Notes under the pieces: model-generated
What the model was told of the DNA's origin: nothing
What the model saw: the letters and a program-made list of their open reading frames with translations, nothing else
Databases searched by the model: none
Origin: Mesodorylaimus sp. YZB2_4
Lineage: Eukaryota; Nematoda; Enoplea; Dorylaimida; Dorylaimidae
Reading direction: 5' to 3'
DNA: 64,000 nt
Assembly: GCA_030248295.1 (NCBI GenBank)
Contig: JASANH010001361.1
Span: 1 to 64,000, forward strand
Program-made: the position numbers and the translations under genes
In this document: positions 1-64,000 of the stretch, one piece after another
How positions within the stretch are numbered: position 1 is the stretch's first letter
Layout: every line of letters begins with the position of its first letter

Positions 1-3000
1 GGGCGTAAGTCTTTTATTATTTCAGTAGTTATGAGGCCAAAGCGGTGCGAACTTCAGTGATAGTAGTATTTACTTAGCTTGGAATGTAGTTTCTGAACGA
101 CTTTTCCTTTCTAGGTACTCTAGCTACGAAGCCGAAGGCGCTGGTCCACCGTGGATGCAGTCTGCTTACGCCGCGTGGGGTCAACAAGCTGCGGCGCCGG
201 GTAATTTCCAGCGCTTTGGCTTTAACTCAGCTCCTACACAATCAGCCGCCTTTTTGTCACACACCTCGTCGCAATCGGCCAGTTTCAGTGAGCAATCGTC
301 TGCGGAATCCGTAACTTCTACTCCATCCTATCGGTCTGGTTTTCGTCAGCAAACAACTCCATCTAGGGCCTTGCTAGGAGATCGACCTGCCGGGCCTGTG
401 AGAGCTGGCCTTGGTTATGGGAATCGAGGTTCCGGCGGTCGCATTCGTTTCGACATTGGCCGTCAGCGTGGCGGCACGGCTGGTGGCAGCGGTCAGGATA
501 GGTTCTCTTCGGAAGCTAATTCGATATCGGGAAGTGGGATAGGTCTTTCGGCAACAATAATGATCGACCGAAAAGGTACAGGAGTCGGTGACGCGAACAG
601 CGATTCCGAAAAGAAAATGCCTGAAGCGATGGAGTAAGTTTTTTTCGTCTTCAGTTTCTCATTTATATTTATATTTTTGTGTTTCCTTTTTAGAGCTTAT
701 ATTGAACGCGCGTACGATGCTGCCTCGACTCCAGAGCAGCAAAATCAAGTAGAGCAAGCATTAAAACAGCGACTTCTGCCTTTGTTGCACAGTGGTGAGG
801 CGTGGCAGATGAATTGGGATGAGGAACCGTTGCCGACCGATAATGACTACGCCGTCAGATTGCTCAAGGCAAATCTGCAAGCACGGGGAAGGGGTGGGTT
901 CCTGGGTGGGGTGGCTTCAAGGGGAGCTAGGGGTGGTCTTTCCGCTGGAAGCTTTTCGAACTCCCATCAGCAATTTCAACAAATCACGAGTGGGGTGGGA
1001 AACACGCAACAACACGGTAATCTCGGCTTGGCTTCGGGCCAAGGTGGACGCGGTGGCTTCGCCCTCAGAGGGAGGGGCCACCGAGGAGCGTTCAATGGAC
1101 GGCAACCATTTTTGTCCAGGTAAGCTTTTTGCATCCGAGTTTTGATTGAACTCTTTTCACCTGAAAGTATTTTGGTTCTTTCAGATCGAAATCACGGTCG
1201 CGAAGCGGTAGTCCGAATGATCAGCACGGTTCGAAAGATGGTTCGAGTCGAAGGCGTCGCAGGTAAGTCAAATGAATGTTGGCCTACATCAACGTGGATT
1301 GTAATAGACCGCCTTGTTTCAGAGATAGCAGCTCCAGTGGTGATGCAGCAAAGAGAAGTCGTCGTCGAAGTAGCACGTCATCGCATGGATCGGACGTGGC
1401 TCTTCCAAAAAGAAACGGCAAGAAAGAAAAATGGCCCCCTGGGGGGAAGAAAAAGAAGAACAAAAAAGGACAAAAGTAAGTGGTCATTTAATGCCCTATT
1501 ATGGCAGTATAACTAATGATTTGTGGATTTTAGAAAACGTTTCTTGCCGGAAGATTTGGACAATGACGATCGTGCAGGCGGCGATGATCAAAATGAGTCG
1601 TTTATTTCAAAGAATGGAAAAAAGCAAAAGAGGAAAGGGATGAAATTTTCGTTGGACAAGCATCAGTCAAAGAGCGAACAGGAAGCCATGAAACAACAGC
1701 GTGCCATGCGTTTCGCCAAGCACATGACTCAGCATTTGGGTAGCGGTCCGTCGAAATCGTTGGCAGACAGATTGGGAAAACGACGTGGCCAAGACGAGGA
1801 TAGCTTGATGGACGACCGATCGAATATGAGTCTGGATGTAAGTGGTTGCATGCACAGTTCTTGCCACTACCAACCTGCGGAAAACTTTTTTTTTAGTCGA
1901 TGCTGGACGTGGAATTTGATCCAACTGCCTTTCTGATCGTTGGAACGTGCGATGTTTTGGAAAAACCGTATTTGCGTTTGACTACGGTATGGATTTATCT
2001 TTCGGTTTTTAAAGTACATGCTCATTGATTAGATATTTTCAGGTTCCCGATCCATCTCAAGTACGTCCTGAACCAGTTTTGAAACGAGCTTTGACAATGG
2101 TCAAGCAGAAGTGGAAGGAAATGGGCGATTATCGTTACGCCTGCGATCAGTTGAAATCTATTCGGCAAGACATGACCATCCAGTGCATACGCAATCGATT
2201 TAGTGTGGACGTGTACGAGACTCATGCACGAATCGCGTTGGAGAAAGTGAGTAGGTGTTTGGATAGAAGTGGTAGCCATTCTAATCGTTTTTTTATTTTA
2301 GGCGGATCGTGAGGAATTCAATCAGTGCCAGAGTCAACTGAAAGCATTGTACGCGGACTTGCCTGGATGCCCGAATGAGTTTGAGTTCACTGCGTATCGA
2401 CTGCTATTTTATGTTTATATGGAGAACACGATGGGTAAGTGGCTAGCGAGGTCTTCAAGGGGGTGGGCCAATATTTGAATTTGATAGCGGAAAAGTGCTA
2501 AAATATAGGGTCCGATAGTTAGGCAGTTAGCTGTGTGGCCTCAATCGGCAACCACGTGCTGCCGCTGGATTGCTCACCTGGATTGCGTGCTTGGAACTGC
2601 CAAATTGAATTCGCTGTCCCGCCCCACTTGCCATGCTATAGAGAATGTCTTCGTTGCAGATATCACGACCATTCTGGCTCACTTGACCCCGCAAACGTTC
2701 AACGACGAGTGTATCCGGTTCGCATTGAAAATCAGGCACGCGTGGTCGCTGCGAGACTATTCCAAGTTCTTCAAATTGTCTCGGTCTGGTCGGCCGCCGC
2801 GCATGTGCACGTACGTGTTGGAGCTGTTTTTAGATCGCGAGAGGAAACGTGCGTTGAAGTCGATGCTGAAGGCGTAAGTGGTTTGTGGATTTAGAAATAT
2901 TTCGGGTTACTAAACATAGTTTTTTAGGTATCGGCCAACTGTGCCCGTTAGTTTCATCACGGAGACATTGTCGTTCGAATCTGAAGAGGATTGCTTGGAA

Positions 3001-3078
3001 TTTTTGAGGCCGCTACAAGTACCATTTATTGAAGATGAATCAAAAATCGACTGTCGTCAATCGATTCCTGCTTTTTGA
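1..3078 (+). CDS. LENG8: LENG8-like SAC3/PCI-domain protein, 3' part
   Basis: Partial gene; its 5' exons lie before the window (bases 1-4 are the end of an exon followed by gtaagt). Exons: 115-633, 694-1119, 1185-1262, 1323-1475, 1534-1837, 1897-1986, 2043-2246, 2302-2434, 2660-2873, 2928-3078 (TGA 3076-3078); all phases agree. The N-terminal half is Gln/Ser/Gly-rich and low complexity, followed by RGG-type Gly/Arg stretches, an Arg/Ser segment and Lys-rich nuclear-localisation-like runs (exons at 1323 and 1534). The last five exons carry the SAC3/GANP-type region with [11 protein letters not shown] and DYSKFFKL, the characteristic LENG8/Thp3 part ending in a PCI-like fold. Family knowledge: SAC3/Thp1-class proteins act in nuclear mRNA processing and export. 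Introns are short (47-95 bases) except 2435-2659. Family call confident; function inferred from the family. Confidence 0.88.
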
Positions 3079-3247
3079 CAGGTGAGATATGTTTTGACCT
3101 AACGAGGTTCTGTAAATGGACTCGTGTATTTAGTTTGATCGATTGAAATATTTTCTTTTCTGGTTTTTACTAGGTTAGTTTCTTTTCATGGCATTATTCT
3201 GTACACAATCGGTTGTTTAGTAAAGTAGAAAAATTGTCTTGCGTTTT

Positions 3248-3253
3248 TTTATT
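3248..3253 (-). terminator. Candidate polyadenylation signal AATAAA of the minus-strand membrane protein gene
   Basis: The plus strand reads tttatt here, giving AATAAA on the minus strand about 70 bases past the stop codon at 3323. The LENG8 stop on the plus strand is only 170 bases away, so the two transcripts converge and their 3' ends probably lie close together or overlap. Confidence 0.5.
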
Positions 3254-3322
3254 AGAAAAGTAATAAGAATACTGTACATTTGCATATACAGAGACGTATG
3301 ATGGCAGGGACGGGTTGCATAT

Positions 3323-3708
3323 TTACAGGTAGTACGGGTAGAGCCTGGTGGGGGACGTGGTGGTGGACAGGATGACCCCGGCGGACGCGGGGAAAGGTTG
3401 GTTGGAGCTGCGTCTGCTGCCGTTGTTGGAGTCGTTGGAGGAGATGGTGGTTGCGACCAGGCTGCCAGCACGTTGGCGGGAGCATCGGCGGAGAAGGTTC
3501 TCGCTCGAGTTGACCCGACCGTACTGCAGTTGGTTGCGTCGTGCCTGACGTTGTTTCCATGTGAGGAAACAGAGAATGAGGAGGACGGTGGCCAGCACGG
3601 CCACGGCCACCACGATGATGATCAGGTCCCACGAACAGGCGTATTGGGTGCCTGGGAGACCACCGCACTCGGACACCTCGCGGCATGAAACTGGGCAGCG
3701 GGCGTTGC
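3323..3708 (-). CDS. Last exon of a single-pass membrane protein
   Basis: The exon begins after a good acceptor (tttcag, on the plus strand ctgaaa at 3709) and reads open to a stop at 3323. It encodes a short Cys-rich extracellular piece (CPVSCREVSEC, then another Cys before the membrane), a strong membrane helix (LIIIVVAVAVLATVLLILCF), a basic stop-transfer segment (WKQRQARR) and a Ser/Asn-rich cytosolic tail of about 80 residues. This is the architecture of the C-terminal exon of a type I receptor or mucin-like protein. I did not find convincing upstream exons in the next 7 kb, so the extracellular part and family are unknown. An AATAAA signal follows the stop. Confidence 0.6.
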
Positions 3709-3819
3709 CTGAAATGAGGGACCGGGTATTCGAGTGGGGGCTTGTGTCCTGGTGCAACTGCAGCCAGTGCTTTCCCTGACCTGTCGGCTGTGCGCAGATG
3801 GTCAGCAGTCAAAGGTTTC

Positions 3820-6800
3820 AAAAACCGGCCATATCTCCCTAGCCCGTGGTCCTGGAATGATCTAGAATATATCGAAAAGACAGACTATGTATGACGTCTA
3901 TCGACCTGCCCTGCGGCTGAAACATCATCGTGACGGGGCCTATTTGCAGGTGTGGGTGCGGCTGCATCGATGTACTGTAGGTACGAGTACACTTGGGACC
4001 AGTTTCACGATCATCGAGGACATGTCCCAAAGTTAGGGTGGTCAAATGACCATGATTTAGGACATGCCTACCGATCCCCCGTAGCACAGATTGCTTGTGT
4101 TCTCTTACACCCACCTGCGGGAAGAAGTGGGATTGGTGAGGTCCCCTTGAGTGGCACTCTATGCATTCCTAGTGCATGATCAATGGCTGGCGTGCAGCCC
4201 GTGATCGAATAAGCCCACCGGCCGAATGACGCAGCACCTAAACGGCCAGCTCAGCACAATTGGCTCATTTATGGGAAGCCCGTTAGTGGATGTTGTCGCT
4301 GTGATCGTAAGCAAGCAGTGTACTCCGCACTCAAGCCCTCTTCTCGCAAAGTTTTCCTTCCTGCAGGCTCTTGTTGAAAGTGTTGTGATGGTAAGCTAGG
4401 AAGCGCGCTGTATCATTAGTCGCCCGGGGGATGGAAGGGAAGTTAATGGTGCGGAAGGAAGAAATGATATGGAAAGCTGGAAAACATGCTGAGTTAGAAA
4501 ATGAAAGAAAACATGAAAAAAAGGGAATTGATCAAAAAATATGAAATGCGAGAATATTTTTTCTTGAAACTTTATTCATTCCTTTTGTATAAACGCACGT
4601 AGAGTGTCTGGTTGTTTAGTGGAAACTATACTGTGCATGTCCTTTATCATGGCCGTATAAGGTATCTTAGACATCTCATCTCATCTCAGTCAACATCGTT
4701 TATTAGCCTAGTTTGTCAAACAAACGAGGATGAGCCGAGGCTGATTGCATCTTGTGACAAAAGACATGTCGGAGGCTTGTTTTTCGAACTAACTCAAAGG
4801 ACTCGATTTAGTATGCTTACAAAATTCATAAAAATACTCTATTGTACCCTGTGACCATGGCCGGAAAGCTAGCAGTTTGTGAAGATCCCACAGTGTAAAT
4901 GGCCACAACTAGATTGATCGTGAGTGCCCCAGCATCGACCGAACAGGTCCAACCTGAATCTTACCTGAGTGCCTCACGCTATTCCACACTGACTGGCAGT
5001 GCAAATAGAAATGGTCTAGTATACAAAAGGTTTCTGGTGGTATTAATTGCTAGTGGCTCAGTGCTAAAGGTTCAGCCTGCTAAGCTACTTTCGAGCTTTC
5101 GGGTCAAGGCAGACGTCGCTGTACAAAGGGTCCCCACCAAAAGGGTCTCCTGCTTATCCAAGCTTTCGAACTGTTACTGTAGGTTGCCAGTGGCTGGTGT
5201 GCACGACTCAGTTTACAACTGAGGGAGAAGGAGAAATCAAGTGCACGGGGATCACAACTGCAGATTGGGGATTGGTCAGTAGATCAGTGGTAGGGCATCT
5301 CGAAGCCCGGACACCTGATTCCATCGTCTCCCCGAGTTGAAAACTGACGATGAGTGGAGCACACCAGCCACTGCAAGTTTGGATAAGCAAGTAGACGGGG
5401 ACCACTTTGGTGGGGAGCTTAGGCAGTCTCGTCTGTCTTGACCCCGTTAGACTGCTCCCAAAGGGACTCGAACAAGTGCAAAAATCTTTAGCTTCAACCA
5501 GTCTCCGCCATTTGTGATGATCGAGATGTCAAGTTTTCTACATTATTGGGTCAAGTATAATCCTAATTGCGCCCTCGGCTTTTAGTCCACTCGGGCAAGC
5601 TTGAACTAGAACAGTTTCTGATCTAGCCTGACTAATGGCTTTACGGTAGCGGGTTATTTTCTTCCTGGTTCCCTAAAATGGGCAACCTCTCCTGGTCCTG
5701 GTCCTGGTGTGCCCTCCCACTTACATTCACTCATTGTCTGGAAACATGCTGATGCCCGGGCTGGTTCAGTCGAAGTGGCTGTATCGTGATAGTCGTAATA
5801 CCCTGTCACATTGTTGCTGCCGACGCTGTGAATCCATCGGCCACCAAGTGGCTTGCTCGAAACCGAATGTAAAATTAAAGAAGAGAAAAACGCTAAAATA
5901 TCAACAGCATATTTTGGATATTAAAAATTTGTGCAAGTTTCTATATTGCACGCTTACTAAATATGGCAATTTCCATTTGTCCTTTTAAAAGTCTGTTAGA
6001 AGTTGCAATCGTTGCGAGCGATTGAATGAGGAGGCTGTGAGAGGAAAAGGAGAAAAACTGAATGGCCGGCCTTTCCTACTCGTACCTGAATGCCTAGAGG
6101 AATTGAGGCAAAACGCTTTCTAGCGTGACGAATAGGGTCTAGTCCACAGATCGATCTTTTCAACGCACGACTCTACGCGCTCTCACTGGACACACGATTC
6201 GTCAATTTACGCGTTAGCTTTGCGAGAATTTTTGAACATCTTTCAAACAAGCACTCGCCAATGATAATTTTGTTTTCAAGCCAATAACTTTTTGACGTCA
6301 TCAGAATCCAAATTTACATGGATTACGTCCACGTTGTTGTTGTCACTCTTAAATTTAGCTAAGAAATTCTCATATGCTCTCCAAGTTTCCCATTCGAGGA
6401 TCTACTAGAGTCATCAAAACAGCGCGCCCTCCTCGCCTATATAGAATTTCCCATCGTGGGGGGGGGGGGGGGGGGTTAGTGGTCATTGAATAAGTAGCTG
6501 TATAGGAAACATGCTTGCCATTAGCTGGCCCATGCTTGGATACAATGTCCATGTTTCCATCCCGGCAGATCATTAAACGGGCTTGTTTGCCCGCTCGTTG
6601 CTACGTACACAGTTGGCCGTTTGCACTGATGGTAGGAATATTCCTCGCCGGGACTTCCAAGCCGGACATTTGATAAAAAGTCGGTCAAGAGAAGGAGGCT
6701 GATCCGATTGAGGCACGAGTCGGATTGGCCGAGTATCACATTTAAGCATTGGCCTAGATATCGATTAGGATGCCTAAGCTTCGCATTTGTTTCAAGCGCT

Positions 6801-9800
6801 TTTAATCAGCGAGAAAAGGGTGAGGTATGGCTTCACGTATAAGCAGCGGGGGCGGAGTGTAGTCGAAAGTCAGCGATCAGGGATTAGGCGGTTAGGTATG
6901 AAAGGTTGTTTGGTTTGGGAATCAGGCCTTGTCAAACTTATTTTCGATAAATAATGTCCATAGATAGGTGTGACGTGTGAATGGTATCCCATGTGAATTT
7001 CAGGAATGTACCAGTTGTCTCGAAGAAATGAGGTAGAAGGTGATCGAGTGACGCAAAGTTTGCGGTACCAGGCTTCGGAGCTAGGCTCGGCATTCGCGCT
7101 CTCTGCCTCCAGCCATGCCCGGGAGGGTGTTGCTGATGAATTAGTGGGCTGTTGCTATTTGCTAGCAGAAAATGTAGGACTTTGTTGAACTGGCGACGTG
7201 TTAACGGAAACCAGAAAATGGAAAACATGTGAAAAAAAGTTGTGGGATGATCAAACGTCTGATAAGCGAAGAAACGGCTGTGCAAACGCGTCCGTATTTG
7301 AACAGCTCGCACGAACCGCGGGCAAACCAAGATTGCGTGGTCGACAAGGCAATAACAAACGGTGCGTGAGAGAATTTATAGACTTTTCAAAGCAGACTAA
7401 TTGAACGTTTCCAGCCTGTTTGTATCTTTTCTCGAAATGGAAAGGCCCGCAAAGCAATTCGGGTTTTATGGTGCGTATAAGCTGGACGTACGTTTTTATA
7501 GAAATAGAATGACTGAAGAAAAATTAAGGCTTCGAAAGAATGCGTTGCGGCGAGACGGGGTTTTTTTTGAAGGAGTGGCAGCTGCTCTGCCCAACATTCA
7601 TACTTTGCATAGGTGTGCAGTGTGCGTGAATTTGCAAGAAGAAAAGCAGAGGGTCGCTGATGTCAAGGGCCGGAAAAGAGGCGGTTCAGGGTGGTCTAAA
7701 GCTTGTGCATGCGTGCAGTATGTGGGACAGAGTACTATCGGTTCTCTGAAGGGCTTTGATGACATGATCCACTGACCACTGGCAAGGATTGTGAGAAGCG
7801 AGCCATTCGAACAAGTGTCTGCTTGTGGCCAACAGGGCATGGACACACTTGCGCCTGCCCTAGACACATAGCGTGTCCATCCAGCAGGGTGGCAGCTCAT
7901 ATGACCAACCTTTGGTGTACATACTGTAGGTGTGCGAAGCTTGAAGAAGATGTATGCTTGGATGATTGGTGCGGACAGCGATCGTTGCCTTATAGAGACG
8001 ACTGGCTATTTCTCTACTGCACTGGGCAGGCAGCGGACTCCTTACATCCGGGCATTTCGCCAATGTTCGCCCTGCACTGGGCAGGCAGTCCCATTCCCCT
8101 CCCACACCCCCCCCCCCCCCCTGGGAACGTTGCCTTACCACTTTGAGGGGGTGACGTCCCTTACTTCAGCTTCACTGGACTTGGGAAGTCTGGTTTGTCA
8201 GTGCTGACTCACTATAGAGTTGTCAGGCTCAAGTTAAAGGCTTTTATTTTATTTTGGATGATTGTGGGGCTGGAGTCTTGTGTGTAGAGTCGTGGTGAAA
8301 CAGGCCAGGCTGTTCTTTCTTGCTGAGCTACGTAGGTTCATCTTGTTCTACGTGAATTCCAAGAGTATGGGAACTGCGGCATGGAGACCACCCCACAAAA
8401 AACACACGAGCATGTGGTTGGTTGGCACAGCGTATTGAAGCCAATGCGATATGATGTCCTTTTTTGGTTTCGAGTCAGCAGATCCTGCTGCGACAGAAAC
8501 GTAGTTACTGTTCAAAAGTCACGCGCACAAGTCAGGTCGAAGACTCTGGCCGCTCGAGTAGCCAGTGCCCCCAGCTAGTTTAATTCAACATGCAACTCTC
8601 ACTGTGACGAAACTGATAAATCGTCGGCGATGATATCGAGCTCTGACCTGATCTCGTGTCGAGTCGCAGTCACTAGGGAGCACTAGGGAAAGCCTGACTG
8701 TTAAGCCCAAAGTATTGTTCGATGCGATTCGTCAAATAAGCTTGCAATGCGGCGCTTAGGCACCTTTTTACATTGTCAGTCCATCAAAGTGTCGCATCGC
8801 ATCGAACTATATTTTGGGCTTTATGTTTCTTTTGAAGCTCACTCCTTGACTATGTTCTTGTGTAGTCGCCCGCTTATGACTATAGAAAACATTCTAAAAA
8901 AATACATACAAAGCTTGGAATCACGAATTACGAATTACGGATTACAGCTTGTGGGCTTGTGGTTAGTGAAGCCTAACGGGGTCAGGCTTCACCAAGTCAA
9001 AAGTCCACAAGTGCCTCGTGCTGACCAAATTAAACCATCGACATTTCCGAATGTTACAGGACTTTTTAACAAGAACTATAAGCGGTCTGCAGTAGGTTCA
9101 TATTAACTCACGAGATTTCAGAAAAAGCATAGACTTGTAATCTTCCGCCTTTCCTTTTTTGGCGGATGAATATGATGATGGAAGACCAGCATCTCTTTGT
9201 TCAAGGAAACAGGGATTGTAAGATTAGTGCCTTGGTGACAATGGTGCCTCATCTGAGGTCATGTTATTTGAACCTTGCAGCTCGAAAAGGGAATGGTTGT
9301 TGAGATATGAGCAGGATACTTCTCAAATTGACTATCCGTTTTTGAAGGACTCCAAAAACCAAATTTAAAAGAGCAACTCTCAAACTCTCAACTAACTCTC
9401 TTACAAAATTGTGACTACTTGGCATTGCTAGCAATGACCGATAATTGGATTAGTAGCAATCTGACCGTTTAGTAGAATCACCCGAGTTTTTAGTTCTCGT
9501 TGGCATTGCTGCTGGCATTTTTACCATTGTTGACCAAGTAATAGGTGCGGGTGCTGGCATGCCTAGATTCACACACTACACCATACGAGCTGGCCGTAAA
9601 GGAACGCTGGCCGACACGCGACATTGGCCAAAAAGGGACACCGACTAAAAGGGGTTTCTGGCTGAACCATGACGGGCATGACATGCAATAAACCCCCTCC
9701 CACCGTTGTGATGACATTGCACCGTCCTATGTGCTCATTCTCATGATTGCAGTACTTTAGGTACCTAAGTATTGGAGGAGGTCAAGATGAAATGCGCGGC

Positions 9801-10900
9801 TGGTACTTGTGTCCATGAGTGGGTTTTGCCAGCCATGGACCGCAGTGCTTGCGTATCGCTTGCCTGGCGCGTCTATCATGAATACTGGGAACACTATCAA
9901 GCAAGAGACCTCCTCTCTGATGTGTTGACGCTGTATTCGATAAGGGCGAACTCAAAATTGCATAGGGCTCATTGTTGTATGCTATGCAATGCTATGTTTT
10001 GCAGTACCAAAAGACTTATCAGTCCACTTAGAAGGCACAGCACAACGGGTGTACTTCACCGTTGTAGCGAAACTGTCACGTGCGTCGAATGTACTTCACC
10101 GGAGACACTGCCACTGCCCCATCCTCAATTGCCGCACTGCCATTAGGCAGAAGCTAACTATTATACAGAATAGTAGAATTAAGGTTAAACAAAAATGGAG
10201 TTAAACATCTCTCAGGACAGCTCAACTGGTCGCATGCATTATTTCCACACCTCGAAGTTAAAGCCCCCGTGACAAGCAGTTTGTTTGTATCACCCTTTGT
10301 GGTCGAGCTGGTATAATTTCCCCTTGAGAACAGAATGCACCGGGTTCGATCCCGGTGGTTCCAAGTCTTTATCGAAACCAAATCTGCGAATAAATCCTGC
10401 AGCTTAAACGTGGACTTGGTGGAAAGCACGAATCTCGGTAAGACGGGTTCCTGGCGGCGCATGTGCGACGCTCATACTTAAAGTGACCTCCGCGCTAAAC
10501 ACCTTCCCCAGTAAGGCACCCACTCGATCCCTGGGTTGTACGAGACTCCGCGGGATCACCGATGAGGACATTGCAGTTCCCGAATTCTGACATGCCCACT
10601 ACCAGTGCGGCTGGCCGTTCCTAGCACCCGCCAGCAACACTGGATATGGCAGGGCCCGGGTAAGCAGAGAGGGAGACCGTGGCGCTTTGCGTCAGGGCGG
10701 CCTAGCGGGTCCATGATGGAAGAGAGGAGTCCTATGACTTCACACATAAGCTATCTTTCGGCAGATACTCACCCCGATAAGTGCCTTGTTTCTTTTGAGA
10801 GCTGCTGGTAGTAAGCTGACTTACAGCATCATAAAGATTTGCCCTCAGGTATTAGGGCTGGAGTGAGACGAGATGCAATTACCAAAGACCTCCATTCTTC
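3820..10900. other. Long stretch without a supportable gene, rich in dispersed repeats
   Basis: Open frames here are short, lack consistent splice sites and show no recognisable domain. Visible contents: a short motif at 3,820-3,870 that recurs at 37,745-37,800; a run of about 18 G at 6,460-6,476; a C run near 8,107-8,120; a twice-repeated 17-base motif (ctgcactgggcaggcag) near 8,020-8,090; a copy of the GCCAG-motif repeat at 9,471-9,690; and a tRNA-like T-arm sequence near 10,340-10,365. Upstream exons of the minus-strand membrane protein or the plus-strand lectin exon could be hidden here but I cannot identify any. Confidence 0.5.
9471..9690 (-). repeat. Dispersed GCCAG/TTTCAGCCAG-type repeat, copy 1
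   Basis: Shares a block with 16,250-16,470, including ataggtgcgggtgctggcat against atgggtgcgggtgcaggcat, followed by a series of short phrases built on tggcc, gggac and ctgaaa. The reverse complement of these phrases (tttcagccag, cggccag, gtccctt) fills 15,880-16,020 and 55,298-55,400. It looks like an old interspersed repeat whose core is a degenerate short-period tandem array. Confidence 0.6.
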
Positions 10901-10907
10901 CTTTCAG

Positions 10908-11498
10908 GAGCATTCTGGTAGCACGAAAAAGATATTCTGGGATGATGGAAGCACGCACGAATACAACACGTCAGACCCTTATCAGAATATTTACTTCTAC
11001 GGAAACGACGAGGACAGAAGAAACGTGGTTTTCCAAATTTCAAATGCAAAAGAGTGGTGGGCTTTACAGAATGGAAACATAAGTAGGCCAATACTTTTCG
11101 TCTGTCAACAAAATTTGACGAATCCTCAATTCAATACAACGCCCAAACCAAGCACACTCAGCCCGTCAAATCCAAACAAGCCAGTAGATTTCTGCAATTC
11201 AAACCGCCCGGCTGACCCACAAGAGCAACACATTGAGCAGAAGTCGACCTTCCCAACAAATGAACCGTACGATAAGTGTTACATAATGATAAAAATGGAA
11301 TCGATACAGCCCTTGGGCAAATGCCCGTCGTCCGAGGGCAGATCGTTCGAGGTTGACGCGCAGCTCGCGCGCGATGTCTGCTCTTCATTCGATGCCACGC
11401 TGCCAATTATAACTCGCAAAAACCAAACAGAAGTTCTTCGAGAAATGACTGCCAATTTTAGCAGCCAGGCTTTGGTCATTCTGGGAATGCAAAACTGG
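10908..11498 (+). CDS. Exon with two partial C-type lectin domains
   Basis: Bounded by a clear acceptor (ctttcag ending at 10907) and donor (gtaaga at 11499) and open throughout. The first part matches the C-terminal half of a C-type lectin-like domain: FWDDGS, then WWALQNG and the terminal ILFVCQQ. A Pro/Thr/Asn-rich linker of about 45 residues follows, then the start of a second lectin-like domain (CPSSEG, AQLARDVCSSFDATLPII, and GMQNW at the exon end). The exon is therefore internal to a multi-CTLD secreted or membrane protein. I found neither the preceding nor the following exon; the LTR element starts 435 bases downstream, so the gene may be broken or the insertion may sit in an intron. 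Confidence 0.6.
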
Positions 11499-11599
11499 GT
11501 AAGAGTACCATTGTCTGCAAGGTGTAAGGGAATCAATACAACGCATACTTTGCTATCATTATAACACCGAGCTTGCCCTGGGATCTAAAGGTTTTTCAA

Positions 11600-11770
11600 G
11601 ACACGGTGCGCATTACAGTTGGTTGCGTACAAAATACGCATACGGAAAGTTTGCGTATTACGCATTGAACTTTGGATGCATATGCGCGTACGCACACGTG
11701 TACGCATTCCACCTGGTATACGCATACACAAACTTGCTTGTACGCAATACATAAAATGCGTATTTTAATG
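11600..11770. repeat. Short-period repeat built on tacgca/tgcgta
   Basis: The motif gcgtattacgca and its inversions recur many times, together with gtacgcattccac and tacgcatacaca. A second cluster of the same words is at 16,690-16,800, on the other side of the LTR element. Each cluster can fold into imperfect hairpins because the word is nearly self-complementary. It may be the end of a larger dispersed repeat. Confidence 0.55.
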
Positions 11771-11933
11771 TTAGCGGCTTCAACAAAGTTAAAAGTTATT
11801 GCGCGATTTCCGACTTTGCTGTAGTACAAGGAAGTACTACCATACAGTATAACACTTTTGTACCATATTTTTTATTCACTGCACGTCTTTGTAGTCGGGA
11901 ATACGAATCAAGTTATTAGTTAGAGGAAGTAGT

Positions 11934-12212
11934 TGTCGCGACTCTCGCGATAATGACCTTTCCTTCTTCTCATCAAATCATCACATCACCTTTCAACACA
12001 GTAACCTTTCTCACGGCTCTTCCTGAAACAATCCAGTTTCCCACATGTACATTCTGCGCCTCTCTCTTCTAACCCAAACAGATTTCTTTCCCTATCCACA
12101 TTCCACTCTTTCAGCTATTCGGTGCCTGTTAGCTGTAGGATGATATTTTAGTGTGCAGTAAATGACTGGCGAAATTCAGCTGTGTTCTCTTCTGTAGGGA
12201 AACATCGCTACA
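11934..12212 (+). repeat. 5' LTR
   Basis: 279 bases, TG...CA ends. It matches the 3' LTR nearly throughout; the visible differences are small indels and substitutions concentrated around 12,032-12,072. Confidence 0.92.
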
Positions 12213-12217
12213 GAAAT

Positions 12218-12231
12218 TGGTAGCAGAACGT
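12218..12231 (+). promoter_or_regulatory. Putative primer-binding site of the LTR element
   Basis: TGGTAGCAGAACGT starts five bases inside the 5' LTR end and begins with TGG, complementary to a tRNA CCA end. I cannot name the tRNA with certainty. Confidence 0.5.
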
Positions 12232-12534
12232 TCAATTTTCAGCTCTCCTTTTCTTTTGCGCTCATTATTTTCTCATCTTCCGCATTTTCATTCTCATTTC
12301 CATTCACGCCAGTTGCACATTCACCTTTTCATCGTTTTTGGTCATTCATTCATTTCCAGCGTTTTCCCAGTCTCCGTTTTTGCCCAGATCCGTTTCTGTC
12401 TCCTCACATCAGCCACGCGGTGTACCCCAGTTTGGGACGTTTGGAACAGATTTTCAGGCTCACGACAGTTTTTCAGACAGTTTTTCAGTTTTCCTCGGAC
12501 TTATTAGCCATCCGTCTTTTTTTCAAATTCAACG

Positions 12535-13474
12535 ATGTCCACTATTCTTCGCTCATTACGACCTATGCGCAATGAGATCAAGAAATCACTGGCTGAGAAG
12601 CCAGCAGTCACGTTGGGTTTCGCTTCAGCGGCAGAGCGAGACACCCTTATGGACGTCTCACTTTCACAAGCACATTGAAGGCACGACGGAATGCTTTTTT
12701 TCAGGTCCATGAAGCTTCTAGACTTCAAGTGCAACACAGAGCAGATCAAAAATCCGTGGACGAAGTAGCCGAGCGGCAACATTGCTGATGGATCGATGCC
12801 CATCGAGCAACTTACAGGCCTAGCCCGTCAAGAGGACCGACAACGCACAATCCAGCTCCGCTCGCACCCCCGAGAGCACCAGCATCAGCAGCATTACATG
12901 TCAAACCCAAGATTCCTCGGAGTTCTCAGGCGATGTGATGCATTGGCAGGAGTTCTGGATATTCATACCGCCGTCCACCCGAGTCCTCTCCGCAGTGGAT
13001 AAGTTCAATATCTGCGGGGACAGTTGGTGGGAGAGCGACAGCGTCAGTGGACTCGCTTTACCCGACAAACGCACAGCCGTCGCCATTCTCCTGACGATTA
13101 CCCACAGATTGTGATCAATTCACACTACATGGCTTTATCTGCATAACCTCGTCAACCAGCCGCATTCGGGTTGTATTGACATCCTGGAGAACTTCCTCCT
13201 CCCTCCAGGATGTCATCATGCTCTTTCGTGTCCATGATTTTTTCGAATTACCACGAGAATTCATCATGCGCCTCGAAGAGACGCGTGATGGACCGGGACA
13301 GTCCCGATCTTCGCATCGCGCTCAGAAACTTTTGGAAGCTCGAGAATTAGCCGACAGCATCATCATCCATCATCCATCATCCATCAGCATCAGCAAACCC
13401 ACCGCACAAACAACCGCCAGTCCCCAGAACCACGTCCGAGAGGCACGTCAACCGCATCACCCGGCTACATAGCT
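12535..13474 (+). pseudogene. Broken gag region of the LTR element
   Basis: A gag-like start codon at 12535 opens a basic N-terminal segment that stops after 47 codons (about 12,676). Gag-like sequence then resumes in another frame near 12,900-13,110, with the LQWQEFW-like signature of Pao gag (DUF1759) visible as HWQEFWIF and a Leu/Ala-rich segment behind it. Further frame changes follow. The region is a decayed reading frame, described here only as it stands. Confidence 0.6.
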
Positions 13475-13509
13475 GACTAAATCTCGGCCGAAAACAGGAC
13501 CCCCACCCC

Positions 13510-14300
13510 CCAGACGCTGTTTCTACTGTCAAGGTACCCATTGGGCGGATGAATGTCCAGTACACACATCCGTCGAAGCTCGAAAGCAGCAAATCAAAGG
13601 AAAATGTTCTATTTGCATTCGAGAGGGGCACAACCAGAAAGATTGCAAAGCGGACAAACCATGTTGCTACTGCAAAAAGACAAAGCTTCACCATCACCAC
13701 TGCGACTACGAGAAGGAGGCCTGCACATTACATGATCAAAGCGCCCTAGTATGGAAGATAAACAAAACGGCCAAGTGTGAATACGTGTTCTGGAAGTCCA
13801 TCGATGGAAAACTTTGGGACAATCAATTCCTAAGTGACGACTATGAACTGGCATTCACCTGGAATAATGGTCGAGGGAAGGTCACGGTTTGCGACAGCTC
13901 AGAAGCAACAATGACGGATCAAGGAATCCCTATTGTCATCACAATGGGTTCAGTCATCGCGCCGAGTGATCTACGGAGATCTAAACGTCAAGCAGAAGAC
14001 AATGGAGAGAGTGACATTGTGACCCCACGACTGCAATCACTAGAATCTCGGTTAGAGTACTTATTCAAAGTGCTCTTGAATCACGCCTTCTATTCGGTTT
14101 GTCGATCCATTCATGAACTTCAACAGATCAGCATGCTACTGGCACACTCTGAGCCCACCCTCATCGCCAGGAAGCTTTCCAACGACAGCAACGTCATGGG
14201 TCGTCTTCATGGAACGATCTTAGAAATCTGGCCATGCAACCAAGTCGAAGCTACACATTTCTCAGCATGGGCAAGAAATGTACAGAATGGGTCCCATTAA
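13510..14300 (+). pseudogene. Gag zinc knuckles joined to an envelope-like fragment
   Basis: One open frame runs from about 13,510 to the stop at 14,298-14,300. Its start has three Cys/His clusters typical of BEL/Pao gag: a C-x2-C...H...C knuckle, a C-x2-C-x4-H-x4-C knuckle at about 13,615-13,660, and a CCYC plus His-rich cluster. Within about 20 codons it passes into a region with a furin-like RSKR site and an extracellular-protein look. Pol would normally lie between, so an in-frame deletion fused gag to a downstream envelope-like part. The frame lacks its own gag start. Confidence 0.6.
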
Positions 14301-14553
14301 ATTACACGGTGCATGGGCAGGCCACAACAGGATTCATGGAACCGAAAACTAAATCATTTACGCCCACTCTGCGCCCACAGAATGTGATTTAGTGCAGGAA
14401 ACATTTCTGCAGGATGCAAGTGGAAAGATTCTTCTTTATTCTGCTCACTCAGGAGAACTGCGCCCATACACGGACCATTAGCTGACCACGCTATGTTTAC
14501 ACAACGCTATCAGCCTATGCCACTTCAAACCTGTTATCCACAAGCCGCTTCTG

Positions 14554-15090
14554 ATGTACACAAGGGACGAACTGCGAGGGCAGATCAGCCTGAATGACAT
14601 TTTCGCCTCAGTTGAAGAACACGCCAGTACGCTACGGGAGTTGAGCCAAGTCGTTGGACAACCAGCTGGTTCACAAGCGAATGCTATTTTGGACGCAGCC
14701 AGCAGATATACGCCAATGGGACTACTCATCAGTTTACAGGCAAACTCCATTGGATCTGGGTGCAACTATGTTGTGCGATATCACAGCCAAACTCTTCTTG
14801 AACGTTATCAAATGGCTTCTGCTGAAAATCCTCAAAGGTCACGACACGAACCTATGGTGCATCATCCACCCCCTATAGTCAAGAGAGCCCTGCCCCATGA
14901 AGGGCCCAGTCATCAACCCATCCAAGCCCAGCAGCCTGAACCGATGAGCTCGCCAATACGGGCTCTGATCGAGGCCATGAAGGAGATCAGTGAAAATGTT
15001 TATCCAGTATCATATACTTATCCGCATTTACCTTTTATCCTTTCCTCCTACCGCTTCACTGCATCCCATCATTTGCATTCTTTTCCTCTC
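14554..15090 (+). pseudogene. Envelope-like C-terminal remnant of the LTR element
   Basis: An open frame continues the envelope-like sequence after stops and a frame change; a hydrophobic membrane-anchor-like stretch is seen in the alternate frame at about 14,780-14,830. The frame runs into the polypurine-like gcgggag and the 3' LTR at 15,098. No intact envelope protein is encoded. Confidence 0.45.
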
Positions 15091-15097
15091 GCGGGAG

Positions 15098-15376
15098 TGT
15101 CGCGACTCTCGCGATAATGACCTTTCCTTCTTCTCATCAAATCATCACATCACCTTTCAACACAGTAACCTTTCTCACGGCTCTTCCTGAAACAATCCAT
15201 TTCCCAATGTACATTCTGGCCACTCTCTGCTTCTAACCCAAACAGATTTCTTTCCCTATCCACATTCCACTCTTTCAGCTATTCGGTGCCTGTTAGCTGT
15301 AGGATGATATTTTAGTGTGCAGTAAATGACTGGCGAAATTCAGCTGTGTTCTCTTCTGTAGGGAAACATCGCTACA
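15098..15376 (+). repeat. 3' LTR
   Basis: 279 bases with the same TG...CA ends as the 5' LTR, preceded by the purine stretch gcgggag, and followed directly by the GTAGT target duplication. Confidence 0.92.
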
Positions 15377-15879
15377 GTAGTCGAGTTACTGTAAAAAACT
15401 TACTATAGAGTTCATTCACAGTAAAATTGGAAGTTTGCAGCAAAATGCAATAAGTTGCAGCTAATTTACTTGATCTCATCATTTCTCGGATTTCTTATGT
15501 ACACATACATTGTGGAGGGGTGGAAGAATTTGTATTCGATTCCGCAAAGTGACTGACTACTCGACACGACTGCTCAGGATTTCTAATGGAGATACGTTCA
15601 AAGCGAGCCTACGCGCACACAGGATATGAGGAAAATTCTCATGGTTAGAAAACCTATTTTTTCAAATAATTGGCAAGCAAGACAGCTGTTTCAATAAAGC
15701 GAGTGAGTGTCCGCCACTAGCTTCTCAAACCTAGGCTAGAAGGTTGTCGAAGAAGTTCGAAGTCGGTCGCTTGCTGATTGTAGGGGGTCCCCAGGCCAAA
15801 GTCTGCGCCAGGTTCTTGGATTTCTAAACAGGATATACAGCAACTTGTTCCCTGAACATTGACCTGGTTCCAGTACCTT

Positions 15880-16020
15880 GTGCCGATTGTGCCTCATTTC
15901 GGCCAGTGTCCCCTTTCAGCCAGAAAAACTCCCAGCTCGGCCAGGGTATTGTTTCAGCCAGGGTCCCCTTTTGGCTGGCACCGTTTCAACAAGAAAACTG
16001 ATTCGGCCAAAATATTTTTT
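15880..16020 (+). repeat. Dispersed GCCAG/TTTCAGCCAG-type repeat, copy 2
   Basis: At least six phrases of the type tttcggccagtgtcccc and tttcagccaga occur in succession. The same phrases in the same orientation fill 55,298-55,400, and in inverted orientation 16,394-16,480 and 9,590-9,670. Confidence 0.65.
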
Positions 16021-16249
16021 GGAAATGGTAGCCAAGTATTCTTTCAAAGAACTAGTTCACTTCAACCTCCCTTTTACGAAATGCGCTTAGTGAACTAAGG
16101 ATCCGAGTCAGCTTGAATTTCTTGCACCAGCACATGGCGAACACATGATCTGGCATATGTGTTCGGAGCCAAACCAACATTCCATCGATAACATATTCTG
16201 ACTTTTTGAGAGTCTACGAAGAACACAGCAGGATGACACCATTGCAGTT

Positions 16250-16480
16250 TTGTAGAATCACCTTCAGTTTTAGCTATCGATTATAATCTGTTGACATTTT
16301 GGCCATTTTTAACCATGTCATGGGTGCGGGTGCAGGCATGCCGAGAGAACACCACCCACCTCATGCACTTGCTGTACAGAGATTATGGCTGAATCGGGAC
16401 TGGCCGCACAGGAACACTTGCCAAACCGAGACACTGGCTCAAAAGGGACGCTGACCAGAAAGAGATTCCTGCTGAAAAGG
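16250..16480 (-). repeat. Dispersed GCCAG/TTTCAGCCAG-type repeat, copy 3
   Basis: Alignable to 9,471-9,690 over most of its length and inverted relative to copy 2, which lies 230 bases to the left; the two may be arms of one element. Confidence 0.6.
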
Positions 16481-18406
16481 GTTGATGGCTTTCTCATGAT
16501 GGGTCCCCGAGAAATAACCCAAAATCGCCTAGACAAATTTCGCCCCGAAGACGTTTTTTAAGCTGATCATAAGCGACAGCGACAAGTTCTGCGATGTTAG
16601 ATGTCTGTTGTACTGTTGTGATGGCTGAAGTTTTACTTATAGACATACAGTTAGTTGCAGTTTAGGACTAGATATATCATTAGCTTCAGTAGGAAAATAC
16701 GCAATACGCAAACTTGTACGCATACTTTGTGGGGTCCGCAATTTGCGTATTACGCAATACGCATTTGTTCCTGTTCCTATGTTCGCATCAATACGCATTC
16801 AAATCAAGTATTTTTATCAACCGTACTCTTCATAAATAAAATTTTTTGAAATTTCTCGTTGATCATGTTCGAATGACTAGGTCGCCGCCAGCAATCGTTC
16901 TAAAAATAAAACGGGTTCTCCAGGTGCAGGGAGAACCGAAACTACTTATTGTGCCCCTGCGAGACACAGTTCCATGCTGTCTGCTGGCAGTGCCGCTAAT
17001 TCTCGATTGCCAGATAATGAAATTTCCGCATATGCGAGGACATAATTTTGATAAAGTGCGCAGTTTGAGATAAAAACGCATTTAAAACTCGTTAAAAAGA
17101 ACGAAAAATGAATCCCCCCGCCATTGCATTTGGTGACTATTAGAAACAGAAACAAAATTCATTACATTCTGGGGAGTTACCATTATACAAGATCAAATCG
17201 TACAAAGCGAAGAAAGTATTCGGGATAGAAAAAAAATTTCTCGTATTTTAGCATCCAAGGAAAGCACGACTTTGAATGGAGTGTGTATGACGCACAGTAG
17301 ACTGGAACATGGTCAATTATTCTCACCGAAATGGCAGAGTGTACATGGACCCACTTTACACCTTCACAGCCACAGCAGCAGTGGCCATCACGAGTGGGTG
17401 ACTGTCCAGTGCACACTTGTTCGACGAGTTTCAAGTGGTCAGTACAAAAATATCCTCATCTTTGCTAAGCATCGAATATATTGATTTCTATGCTCAGATT
17501 TAAGTGGTAATATGCTCAAATGAAAGAGCGTGAAAAATTGCACAGGTCGCTTGAATTTCACTTCAGAAAACTGTATAGTTGCAAAAATAACAACTGGGAA
17601 TGATTATTTTCTAATTGACTTTACTTCTCAATTATCAAGCATTTATGACAAAATTTAATGTGTTCTGCAGTGTCGTGTGCATTAGATGTCTAGATCAATT
17701 TTCATTAAGATTAGTTGAGTATTAATAGAAATGAATCAGTGAATACAATTATGGCCCACGTGACAACAAATTTGAGCTTATTCAGCAAGATACTGTGTAA
17801 TTATCATAAATACATGTGCACATGGATTGTTCACGGCCTACCTGAGGAAAATTAACAAACAAAACGTCTCAATATTATTACCCCACAGCACGGAATGTGT
17901 GAATACAAGAATCAGAGAGACAATTTTCGAATTTCCCGCCCCGTTCACGGCGATGAGACCACTTTGCACTGAATAGAACTAAAGTCCATAACAATAGCGC
18001 AGCATTTGGTCTCACTGGTTCTCATTGTCGCACATGCAAATCTGGTGACGGATGAAGGAAATGCTGTCGACTGCACTGTGATAGTCGTGACCAGTCTACG
18101 CTGCAACTGCCCATAGCGTCAGTTTTCCCCTCTGCCATCAGTGCCAATCGAGTTATTTCAGGTGTAATGCCAAATATCGGCTTCGAAATCTAATTTCTGT
18201 CGGCGGGTGGGTGTACAGTACTATACGAATTTTGAATTGCCGCCAAATCGCGTCGGCCGGCTGCTACCTGCTCACACATTGTTTACAGCCTAGTCACGAC
18301 TGGAACAGCTGGTCTGCTGGTCGATCGACTGCCATATATGTAAGTAAAACGAAAGTGACTGCAAACGAGGAGAGGATGCTGGAGTAAGAACTCGGAGGAC
18401 TGAATC

Positions 18407-21400
18407 ATGGAAGCCGATGCTTACGAAAGAATCAGTTCAGCTTTGACCAGTCGTCTTCGTCGTACCAATCTGCCCATCCGTTCCACCTGCGGCATCGACC
18501 GCATCGTGTGGTCGGTGTGGGACTACATCGTGGGACCTGAACTCCGTTTTGTGTGGGATGTGGTGCCCGCCGAACTGGATCAGTTGACAGCACCATTAGC
18601 AGACACCGATTCCGATGCCGAAAGTACTGCAACGAATCGATCGAGTTCGGTGGATGGTCGAAGTCAAGAATCGGGCGGCGAATTTATTTCCCATTATCAC
18701 GAGAACAGTCTCGATCCAGTTTTGGGTGATGGAACATCGGAATTCGGAGCTACGGTGGCCGAAATTCACGCTTGTTCGCGATGCTTGAAATCGGATTGCG
18801 ATGGTGGTTCGCAGTGTCTTATTCCGTCAATGGCCGAGTTTGTAGATCGAGCTTTGAAATTGGCGGAAAATGACGATTTGATTGGAGGCCACAAAACTGT
18901 AGATTCGCCTCAAATGTCCAATTCGACATCTTCGCCCGGTGATCCACTTCAGAGTAGTCAGTCTACGATCGTGGATTCTGAAACATCGGATAGTCTGGTC
19001 GATGCGACTAACGCCCCTTTGGCGAATTTAAAGTGAGTTTCGTATTTTCGTGTGAGATCATCCTGTTTGTTAGATGTGCGGGCGAGACAGTTTTCTAAGT
19101 TCATGCATGTCGGAGCTCCGCCTTTCCAAGTAACATTGGAAATCTAATTATGGCCGCAAAAAATCTGTTATCAGCCTCAATCTGATCGGCTGCATTTTGT
19201 CCCGTGCACTCATCTCCAAGTCCATTCCTCTTCTGTTTCAGAATCAGCCTTGCTCAGTCCACCTCGTCATCGTCGCAACACAACGAAAGTTCGCAAGAAG
19301 ATAGTATGATCCTATCGCAACACACGGACGAGGGAGTGGATGAGAAACCAGCAGCGAGTTCTTCACCGATTGCCAACGTGGACGAGAGACGCTCGATGGG
19401 TGACTCGGTCGATGATCATATGGAATCTCGAAGCAGTGCGAGCACGGTCGAGAATGGCGCAACGCACGACATGAGCGATGAGCAGTACGTGGCTGTGCAT
19501 ACGTTGAGCAGCGAGGTGTATCGAAGTCATTACTCGGACGAGGTGGAATTCAAATTGATCAATGTCCCCGAACGACATATGACAACGGCCGCATTCGTAT
19601 TCGCGGCCAAGCATCGGGATCAAGCCAAAGCCGTGCACTCGTTGGCATTTGTCATCAAAGATCGACGACTGCCGTGGTTTCTCAGTGTCAAGCCATTCTG
19701 TACGCTTTACATGGACGATTGGATCCCAAAGTTGAAAGCTGCCTTCTTTGTGGTGAGTGTGATTTCTCGTATGCTTCGTCTGCTGACGTCCCCGGGCCAT
19801 GGGAATATTGAACTAGACTAGTTTGGTCCCAGCATGTGTGAGCACAGGGGGAAATCCCCTGGGCATGGTCGACTTAATCTGTAAGGATCGACCGATCCGC
19901 CGATTCGATCCGGCTGCTCGATCGGCCGGATTGGCAACTAAAAGTTTTTTCGTGTATCTGCAGGAAAATGATAAGGTGTGGCATACTATTATGGGGAAAT
20001 ACCGTTTTTTCTCTTTTTTTCTTTTGTGTCCTTTGGAATTGTCTGAGAGAGAGTGACAGCGAGGAAGCGGAGCAGTGTAGTGAGGACGCAGTGCCACATA
20101 CGTCATCCCCACCAATCTTTTATTTGTTAAAGCGGATCGGATCAGAATCGGGCCGATCCAGACTTTGGATCAGACCTGATCAAAATCCAGGCTTAGGGTC
20201 GGATTGGTCGATGCTGGCCGACACCTGGACCCATTTTTTTCTGAGCCCTTGATTTTATTGACGAATCTAGACCGCTTTTCCGCGCTGATTCTGAATCTGT
20301 AAAAAGAAAATTCTATGTCGAGCCGCTCTTCAGACATATCAATTTAAACTTGCAAATCCTCCATCTGCCTGTGCTACTGTTTTCTTGATTTCTATTTTGT
20401 ATCTTACAGCGAATTGCGCTTTTTAAAGTCAGAATATCCTGGAAGAGCTCGCGTTAAATAAACTATATTTTAGATTTCTGAATCTGTAGAATTTACTTTT
20501 AGGAATCATATGATGAAATCTTGACACGAATGACAACAGAACTGACCCAAATTTTGACCATATTTGGCGATTTGGAAACGAGATCATTTTCGGCGTGGTC
20601 GTTCCAAGTTTCTGATACATTCTTATCGAAACCGAAGTTGGCTGATGATGATTTTTTGCGGTTTTCGATATCGTCTCATTTGCAAGCGCAAGGCCAAACG
20701 GTGGTTGTTGGTACTGATATTAGGAAAATCAATAAGGTAATTTATTGTTAAAAAGTTCTTAGAATAACTTAAAATAATTTTTAAGAGTTTAACAAAATGG
20801 CGGGAAAATCAGCTTGTATTTTTTGTTTCAGATGCTTCGCACGTTGGGTCTGTTCGTGCCGATGGAGGACCGTATGTTGTGTATGCACGCCGTAAGCGCC
20901 GAAGATGAATCTGCACTGACCTCGACTCGGACGCCAGTGTTCACTTCGAGAACTCGTTATTGCCCTTATTTGAAGTTGCAAGGCTTCCCGAAGGTGAGGC
21001 GGAGAAATTCGATCAGAACTATCTTGAGAAAGCGATGAGCTTGGGCTGAGTCTTCAGGGATTGACTGAGGACCCATGGAACCTTGCCTGACCAGACCTTA
21101 CCCAATTTCTGTCATCAGCAGCACCAACCAAGGTTCGAACTGCTCATGTTGTAAGCAGATAAGTGTACCTGACGCGATCATTGTCTTGGTTTCAGGGTGA
21201 AGTGCACTTTATACTTCAGCAACTGGTCTATAGTCCGTGGCCAGTTTGTCTGATCGATGTCGATTTGGAAACAGTGGCGCAATCATTGCCGTGGCGACGT
21301 CATCGCGAACTTCGTCGACACGCCTTGAAGAAGGATCTTAATCAGATTCTTCTCGGTCGTAGTCAACGAGGCGGGGAATCGCCGAAAAAACGGTTATTAT

Positions 21401-23035
21401 CGTAAGTAGCTGCAATTTTGCTATGATTTGATTTTCGGCTCGAAAATAGCTCGGTAGAAGCCAAGTTACGGGACCTCTTTGCGCACAGATCGAGGCAGAG
21501 AGGATTGGGTGAGAGATCATTTGGTGCAGTTACCTTCGATACGGTTGACTATGACTGAATCTATTCGCCAAAACTGAATTTAACTGTAACTGAATCTTTT
21601 TAGAATCAGTTAGATTCAGTTTTCAAATTACAGACTTTCTAACATTCTTTCGCTGCTCTTGCAAAGGCCAAAGAGAACCGAAAGGTAGCTAAGACGATTG
21701 CTGGCTCGAATCCTGTTGAGCACTAGTTAGTGGCATATTCTGTCATTCTTTAAAAAGCTCTAAGCAGCTGTAAATAAAATAAAATTCCGCTTGAATTTTG
21801 GTCCGAACATAGACAATTGCCCCATCTTTACAATATTGCAGTGGTTGATAAGCTTTTGCTACGTTAGCGCCGACTGGAGGACTTTTCAGAGCGGGTTCCG
21901 TGTTGAAAAGGAGCAAGCATAATTTAAATATAAAAAAGAGGGTTTCTGTAATTTCAATCATTCTATTGGAAAACATGTTAAATTTGCATCTCCTTGATCT
22001 GAGGGAGCCTTGCCAACCGTCAAGTTGAACTTGGCATAATAAATGACTGTAATTATTTCCTAGGTGCAAAAGAAAGCTTTTTGCAAAATATTGGACCCGC
22101 CTGGCCAGCTGGTCACCAATGATCAGCGACTAAAGTCCTGCAGGTTTTTGAATTCCTGTGTGACAAGAAGACAGAGTATTGGAAAAAACTTGCAGGGTTT
22201 ACAGGTTTGGGGCTGCGTTTGAGCTCCGTCTTCCAACTCTCGGGTTCGGATTTTCCGTAGAAGACAGGCAAGGGAAAATTCAGAAAATTTGCAGGACTTC
22301 GGGCGCTGACCACTGCTGACCAGTTGGCCAGACGTCCCCAATGCCTTGCGTAGAGCCTTCTTTTGGGCCTAAACAAATTACAATCATCGCTTATGTCAAG
22401 TTCAACTGTAACGGTTGGCCTTGAGAGCTGTCCAAGTCTAAATGTAAAAGTCTAGAGTCTGAACGAAGAAAATTTTGCTCGCCAAGGGTTCTAGATTCGA
22501 AAAGTTTTTGCCAGAAAATTGAATCATTTAGTTAAATTCAGTTAAGTGAATCTTTTAAGATCCAGTTCACTGTAACTGAAACTAAATCTTTTTTCCAAAA
22601 TTGTATCAGCGCTTGGTGCAGTCTGCGTAAATTGCAGATCGTGTGTATATTTTGCAGGGAAATGAAAAGTGGCGAACTTCCGGAAAGCCTAGTCAAGCGT
22701 TTCCTGCAACAGATGGATCTATTGCCTTATGACAACAGCATTCGCGAGGGATTCGTTCGCCAGTTCATGCGCCACCTGGCTCACAAGGCATTGGCTATGG
22801 AGGTGTACATTCGAGATGCTACGTAAGAAAATGAGGCCATCGGTTGTTTTCTTATTGATAAATGCCTTTTTTCAGCGAAGATGGCGTTGATCGTAATAAT
22901 CTTCGACTCAGTCGGCTTCGTCGAGCTTTGGATTTGGAATCGGATGGTAATTTCATGACGGTGCTCGCGATTGCTGATCGACTGAGACCAGGATTGACTG
23001 AATTCTTGATGAAGAGAGATGCCTCTGCTGAATGA
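18407..23035 (+). CDS. C9orf72: C9orf72 homologue (DENN-type protein)
   Basis: Seven exons in consistent phase: 18407-19032, 19242-19752, 20503-20736, 20832-20993, 21196-21401, 22658-22822, 22876-23035 (TGA 23033-23035), 687 residues. Recognised from the order and content of conserved blocks: WSVWDYIVGPELRFVWD near the N terminus; FVIKDRRLPWFLSV; FLRFSISSHLQAQGQTVVVG followed by IRKINKMLRTLGLFV; ILQQLVYSPWPVCLIDVDL; the helical REGFVRQFMRHLAHKALAM; and GNFMTVLAIADRLRPGL. Human C9orf72 is 481 residues; the excess here is a Ser/Thr/Asp-rich insert after the first block (about residues 65-270). Family knowledge: C9orf72 with SMCR8 and WDR41 forms a GAP complex acting in autophagy and lysosome function. 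The larger introns (750 and 1,256 bases) contain repeats. Confidence 0.9.
19860..20225. repeat. GATC-rich imperfect repeat inside a C9orf72 intron
   Basis: gatcc/ggatc words recur about every 10-15 bases (gatcgaccgatccgccgatt, gatccggctgctcgatcgg, then gcggatcggatcagaatcgg and so on). It reads like a decayed short-period repeat and has no coding role in the spliced gene. Confidence 0.5.
21550..22600. repeat. Intronic repeats with aactgaatct words
   Basis: The words actgaatct and taactgaa occur repeatedly at 21,555-21,625 and again at 22,510-22,595 (ctgtaactgaatctttttag against ctgtaactgaaactaaatct), framing about 900 bases of an expanded C9orf72 intron. They could be the ends of an old insertion. 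Confidence 0.4.
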
Positions 23036-23359
23036 CCATGTTTGGGTTATTCTTCTTTTCGTAACTGCATAGCTGGGTAGTTTGAATATTTGGATTGAGG
23101 AAAAGAAGGGTGGTGAACGAGTTGATTTTCTGTTCAAAATTTTGCCCATGTAAGTTTTATTTTCACTAGCAAACGTGGCCGATGCTAGTGGAGGCAATTT
23201 TGTACAGGAACATTACGCTTTCTCCGAAATCCTATAAGGCTCCTCCCCCAGATTGGACACCTTTGAGACCTGGGGGCCCCTCGATTACCACTAAGAGTTG
23301 CACTAACGACAGGGCTACTCAGCATTAGCAAGTGGCAGTGTTTCAGGAGTTTTGTTTTT

Positions 23360-25175
23360 CTAATCGACTGGTGCCAATCCGATCACTCCGCATCCAACCC
23401 GGGCCCCAGCATTGCCCGTCTTCAGGCTTTCTTCATTTTTGCCTTTCCCTAAAACGAGTGTCTAGTCAGCCTGTACTGCCTTGGAAAAGGGTGGTACCTA
23501 AATCATCGGCAAGCTGGTGCACGACCATTGTGCGTCCAATGACCGAGTACTGGCCCGCCAGTGTGATCAGTCGATCAGTGACGTGTAATCTGGCCAGGCC
23601 CTCGCTGTTGGCAGTTATATTGCCGAGGTCTCCAACATGGCGGACTTCGTCCTGGAATGAAATGGTGAAACGAAGACGCAATGCCAAAGCCTGTAAATAC
23701 TCTAATAATGTCCCCCGGGGCATCGTTTGCCCATCCTAGGGTGATCTACGACAAACAAGAAGACGCGGTCCACGATCATCTCGGGGTACCTTTGGCGAGC
23801 AGCCGCGCTCGGCGGTCGTAAGCGAAGTTGTCAGTAGGCAGAATCGCTCGACGGCGACCCTGCTCTCATCGTCAGTTCTGTGTCTAACCCCGACTTAGAG
23901 GGGTGGGCTTAATGAGGGTGTCCACGCCTTTTTCCGCCTGAAGAAGCCTGCAGGAGATTAAGGGCTTGAGCAAGGCGAGTCTTACGACTTCACCGGCGGC
24001 TGAAACATTAACTCGAGAGGTACGTTCCCAGGGGAGATCACCGTAGCCTACCAGGCACAGGGCCACGAGACAGGCTCCAATAAAGATCAGGCACGATGTT
24101 CAGGTCTTTTGGTTAAGGCGTTGGTCCCGCATTGCTGGGGCCAGCAACCCTGACTGGGAGGCCGCAGTTCTGTTCCGGCTGGGGAGTGCCCGTTCTCAGA
24201 GTGGGAACCGGTCGATGTTTCAGGCCTGCACCAAGTCGGAAAACTAGGTAGGCTGCCCTGAGTTTTTAGCGTGGTGGTCGTTCATACGGACCCAGTCGTA
24301 TTAGTTACGCATGGACTACTCTCTCCTAAGTCGGGGCAAGCGCAAGCCCAAGAGCGAGATAGCGGTCGAGTGTCCGGCTAGGTTTGCGAACATCGATAGA
24401 GGATTGGCCTTTGGTTCCTGGTCTGGATTGCTCCGTGTGCACTTTGGTCCCAGGTCCGTCGGAGCTTCTTTGATGGCCGGCGGCTGCTCCCCGAGTTGTG
24501 AGTCTACTGTACACAGCCCTTGTGGTGTGGTGGTGAGTAAAGTATAGCACGAGGTGTCCGTGGACCGCGTGGGGTGGTTCCAGTGGCTTGAGCCATCCTC
24601 TGGTCAGGCCTAGATAGCCCTATGGACTTTCAAGAAAAAGTCCACTGAAAGAAGCTCAAGGCATTTCCCACGCCTATCATAGAAGAAACAAATTTCCAGC
24701 ACATTTCACCATCGTACGGTAGATCTACCAACCTGGTGTTTCTATTCGCACAATCAGAATCAGCGACATCCTTGCAGTGAATTCACTCAATCAGCAGTTG
24801 AGACCTTCCTTACCCATATCATCATGCTGGTGTCCATGGGGTGGGTCAGCACATACGTATCTATTGCCACACTGCATATATTAGGTGCCTCGCACTACCC
24901 TGAGAGACTACTCGAGGGCAACCGATTGTGTGTACTGGCTTACCTTGGGCCCGCCATGCACGCATTTATGTGGATTGTAGTGAGCCCCGGCGGAAGTGCA
25001 TCCTTGCGTGTTGTCGCCCCATTCGTGAACGTGAAAACCGTGTGCGCCGGGGGATAGGCCTTTGATTTCGCCAGTAATTTTGGTTGGTTCGTCGTCATAC
25101 ATCTGAATAGGTAGAGGATTCGAGACAGTTTGCCTGGATAATGCACAGCCCCCTGCTCCCCTTCAGAACTTCCAT
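23360..25175 (-). CDS. Cu/Zn superoxide dismutase, cytosolic type
   Basis: Four exons: 25175-25134, 25102-24944, 23651-23498, 23448-23360; 147 residues, close to the usual 150-odd. Disproportionates superoxide. All metal ligands are visible: [10 protein letters not shown] (Cu His pair), [18 protein letters not shown] (bridging His, Zn His and Asp) and VVHQLADD. The disulfide cysteines GCTSAG and VGCGVIG and the active-site Arg in GNAGARVG are present. No signal peptide. The short N terminus ([14 protein letters not shown]) is joined to exon 2 through a proposed 31-base GC-AG intron (25133-25103), the weakest part of the model. Intron 2 is 1.3 kb and carries dispersed repeats. Confidence 0.85.
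23960..24065 (-). repeat. Dispersed repeat shared with 29 kb and 55.8 kb
   Basis: On the minus strand this reads tgcctggtaggct...ctgggaacg...gtttcagc...gtaagactcgccttgct, closely similar to 55,780-55,890 on the plus strand and in part to 29,080-29,150. It lies in intron 2 of the SOD gene. Confidence 0.55.
24105..24240 (+). repeat. SINE-like dispersed repeat, copy 1
   Basis: Shares ggcgttggtcc, gggccagcaac, ctgac, gaggc, gcagtt and gtgggaa in the same order with 50,675-50,830. The other copy begins gtggctcagttggttggggc, which looks like an RNA polymerase III A box, so a tRNA-derived SINE is likely. Confidence 0.5.
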
Positions 25176-25179
25176 CAGC

Positions 25180-27200
25180 TTACATAGATGATGCCTGCTG
25201 CTGCTTAAAGTATGTAGCAGAACTGCGGTCTTCAAGTACCATCCGCGAGAACCGCACAATGTGTTGTGCGTGTGCGGTGACACATTCTGCTCACATTACT
25301 GTGTACACAGGGGTGCAGTGGTGGCTATCGCAGCTGCAGCTTCCCTTCAGAACTACCCACCCGCCCCCACACTCTGACTCAGCTAACATAGCACACATTT
25401 ACGAGTATGCTTCCTCAAATAATGAATGTTTCCTGGGCCAGCCGACGAATCAGGTCGGTTTGCATGACTATTTGAGGTAATTTGCCCTTTGTCAGTGAAA
25501 GCACTGAGCTTCGGCCAAAAAATAGTGAAGGTATTTCATCCCGGAGCATAAAGGTTCTTACATTGCCTGAATAGTACGTGAAGTAGAGCCCCCTATTAGT
25601 GGCGACCAGCTGTCTCCAGTCGCTGCCTATTTGCTTCAGTATTTGCTATCGATATCGACTAATAGCCAGCAAAAGAAACCCCAACAAATCGCCAAAGTGC
25701 AATCGATACCTGCTCGAATTTGACCACTCCGTAAACTCCATTCTCGCCTTCGATTACGCACACTGCCCGCCTAACCATTATATCCGAACCGTCCCGATTC
25801 CACGCCACCAATTCTTAAAATGCACAGAATTATAACGCGTCTCAAGCCACCCAGATTCGGGCTCACAATCAGTATCTGCTCACAATGACACAGCATGGGT
25901 GGCCCTAGTTTGCACGCCGGTTTTAGAGCGAGCGGCGAAGTGTGCTGCCGTGACTGGAAAAAACAGTTTTACGGTGCGTAACGTGAGAGGAACTGCGCCT
26001 AGCATGGCTCTTTTGGGGAGATAACATGACAGATAAGACTAACAGGTATGGCGAGACTGACAATGAGCCTGTGATAATGCGCATGCGGCGAGGCAATACA
26101 ATGCGTTTGATGTAGTTTGAACGTGGACGAGTTTTTGAGTTGCGAAAGTCTATATCATAGCGGCTTTTATTGGCTTCCAAATGTCAACTGATCTACCTGC
26201 TCGTATGTATATGCCGGGAAAATGAAGCGCAGAACACACAGGGAAAAGGGAATGACAAATTGAAAAACAATCGCAGAGGAGACTAGAATACTTTTTCTGA
26301 TGCGCATGTCAGAAATATGGCACCTCCATAGTTTTCAGTAGCTGACGATCCAAGGGAAGAATTTCTGACTGCAGACATTTTTGGATCGTAGGCCGTGGCC
26401 CAAAGCCTTGGTTTGATACCGAATGAAAGGGTCATATTTCTGATCTAATGTACGAATGGAGGTCATAGCAGAAAATCTGTCCCGTCGTTATTCATTGTCT
26501 TCTATTAGATGTAATCAGAGAAATTGAATTAGTAATTTGATTTTGGGTCGAGCACTGTCTGATGTGTAATGCACAATTCACTAATCAGTGACAAAATCAC
26601 AGATGGTGTGGTCAGGGAAGAAAAAGTGCATACGCAAGATTATTTCCCGTCACAAATGATGGCTCATGTAACACTCGTGCCTCGCCATGGCCTACCAGGC
26701 ACGAGGGTTACACTTACCAACTCTAGCAAAGGTGAGATACCATCATGCACAATTTAGTCTGCTCTTAACATCCATCCGACCCAGAACTACGCATCTAATC
26801 GTAAGTCAATCCAAGCTGGCTGGTTGGGTGAATGGCACAAAAGCACATTTTTATAGCACCCTGTCAGATAGTCCCCTTCCACTGGTCTCTGCCCTGGAAT
26901 GACCAGACGCCAGGGAGAGTCCATCACCCGAGCGCTCAGGATTGTTTGACCCCAGCATGCATTGGCTCGGCGAATGCACCAGGCAATCTACATATCACAG
27001 TACACGCAATGACGTTGCCTGGTCACACGCATCATCATCACATCAAACACGATCGTCACAGCCGTGAGCAGACACAAACAATGCAAGTTCGAGATCGTCA
27101 TCGCAACACGCTTTTCGATCACATTCGTCAACTCGGTTCTTCACAAGGTCAGTTGCTGCAAGAGACAGAAGACTGTTGAAGTATAAAAATTTCGACTCGT
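25180..27200. other. Intergenic stretch between the first SOD gene and the phosphatase gene
   Basis: No supportable coding exon on either strand. One near-perfect inverted repeat is visible at 26,666-26,713. Otherwise unique-looking sequence. Confidence 0.5.
26666..26713. repeat. Inverted repeat (hairpin)
   Basis: gtaacactcgtgcct and aggcacgagggttac form a 15-base stem with one mismatch around an 18-base loop. It is too far from the 3' ends of known genes to be an obvious processing signal. Confidence 0.5.
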
Positions 27201-27206
27201 CGAGTC

Positions 27207-28318
27207 TCATTTCACCTTGATTTTGCAGCTCAGGTCCTCTTTGACCACCATCATGGCTGCGGAGTTGTCGAATTGATCGCAGTACTTCGGGGCACTGAAC
27301 AACGTCACCAACCGACCGCCGGCGAAGAACTCGTACCCGTTCATGACCACTTGATGGGCCTGAAACGCAGCGGGAATCAGCAAGGATGAGACTCCGCATT
27401 AAGACCACTCACCCTAGCGATCAAATCGATGCCGAAGTAGTTGCAGAAGGCCACCACCATGTCTTCTCCAAACGTGCAGCTGATTCCGCGAGAGCTGATG
27501 AGGAAGCCTAGGATGGCCGAGAAAAGTTACTTGGGCAAAGTTCAAAGCCTCGAGTGGTCTCCACTTACCGCTCTGACCAGGCACTGGATCAGACCACAAC
27601 AGGTCAGCCGCAACTCCGCTGTTGACGACATTGAGCGGACGGGGCACTTGGCGGATTTGGTCAAAAGACGTCATCTCGGGCGACAAGCCACCGTGCATGC
27701 AGAGGATGCGGCCACCGACCAGGCCAGCCAGCGGTAGATAGCTGAACACCTTCTGTAACAGTTGCGAGTTCGGGAGAGGACCATGGCGACAAGAAGGGGT
27801 GCTTACGTTCAAAGCCCAATAAATGGCCTCGGTGTAGCGCTTCTTGCTGTCCTCCCACAGACCGTAGATGCGATTGATGTTAGCGCATTCGTGATTGCCA
27901 CGCAGAATGAAGAAGTCTTTGGGGAAGACGATCTTGAGAACGAACATCATGGCCGCCACTTCGATGCTCTGCGTTCCACGGTCCACGTAATCACCTGAAA
28001 CACTACACGTTGGCGTATCGAATGATTGGAAGGACAAAGATTACCGAGAAACAGGTATCGGGATTCGGGCGGCCAACCGCCGTGATCGAACAGACGCAAC
28101 AAGTCGTAGAATTGGCCGTGGGTATCGCCGCAGATGACGATAGGCGGGTCCAACTCGCAAAGCATGGCATCCTTTTTCAAAGCTTCGATGACGTTGTCGC
28201 ACAGAAACAAGATTTCGTCTTGCGTCAGGAACTGGCGGTTTCCCTCGGGCGACTTCTCGAGCATCAGTTTACGCAGGATGCGTTTCAGAGCATTCGCTTT
28301 TTCCACCGTGTCTACCAT
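27207..28318 (-). CDS. PP1-like Ser/Thr protein phosphatase catalytic subunit
   Basis: Five exons: 28318-28045, 27994-27807, 27752-27569, 27507-27413, 27359-27207; 297 residues. Phosphoprotein phosphatase metal and catalytic motifs are in order: [44 protein letters not shown], then [27 protein letters not shown] and [14 protein letters not shown]. It is closest to PP1 (the segment IRQVPRP and the SAPNYC-like SAPKYC) but diverges: the usual WxxNDRGVSFTFG reads differently, and the C terminus stops 10-30 residues early, lacking the Pro/Thr tail that cyclin-dependent kinases phosphorylate in canonical PP1. The start is taken at [12 protein letters not shown], the first ATG in frame. It sits between SOD genes on the same strand; no functional link is implied. 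Confidence 0.88.
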
Positions 28319-29643
28319 CTTCTTCCCGACTATCTTTGCGACCACGCAACCGACTGCTCACACAGACACGCAGCGAATTGAATGGGCGCGTTGCAGGAAG
28401 AAGGCTAGTAGAGGCGACTGCACAATTTCGATTTGTGCTGCGATCTAGCTTTCTAGGGAGTGTAAAGTAACCGTGCAGTAATTCCACCCCAAGTTTGTCT
28501 GATTTCTATCGAATCATCGAGTTCATTACGCGATACCGTCTTTCAAGGTTTGTCATGCCTGTCACCTGTCCAGGGGCGTGTGATCGACAATAATATTCTC
28601 CAGCGGTACTCGGGTGCGTACAGTAGTTCATGTTCGCACACACACAGATCAGCCGTGTGGTGAGAAGCGGCATAGAGCTAATATTGTGTAACAGGCTAAT
28701 TGTAAGTTGACTGAAAACGCAGATCACATACCAGCACATGGCTTGCTACCGAGCTGTAGGATAGTGCCCACATAAAATGAGTCAGGGGGTCAGGAGAAGA
28801 TGCGCATCGTGTCTAGCCATAAGTCATGGTCAGTGTGGTCAGGCTGGAACACTTGCGCGTACTGTGCATTCCTGTTTGTCCCAGGCCAGTCAACACCATT
28901 GCTGGGGCAAACATCTTGTTGAACTGTACTGGCCAAACGGATCCGGAAACACTTCATAGTGCTTGGATTAGAGAGTGCGAGCAGTGAAGATGTGGAAGCT
29001 AAAATGGGATTAAAAAAGTTGGTAGTCCTCTTACTGTTAGCTAGCAATTGTTGACGATGTAACCCTAGAGCCGGTAGACCATGGCCCCTCAGGTTCATGT
29101 TTCAGCGTCACTTACATTCGCAAGACTTGCCTTGCTCCAATCGGATTTTTTGTCCCGCCGACTTCGGTCAGCCACATTCTCTCCTACGCGGGCCGACCAC
29201 GGTTGCAGGAGGCAATAGCACTTGTACTCAGAACGCAGTTAGCCCGAGGCGAAAGAGAAATGCAGGCGTGCGAACCAGTCTGGCCTGCATGATATGATAT
29301 GATATGATCACTCCCACGCCCACGCTGGCAGATACATATTCCATTCGGGCTGTTCGTGTTCGAGTGTGACCAGAATTGAGCTCTCCGTTTTGTGCGAGCA
29401 TCCGCTCGCGGGGTATTACTTCCAGCCAGTGCTAGAGGATGAAGACAATCTCCGACAAGTTCTGCGCAAAAATTTCAACTAATTTGTCTAACGTTACTCC
29501 CGCAATCATTCATATTTTACTTGTCTGGAACCAAACCTACAATCACAAAGTACTCGTAGCTATGCTGTACTTCATCAATACACAATTTATCATGACACTT
29601 GATCATAATATAATCAATTAAATCGATACGAACACGAGCACAC
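28319..29643. other. Intergenic region with one dispersed repeat
   Basis: No supportable gene. The segment 28,880-29,055 is a diverged copy of 29,855-30,020 (shared gcaaacatcttgttgaactg-like block, then attaaaaaagttgg). A short gatat tandem repeat is at 29,290-29,310. Confidence 0.45.
28880..29055 (+). repeat. Dispersed repeat, copy 1 (partner at 29,855-30,020)
   Basis: Similar blocks in the same order: caacaccattgctggggcaa / cagtgctgtggcaaacagg, ttgttgaactg, aaacacttca / aagcacttca, ggattaaaaaa, gttgttgaa-type end. Spacing is conserved. Confidence 0.5.
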
Positions 29644-30773
29644 TTACGCCCACGCGATGATACCACATCCGACTCGCGCGCCTGCATTGCCAGTCTTCAA
29701 ACTCTCGACGTCACCGCCCTTTCCCAGGTCGTCCTGTTTCAAGTGCACGACCAAGGCACGCCCGACGATCGAACACGGGCCCACCAGCGAAATGACATTG
29801 TCCGTGATCGATACCTCCACTACGCCGTTCTGAAATGACAACTAGGTGTGTAGTTGGCAGGTCGACATCAGTGCTGTGGCAAACAGGTTGTTGAACTGCA
29901 ACGACCGAAAGCACTTCAAAACGGCTGGATATTGGTATGTACGAAAAATGAAGATGTTAGGAAGCTTACTAGGATTAAAAAAACTTGGGAATTCTACATG
30001 CTGTTGTTGAAGAGCAACAGAACACTTGAAAAAAGTCATACCGCTGTACTGAGAAACGCACGCGTGCGGAACAGCCCTTTTGCCATTTGCCTCAGTGCCA
30101 TAGCTACTGAATTCGACCTGAGTGATCATTATAGGGGGCTCTCACTGATGGTAATGCAATGTATTCGACAAGCTTATATTCGTTCTAGAGCTACCGTGTC
30201 CCTACGTCCAATGCAGTAGCCTTTAAAAGATCTCGTGACTCATATGTGTACATGTCTGGCCCCTATGCGACCCCAGCACAAAGTCTCCCTATGACTTACC
30301 GCATCAGCCTGTACATTTCCCAGATCGCCTACATGTCGTTCAACATCGGCTGGCCCAGCATGGGTGAAATTATTAGGATTGTAATGCGACCCAGCACTGA
30401 CGCATCCACCGGTCAAATTGCCCGACGTGTGCACGTGGAATCCATGCAGACCAGCGGGTACTAATTTGTCCAGTCGTCCCGAAATCTGCACCGGACTGTC
30501 CGGATCGGCTTGGGTGAAGGTCAATGTGCCAGTCACATTGCCAGCATCTGGTGTAATCACGACCATGGCGAGCAGCGGGGACGAGGTTGGTGGAGTGCAA
30601 GGGGGCTTCTTGAGAGGCGGCAATGGGATACCCCGTTGGTCAGGAGGCGATGGTAAAAATGGGGGTGGGCCGCCCGGACTCTGCGGTTTCCTCACTTGTC
30701 CCGGCTCTTCGTATTGGCATTGAGCAATGGCCACGCAAGTGACGAAGAAGAGCACCACCTTGTCGGACGACAT
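29644..30773 (-). CDS. Secreted Cu/Zn superoxide dismutase with short proline-rich leader
   Basis: Two exons, 30773-30300 and 29829-29644, 219 residues. Starts [19 protein letters not shown], a signal peptide, followed by about 45 Pro/Gly-rich residues and then the SOD fold. Metal ligands: [38 protein letters not shown]; Cys pair in GGCVSAG and VGCGII; Arg in GNAGARVG. An upstream in-frame Met (10 codons earlier) exists, but the minus-strand TATA element at 30,814-30,820 and the quality of the signal peptide favour the start used. The 470-base intron holds part of a dispersed repeat. Likely extracellular superoxide defence. Confidence 0.9.
29855..30020 (+). repeat. Dispersed repeat, copy 2 (partner at 28,880-29,055)
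   Basis: Located in the intron of the secreted SOD gene; see the other copy for the shared blocks. Confidence 0.5.
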
Positions 30774-30813
30774 GTTCTTCGATGACTGATTGAATTGGTG
30801 CACGTACTCGGAA

Positions 30814-30821
30814 ATTTATAA
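30814..30821 (-). promoter_or_regulatory. TATA box of the secreted SOD gene
   Basis: Minus strand reads ccttttataaatttcc, about 45 bases before the start codon at 30773, the spacing expected for a short 5' leader. Confidence 0.6.
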
Positions 30822-31510
30822 AAGGCCTCACCTGCCGAACAAATGTCTTACGCAAACAGCGTTATCGCACAGCACCGACTGCGAACTGGTTCTTGTCCTC
30901 GGCAATCCCAAGCGTGAATGCACTCGATACCTACACAAACAAATCTGTGCACTTTCTCAAATTACCTGCCGCGGTAGCACGCACCCAAGTTCGCTCGATG
31001 CGGATGAGGCCAGTCATTTCACCTGCGCCTGTATTGAACAGTATTTGTCTTCAGAAAAAAATTATTGGTCGAACACGAAAATGGGGTGGCCCAGTGCAAG
31101 CACCTACTGTTGATGGTACATTTTTGAAAAGATAAAAAGTACGGACCTGTCTGATTTCAAGAGCGAGCATGTTTCAGTAGAGGAGGGCGGCGAGATAAGG
31201 GTACTCGATATTAAAGGTCAGTGTCCTCATACTCAGCAAATATTGGCCGTCATTCAAGTTAAGACTTGTGGTGCGCGCTCGAGTTAGGGTGATGCACCTC
31301 CCCTTGAAGATTTGAAATCACTTGGTACAGTCTACAGCTTTATTTACAGCGCACTATTCTACAACAGAATACCGTGTCCCAATTTCTAATACCCTTGAAG
31401 ACAGTGCGGTCAAAAATAAGTTCAACTGAATGGGCCAGTTCGGCCCCCAGCAAAATTCACAGTTGAGCAAGGAAAATGATGTTATTCCACATAGGTTCAA
31501 ACAGGAACAT

Positions 31511-32885
31511 TCAAGCCCTGCCAATAATAGCACAGCCGACACGTGCCCCGGCGGAGCCCACCTTCGTGCTCTCGTCTGTATCCCCCTTTCCGAGATCATC
31601 CGGCTTGGCGTGAATGACGATGGCTCGACCGACAATTGAGCACGGACCGTAGAGAGAGATGTGCTCGTCTATGATCAATATATTGGCGTTTCCCTCCTGT
31701 AAAGAAGGACGGTGTTGGATGGACAGGGTCTCAAGGGGGCAAGAAACTAACTTCGTCGGCTATGATGTTACCCAGGTCCCCGACATGGCGCTCGTCGTCT
31801 TTGGGTCCACCGTGGGTCTGATTGTTTGGATTGAAATGGGAGCCAGCACTGGCGCATCCATCGGTCAGATCACCCAGTTGGTGAACATGGAAGCCGTGCT
31901 TGCCAGCGGGTTTCAGGTTCCTCAATGTGCCATTGATGATGACTGGAGTGCGAAATCCGTGTTGAGTGAATCGAATGATGCCAGCGGGTGTTCCTGACAG
32001 GATGGCCACTGCCTTGAGCACGCCATTGGGAGATGCGCAATGTCTAACAAAAGTGTTATTTTCAGGGTCGTCGGAGTGCACGAAATGACGGTAATTGCCC
32101 TTGGACACTGTGGGTGGAGTCTCGTAACCAGCACCTGCACCTGGTGTGGTTCTTTCTTCTTGAGTGCCTGGCTGTCCATAACCGTTTGGTGGACCTTCTG
32201 TTGGAGGACGTCCACCAGGAGTGACAACGTCTTTTGAGGGAGCTTGAGTGGCAGGAGCCTCATAGCCGCCGTGGGTTGGTTCTGGCGGCACTGCATACCC
32301 ACCGCCTGTTGGTGGAGGGGCCTTGGACGAAGGTGGTGGTTCATAGCCTGGTGCTGCTGTTGATGTAGGGGGCGAGTCGTATCCACCACCAGTATGTCCT
32401 GGCGTATGAGTTGCAGTGGGTGGTGCTTCATAGCCTCCGCTCGTCACAGGTGCTGGGGTTTGGTACCAACCGCCAGATGTTGCAGGTTGTTCATAGCCAT
32501 TTGGTTTAGGAGAGGCGGGTGTTGGGTATGCGGGTGGTGGAGAAGGAGCTGGATACGCTGGCTGAGGTGGCGGTGGAGGCGGAGGCGGAGGCGGAGGTGG
32601 AGGTGGAGGCGGAGGCGGAGGTGGGGGCGGAGGCGGGGGAGGAGGTGGCGGCGGTGGGGGTGGTGGCGGCGGTGGTGGTGGTGCGGGATAAGGAGGCGGG
32701 GGAGGTGGTGGAGGCGGTGGTGGTGGCGGCGGTGGTGGTGGTGGTGGTGCGGGATAAGGAGGCGGAGGAGGTAGAGGTGGTTGGTAACCACGGCTGGTTG
32801 CTGGATTTGGAGCTGGCGGGGGTTCGTATTGACACCACGCGAAGGGAACTAGAACAAGCAACAAATAGCACCTGACAGAAACCAT
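31511..32885 (-). CDS. Secreted Cu/Zn superoxide dismutase with very long proline-rich N-terminal region
   Basis: Two exons, 32885-31752 and 31696-31511, phase 0, 439 residues. [18 protein letters not shown] is a signal peptide; the mature part starts QYEPPP, like QYEEPG in the neighbouring secreted SOD, so the two are tandem duplicates. About 230 residues of Pro-rich sequence follow: long Pro runs broken by PYPAP, then Gly/Tyr/Pro/Thr repeats of the type GGYEAPP and GYEPPP. The catalytic domain is complete: [49 protein letters not shown] and Arg in GSAGARVG. The low-complexity part could be a tether to cuticle or another extracellular matrix (inference). Confidence 0.9.
32575..32775 (-). repeat. 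Polyproline-coding low-complexity tract
   Basis: Plus strand is an uninterrupted ggaggc/ggtggt-type array with two ggtgcgggataagga-type interruptions that encode PYPAP. It lies wholly inside the proline-rich SOD gene and is prone to length change. Confidence 0.8.
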
Positions 32886-32933
32886 TTCCTTTGCCGACTT
32901 TAGCAGCCCATTGAGTATTGTTTAGTTTATGAA

Positions 32934-32945
32934 CACTTTTAAAGG
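32934..32945 (-). promoter_or_regulatory. TATA-like element of the proline-rich SOD gene
   Basis: Minus strand cctttaaaagtg lies about 50 bases upstream of the start codon at 32885. Confidence 0.45.
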
Positions 32946-33236
32946 CGTCAGTCGCACTAAATTTCTTCTGAAACTTAATTTCGTCAGTTCCAGCAGATGG
33001 TCGACACATTTGTTTTATCACTGTTTCTTATCTAGTGTGTAACGCGATGGGATGGAGATGCACAACTTTTTATGTTTCAGTCAGTCTGGCTTGGCTTATC
33101 TACTGTTTCTTTACGCCCTAAATAGCTACAAAACTCCTTGGAACTCGTCGGCCAATATCCGAAGATGAAGGATATAACTTTTCGTGTACTCGATGGATGA
33201 GTCTTGTACAAGACACATGTCTCGTGTACACAGACC

Positions 33237-33250
33237 AGCTATAAATAGAG
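33237..33250 (+). promoter_or_regulatory. Orphan TATA box
   Basis: gctataaatagagcg is a strong TATA consensus on the plus strand between genes. The only nearby start is an ATG at 33,322 that opens a handful of codons before a gtatgt donor-like site; no second exon can be named. Confidence 0.35.
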
Positions 33251-33564
33251 CGTGTTTTGGGTGGTGATGCTGAATGTGTAGTGCCTCTCGAACTACATCT
33301 CTGGTTTCTTTTCTTTTAAAGGATGTGCACCGACGAAAAAGTATGTATTTGCTGAGGGAAGTTTTGCTAGGAGTATGAAAATTTCATGCGGCTGGCGACA
33401 GAATGAGAGCGATGCACAAAAAAGGAACGAGCGAGAATTGAGGGGATTTTTAAGAGACTGGTCTGCGTGTCTTCGTCGAATGCAAACCAGTCCCCCTCTA
33501 CCTTCTGCAGTACCTTCGGTTGGCCATTCTTTTCTGTCTTAAGGCTCGGACATCGACGTAGACG

Positions 33565-34760
33565 CATGGCTATACACTTATGTATTCTAAGGCTCCTTGA
33601 ACGCCTATAAAACCAGTTCAGCATGCACAAATCGGTCGAGCATTACGCTGGAATTCAAAAAAATGGGCTTCCAAGGCCTCTTCTTGAAATGATATCGCAA
33701 AAATAGTGAGTGCTAAAGGTTTTTAAGCACAAATGAGGAAGTGACGTCGACATTTCGGTTTATTCCCTAAAATGGGCAAATAAGTTTGAATTTAGCGCCT
33801 CACAGGTATTCTTCCGCTAGCATTGCAATAAGGTGCGCGCTGGCGCGCCCATGGCTATACTATATGTGATTTATCACATATAGTATAGCCATGGGCGCAG
33901 GGCAGAAAAAGCGTGGAACAAGAAAGATTGAGGAGGGGGAAGCGGAAATGGTTGAGTAGCTGCCCTGCTTGGTTACGAAGTTTCTTAAGCTAAGTTGTGA
34001 ATGCCAATGGCAGGCAGTAAGAGCAAAACACGAACACGAACGTACTGTGTGCGCTAATGTTTTCGTGCCGATCAAAAAGTGTCTTTTGTAAAAAAACCTA
34101 TCAAATTTCTTGTTGCATGTTGAATAGCTGAGGGTCCAACCTCAACCGCTGTTTTGCTTTCTTCGAACATTGCCTTTCTCAGTGTGCCTCAGTGTGATTA
34201 TGGATGCGACATCACACCGACGAAAATGTATAGTAGCTAGTTTGCGGTTGGGTGAAAGCGCTGTTTTCACAGATTGTGCGCCATGCCAGAAAAAGTAAAA
34301 TGTCAGGGCCACTTCGCAGAGGCAGGATAGCTCAAAACTATTACCCCTGCGTAGAGTCGAACCTAGGTCACTCAGTTCGAAATCCGGCTCTCTACCTCAC
34401 CGACTCCTCTCCGAATTGTTTGTGGGTCTACCTTTGCTCATGCTGTGGGCGACAATAAGCGCCAGTTGTTACTTTAAATCCATTTCGCAAGTCGAACAAC
34501 CCTGTGTACCTGAGCATCACAACAAAGCGCCAAATTCAAACTTATTTGCCCATTTTAGGGAATGAAGCGAAATGTCGACGTCACTTCCTCATTTGTGCTT
34601 AAAAACCTTTAGCACTCACTATTTTTTCGATATCATTTCAAGAAGAGGCCTTGGAAGCCCATTTTTTTGAATTCCAGCGTAATGCTCGACCGATTTGTGC
34701 ATGCTGAACTGGTTTTATAGGCGTTCAAGGAGCCTTAGAATACATAAGTATAGAGCCATG
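33565..34760. mobile_element. Foldback DNA element with 234-base inverted arms
   Basis: Left arm 33565-33798 and right arm 34527-34760 are near-perfect reverse complements, each 234 bases, starting CATGGCTATA and ending TATAGAGCCATG. An 8-base direct repeat CGTAGACG (33557-33564 and 34761-34768; the next base also matches) flanks the element, as expected for target duplication by a hAT-type transposase. The 728-base middle has no transposase. It carries a second, tiny palindrome with the same CATGGCTATAC head (33845-33898). Confidence 0.85.
33845..33898. repeat. Perfect 26-base palindrome nested in the foldback element
   Basis: Arms 33845-33870 and 33873-33898 are exact reverse complements around a TT loop. 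Each arm contains CATGGCTATAC, the terminal sequence of the enclosing element, so this may be a minimal derivative inserted into its parent or a transposase recognition site. Confidence 0.85.
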
Positions 34761-34769
34761 CGTAGACGC

Positions 34770-35350
34770 AGCGCACACTTTGTGTAAGTTAATGATGCTC
34801 AGGTACGGCATGCTGCAGCTACGCCACGAATCCTACGTCGATCCGCTCCTACGCCGGCGAGTAAGAACGACCAAACGGAGTTGGTTTGGCTACGGTCATA
34901 GCCGCTACGTGGACATAGCGATTGCACAAAGTTGCGATTTCTCTGCAAAAACTACGCTGCTACGTCGACAAAGCTACGTCTACGTTTACGTCGACACGAC
35001 GCGAGTATGTACAAGCCTTGACAATGCGTGTATAAAACTTTTGCTTGCCTATCGGCAAAACCTGCATAGCTGCACGTGGCAAATCTAAATATGCAAGTTG
35101 TCTAATCATAATCAAAAACCTAAGCCAGTTCCATGCCAAGAACACGTCCACTTCGTGCTCGTACTCCCTTGTTCCATTTTTACGTCAAACAGATTATGCA
35201 CATAAGCTAACGGACATCTGTGCAACTACAGGTATGCAGATGAGTGTACGGAAAACTCCTGGCTCCCCTTGCGCATAAAAGGATTATGTCGGTGCTTTTG
35301 CCGATTTACAGTACGTCTCACTAAAACGTGTTCTTCAGGCAGCTAATTCC
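34770..35350. other. Upstream region of the EB-module gene
   Basis: No coding feature. Words of the type ctacgtcga/tacgtcgac recur at 34,830-35,000. The TATA box of the EB gene lies at the right end. Confidence 0.45.
35274..35282 (+). promoter_or_regulatory. TATA-like element of the EB-module gene
   Basis: cataaaagg lies about 80 bases before the start codon at 35357. Confidence 0.5.
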
Positions 35351-35356
35351 TTCGTG

Positions 35357-36981
35357 ATGACTCGGCTCCTTACTTTTGTACTTTTTGTGTTGTGTGTGAG
35401 GGAGATGACGGCGCAGACAACTGTCATGCTCAATCAAGCTTGCCAACCACCGCAGTCCGTATGTGCTGATCCATTCTCCGAGTGCTCGGGTGGGATATGT
35501 CGATGTCGTGCTGGCTATGTGCAATTCGGTGTCAACTGTATTGCGCAATCTAGAAGTAAGGTTTGGACACGGCTGGTCCTACTGTATATTGAAGTCAGGG
35601 TTGGTTTGTAGGGTCAAAATTAAACGAGCCTTGCGACCGCGATAGTGACTGCGCCGTGCCGTGGGCTTATTGCAAGGATAGGAGATGCCAATGCCGCCCC
35701 AAATATGTCAAGGACACTGATTGGGCTTGTAAACCATTCAGTGAGTAGAAAAGACGAGACGAAACCAGTATTTACTCTCATAACACCTTTGCATACATTT
35801 AGGATACTTCTGCCCTGTTAGCGTTTGGTTCAACGACCCAATAAAAGTAAATGGAAACGCGTTGGAGTGCATTTCCTATACTGTTCAGAGCCAGTCGGCG
35901 TCTCCACCACTGCAACAGCAATCGCGGCCAATGCAATCACCCCCAGAAGATGTTAACGTCGATATTCCACAAAACACGAATTTCGACATAAGGAAACCTC
36001 GTCAAGCAGTACCACCCCAATCGGGCACAACACCAACTGTCGGCTGTCATCGCCGTCTAACGGACAATTGTCCAATCGGCTCCTACTGCAACCCAGTTCA
36101 CCCGAGCGACTCAGTCCCAACAAACTCTCCTACGAGAGGTATATGCTGCGCCAAGCCAAAACCAATGTGTCCTACCGGAGACCCCTTGTCTACGGACCCC
36201 AATGAAGACTGCTCATCTTGCCCGCTCGACACCCACTACTGCTTTTGCGACCAGATGACCAACGTGGCAGCGTGCTGCCCTCGCTCGTGTCCAGTTGGAC
36301 TGACCTATGCGAATGGGCAATGTGTGCCAGCAAACGCTGCACCGAGTGTCATGAATTCTGTGCCTCCCACGTGCACGAACGATAACCAATGCAGAAGTGG
36401 AGCCAGATGTACCACAATACCTGGACACTCGCGTATAAATCTCTTTTTTTTCAAAATTTCATGACTTCAACTTTTCCACTTCAGAAAAACAATGCGTCTG
36501 CCCCAACGGACTCAACTACATCAACGGCGTTTGTACTGGTAAGCATTTTGCAGTTCCACGCCACCTCTTCCCCTCGACGATTACCCGTTGCAGCCTCTCT
36601 TTGCGCATCTGGCAATCCCATGACGTCTAACACAGGCCAAATACAAACGTGTTCAACCCAGCAACCCTGCCCAGCTAATTACATATGCGACCAAATCCGC
36701 CGCGTATGTTGCCCGAGCGGGGGGACGGCAGGTAAGTGTGCGCAGGATTACGTAACCCTCAGATATTTGATGCATTATGTTTGACAGCCACATGCCCCGC
36801 TGGCCAAGTGCACACAGGACTATGCAGTCCAACCAATCCCTTCTGCCCACCTGGATCGACATGTACTGCGACAAACGCTTGCTGCCAACCGGTAAACATA
36901 ACTAAGTCAATGAGCTGGGGAAGTCATCACACAATTTTTCTTTAGGCTGCTAGAAGCATCGCCAGTACGCAGAGAGGATAA
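35357..36981 (+). CDS. Secreted cysteine-rich EB-module protein
   Basis: Seven exons in consistent phase: 35357-35555, 35612-35740, 35803-36432, 36485-36538, 36594-36731, 36788-36891, 36946-36981; 429 residues. MTRLLTFVLFVLCVREMTAQ is a signal peptide. Exons 1 and 2 each carry an EB-like Cys module (QACQPPQSVCADPFSECSGG then CRCRAGYV; PCDRDSDCAVPWAYC then CQCRPKYV). A Gln/Pro-rich linker of about 60 residues (exon 3) is followed by more Cys modules with CPIGSYC, CPNGLNYINGVC, PCPANYIC, CPPGSTC and CC pairs. No membrane helix or GPI-like end. EB modules are common in nematode and other ecdysozoan secreted proteins; their function is poorly defined. An extracellular binding or matrix role is inferred. 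Confidence 0.85.
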
Positions 36982-37214
36982 AAACCAAGTGTATCCGATC
37001 AGGTGAATTAATGTTGACTGTAAGGAGGTTACTTTTACTGCTGAAATAAAGTGAGTTGTCGTAGTGGATAAAAGATGGATGCATACAGTACCTTTGAATA
37101 GTGTTAGGCACATAACTTCACTTTACAATACGTGTATGGTTGCCCATAGGTAGAAGATCAACAGATCCATCGACTACAAGGCTACAAATGAGCAATAATC
37201 TGTAACAGCAAGGC

Positions 37215-38554
37215 CAGGGTTGCCAGACGCTCAAAGTGAATCCCGTCGCACGTGACCCTAAAAACCTTCACAAAACCTTCATCACTTATCCAAAAGCCGT
37301 CAATAATTCCCTCACAAAAAACGCTTGCGGTATCAACGAGCTGGAATCACAACGAGGCCAGACAAAGGGAGCACCAAGCTTTCATTGAACAGCGCCTTGC
37401 TAGCTGCAACATTTCTTCGATAAAATCTAATGGCTCATAAGCATAGTCAAAAACAAGATTAGTACCTCCAGCTTCTTCAACCTCAACATCAGTAGCGTCT
37501 ATCTCAGAATTAAACATTTTCCCCTTTGGCGCAATAAGGGGGCTGAGCACCAGGAACTTTTAACCCTAACCTTGAGAACAACACAGAATCTACATACTGC
37601 GTCACACACGAGTCCATGACGCGTTTTTTTAAATTAAGACCAACAGAAGTATGTAGTACTCCCTGAGTGTAAGGTGAAGCAAAAGTCAAGAATATATTTT
37701 CAACCCCCATCCACATGGAGATACGCATAAAAACTTGTTGCTTCGGCGATATGGCCCATATCTCCCCGACCCTTGGTCCTGGAATGATCCAAGAAATATC
37801 ACAATGATCCCGAGATGATGAGCAATCGAATGTTCTTTTTAAAGTTCTCCTAGGTCCCATCATTCGTGAGATCCCGCCAGAAGTGAAAACTGAGATTTCT
37901 GCGCAAAAAACTTGGGCTTATACTTGAAAAAGGAAAAACAAACCTCAAATGATAATTTCATCAGAGATGCTCCTTGGTGTGCAGATGCTACAATATGCAT
38001 ATGCTGTATGCATTATCAATGCATCTCGAGGAGACAATTGCAAGGGTCCGAATTTTTTAGCATCTTTTTTCGGCCATGCTCGTCTTATAAGCTGGATCGT
38101 CTTATAGGATCCCTTTTTTCCAAGTTGCCATTCTTGTCATACAGAAAAATTGGCTTTTTTGTAGCCACGCAATAGATTCGTAAATGTCATTCAGGCACAA
38201 AAGCGTGTAGTTTAAAAAAATGAAGTCACCTAATTCTTACCAGTAATCTCACCATTAGAGTTCGGATATATTGATTCGTCTCCTTTATAGTACAGCTGTG
38301 TATACAAGGAAGACAGCTTGAATTCAGAGAAAAAGCCGTGCACTTGAAAAAAAATTGGGACCGATAACGGGCAGCGGGTCGATTTGGTGCTTTTTTTGCC
38401 TAGTGTAAAAGGTGTTTAGGAAAATCCCCTCATACCTTCACAAAATGGCAACCCCTTCACCAAAACCTTCACAGGCCAGTCCCCTCCACAAAAACCTCTA
38501 CAAGGCCAAAATCCCGTCAAAAATAACGGGAAACCTTCACATCTGGCAACCCTG
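37215..38554. mobile_element. hAT-like non-autonomous DNA transposon
   Basis: Terminal inverted repeats CAGGGTTGCCAGA (37215-37227) and TCTGGCAACCCTG (38542-38554) and an exact 8-base target duplication AGCAAGGC (37207-37214 and 38555-38562). 1,340 bases. Sub-terminal regions contain many copies of accttcacaaa on both sides, typical of hAT transposase-binding motifs. The longest internal frame (37863-37510, minus, 117 codons) is not a recognisable transposase. Confidence 0.9.
37745..37800. repeat. Motif shared with 3,820-3,870
   Basis: atatggcccatatctccccgacccttggtcctggaatgatcc resembles ccatatctccctagcccgtggtcctggaatgatc at 3,827-3,862 (first lines shortened: common core tggtcctggaatgatc). 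One copy lies inside the hAT-like element, so 3.8 kb may hold a fragment of a related element. Confidence 0.5.
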
Positions 38555-38562
38555 AGCAAGGC

Positions 38563-39995
38563 GCAGATTTTGAAAGAGATGCTTGGAACTTGCTAGAACA
38601 ACAAAAGAATTTTACAGCACGGCACACATGAAAGCCATAAGCATAGCTTAGTGATCATAAGCAGACAAAGCAGTTGGATATGCGCGCCCCAATCGTAACA
38701 AAAGCGCAACTAACGTGAATGTCGCAGCCACTGTAGTCTATTTCTTTGACCTGACCCAGATGGTAGATGTGCGCTAAAGATCCCGATAAGCAATTTTTCA
38801 ACAGCCCAGAACTCTCAACTACATTACTCCATAGTTATACCATACACGTGCATATATCATGGATAGATCAACTGCTGTGTTCGATACCACAAGCCTCTAG
38901 CACGTGGTAACATGGCCATATGGAGCCTGTGAATATGCCCCGCGGGATGACGTTACCACCTACATAGAGTGCGCCACTAAGCAAAATGATCCCCCCAGAT
39001 CCAAGTGACCCCTTCGAAGCGGAACTCGGTGCCACGTTAGCTAGATGAGCTCCCAGGGTAATTTCTTCAGAAGTCCTGCCTCTGACGCTGTTAAATACGA
39101 AGGCGGTGTCGAATTCTGAGCAGCGCAAGTCGGGTGGTCGGCGACGAAGGAGATAATGAAGTTCTAGTCGCTTTTGTTTGACAAATATGTTCCTGCTTGC
39201 ATGAGAATCAACCACACTTTGACCGTTCATAGAATCCACAGATCGTCTGATCGTAAGGAAATACTGTACATTTTTTCAGAGTCCCTCCACATGACAGCAC
39301 TACTGCACGACTGTACAGTAGTAGTAATAGTGTTATGTACCCTACATGTCCCAGGGTAATTTTATCGTTTTCAACATTTGTCTCCCTGACGCACCAAAGA
39401 ATACGAAAAGAATGCGTAATCATGGGCAGTGGGCTGTGCGAATCGGCAATGTAGGTAAGGTACTGGGGGTTAACCTCAGCTTTGCGTGCCATTTCCAACT
39501 CATCCTTGTCTTTGGCGGATTTGCGGGTAGCATCTTTCCGAGTGTCACAGTACAAAAGATGGTTGCTCAACACAGATTCAAATAGAACACTCTTATTTCT
39601 CACTTCGATTTGGACAAGAAAATTCTAGTTTGACTAGTTTCCTAATGTAGGGCGTCATTTAGTCCAATAATAGCCCATAAACTTGGTAGGAGTATGACAA
39701 AACGAGTTACGTGCGCCTCTTCAAAAACGTTTTTCGTCCCACGTGTTGTTCTTGGTAGACATTACCTGAAGATGTCTGCGCAGTGATACCCAGTTTTGAT
39801 TTCTTTTAAACCAATGAACACACTGGCAGCAAAATATTCCCACGCCAAGAGGGCGGCGATACAGTCAAGTTTTCAAACCGTGCCAAGTGCTGTATTGAAA
39901 AGCAGGAAGGAGAAAGGCTCAAATGCGAGGGTGATCCTCCTTCACTTGAACCGCCATTATTGTGGGAGGAAAAATATAAACAAACATATTTGACT
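38563..39995. other. Intergenic region, nothing recognised
   Basis: Short open frames only, without splice-site support or recognisable domains. Confidence 0.45.
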
Positions 39996-39999
39996 AACC

Positions 40000-40007
40000 T
40001 TATATAG
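40000..40007 (+). promoter_or_regulatory. TATA box of the 40.1 kb gene
   Basis: ttatatag, 73 bases before the ATG at 40080. Confidence 0.5.
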
Positions 40008-40079
40008 TGCGACGGGCTCGTCAGCCTTCCAGTGTCGCATTCGGGCCTTTGTTCTGCATTGCTCATCATCTCGCCTAGT

Positions 40080-40514
40080 ATGTCCTACAACGACCCCAAC
40101 GGCGAGTGGGTGAGACCTTGTCAACCGTTTGTTCCATCGTCATATCCTTCTGGACATCAGCTTAAAGTTCAGCCGAAGAAATCCTATGATTTCTATAGAA
40201 TGCCTGTTCCAAAACCATCACTGGCAAAATCCAGAAGCTATCCAGAAACTGCGGCCTCATCTGATGGCTACCAATCGATTAGAGAACATGGCCATCTGCT
40301 TTGGGATGATTTATTTACAGTTATGAGCAAACAGATTGGGTTTTTGTTGCCTGAATCAGCTTCATCACCCCCTGCTGTAGATCCTCTAAAATCAAAAGGC
40401 TATTTAGCTCAAAAAGATGGTCCCGGCAGAACACCCATTGCTGATGGCGATGCAAGGTCGCAAAAAGTCATTTCCATTCGACAACTGGCGGATGCTCAAA
40501 GAACAGGCGAATGA
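40080..40514 (+). CDS. Small one-exon protein of unknown function
   Basis: ATG at 40080 to TGA at 40512-40514, 144 residues, preceded by a TATA box. I do not recognise it. It is soluble and hydrophilic, with no signal peptide, rich in Pro, Ser and Lys; it contains GEWVRPCQPFVPSSYPSGH near the N terminus, a central HLLWDDLFTVMSKQIGFLLP stretch that is the only predicted compact segment, and an Arg/Gln-rich end. A frame at 41,351-41,575 on the same strand has a faintly similar start (VNPCRTTWLPPFS), which might be a relative. Coding is supported by the uninterrupted frame and promoter, not by homology. Confidence 0.5.
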   Translation: MSYNDPNGEWVRPCQPFVPSSYPSGHQLKVQPKKSYDFYRMPVPKPSLAKSRSYPETAASSDGYQSIREHGHLLWDDLFTVMSKQIGFLLPESASSPPAVDPLKSKGYLAQKDGPGRTPIADGDARSQKVISIRQLADAQRTGE

Positions 40515-41700
40515 CAATTGTGTGACACATCGTACTGATTAGAGAATTTTTGTACAGCAATTTGAGTTTTTGAATCTATACCTAGTGCCAGAAATGGAGT
40601 GATATATTGTATTTTAAAAATATCACTAGCCCCAAAAATTTTGGCGTAAAATACTCCAAAGCAGAGTGCAGCAAGTAAATCGAAAAACCAAACCATATCG
40701 GCTAACTCGCGTTGTTGGTGTTCTAGCGTCACTATCTTTTATGCTGGAGCTTATTCAACCACTTTAGACCAATATACTAAGGCTGTCTTGTAACGGGTAA
40801 GGGATAGCTAAATCTGATTAAACTCAGGTCGTGGGTCCTGAATCTGAATAGTGCGATACTCCTTTTTTCAGTATTCCGACATCGATTCTAGAAAGTGCTC
40901 CGTCTTTAAATCTCGAATCAGAATGCCTGAAGATTGGGGAAGGGGGGGGTCGTTCTAAAGTCCAAGCATCACTTTTACGGCATTCAAATGCAGTAAATCT
41001 GCATATCAGAGAATCTTGAAGTTTTCTAAACATATTTGCAGTCGAGCTGCAGCATGCCCAGAATGATTTGCTTCCTCCAGTGAAGCATACATCAGTTTTC
41101 ACCACGACTAAGTCTTTTGAAACCTAAAAGCATGATAAACTTGAAACTCCGGCAGCAGATATCAGACAACTTGCATTCCACGACCAAAAGGTAAGAACAT
41201 TGGCATAAGTTTGTGATCGTCGAATGATCGGGCGTATACGCGATCTGTCATTCCTGGTTTAGAGTTACATTGTGAGATACCCTCCCCCCCCCCGCCCCAC
41301 CAAATACACCTGTCCCAGCTTTCTAACCACCCAGATTCACGAAAGGTCGATTGCCGTCAAAATTTACAAAAGAGCCCGTGAACCCATGTCGTACCACGTG
41401 GCTACCACCATTTTCCATCGGGGCCAGCATGGATCCACACAGTTACACGTGGCTCCATCATGGCACTCCGTGGAGCATGGAATCTAGGCAGCCCGGTATG
41501 GTGCCCGCATCTGAGAGTTTCGAGGGTGAATATAGGCCGCATTATGATTTTACTTTGTTTATTCACCATCAGTAATTTTTTAATCGTGCAGCACGCACAG
41601 GCTCATAATTTTGCACTAAGAAGCAGTTGCACATGCTCAATTCTTTCACTCTATGCATAGAGCTAGCATCTGGAAAAATAGTTTTGATGAAAGTTGCGTT
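40515..41700. other. Region between the 40.1 kb gene and gene C, possible decayed membrane-module exons
   Basis: On the minus strand two frames deserve mention. One (41,105-40,824) contains DSLICRFTAFEC, whose C-x6-C spacing and preceding hydrophobics resemble the IVHCHYDQRPC exon of gene B. The other (40,732-40,500) contains a hydrophobic stretch WFFDLLAALCFGVFYAKIFG followed by AS, as would a DEG/ENaC second helix. Neither connects to gene C by clear splicing, and the second overlaps the 3' end of the plus-strand gene, so I do not call a CDS. Confidence 0.3.
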
Positions 41701-41716
41701 TTTGCTAGCCTTCTCT

Positions 41717-42814
41717 CTAATCAATATCATATAGCAAAGTAACGGTGGAGAGTGTGGAGGCCAAGGAAGTGGCAGGCGTCAATGGACTGCTCGTGCTAGT
41801 GATGGCTGAGGTGGAAGGAGATGTAGTCAGAACTGGGTGTTTAGTCGAAGTGGGGACAGTGGAAAATGACGAAGTAAGGGTTGATGCGGATGAACTTGCC
41901 GACGTTGATGATAAACTGGTGGTGGTCGTGGATAAGAAGAGCGTCAGAGAACCGCTAGTGCTACCCGTAGCAGTGGCTGACATGGTAAGTGGTGTTGTTG
42001 GAACTGGGGATGGAGTTGAAGTAGTATTTGTGGAAGTAGTAGTGCTTGTTGTGGACGAAGCTGTAGTACTAGTCAATGTCGTCGACGATGTGCTCTTACG
42101 CGTAGTAGACGTAGAAGTAGTTGTGGGGCAACCTGAGTAACATCAAGTTTTTTCACAAACCTAAATAAGCTGAACAAAACTCTACGGCATTAAAAGCTTC
42201 GATAAATTTCAACCATGACTCCTTTACCCCTTTAACATAAGCAGCTCCTCTAAATAAGCCTCTCGAATAGAGATCCCACTAAAATAACTATAAGCAACCT
42301 CCTGAGACCTTTTGACATCCAAAAACTCACTGCTTTTGCTGCATCTGCCTGGAGCGACGAGTTCAGGCAAGTAAAACGTTGTCTCCAAGGAATAGGTTCT
42401 ACCGCAGGCTGTGGTGTTATCCCCAATATTTGTCAGGTTGTCTGTCATTATGCCTTCACGAAGTATATTTGAGCCATATAGCCCAAAATAGAAGTAAAAC
42501 TTTTTTGAATTGGAACATAGAGGAGTTGACAAAACGTATCCAACCACTCCCATATATGTGGCAAAGATCCCATATGCCGAGCTCAAAAATTTGTTCCTCG
42601 CAGTGTCGCCGACGACAACAATGTCGAAAGGCGGCGTCCAAGCTGCGTCTTTGAAGTAGTAAATAGGCATGTTGCCGCTAACATTCGACGTGTACGCGTA
42701 GCCCCAATCACCCAATGCGCTGCTATAATTAGATTCCGGACTGACCTGGCTGATTGCAGAAGAAAAATGATGCTTGCAAGTTCTTGGTGAATATTGGTCA
42801 CCCCAGAAGGTAAA
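41717..42814 (-). CDS. Gene C: shared ectodomain exon plus mucin-like exon
   Basis: Exons 42814-42331 (phase 0 to 1) and 42132 to about 41717. The first encodes the cluster's shared domain: CKHHFSSAI, WGYAYTS, MPIYYFKD, GVVGYVLS, NILREGIM, final PGRC. The second is Ser/Thr-rich (TTTSTSTTRKSTSSTTL and onward, about 135 codons), a likely O-glycosylated stalk, and runs to a stop at 41717 with no membrane anchor. Phase and length match the homologous exons of genes A and B. A small upstream exon near 43,660-43,570 (TITQTPPGSGVGAGSPG) may belong. The 5' start and any membrane module are not found; the gene could be truncated. Confidence 0.65.
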
Positions 42815-42829
42815 CTAAAACAGGAATCA

Positions 42830-44240
42830 CATCGAAATTGAAATTGAATCTATTATTTTCCCTTATGCTCCGAAACTTCCTATGCCACATGCCACGACTT
42901 ATTGAAATGATAAGAATTCTGTCCCCCCGTTTTTGTCTCAGATTTTTACATGCCTTTTTAGAATTTTTACAGTATTTGTATTGATGTGCCCTCAACTGAA
43001 CGTTTTGACGCCTTGACTCTGGAATCAAGCTACATTACCTACTCAACGCTCGGGGCACTGCCGGTATCTGGGAGGCGATTCTGCGGATGTTCTTGTGGTG
43101 TAATATTAGGAAGGAGCTCTGTATTACTGTAGTAGCTATCGCGGAAGGAGCTTATCCTGATCTGGTTACCATGCGCGCTTTACAACTTCGTTGTCATATG
43201 AGTCTCTTTTCTTGTTCTACAAGCTCCAAAAGCTGGTTCTGCTGATGAAAACAGCGAGGGAGGTCTTCTACTTGTACGCGCAGTTCTTTTGCACTGATGG
43301 TTTGGAGCAAATTTTGTTATCATCTAGACTTTTCGTGTAGGGTATATAATTTGTGATGCAGAAAGGTTATTTACTTAAAAAAGACTACGTTTCATTTCTC
43401 TTCTCTTCTTAAGACTGACTATAGGGGTATGGAATATGCAATCTTCACACTGTATCTCACCTTTATTTGTGTCCAGTTGGTCCATAACAGGGAGCACGGA
43501 GCTTCAAGATCAAGCAAAAAAGACAACGAAATTTTGATCAACTAAAATATGGTGACTACAAAACCTTACCGTCCGTTGGATTAGCGGCTCCTGCTTTCGT
43601 CGGTGAGTTGAATCCAGGAGACCCTGCACCCACACCTGAGCCTGGCGGCGTCTGGGTGATGGTTAGCTGCCATAGAGCTACAGTAAATGAAAAGTTCCGC
43701 TTTACTACAAAGATGTAGCTCGGTCACCAGTCATGCTTACTGACGAAAAATAAACAAATTTTTGGTAATCTTATTGGTATCTCACACCACTGATGGTCGA
43801 CTCTTTCTAATAACCAATACATTTCCCAATCGTTGTCTACTTTGGACGAAGCTGCGTCTTACTATTCCTTGGGGACGCCCGCTCCCATGCTATTAGAATT
43901 ATAGCCGTAAGGTCGCTTAGATACTAAAACAGGTCTGGCAGACTCGCATTGTAGCTGCTTTGTTACACTTATCGCTGACATGACTGCTAAAAATCACTTT
44001 ATGAACAAAACGATTAAGCAACTAGCCAGATGAACTCACGACTCGCCTTGTCAACCACTGTAAATGGGCAACACCATTCGAAACAGCAGGGTTTCGAAAC
44101 TCTTACGTAAGATATACTTTACACTGCAGTAACACATAGCATGCAAACTTTACATTGTCTAATAAGTGGGGCCTATACATATATGATTACGTGATAATTA
44201 AGCTAGGTGTACTCGTGCCTATGAGATTACACAATGTACG
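42830..44240. other. Sequence upstream of gene C
   Basis: Apart from one possible Pro/Gly-rich linker exon on the minus strand (about 43,660-43,570, between ctgtag and gtaagg), nothing recognisable. Confidence 0.35.
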
Positions 44241-44249
44241 GAACAGCAA

Positions 44250-47200
44250 CAATGGCAACCTCACATCGAATCAAATGTACTCGGTGATCGAACGCACGAC
44301 CAAAGCAGCAATGAGAATGATAATTTATGAAGCGCTAATGATTCCAAAGTTGACAACGAGTCCAGCTGCGACGGCTACATTGTTCAGGTATGCGCTCGTA
44401 AATTTCTCCTGTTGTATTTTTGTGACTATGTCTTTTGATTCTCGAGTGTACTCTAATGTGTTTGATCAAAAGTAAAGATTGATTGACTGATTGAGTGAAG
44501 TATCTGCAAGAGCATAAACACGGCGTCAAATATGTGTCTGGCAGTTTCTAGGTACAGTACAGTAGGCTTGACTCACCGTATATGCCTCATATTCTTGGCA
44601 TGTATCTGCGGCAGTGCGCCATAAAACACTTCAACAAAAGGCAATGCTTTCTCAGCAATTAGTAATTTTCTCTGATCGAAATAAGTGCGCAGAATAGACC
44701 TGGCTCTTTATGAATACCTGATGTGCTTCCCACTTGCTTCTGGACTCGTATCATTTAGTCTGTGACATGCCCCGTTCTGAAAATCTAGCTTCTATAGCTG
44801 ATGAATGAAAAATTTCTCATAAACTCTTACTAAAATCATCGAGTTTGAATGCAATTCTGAAATGGAGGTTGTGACTTCATACCAATAAAATCCAAACAGC
44901 GTGAGAAAGTCATATCGAAATTTTTCGCAGAGTTAAAGTCGAAAATTTGTGGACTGACTCGCATGGGTCCTTGCAATCGCACGTTGTACTACGCATGAAA
45001 TCCTCCTCGCCACAAGTCATTACTCCCTACAATCAGACAACTGAAAAGTATATTCTTTAAGTCAGACGAATGTACATACTCCCTTTACTTCAAAGTGATA
45101 AAACTCGAAGAGCTTACAATTTCCAAGGCTACAAAATCGTTCACTTCTGGGTTTCGCATATCTTGGATCAGCGCATCCGCACTTGAATATAGCATATCTC
45201 TGGTAATACGGCCGAGCAATCCTGGATGTGTCAGTAATCGTATTGTGAACAAGCTGATAGGCTCAGTCAGTTTATTCGCCTTACTCCGCTCTATAGTCGC
45301 CCTCATAATAATAAAATTATCTACCAGGCTCCCTAACGCAGTTGTCGAGCTTGCTGTGAATAATCTGAATAACAATTTTCACTATTGATGCTTAAGACCC
45401 AGTTTCCTGTCTTGGAATTATGGCAAGGTTTTATCATCTCATCATTTTATCTGTCCCAATGCTACTTGAGAAAGCCCGACAAATATTTTACTTTCTTGCA
45501 ACGCTGCATCAAGCAAATTAAGCAGCTAGAATTCCAGAAATTTTATGGAAGGTTCTAGAAAGAGTTTTTATCTGCTTTGCCTGCTCATCAAGCAATGGGC
45601 AGCATACGGCCAAACTAAAAAGCTGTTGTCAGCAGCTACCTATGATCTGCGGCCGCAGTGGTCAGCGCTTCGGCATTCATACAGTATCGCGTATTGCTTG
45701 AGTGGCTGCGCTCGTCCAGGTGCGATCCCCGGGAAATGGGTTTGCGAGCCATAAACCCTCGCTGACCTTGCACGCCAGGCTGTGGGCGACTCAGCCAGTG
45801 CCGTCAAGGCGCTCCGAGTGGAGAGACGGACGCCAAACGAGGAGACACCGAGAGGGTTGACCACCCACCTGCCATTATCTGAGGAAGTCGGTCTCCAGTC
45901 CAGGATGCCCTCGTGTGGTGGTGTTCCTAGTGTGACGCACAGAGGGACCGCTGCTGTGTCTGCTGGTCACCTCAAGGGCTCTATCACATGACTGCTGGCA
46001 AGCTATAGGCAAAACGAGTTGGAAATCCCGTGGGAAACTGGGGCGGCGTGGGACCCAACCCACAAAAACTTTTTAAAAAAACTAATGCTTAGGTGTATTA
46101 TCTCACCTACTCAAAGTAAATTACGGAACGACCACCTTTCATCGTTTATTCACGCAGCAGTAAGCCTAGAGCCGAAACCTAGCGCTAGAAGAGTGGAGCG
46201 CAAACTAAAGCGTAATATCACTGGTTTCTCACAGCAGTCAAAAGGTCAGGTACTCGCGGTTTTCGCGACAGAAATCTAGCTATGATTTCGAGTCAGCGCA
46301 TTGCGGAAATCATGTATGCGAAGTTTACAGTATATTTGGCACAGTAAAAAAAACCAAAAAAGTTTTTTGTTGGTGGTGCCAGATTTCTTGTTGCTACAGT
46401 ATGGTCAAAGTTTATTTCGAAAATTGAGCCGGATAATTGGGAGTTGACGCACCTACGTCAGGCGATAATGAAGCTTTTCTAGTCCTTCAATCTATATGTA
46501 TATTGTGCTACGTAACAATTGAATCATAACTGCGACGGACAGCTTACGTGCACCCAGCTAATGTGTAGTTCAGCACTTACCCTTGTCATAACGACTGTTG
46601 TCAGTGCTCCAGGAGCTTCGCAAAAGCTATTAATTTCTGGAGAGCCAACTTTGACTGGCTCTGGAAGACTAAATCGAAACCCGGCAGAAGTTGATGCACA
46701 TAAGTATTCATCTTGGGCACTTTCCAATACCAAGGTCAGGCCTGGAAGCAGAAAACACGCATATGCTAACACCAAATGCTCTCTTTCCCTCCGTACCGTG
46801 GTGTCGGCCACTTTTAGCAGATGAGTTGGGTCATACTGTAGTTGAACGTGGAACAAGACCCACATGCAACAATTATGTTCAGTTGAAAGTTCGTTTTCAG
46901 GTACAAGTCATGACAAATGGCGATAATGGGATGCCAAAAACTATCAGCCCTTACTGCTCATTCAGACAATCTTCTTTTTCGAAGAAACATTTGACGAACG
47001 TTGTGGACCATAAATTACTGTCGCAGACTATAAGGTCGGGGCTCATGTCCACAAGTAGATATGAAAGCAAATAAATAAGGAGGGCATTGTTTGCGTTACT
47101 GTCGTTTTGAGCAATCTTAAAAAGCATAGTTCATGTGTGAGAAATACGTAGTTTGGGTATATATCACAAGTGGCACTTCCATACTCAATAAATTCCCTGA

Positions 47201-47280
47201 CCTTGTCATTAAGTGCAGCAAAACTGAACAAAGCTGTAGCTTCTGAAGAAGCTGAAATGGATGTACTTTTTTCCGCCTGC
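44250..47280 (-). pseudogene. Decayed DEG/ENaC module, paralogue of gene B
   Basis: Pieces match gene B exons in order. 47,027-46,955: TTFVKCFFEKEDC (gene B IVHCHYDQRPC). Ending 46,837: ACGSCSTFNY (gene B RYGSCYTFNY). 46,741-46,581: LTLVLESAQDEYLC, then SAGFRFS and APGALTTVVMTR (gene B YLCISQSAGFRLS and SPGTLTSIALYR), ending in the same phase. 45,221-45,118: QRYAIFKCGCADPRYAKP (gene B QRYALDNCNCADPKYAKP), but 104 bases instead of 106, so a 2-base loss shifts the frame and removes one conserved Cys. 44,387-44,250: membrane helix AAGLVVNFGIISAS interrupted by TAA at 44,327-44,325. Exons corresponding to gene B 9 and 11-14 are missing. A 370-base repeat separates the pieces. Confidence 0.7.
45640..46015 (+). 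repeat. Dispersed repeat, copy 1 (partner at 47,630-48,020)
   Basis: Both copies share ccttgcacgcca, gtgggcgactcagccagt / gtgggtgactcacccagt, ctccgagtggagagacgga, gaggagac / gagaagac, cccaccc/ccacct, gaagt...aggatgccctcg over about 300 bases. Inserted within the DEG/ENaC pseudogene. Confidence 0.75.
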
Positions 47281-47629
47281 AATTTAGGAACCTACGTGTT
47301 ATAGCTGCTACCGGGATGTTCAGGTTTTTGCCAGAGTACGTATCTGTCCGCAGTTGCATCTAGGTACGCTCTACATAGGCTCTACTGTACTCGTGCAGTA
47401 TGTTGAGTTTACGGGTGTTGACTGACGCCTACTCAACAGCGTAGATGACGAGGAAGTAGGAATCTTAGTTGAGGGTGAGGATAGTGGATAAAAAATGCAC
47501 TTAAGTGAAGGGAAAGGGTTAGTGCGGTTAGTAGGGGTAGGCGGTGGGTAGGGTTCGTGAACCTCTCAGCCTGCGTGAGTCAAGGAGGTTCAGCGTTAAA
47601 GTGAACTCTACCCTAGAGAAGCAAAGCTG

Positions 47630-48020
47630 CGGCCATGGTGGTGCAGCCTATCGCCGTGGTGCTGCAGCGGGTGGGCATGTCTCTCCTATTGCTTGGGAGC
47701 AAGTGGCTGGACTCGTCCCGGGATCGATCCCCGGCGATAGAGGTCAATTTGCGAATCATAAACCCTGCTAACCTTGCACGCCACGCCGTGGGTGACTCAC
47801 CCAGTACCGGTGAGACGCCACTCCGAGTGGAGAGACGGACACCGAACGAGAAGACAGTCGAACACGGACAAGGTCCGAAGCCCACCCGCCATCGTCGAAG
47901 GAAGTTACGGTTCAGGATGCCCTCGCGCGGAAGCTCCGAGTGTAGACATGCAGAGGAACGCTGTTGTGTATGTTGTCCCCGCACAGCCTTGCTTAGAAGG
48001 CTTGTCTGCTGGCCGGCTAC
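47630..48020 (+). repeat. Dispersed repeat, copy 2 (partner at 45,640-46,015)
   Basis: Same orientation as copy 1, with gggatcgatccccggcgatagag at its left side resembling a pol III B box (limited to its core gatcgatccc), so a tRNA-derived SINE is possible. Confidence 0.7.
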
Positions 48021-48029
48021 TTCGGCTCA

Positions 48030-48880
48030 AAAAATTGTGAAATAGAGAACCTAGAAGAGAGAGTGTACTATATGGGTCTTGAATGCGTAATTATGCTTAC
48101 TAGTATTGACTGATCCGCGCTCGTCGAGCTGGGATCAGCACTATCACCAGCCCTTCGTAGCTTCAAACAAGCATAAACCCATACTTTCGAAGAAAACTGT
48201 TCCACTTGTTCTCTATGATCACCATGAAGACCGCATTGAGCAAAATATTTCGTAGCCAATGGATTGGTGTTCAACAAACACGTACCAACCCTTTTGTGGG
48301 AGGTGGGAATTAATAAAATCCCAAACGAAAAGGGATGTTGCATGAAAATCCCAAATATTTTTGTTTACCTCTTTGAAGTTAAAGGTTGGGGTTGCGCAAG
48401 CTTCCTGTAAGGAGGGAATGGAATGGTCTATTACGCAAGTGAGATCGACCTCGTCAAGACTTGCAGGTACAGTATGTCTGACAAGATCTGATTATCGGTG
48501 GGCGAAGAACTTGTATTCTTCGTTGTGTTTCTTTGTTTTGTGCCAGTGCACTCTTGCTTTGCTGCTTGGAGCCTTTTGGCTAATCAGTGTTTCGCTTGTG
48601 CGTGATCGGTACGGTTGAGTTATTAGACTGTTATAAGATTCTGGGTCTTATGTTTTGGTCAGCGTAAGCGGTTTAGGAAGAGTGATCATCATCAAGAGAT
48701 TTGTTTTCTAATGGAATAATTATCACTTCGTTGTAAGAATCACATCAATTTTTAAAAGCGTAAAATAACTTCCACAAAAAAACATTTATCGTGAGTCTTC
48801 GCGCGCTACGTGAAAAATCTGTCACCCTAAATCACCCTAAATCTGTTGATCTGTTCGTGCGTGGAGCCTTTGATCAGAGT
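48030..48880. other. Space downstream of gene B
   Basis: One minus-strand frame (48,343-48,068) is bounded by acceptor-like cacaaaag and a gtaagc donor but has no recognisable domain. It may be an N-terminal exon of the decayed paralogue. Confidence 0.3.
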
Positions 48881-48881
48881 G

Positions 48882-51800
48882 CTATAGAGCGGGCGCTTTC
48901 ATTTTCACGATTCCAATTTTTTTGTTTACGTGGTGGAAGGCGGGTAAACCCAATTCCAATAAAAGGATGAGTACTTCAAACACTGTGACCACGCACATGC
49001 CATAAAATAAACCGAGCACTGAGTTGAGCTCGGCCCAGGCGTCAAGCAGCTGCGTGAAAATGCATCCATCTAGTCGGTAAAATTACAGAAAACACTAGCT
49101 TACTGTAAATGCTGAATGTTCTTCAAAGTTGATTTCAGACAATCGACTGTAGAATACTTGGACAAATGCGAAAGTTTTCCTAGTCACGATTAAAAGTGCC
49201 GCGGGTGCTTAGTCGGACTTCACCTGAGTAAACTTACTCAATATATTCCTCGCACGCTCCATTGACTGTCAGATTTTGTTTTGCACGGTCGCAAAAAAAT
49301 CTCTGAAAGATACTTTAGTTTTACTCCCGTTCGCTCTACAGGTCTACTGTACAGTAGGAAGTCTCAAATCAGAGTTATACTCAGCGAAAGTTGAAATTTA
49401 AAGAACCAAAGGGTTCTTTGGTACAGTTTTTTAAAAACAGTACAATCGATTTTCACAATATCTTCCATTGGCCAAAGAGACTGCGACTGCTAGGTTCAGG
49501 GGATACATTCTTGTGAGGAACTTAACCGCCCTGTCATATTGACCCCGGCAATTTAACGGGCATACATGGGTAAGAGTGTCCTCCTAATAGTAGGTCCACT
49601 AAGGAAGAACTCTGTGCCAGGAATTACTCCGTTTTAGTAAGATATGAAAGAATCTCCTTGAAATAAGGCCACCCGAGGAAAAATTTCAGCATCAAAGCTT
49701 ACCAAAATCGTATTGTTCGTGTTTATTTTCGACATTGTGACCTCAGCTTGATAAGCCGTATTACTTCAAAGCAAAATACAATGCGAGGCTTGCTGTTAAG
49801 ATTTCACTCTTCTCACCTGCATGGTTCTTTGCAATCGCAGCTGACTTCTTTCAAGATATCCTCTTCCAAGCAGGTCATCAGGGTTCCCAGGCAAACCACT
49901 AAAAGTGATGGGACTATAACACTTGAGCTGGCAGATGAGCTGAAATGGGCTCACCATCTGACAAGTTGCAATATCGAGCATAATCTGGCTTGGCGTATTT
50001 TGGATCTGCACAATTGCAGTTATCCAGAGCGTATCGCTGATAACAGTCACGCAGGCAGCCCTAAAAGTTCAGTCGGGGTATAGGCGCGAGATACTGTATA
50101 GTCATAAGGGCTGAGCCTACTTCGACTGTGTATACTCCATCGTAGTAGTATTCCAAGCCTTCCTCAATGGCGGTTTGTGCAACGCAGTTCCTTAGACGTC
50201 TAATATTTCTCTGAAACAAAAACAGGAATTGAGAAGACGAATGTAGCACAACATTAGCAGGCACTCATTTTATTTCTTTTACTCGATAAAGTGCGATCGA
50301 TGTCAAAGTTCCTGGGCTGACATAAAAGCCACCAATTTCTGGGAACGGCGACTCATTCTACGGTTGAAGGCTCAGTCGAAAACCAGCCGACTGCGATATG
50401 CATAAATAGTCGTCTTGTATGTTTTGCAAAATAATATTCAAGCCTAAGCAGATATCTAAGATAGGTCGTGGAAATCAGTCCAGTCCATATCTGATTACCA
50501 TATTTAGGCCCAACATTACGAGACTTAAGGCTATTGGAGACATCGTAATTGAATGTGTAGCAGCTGCCATATCGGGCTGTCTGGTCCAGGCGGAATTCCC
50601 TAACAAGAATTCCCATAGAGAAATTTTCGATTAGGTGCACTGACACTCAAATCTGCACACAAAGGAGAGCTACAGTGGCTCAGTTGGTTGGGGCGTTGGT
50701 CCGCACTGCTTGGGCCAGCAACACTGACTTGAAGGCTGCAGTTTCTTGCTGGCTGAGGACGGCAGTTTAGTAGCCCGTTCTCTGAGTGGGAAGCAGCTTC
50801 GACGGCGTTTCAGTAAATCCATCAATTGCCCTACACATCTGGCTCTAACCGACTCACCTGGTATAGTCAAGTGGCTGAGACTGAATGAGTAGAAAATCAG
50901 GATAGATCAGGATCAGGCCCCAAAGCGCCCCACAAAACTGCACATAACTCAAAAAGTAACAAAACGTGCATGTATGGGAGTTCTGAGGTATTCTGCAATG
51001 TGCTCTTCAAACTTGATCTTCTTACCCTCCCATTTCGCATGGTCTCTGGTCATAATGACAGTGGACAATAGTTTCTTCTAATAAAACTCCAACTGATCTT
51101 TGTTCTTCGGCTGACAGTTGTACGTACATGTAAGGCAAGACCTCTTGAATAGCAATTGCCCTTGCTAATGGGTCATTCCCGGCAAGCTTGATAATAAGCA
51201 ATAAAAAATTCCTCACTAGCGATAAGGAGTATCAATGAGATGTTTACTTCAAAATTGATTTTATGAAGAAAGGATGGATCGACAGTGGGTGAAATTGTAC
51301 TTTCCGAAGTCGCCGTCGCTAAACCTTGAAAATATGTTGAACTCCTAACCCTGGGAAGCAAGATAATTTTACCCGTTTTAGAATAAGTGCTGATTGCAGA
51401 CATGGTCGTTAAGGGGTGCATTGAGAAGGTTGCAGGGGTGAATGAAGGAGTTGAATATGACGCAGTGTACTCAGATTCATTTGTAGGGTTAGTATTGTGA
51501 TGACCTTGTGTTGATGATCTGTTTATTATTGGAGACACAGCTGTACCAGTGACTGCTAAGCTATTTGTCGTCCTAGCAATGCTGATCAAACCATCAATGT
51601 TGGGTACCGAAGTGGTGAAAACAATTGTAGATAGTTCGATAGCTGAAATGATGCTGCCGCTGCTACTCGGTGTGCTTATATTGGTAGAAATAGTCCCCGT
51701 TCCAGTTGAAAAGCTTGCTGGAGCGATCGGCATAGTTTTGCTCGAAGATGAAAATGTTGACTTATTTGAATCAAGAGTCGATGTGCCAGTAGTTGAAGAA

Positions 51801-54800
51801 GCCGTCATGGTGGATGATTTAGAAGAACTTGCTCCAAATGCACTGATCAAACGGGAATCATCAGGGCTCTCCATACTGCTGTATGATACCAAAGGTGTGA
51901 GTGAGGGAGTGCTAGCTGGCTCATGAGTTAAACTAGCTATTGGCTTTGAAAGCAAAGTGGTAGAAATAGTTCCTGCAGTGTCATACGATGCTAAAGTAAT
52001 TAGGTTCGGGCCTCTATCAGTAGTCGATGTTTTTAAACTGCTGGCAGAAGTCTTTGATGTGGAATCTATGAGGGAGGGGGCCGTCGAGGAGAAATATAGT
52101 TCAGAGAAAGTCTTTGAGGAAGTAGCCATTGAGAGAGTGCCTGTTGTGGGATAGAATACTGTGGGTGAAGGCAGAGGGGCAAAAGCTGCTACTCGAGTAA
52201 CTGTTGTTAATGAAGACGTAGAGAAACCAGCTGTTGTGTGAAACGTTGTGGCTGGAGGGGCCACAGAGTAATGAGCTGTTGTAGAAGGAACCACTGAGGG
52301 AGAAGCTGCCATAGTGGGCGAAGCCACGATGGGAGAAGCTGTAGTGGGAGAAGCCGCAGTTGGAGAAGCCGTAGTGGGAGAAGCCGCAGTGGTAGAAGCC
52401 GTAGCGGGAGAAGCCGTAGTGGGAGAAGCCCCAGTGGGAGAATCCGTAGTGGGAGAAGCCCCAGTGGGAGGATCCGTAGTGGGAGAAGCCGTAGTGGGAG
52501 AAGCCATAGCGGGAGAAGCCGTAGTTGGAGACGCCGTAGTTGGAGACGCCGTAGTGGGAGACGCCGTGGTGGGAGAAGCCGTAGTGAGAGAAGCCGAAGT
52601 AAGAGAAGCCGTAGTTGGAGAAGCCGTAGTGGAAGAAACCTCAGTGGGAGAAGCCGAAGTAAGAGAAGCTGTAGTGGGAGAAGCCGTAGTGGGAGAAGCC
52701 GTAGTGGGAGAAGCCGTAGTAGGAGAAGCCGTAGTGGGAGAAGCCGAAGTAACAGAAGCCGTAGTAAGAGAAGCCGTAGTGATAGTGGTTGCTGCTTTAC
52801 TGCTTGAAGGAAGCACTGATGTGGTCATGGATAAAATGCTTATCGTACTGAATGCATCTGCAAAGACAGTAAGTTAAAACTGCAACGATGTTGATCAAAA
52901 TGTGATGAACGAAGCGTTACAGTTAAAAAATGTCCAGCAATTAATTTCTTATTGTTAGCTGGAACACTAAATGAACCAAGCTTTAATCTGTTTCTTTGAG
53001 AATATACACGCCATCTATGTTAACGCTTGGTGCCGCGTGTATATTCCGAAAGAAAACAGACAGTAGGCATGGGATGTCTCGAATCTTTGGCACCACAGGA
53101 AGTTTCTTCTACTTAATCTTTCAACCTCTCATGATGGCGCAGTTAGCGATACTTGTACTGAAGGTGCGTAATACGCTTCAACCATCAAGTGCAGTTCATA
53201 TAACTGTGGTTTCTGTGCATTTGGTGGAGTTCAGTGCAGATGCACCAAATTTGGCCATAGTCAGAAGACAGCTTGGACAGCGTCAGACTGAGTACGCTAG
53301 ACTAGTAACTGCTTTTAAATGTGTATCTATACTGTGTTACGCTGGATTTAAGTCAAGAAAAATGGCCCTGTAAAATGTGAAAGATATGGGAGTGCTTCTG
53401 GATACTACATACATATGTACGAGTATAAATAATTACCTACTGTTGAGAAGTCTTGGCATGATTAAAATGACCCTGAATTGGGTAACTCTGGTGATACTGT
53501 GATTCAGCCCTTCCTCGCCAGCTAGAACACAGGCACTGCTTCTTCTATTTCAGAAAATGCTTACTTCCAGTCAGGCATTTCCGACCATTTGATTCTTGAG
53601 GCAGATATATCATCGGGGTGCTCTGGAATGTATAAGTAAGGTTATAATTTGGCATTCCGCAGAACGAAATGCTGCTTTGGGAAGATGATGGAGAAATAAA
53701 CCCTTCGCGAATAATTCCAGTGCCGGTTTCAGTTCCCCAATATGTGTAGTAGACTTGTGTGGCTGCAACTGTTGCTGCTTCGAACCCATACCCAATAATA
53801 CCAACAAGAGTGTTATTGGTGGAGTTTTTAAGCAGAAAATCCCTCGACGCTGTACCAACTGCAGTCAGGTAAAATGGTGGACTAGCTAAATTGTGTTGGA
53901 AGTAGTAAATTGGTACCATGCCAGGTTGCGGCAAAAGATATGTGTATGCCGAGATGTAGTTAGAATCTGAAGATTCATATTGTTCCAAATCTTTTACATT
54001 CGCCGATGTGAAATGCAGTGAACATTGGATTATCTTTGTAGACGTATTGCCTCCAATAATCGCCGAAACGTTATGCTACAAACAGGAAAATAATGTTATA
54101 CTGGATCTCGAATCATTTTTTAAAGTTTTACTATGGCTGCATCCCACCTCTTTTTTAAAACAAAACCTACTGTAACGCCGAATCAAGCAGATTGAATCGA
54201 AGCAAAAAATTCTTGGAGGGAAACATTAGCACCCAATGACATAAGTACACATGTCTCTTCTCCCCACGATAATTTTATTACAAATCTTACCTGCCGGCTG
54301 CTTGAACAGCCAGTCTTGATCGGAGCACACGCTACTTCAGAGGCTAAAAAGACGTTTTCCTCAGTTATATCGTTTTTCTTTAACTAAATCAAATATTTAT
54401 ATATGACGAATCTGTTTTTGTAAAAACACATTTTGATTTTTTAAGCCAAAATTGCCAGAAGGGCTGGGTTCGGTTCACTGCCGTATGATTCAATTTGCGT
54501 ACCTATAATGCGTCCCTTCACCCTCTGGTACGCATGCGCATACTTTAGACTGAGGGGGCGCGCGTACCAGTATATCTATAGAACGTTGGTGTTACCTAAA
54601 GGATCTATGATATTCGTGCACTTTAACTCACCGTTCGCTGCACTGACTGTACAAACTGGACGATAGGGCTGGCTTGGATAGGTTGCGGCATCACATTTTC
54701 CAGTTGTTTTAAATTTGCAGTAGTTCGCCTTGCTTGCTATTTTCAGCTGGTCGCATATAGCCACTGACCAGAATTGCTCGTTACTGCAGTCTACGTCTTC

Positions 54801-56400
54801 TCCTGTATCGACTCGAAAAAGCGGAGTGTTCTGGTCGGTGTTTATGATGCCAACTATGGTGTCTTCTGAGCCGGTTTTCGACCTGAAATTGATATCGAAA
54901 CCCCACTAGTACGAGTAAATGCTGATACTGAAGATTGGACTTTCGTGTCTTTTGATAGAAAAGCAATTCATTTCGAATTCGAATCGAAGGTCCCTTAATT
55001 TTGGGCTTGTAAGGAAAGAGTTTCTTTTAGCTACTCTGCGCAGCATGGCAATGTTCAAGGCGCAGTCTTCAAAGAGAGGTAAAGAGAGGGTAAATTACAT
55101 GGTAGAAATCTGGGAGCATATAACAGAGTACAGGATGAAGATCTTTGAGAGTATGCTGGACGCCCGCGTCTGAGCGTCCGCATCCGTAGTAATACTCGCT
55201 TCCTGATGGAACGGCACCTTGAGAAAAGGGAGACAGTGCATGAGGCCTTCTTGTACATCGAATTCGACAGGGTGCCACACAACTTAATCAGTTGTGCCCT
55301 GTTTCAGCCAGCAAAATTCCTACTTCGGCCAGGTTTTCCTTTCGGCCAGAGTCCCCTTTCAGCCAGAACGCTGATTCGGCCAGTCCCGTTTCAGCCAGCT
55401 GTAGGTAGTTGCGGAAGAAAATTTAAGTATGTAACTAGCGCACCCAGGCGGCGGGAGATAGTCACGACCAAAGTCTCGGTGGGTACAACTGCTATAAAAG
55501 GCCCAAAAATTTTAGCTCGATGAGCAGCTACAGTGCCTGGCTGTCTGATGTGCTCAGAATCAAAGTGGATATCCACCAAGGTTCAGCGCTTTACCCGTTG
55601 CTCTTCACATTATTCATGGATACCGCCTGGCTGACACACAGCTAAAGCACCCACCCACGGACCCTGCTCTTGACCGACGATAGCATGCTGGCCCAGGGAC
55701 GCGCAGCGGCCTTCAAGGGCTGTAACAAAAGTGAGAGGACCGCCTGGAGGAGCACGGCACAAAAGCAAACGATGTCTGTGTGCAGTAATCCTCGCGCCTG
55801 GTAGGCAGGTCTGGGAAACGGCGACTCCTCGAGTTGATGTGTCAGCGGCAGGTATAGTCACAAGACTTGCCTTCGGTCAGAACACTCCCTCCCACTTACA
55901 CCACGCCTGCCAGGTTTGGTTAACGCTGGATACAATACAGAAGACACGAATAAGGAGAGACTAAAAGGTAAGTCCAATAGACACAGTAGACTGGAGAAAA
56001 TGGAGGAAAAACTACAGAAAAGTGGACTCGGCTTCGTGGCGGAACTAAGCGCTAGAAAAATGGCGACGATGATTGCAGACTGCGGAAAAGGCCGGGCGCT
56101 CTTCCAGTGAGTGAGGGCTTGAACGAAAAAGACTTACTTAACAAAATCAAGCATAGAACTAAACGATTCGTTGTCTCGTAGAACTGGTATCGTAGCTTCG
56201 TGCATCGCGCATTCCTTTCGGGCTGTGAGAAAATCCACATTGGATGACGATGATAAAGTTAAATTTGATGATTTAACATAAGCAAAACAGTAGTTTCCAT
56301 GTTGCTGGTACCCGCTCGGACATTGAAGGCTGGCGTACTTCAGTGCAAAAAATAACACTAAAATGCAAAAGTCAAAGTACAAGATTTGCATTTTGTCCAT
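48882..56400 (-). CDS. Gene B: lectin-like, shared ectodomain, mucin stalk and DEG/ENaC module; one in-frame stop
   Basis: Fifteen exons in agreeing phase: 56400-56138, 54882-54632, 54343-54291, 54075-53565, 52857-51248, 51186-51026, 50599-50499, 50455-50283, 50210-50121, 50060-49955, 49898-49817, 49763-49703, 49656-49628, 49179-49104, 49049-48882; 1,245 codons. Order: hydrophobic N terminus (ILYFDFCILVLFFALKYAS); C-type-lectin-like start (CPSGYQQHGNYC, TARKECAMHEATIPVL); shared domain (CSLHFTSAN, VPIYYF, VGIIGYG, IREGF); about 535-residue Ser/Thr/Pro mucin; then the DEG/ENaC ectodomain: IVHCHYDQRPC, RYGSCYTFN, GLNIILQN with SAGFRLS and PGTLTSIAL, GCLRDCYQRYALDNCNCADP, CDCKEPC, AYQAEVTMSK; finally a second helix (VLGLFYGMCVVTVFEVLILL). 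One codon in exon 8 is TAG (50360-50358). No classical TM1/HG motif; the GxS filter position reads GMC. Function unproven: channel-like receptor or non-conducting relative. Confidence 0.75.
50358..50360 (-). other. In-frame TAG within exon 8 of gene B
   Basis: The conserved frame reads FRLSLQP, stop, NESPFPEIGGF. The decayed paralogue reads FRFSLPEPVKVGSPEI at the same place, so the stop replaces a sense codon in a variable loop. All splice sites and every other codon of gene B stay open. Confidence 0.75.
50675..50830 (+). repeat. SINE-like dispersed repeat, copy 2
   Basis: gtggctcagttggttggggc resembles a tRNA A box; the rest matches 24,105-24,240. It lies in the intron between exons 6 and 7 of gene B. 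Confidence 0.5.
52310..52790 (-). repeat. 15-base coding minisatellite in gene B
   Basis: About 32 tandem copies of a 15-base unit (plus strand gtagtgggagaagcc), with scattered single-base variants. In the reading frame each unit encodes TASPT, giving an O-glycosylation-prone array. Because the unit is a multiple of three, copy-number change leaves the frame intact. Confidence 0.9.
55068..55715 (+). mobile_element. RTE-like non-LTR retrotransposon fragment
   Basis: In the first intron of gene B, opposite strand. Pieces of a reverse transcriptase in several frames: EIWEHITEYRMKIFESMLDA (thumb/palm start), KRETVHEAFLYIEFDRVPHN (the FxDxxxAFDxVP motif, here degenerate), and DIHQGSALYPLLFTLFMD followed by LLLTDDSMLA, matching the hQGSaLSPlLF and ADD motifs of RTE-type enzymes. 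Stops, frame changes and an inserted GCCAG-type repeat (55,298-55,400) show it is dead. Confidence 0.7.
55298..55400 (+). repeat. Dispersed GCCAG/TTTCAGCCAG-type repeat, copy 4
   Basis: tttcagccagcaaaattcc, ttcggccagg, tttcggccagagtcccc, tttcagccagaacg, ttcggccagtcccg in a row, splitting the RTE reverse transcriptase fragment. Confidence 0.7.
55780..55890 (+). repeat. Dispersed repeat shared with 23,960-24,065 and 29,080-29,150
   Basis: ctggtaggca...ctgggaa...cctcgagtt...tgtcagcggc...gtcacaagacttgcctt aligns with the SOD-intron copy in opposite orientation. It directly follows the RTE fragment and could be part of the same element's 3' region. Confidence 0.5.
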
Positions 56401-58705
56401 ACTCCATTTACAGCCTTACCGAGTACACGCACGAGAATCATGCCGGGTTATTCGAAACGGCTCAACACAAGCAGTCTGCCTTCCTTACGCGGATTTCTTC
56501 AGATCATAATCGTTCGTAGAAACAAAAATCAGCTCATGGAAGGAAGGCAAACAGGAACGTAAGCTCCTTCAATGTTGCAGTTACACCAACTAAGCCAATG
56601 CCAGCCTACACCAAACAGTTTCCGACGCGCACAACGCTTTGCGGATACTGTATGAGCAATCATGCATCCATCTTCCGCAATTACGAATTCCACTCGGGCT
56701 GTGGTACAAGTAGCTTTAAAAGGGTGCCCATTCTTTTCTATAAACCTTTTTATCATCCAATACCGGGCCTCGGACGCGCTAAGCAACGAATAACTTTCGA
56801 AAAGCATAGAAAGGGCGAGTTCATTTTGAAAATTCAAGCGAGTCTGACTTAGGAGCGACGCCATCAGACGATTCGATACGCATGGTACATACGCTTTAAT
56901 TTAATTTCCATACGCTGGCTGTTTCGCAAGCTGAAGTCTAATAAGGAAACTCGGCGGGCATCTCTCACTAGCGAGTTCTGGAGGCAAGGGAATGCTGTTG
57001 CAAGGGAGGGAAAAGAAATCTAATAGCAGACACATCCGCTCGTGAATATTGTGCCGACTGCCGAATTTTCAAAAAAAGTACTAACGATACTACCATAAAA
57101 GCGAATTCCGGCGTCCGGCAATTAAATGTTTACTAAATGATACTCGTATCTCCGTTGCCGATTAGGCCATGACCAACATGAGATTTTGGTTGCCATAGTA
57201 GATGAGGAATAAAGAGTAAAGTAGTTGGTCGCAAAATCTTCACGTAAAGCGAATACTCCTTCAACCAAATAAGACTTTCCTTGAATTTTCAGAAAGAAGC
57301 GACGCATACGCCGAGTGATGGGGGAATCGATCAGCACAAAAAATTTTCTTTTGAATTTTCCGCCCGCGCGGCACTTATGACATTAGAATTGTTTCGGCTG
57401 CTTACTCTAGAAATCGTGAGAAAATATATTACTTTCTCACTTTTCCACTATGTCAGTCTAATTTTGTACTGGAGTATCTGCCTTTCGTGAGAAAAAGAAA
57501 AGTTATCAATTTTCTGGCGATTTCAAAACCCAGTAGCCAACTATGCTCTTCTCTCATAAGCGGCACGCGGGCGGGAAATTCAAAAGTAGCGTCCTGCGGG
57601 CACTTCTTGCCGTATTGGAGTTTTCTCCAATATCTTGGGAAAAAAGATCGAATTTTGACGGGGACAGTATCATTTCAGAGCTCTTTTCAAGGGCTCCAAG
57701 ATAGGCTATTGCTAATCAGCGCGAGTAATTAACAGCTTAAATGGTTAATCATAATTTGCCAAAATTGCCGAACTGTGGTCGGTAGTGTGGAAATTAGAGT
57801 GGCTTTATGATTTTTTGACCCCAGGCTTCTATTTCAGTAAAAAACAGGGAGATCTGGCTTCTATAATTTACCCATAATCGATTATGTGCCTGATCACGGC
57901 TGATCACGAACGGTTTTTCGAGTATCTCATGAACGGTTACAGCTGTGGTAATTTTAAAAAAAATTTTAGATTCCCTGAAATGTAGCGGTCATTTTTGTAT
58001 TCTGAAAATTGGTATAGACCCCCAAACTAAGCAATTTATGAATTTTCGACCAAAAGTGACCCTTTTTAACATTTAAAGTTCTTTATTTCTATGTACTATA
58101 GGCATTTTAGAAAAATTTAACTTCCGCCAAGACAATCAGTTTTTTAAGAACTTTCGATAGAGCGTATAAAAAGGGTGTCAAAAAAGTCGACTGGCCAAGT
58201 ATATTCCATATGGGTCGAGTCTCTCACGATCAGAGACCCTCTCGTGATCCGATCAGAACCGCAGCCTCGTGATTCGAGCCGACGTCTCAATCGACTCCTT
58301 CATCAAGGTTAACTCTCGATTCCCGCGTCATCTACCATGAGGAAAGAGAGATACGTCATGTATTTGTTCAGATGCAACGTATTTTAGGCTTGCTTTTTCT
58401 TATTCGTACCACACAAAATTTCATTCTTACATACAGCACATTTCATCTTACTTGGGTGATTTAAATTTTAGATTATCGCATAGACCCGCATTATCAGCTA
58501 TTTTTGACGTGAAAGGTGCCAATATCTACAAAAGTTAGAAACACCATATCAAAAAGAAACCACGTGCACTACAGTGCACACACGTGTACTGTCGTGCACT
58601 GTAGTTCCAACGTGCCATGATGCATTCACAGTCGTACAGGTTTAACTACACAACACACGCTTGTCAATTGGGAAAATCATCTCTCTGATTTTCTGACTCG
58701 TGAAT
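56401..58705. other. Space between genes A and B, with a possible lectin-like exon
   Basis: A minus-strand frame, 56,864-56,529, encodes ASEARYWMIKRFIEKNGHPF and later SWCNCNIEGAYVPVC just before a stop, reminiscent of the middle and end of a C-type lectin domain. It lies upstream of gene B's start, so it would be the last exon of a separate gene or an eroded duplicate. I found no matching first exon. The rest (57,400-58,700) is A/T-rich with nothing recognised. Confidence 0.35.
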
Positions 58706-58709
58706 GTGA

Positions 58710-61700
58710 TTATATTCGACTTCGCAGCGCTTTCAAGAACGCTCTCGCCTGAAAAAATTTGTTAATATTATCACCATAACTTTTTCCTCTAATACGACGA
58801 TCTGATCTTCGCCAACCCATCCCCCGTCTGTACTTGACATTTACAGCGAGCGCCCACACTCACCTTCCTGTTGGCAAAAATATGATAAATGGAAATGAGA
58901 ATTCCCAATGCAATATTGAGTCCAAAGAGAATTGAGAAATACGAAATATTTTGGTAATAAATAGCAGTCACTGCCATAAACCAGGATGCAAATTGAGTGC
59001 TGAATACAAACGCTAGGCCAACTCTCGCCAACCTGAAACAGTTTCCTCCTTGTAATACCTTGATTTCGTGTTGGACGGGCACTGGTTACCTGCATGAATC
59101 GGCTGCGACTGATTTCGATGACGCGAGACCCTGGCCACTGGCTTCCAGTAAGACGACAGTGGACCAACCAATTATTGAAACAGGGATGAATGTTGCAAAG
59201 AAAACGTTGCCAGTCATGTTTAGCCAACATCTGCAAAACGGCTGCCTTTCACACGTGCAGATTTCAAATCGAATTAACATTTTGTGCGAAGGCAATGGGC
59301 GGTAGTAAATTTTACTTGGAAGATGGAAAAAAATGTACTGCAGGAGCTTAAAAAACAGGGCTCTTACGAGAACGTGGAGATCAAATAATTGTTAAATCTT
59401 GCTGCAGTGATGCCAGTTATTGCTGCCGGAACTCCTGGAAAAAGCGCGATTTTGGATAAGCATGGAAGTCGAAAAACACATTTACCCCATCCAATTGCAA
59501 TGCTTTTCTTTATTCCCAGAAATGTGTTATCACCGATCACGACCAGTCTGAGAACTGTGTAAATATGTAGTGATTCGATTAATTGGAAAGTGTACGTGAC
59601 GAGAAAAAAATATTGCAGTCCAGTTGCTGCCCATTTGCAAATAACCTGCAGTGAGGAATTCTAATCAGAGTTTCCCACTTTTTCTTATGGGTCTCATCTT
59701 TTACGGATTTGTATGCCTCAATTGGCTTGGTTTTTATAAGGACTTGTATAAGGAAGGGACACACTGAATATTTGCTAGACCTTTCATGCGGCAAAAAAAA
59801 TTACGCCTTATTAATCTGAAATTCAGTCAAAAGCTAAGAGTATAAACGCAGTCGAAGTTCATGATCTTAGTAAGAATGATGCTAAATCTGTGTCAGGTTC
59901 TGATTTTCTGCCTGAGATCTAAATAAAATCTGACCAAGGTCTCGTCATGGACTCAGGAAGTCTTTGTGAGAAAAATGGCGAAGATCTTTGTCAGGAAATG
60001 TCATGTAGATTGTCAGTCATGTGCACACAGTGTAAATGCGGCTCTGGGCCCTCTTTTTTAAGGTCGGGTGCTTTAAATTTCTGTTGGCCGTGGATGGTGA
60101 TTAGAGAATTCATGTTATCTGAGACAATGCTGATTGGAGCTCCATACTGTGACATTACCAAAGTGCTTTGTGTTCCCAGAGACAGTGTGCCATAGAGAGA
60201 CCCCATCAAGGTGCGGTTTACGCCAACTAGTCACATTATTATGCGACGAAAAAAAACGATTTGATCATTTGGTATTCTGGGCAAGGCGCATAAAAACTAG
60301 GAGTTTTGGAGTTCGGTGGCAACTATTGTGGACTTATAAACTATTGGCGCTGATCCAGGACTAATAACATACGATAAGCGCCAAACTGGTTTTTTAATCT
60401 GGTTTATAAGCCACCGTATGAGAAGTTAAGTGGCTCCAGCCGCGATTCGCAAATTGCATGAAGTTCCGAAGACAAAACTTACAAGGCTGTGCTTCTCGTC
60501 GTTTCTGGCAGCTAACAAAAATACCATAAGATGACCCAGGAACAGGCTTATGTCCTCGTTGAGATGTATAATAGGCAAGTAGCGTCTCGTCCTAAAAACG
60601 TCCAAATAATATTCTAAATTTCTGGTCCTGTGCTAATTATTCAGGTTCTCCTCAAATTAATGAAAAGCACCCAACGAGTAAATCTAACCTCATGTACAAA
60701 GATGCAGTAATCGAGATCCCGAGGGGGACCAGCAACCAAATACATCCAATGTCCATCATGTAGACCGAAGCAGTTTTTTCCACAGGGGACATGGGACTCT
60801 GAAAAGCGCGTAACATTGCAAGTAGGTCACTGAATCCAGTCAATCACTGACGCATTCTGGCAAATCGCAAGGCCCCATTTCGGTATTGATCTCCTCATTA
60901 ATCTTTCCGTTTACATCGTAGCGGCATATCTTTTGCCTGGCTTTCACAAAATGCGTGCACCCGTCGCAGGTGCTTGGCTTCCATTGAGTGAATTCGCAAG
61001 TTTCTGGAAATTAGGGTTCGTAATTTCGACCAATCACAGTTTAGATTGGCAGCGTACCTCGGGGATAAGTAGCAAGATGCTTGGTTATCGATGTCCTGAT
61101 AGCAGCCGAAGTCAGACTGGAAACTGTTGGTTGGGTGGACTTGAGGACGGTTGTGGGCGCATTAGATGTAGTGTAAAGAGTCACAAGGTTCAGGTTTGTT
61201 GGTTGGGGCACTACATCAACTGTTTGAGGCTGATTGCTAGTTGTGGGATCTTGGATAGCTGTAACTGTGTATGTCGAACTAGCTGTGGTGCCTGTGGTAG
61301 TGGCACTGCTCGTCGGTGAACTGCTCGATCTCGATGAACTGAGGGAAGGAGAGGGTGAGGTTGACTGAAATGGGGTTGATGAGACTTCAGTACTGGCCGA
61401 GCTCGCAACACGAGTGACGATTGTACTGCGAGGAGAGCTCGTTGTTTCGAGTGGTATTCTGGTACCTGAAAAATATGGTTAGTAGCTGTACAAACAAAGG
61501 GGCAAGTGACTCACTGGGACTTCCACTGGATGATTCTGTAGTGACTCTCGTGGTGGTTTTGGCAGCAATGGCACTACTAGTTAGTGGTATGGAAGAAGTT
61601 GATACCCATGGACTGGCGCTACTCGTCGTCACACCTGAGCTGTTTGCTGTTCTGGATGAAGGACTGGTACCCATGGTTACAGCAGAGTCAAGCGTGCTTC

Positions 61701-63458
61701 TAGTCGAGGTGAGTATTTCAGGGAGGCTCGTTGGGAGACGGGTGGAAGGACTTGTCGGAAGATGATTTCCTGTGCTGGGTGAATCAGGTGAAGACGAGCT
61801 CATGATTATGGTTGACGAACTTGTTGAAGAAGAAAAGAGAGGCTGCACAGTCAGAATGCTGGCGGTGCTTTTTGCAGAGGAGCTTAAGGTCACAGTCGAG
61901 GGGCTTGTTCCTGCAGTTTGTGAGAGACTAGCTGTGGAGGTAGTAAGGGTCGTTGAAGGGATAGTTGAAGTAGTGGGGGCACTGCTTGACGGGGATGACA
62001 TGACCACGTTCGAGGTGCTGGTTGTGGCGGTAGACAAACTGGCTCGAAAATCGGAAGTTGAAGCGCCGGAGATACTTGTTGGAACAAGGCTCGTGGTAGA
62101 CATGTCAGCAGTACTTGTTGTTTGTGTATTAATAGTTGCGGCGGTGGAATTTATTCCTGTGCTGGATGTGCTGATTGTCGACGGGCTCATGATAGACGTC
62201 AACGTGCTTGGTGTGCTTGGGCTGCTCGTGGTCGTTGTTTCCATAGTCATAGTCGTACTGCTAGTTGATGAAAGAGTGCTTGTAGTTAAACCGCTGCTTG
62301 TACTGGCTGCTGTTGCCGCTGTGTCACTTGTTGTTGTCGCTAAAAAATATCCAGTCGTCTTTGTTAGTTGTCTACTAACATTACTAACTGGCATTATCTA
62401 AAACCTGAAGCGAGCGAGCTACAACTTGGCCAATGGCCGTAGTTGCGCTTACTGACTACTGGAAGCGCTTCCTGGCTGATCATATACTGCAGCCAAGGCC
62501 ACATGCATTCACCAGGGGCATAATATATCGTGCTTGCCTTTAACTCATCTGCTCGACCAAACAACACCCTTTGAAACAAAACATAACTCCGTTGTGTCCA
62601 CATTCAAGGCCTTTCCCAAATATAACTACAAAAATATCCCAAGATTCAGCACGCTGTTTTTTTTTTGTTTTCATGTTGAGCAGAAATAGTAACAGTGACA
62701 ATATGAAGCCCCCACAAGGTATCAGAAAAGAGTCGAGTCGAGGGTGCAATGGGCCACATTGCCTTCCCGTTGCTACATATTACTTATTTTGCGTATTTTC
62801 TCAAAAAAAGACCCACTGGAGGGAGGCGGGTATTTTCTCTATTGAGGTCCATGAATGGGGGGGGGGGGGGTAAATCGATGTGGGATATATTTGTGGGTGA
62901 GCGTATTTTACAGGACAGAACAAAAGCTGCATTTCCAATCGAAAAATACAGTACCTACTCACTTTGTGGGTTAAAGTGGCAATATCCATTTCTGGTCATT
63001 GCTGTTGGCAGATAGATGACGACAGTATTTGGTCTCGAATAAATTAATCCAGTAGTGTTGCATGTGCTGCTATCCACTGGTGGAGGAACGTCGCTGTCAT
63101 GAGAGATGAATGCCTCGCGTATTTGGTTGAACATGGGATTATATCGCCACCACGTGTAGTAGGGTGTGGCAAATTCAGCCGGTGCTGCAAGCCCATAGCC
63201 TATGATTCCGATGAGTGAGTAGTTGGCTGTATCGCTGGATAAACTCTGCATCACATCAGTGCCAACTACAGCGAGGTTACTCGGTGGGTAGTTCTTGATA
63301 TTTTGCATATGATAAATGGGGACTGTTCTGTTCGGAACGTGAACAGTGTATGCGTAGGATAAATCTTCCAAATGTGTCGCATAGCCATATAAGAGAAAAT
63401 GTTGTTTGTTGGTTGATGTGAACCGATGAGTGCATGTGACAACGTCCGTTGATGTCCA
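58710..63458 (-). CDS. Gene A: shared ectodomain, mucin stalk, TSP1 repeat and adhesion-type seven-helix receptor
   Basis: Exons 63458-62963, 62387-61515, 61465-61058, 61003-60852, 60798-60689, 60591-60483, 59645-59486, 59434-59368, 59230-59130, 59081-58864, 58748-58710; 910 residues seen, 5' end unresolved. Order: shared domain (CTHRFTSTN, YAYTVHVPN, VPIYHM, GIIGYGLA, QIREAF, final GYC); about 420 Ser/Thr-rich residues; a TSP1-like repeat (CEFTQWKPSTCDGC ... ICRYD ... GPCDLPEC); then seven helices: DIGCIWLLVPLGISITASL; ISLFLGHLMVFLLAA; ATGLQYFFLVTYTFQLIESL; SIAIGWGVPAAITGITAA; VFFATFIPVSIIGWSTVVLL; FVFSTQFASWFMAVTAIYY; LFGLNIALGILISIYHIF. The Cys before TM3 (ICKWAA) and the ECL2 Cys (CWLN), adhesion/secretin-family hallmarks, are present. 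The TSP1 joins TM1 by a phase-0 intron with no GAIN/GPS between. The tail is 12 residues. Confidence 0.85.
61515..62387 (-). other. Mucin-like exon of gene A
   Basis: An 873-base phase 1-1 exon encoding almost only Ser, Thr, Pro, Ala and Val; unlike gene B it has no regular DNA repeat. Symmetric phase makes it freely insertable or skippable without a frame change. (Coordinates are listed from the 5' end on the minus strand.). Confidence 0.7.
62858..62872 (+). repeat. Poly-G run
   Basis: About 13 consecutive G in the intron between the shared exon and mucin exon of gene A; similar long G/C runs occur at 6,460, 8,107 and 41,283. Confidence 0.8.
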
Positions 63459-64000
63459 CTAACAAGTAAGCAAAGGTACTGCAGTATACTTTTCTTATTA
63501 GAAATTTCTGGTTAAAAAATAATATGAAAGAATAAATCGACAATCCCAATTCCAGATTTTCCAATTGATTATATCCTGGGTGACGGGAGGTGAAGGAGTT
63601 AAACAAGTTGCAGTCAGCATGATTCTCGAGTCACTAACGATAAGACTGACAGTGAGTGTGCCCATCAGCGCCCAGCAACCTCATGGTTGAGAAAGAAGAA
63701 ATAACTTACAGTTATTATACCACTTTTGGTCGACAGCAAAGCGCATGGTAATTCGGTGACTGAAAAAAACCAGTACTTTGCCTTGGTTTCCTTTTGTTAA
63801 GCAATGCCTATTGACTACGCGACGACTATACGAAGGGGGTTTCGATACGTTCGTAGCCTGACCAAATTTTAACAAAAAACCGCACAGCGCCACTATTCCT
63901 GACTATTATTTAAAGCAATGTGATCCTCGATGTCGCTACGCTCAAGTACAAGTATCTACAGTACCATAAATCTGATAGTCGTACCTGCTCGAAGGCGAAC
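63459..64000 (-). other. Upstream part of gene A, exons not resolved
   Basis: A minus-strand stretch at about 63,650-63,560 could encode a signal-peptide-like start (MGTLTVSLIVSDSR), and 63,893-63,681 is an open frame without recognisable content. By analogy with gene B, a lectin-like N-terminal exon may lie beyond the window. Confidence 0.3.

What the first reader, a model, noticed from the sequence alone, without database searches (positions are those of the whole stretch)
41717..63458. A receptor gene cluster that pairs one shared ectodomain with different membrane machines
Three neighbouring minus-strand genes carry the same exon (496, 511 and 484 bases; phase 0 in, phase 1 out) encoding a two-Cys domain with the signatures C-x3-F[TS]S, PIY[YH][FM], G[IV][IV]GY and IRE[GA], followed by a Ser/Thr mucin exon. 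Beyond that, gene A continues into a TSP1 repeat and a complete adhesion-type seven-helix core, while gene B continues into a DEG/ENaC ectodomain and helix. I know of no described family where one extracellular sensor-plus-mucin cassette is coupled in tandem genes to a GPCR in one and an ENaC-type module in the other. Identical exon phases suggest exon shuffling after tandem duplication. A plausible role (inference) is detection of the same kind of ligand by metabotropic and ionotropic outputs.
Basis: partly seen in the sequence, partly recalled or inferred. Interest (0 to 1): 0.9.

Follow-up and report, generated by a model that had tools for sequence, protein, structure and literature searches.

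The report
Lectin receptors with swapped membrane ends
In what looks like a roundworm genome, neighbouring genes share the same outer part (a lectin-type domain, a domain with no known relative in the libraries searched, and a long sugar-coated stalk) but end in different membrane parts, in one case a G-protein-coupled receptor and in others a piece of a sodium-channel protein that seems to have lost half of its membrane anchor.

Summary
The three homologous exons are real (496, 511, 484 bases; phase 0 in, 1 out; 27-36% identity; E 2e-15 and 1e-9 genome-wide). Gene A splices over 11 exons to a stop: shared domain, mucin, TSP1-like exon, secretin-type 7TM. Two lectin-type exons and a 50-base linker exon precede it, partly beyond the window. 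Gene B has lectin-type exons, shared domain, mucin, then a DEG/ENaC ectodomain and second helix. Elsewhere in the same 145 Mb genome the chain lectin-shared domain-mucin-ENaC recurs (5 of 8 units in 60 kb of contig C17; B and, with a broken shared domain, B' on C215), and a second shared-domain 7TM gene lies on C2. The ENaC part matches Pfam from position 146 of 455; no first helix was found and the pore motif is changed. No GPS was found in the 7TM genes tested. Gene B carries an in-frame stop. A modular lectin-mucin receptor family with exchangeable membrane ends is well supported by gene structure; a channel output is not. No RNA evidence; function inferred.

The parts
62963..63458 (-). Gene A shared-domain exon (496 nt, phase 0 in, 1 out)
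63710..63759 (-). Gene A 50-nt linker exon, same length and phase as the linker exon modelled in C17 units U1, U2 and U3
   Evidence: program model
61515..62339 (-). Gene A mucin exon 1 (825 nt, phase 1)
61058..61465 (-). Gene A mucin exon 2 (408 nt)
60852..61003 (-). Gene A TSP1-like exon (by eye; no Pfam hit)
58710..60798 (-). Gene A 7TM core, 7 exons (60798-60689, 60591-60483, 59645-59486, 59434-59368, 59245-59090, 59032-58864, 58748-58710), stop at 58710
   Evidence: PF00002 E 3.3e-14
56138..56337 (-). Gene B first lectin-type exon (upstream end uncertain)
54632..54905 (-). Gene B second lectin-type exon
53565..54075 (-). Gene B shared-domain exon (511 nt)
51373..52857 (-). Gene B mucin exon (program model)
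51248..51324 (-). Gene B small link exon between mucin and ENaC part (phase 1 in, 0 out; program model)
51026..51186 (-). Gene B first ENaC exon (no TM1)
49703..50599 (-). Gene B ENaC ectodomain exons
50358..50360 (-). In-frame stop codon inside a gene B ENaC exon
48885..49049 (-). Gene B second ENaC transmembrane helix (TM2) and tail
45116..47094 (-). Second, degenerate ENaC copy between genes B and C
42331..42814 (-). Gene C shared-domain exon (484 nt)
41720..42142 (-). Gene C mucin open frame, runs to a stop

Best explanation
The locus is part of a large modular receptor family of a nematode-like animal. Each gene of the subfamily encodes a C-type-lectin-like domain, the shared beta-rich domain, a long Ser/Thr mucin stalk, and then one of two membrane ends: (i) an optional TSP1-like exon and a secretin-type 7TM core without GAIN/GPS, or (ii) a DEG/ENaC ectodomain with its second helix only, i.e. 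a single-pass type I protein. Shown by sequence: the exon chains, phases and recurrence, and that TM1 and GPS were looked for and not found. Inferred: a signal peptide (not pinned in any unit), single transcripts, surface display, and function. Most likely working: the lectin and shared domain bind a glycan or glycoprotein ligand at the tip of a stiff glycosylated stalk; the 7TM version signals through G proteins without GPS autoproteolysis; the ENaC version uses the ENaC ectodomain as a probably trimeric, largely non-conducting receptor or accessory subunit.
For: Gene A splices through 11 GT-AG exons in agreeing phases to a stop. Lectin-type exons, shared domain and ENaC lie in one order and strand in 5 of 8 C17 units (U1, U2, U3, U4, U6) and in B; B' has it with a broken shared domain. 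ENaC exon sizes and phases recur: U1 and U4 show 158/161, 101, 161, 81, 106, 82, 61, other units parts of this series. A small exon (phase 1 to 0) joins mucin to ENaC in 5 of 7 modelled units (U2, U3, U6, B, B'); in U1 and U4 the mucin exon joins directly. Pfam ASC 5e-49 (U1) and 1e-36 (U4) from position 146 of 455; Lectin_C 2.8e-7 for U1. Second shared-domain 7TM gene on C2 (PF00002 2.7e-17). On contig C441 two of three ENaC places and one 7TM gene lie behind Pfam lectin domains, all on one strand. Between B and B', dN/dS is 0.19-0.21 in the lectin exons, 0.08-0.27 in ENaC exons with both kinds of change, 0.23 in TM2.
Against: No RNA. Tandem duplication of a two-gene block would also repeat the order. 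Gene B has an in-frame stop and B' a broken shared domain, so of A, B and B' only A is intact. Gene models outside gene A come from a home-made splice program trained partly on gene A itself; in its first test it missed gene A's TSP1-like and TM1 exons, and its models contain doubtful small exons. Gene A's joined lectin exons score just under the Pfam cut-off (21.7 against 22.6 bits); B's first lectin exon alone gets no Lectin_C hit. TM2 was seen in 6 of 8 ENaC units scanned (U2 and U4 lack it). Pfam lectins lie within 12 kb upstream of 4 of 87 ENaC places, but also within 12 kb downstream of 3 of 87, all three on the C441 array. Only one relative outside this assembly was found.
Confidence: 0.75

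Rival explanations
1. Two separate genes per unit: a secreted lectin-shared domain-mucin protein, followed by an ENaC gene (or 7TM gene), repeated as blocks by tandem duplication.
For: The order would be repeated by block duplication alone; no transcript was available. In U3 the mucin frame, if read past the model's donor, runs into a hydrophobic stretch and a stop.
Against: No TM1-like segment precedes the ENaC part in 7 of 8 loci scanned (none in any frame in 6, out-of-frame ones in B; the eighth, U3, is ambiguous as told); the modelled mucin and first ENaC exons lie under 1 kb apart and in 5 of 7 units are joined by a small exon in agreeing phase; two loci picked because no Pfam lectin lies near them also have a Ser/Thr-rich frame straight in front of the ENaC exon; in gene A mucin, TSP1-like exon and 7TM join with agreeing phases.
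Confidence: 0.13
2. The ENaC version is a real ion channel: TM1 lies in an unfound N-terminal exon (a signal-peptide-like helix acting as an uncleaved anchor), or is supplied by partner subunits.
For: Ectodomain and TM2 show dN/dS well under 1 between B and B'. The true first exons of the units were not pinned. In B a hydrophobic stretch after an ATG at 56400 runs in frame into the lectin exon.
Against: In B' the frame of that stretch has a stop, so it may be intron. The profile match starts at position 146 of 455 in both units tested; none of the six TM2 segments seen keeps G-x-S (SFG, NVG, SFN, NIS, GMC twice; by eye, U1 also aligned).
Confidence: 0.2
3. Gene B (and the ENaC units of this contig) are decaying pseudogenes, so that no working metabotropic/ionotropic pair exists in the window.
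For: In-frame stop in B; two TGA in the shared domain of B'; degenerate ENaC copy 47094-45116.
Against: The exons after the stop still show dN/dS 0.29 pooled over 164 codons, though part of that is a near-identical tract; the shared-domain and ENaC3 exons of U1, U2, U3, U4 and U6 have no stop.
Confidence: 0.4

Closest known systems
EGF-TM7 / ADGRE adhesion GPCRs (mucin-like stalk receptors)
   Same: N-terminal binding modules on a mucin-like stalk in front of a secretin-type 7TM
   Different: Lectin-like and shared domain instead of EGF; no GAIN/GPS found. The ADGRE layout is recalled; 'mucin-like hormone receptor' was seen only as a reference title
C. elegans EGAS-1 to -4 (EGF plus ASC domain ion channels)
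   Same: Nematode DEG/ENaC proteins with an extra extracellular module (name and its meaning seen as a passage of PMC10424705)
   Different: Lectin, shared domain and mucin instead of EGF; TM1 not found here; EGAS topology was not checked
Polycystin-1 (atypical adhesion GPCR with a channel-like membrane part)
   Same: Large extracellular part joined to a hybrid membrane part (PMC9829181 passages)
   Different: One 11-helix protein with GAIN/GPS, not two sets of genes that share a cassette
ASIC1 / ENaC
   Same: Ectodomain from the finger onward (name of the part recalled) plus TM2: E 2e-23 to alpha-ENaC, 1e-20 to ASIC1
   Different: Nothing matches before chain position 169 of 527 of ASIC1 (6ave): cytosolic N terminus and TM1 missing; G-x-S replaced

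Membership tests
Adhesion GPCR (class B2) | secretin-type 7TM core | tested here: met
   PF00002 E 3.3e-14 (gene A) and 2.7e-17 (C2 gene)
Adhesion GPCR (class B2) | GAIN domain with GPS in front of TM1 | tested here: not met
   18 residues between TSP1-like exon and TM1 in gene A; no GPS or GAIN hit in the pieces scanned; 9 GPS places over cut-off in the genome, none on C215, C39, C83, C62, C441 or C76, and the one on C2 lies 307 kb from the C2 gene
DEG/ENaC channel subunit | ASC ectodomain | tested here: met
   PF00858 5.1e-49 (U1) and 1e-36 (U4)
DEG/ENaC channel subunit | two transmembrane helices, TM1 at the N terminus | tested here: not met
   match begins at profile position 146 of 455, 33 and 41 residues into pieces that start at the first ENaC exons; upstream is mucin, with no in-frame hydrophobic segment in 7 of 8 loci, U3 ambiguous; the true first exons were not pinned
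DEG/ENaC channel subunit | G-x-S selectivity motif in TM2 | tested here: not met
   SFG (U1), NVG (U3), SFN (U6), NIS (U7), GMC (B, B'), by eye; U1 also in the HMMER alignment; TM2 not seen in U2 and U4
C-type lectin domain, C17 unit U1 | Pfam Lectin_C over its curated cut-off | tested here: met
   31.7 bits against 22.6, profile 2-106 of 107
C-type lectin domain, window genes A and B | Pfam Lectin_C over its curated cut-off | tested here: inconclusive
   gene A joined exons 21.7 bits, just under 22.6; gene B first exon alone no Lectin_C hit, its joined exons were not scanned; both match the lectin-exon profiles built from B and C17 copies
EGAS (EGF plus ASC) | EGF-like repeats | tested here: inconclusive
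   no EGF hit in the pieces scanned, but not every exon was scanned
DUF5648 | profile homology of the shared domain | tested here: inconclusive
   hhalign E 0.36 (probability 0.2), or 0.068 (0.8) after leaving out L035, against at most 0.6 in 60 shuffles; no shared-domain copy among 12 PF18885 places
C-terminal domain of aegerolysin-L (9uj0) | same fold as the shared domain | tested here: inconclusive

The most novel reading that the evidence does not exclude
A lineage of nematodes has built a combinatorial surface-receptor system: lectin-type sensor cassettes on mucin stalks are swapped, by phase-matched exons inside tandem arrays, between a G-protein 7TM end and a single-pass end made from a DEG/ENaC subunit that lost its first helix and pore motif. 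The same sensor thus gets two unlike outputs, and an ion-channel family has been turned into a family of non-channel receptors.
Probability: 0.5. Interest if true: 0.85.

Novelty: new variant of a known kind. Interest (0 to 1): 0.72.

Why it matters
If confirmed by RNA, it is a natural case of sensor modules exchanged between GPCRs and channel-derived proteins, and a test of whether an ENaC ectodomain can work without TM1 and the G-x-S pore. It also points to large receptor expansions in a nematode-like animal: 45 places that match gene A's TM6-TM7 exon (my hand count of the rows, long single-frame matches left out; 125 of 179 candidates were scored) and 87 that match one ENaC exon (broken copies included). 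For C. elegans 3 adhesion GPCRs (PMC13197933 passage) and 30 DEG/ENaCs (PMC10424705 abstract start) are reported; exon matches and gene counts are not strictly comparable.

Tried and rejected
My own first reading, that the ENaC part of gene B has its own first exon with TM1 near 51050, was wrong: those letters are an out-of-frame reading of the first ENaC exon, as the conserved exon in the C17 units shows. DUF5648 as the identity of the shared domain looked good by eye but failed the profile test. No PDB sequence relative of the shared domain (best E 0.12). Pfam: no hit for the three window copies; of 10 copies scanned, four unrelated families each matched one member, best E 0.005. A search for relatives through U4's ENaC part found none at E 1e-5 among 633 candidates of similar length; the two shared-domain searches found only P0001, so the spread among species is unknown. 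A Pfam-lectin proximity test was weak: 4 of 87 ENaC places have a Pfam lectin within 12 kb upstream on the same strand, against 0.23 expected by uniform placement, but 3 of 87 have one within 12 kb downstream (all on C441) and 0 on the other strand; Pfam misses the divergent lectins of C215 and C17, and only 150 of 233 lectin candidates were scored. The intended control, a genome search for PF00858 to see canonical genes with TM1, did not complete. The shared-domain tree has 2 of 7 inner branches well supported and cannot say whether the 7TM link arose once or twice. 'Nematode' rests on 27 PF01060 places and on recalled family knowledge; the species is unknown.

Full report
Observation. The three exons are there at the stated places and lengths, and their likeness is not chance. 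Each has AG before and GT after, and with phase 0 in leaves in phase 1. The motif IRE[GA] fails in copy C (LREG); the other three hold in all copies.

Gene A. Spliced by hand, 11 exons with GT-AG ends and agreeing phases lead from the shared domain at 63458 to a stop at 58710, 897 codons counting the stop. A home-made splice program, whose codon table was trained partly on gene A, found the same two mucin exons in its first test but missed the TSP1-like and TM1 exons. The last 269 residues match the secretin-type 7TM family (E 3.3e-14). The TSP1-like exon is a reading by eye. No GPS or GAIN was found: 18 residues separate the TSP1-like exon from helix 1, and the 9 GPS places over cut-off in the genome lie elsewhere. 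Beyond the window, C215:65452-65245 and 64427-64168 hold two lectin-type exons, and 63759-63710 the 50-base linker exon. Joined, the lectin exons give Lectin_C at 21.7 bits, just under the cut-off of 22.6.

Gene B. It has two lectin-type exons, the shared domain, a 1.5 kb mucin exon, a small link exon, then ENaC exons to TM2 (program models apart from the shared domain). Its first exon is not pinned: a hydrophobic stretch after an ATG at 56400 is in frame with the lectin exon, but the same stretch has a stop in B'. A TAG at 50360-50358 interrupts an ENaC exon. The copy B' (C215:84-68.5k) has a sense codon there but a broken shared domain with two TGA. Between B and B', dN/dS is 0.19 and 0.21 in the lectin exons, 0.08-0.27 in the ENaC exons with both kinds of change, and 0.23 in TM2 (two exons have no synonymous change and give no ratio, one of them read in another frame). 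The exons at 50210-49703 are nearly identical between the two (dS 0 to 0.11, against 0.3-1.0 in the other ENaC exons), which suggests gene conversion.

Recurrence. The own genome (145 Mb, 1067 contigs) shows the shared domain on three contigs: C215, C17 and C2 (9 matches, 11). In the 60 kb of C17 fetched, 5 of 8 units have lectin exons, shared domain and ENaC in one order and strand (U1, U2, U3, U4, U6); of the other three, U5 has lectin exons and a broken shared domain without ENaC, U7 lectin and ENaC without the shared domain, U8 a degenerate ENaC alone. On C2 one gene runs lectin-like exons (weak, E 0.038), linker (by eye), shared domain with a proline-rich insert, mucin, 7TM. On C441 two of three ENaC places and one 7TM gene lie on one strand behind Pfam lectin domains; no shared domain was listed there. 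A C1 unit has lectin exons, mucin and ENaC without the shared domain. A C39 7TM gene has a 3.4 kb mucin exon, a TSP1-like exon and 7TM, with an N-terminal open frame that looks lectin-like by eye but gets no Pfam hit. So the pairing in the window is one case of a wider pattern.

One gene or two. I found no first exon of their own for the ENaC exons. The ASC match starts at profile position 146 of 455 in both units tested, and at chain position 169 of ASIC1 (6ave) for U1. In 8 loci, between shared domain (for C10 and C233, the fetched part of the mucin) and the ENaC part, 6 have no hydrophobic segment at or over 1.7 in any minus-strand frame; B has two, out of frame with the mucin; U3 has one where the mucin frame is read past the modelled donor into a stop. 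Along the spliced models from the lectin exons on, U1, U2, U4, U6 and B have no such segment before the ENaC part. A small exon, phase 1 in and 0 out, links mucin to ENaC in U2, U3, U6, B and B' (5 of 7 modelled units). Two ENaC loci picked because no Pfam lectin lies near (C233, C10) also have a Ser/Thr-rich frame straight before the ENaC exon. This favours single fused genes, but without RNA it is an inference, and block duplication alone could repeat the order.

Working. Lectin and shared domain on a mucin stalk suggest contact with glycans or surfaces. The 7TM end should signal through G proteins, without GPS cleavage. The ENaC end, if it is a single-pass protein with a changed pore motif, is more likely a receptor or accessory subunit than a channel. 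All of this paragraph is inference.

Known. Papers: PMC10424705, PMC13197933, PMC10148893 and PMC9829181 were seen as passages, all others as search listings with abstract starts. Six searches of the open-licence library bear on novelty; each listed 4 to 15 papers, only part of those that matched. None of the listed titles and abstract starts speaks of lectin-mucin-ENaC genes or of a cassette shared by 7TM and ENaC genes. Most subscription papers are not held.

Noticed in passing
window 23469-32921 (-): Four open frames with Cu/Zn superoxide dismutase matches (PF00080), one with a long poly-proline stretch.
   Followed up: partly
window 19186-19818 (+): C9orf72-like match, E 5e-6, just under the curated cut-off.
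   Followed up: no
window 27417-28040 (-): Metallophosphatase match (PF00149 2.2e-18); protein-phosphatase-1 type by eye.
   Followed up: no
C215:50210-49703 and 70019-69518: Near-identical ENaC exons of B and B' between more diverged ones, as if by gene conversion.
   Followed up: partly
C39, C83, C62, C589 and others: 45 places that match gene A's TM6-TM7 exon, counted by hand in the list; no GPS place over cut-off lies on their contigs except C2, 307 kb away.
   Followed up: partly
L042, L043 (C233, C10): ENaC exons straight behind Ser/Thr-rich frames of 712 and 1194 residues, no TM1-like segment in between: TM1-less mucin-ENaC genes may be common here.
   Followed up: partly
window 45640-45966 and 47613-48026: Two open frames that look alike by eye, perhaps a dispersed short repeat.
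   Followed up: no
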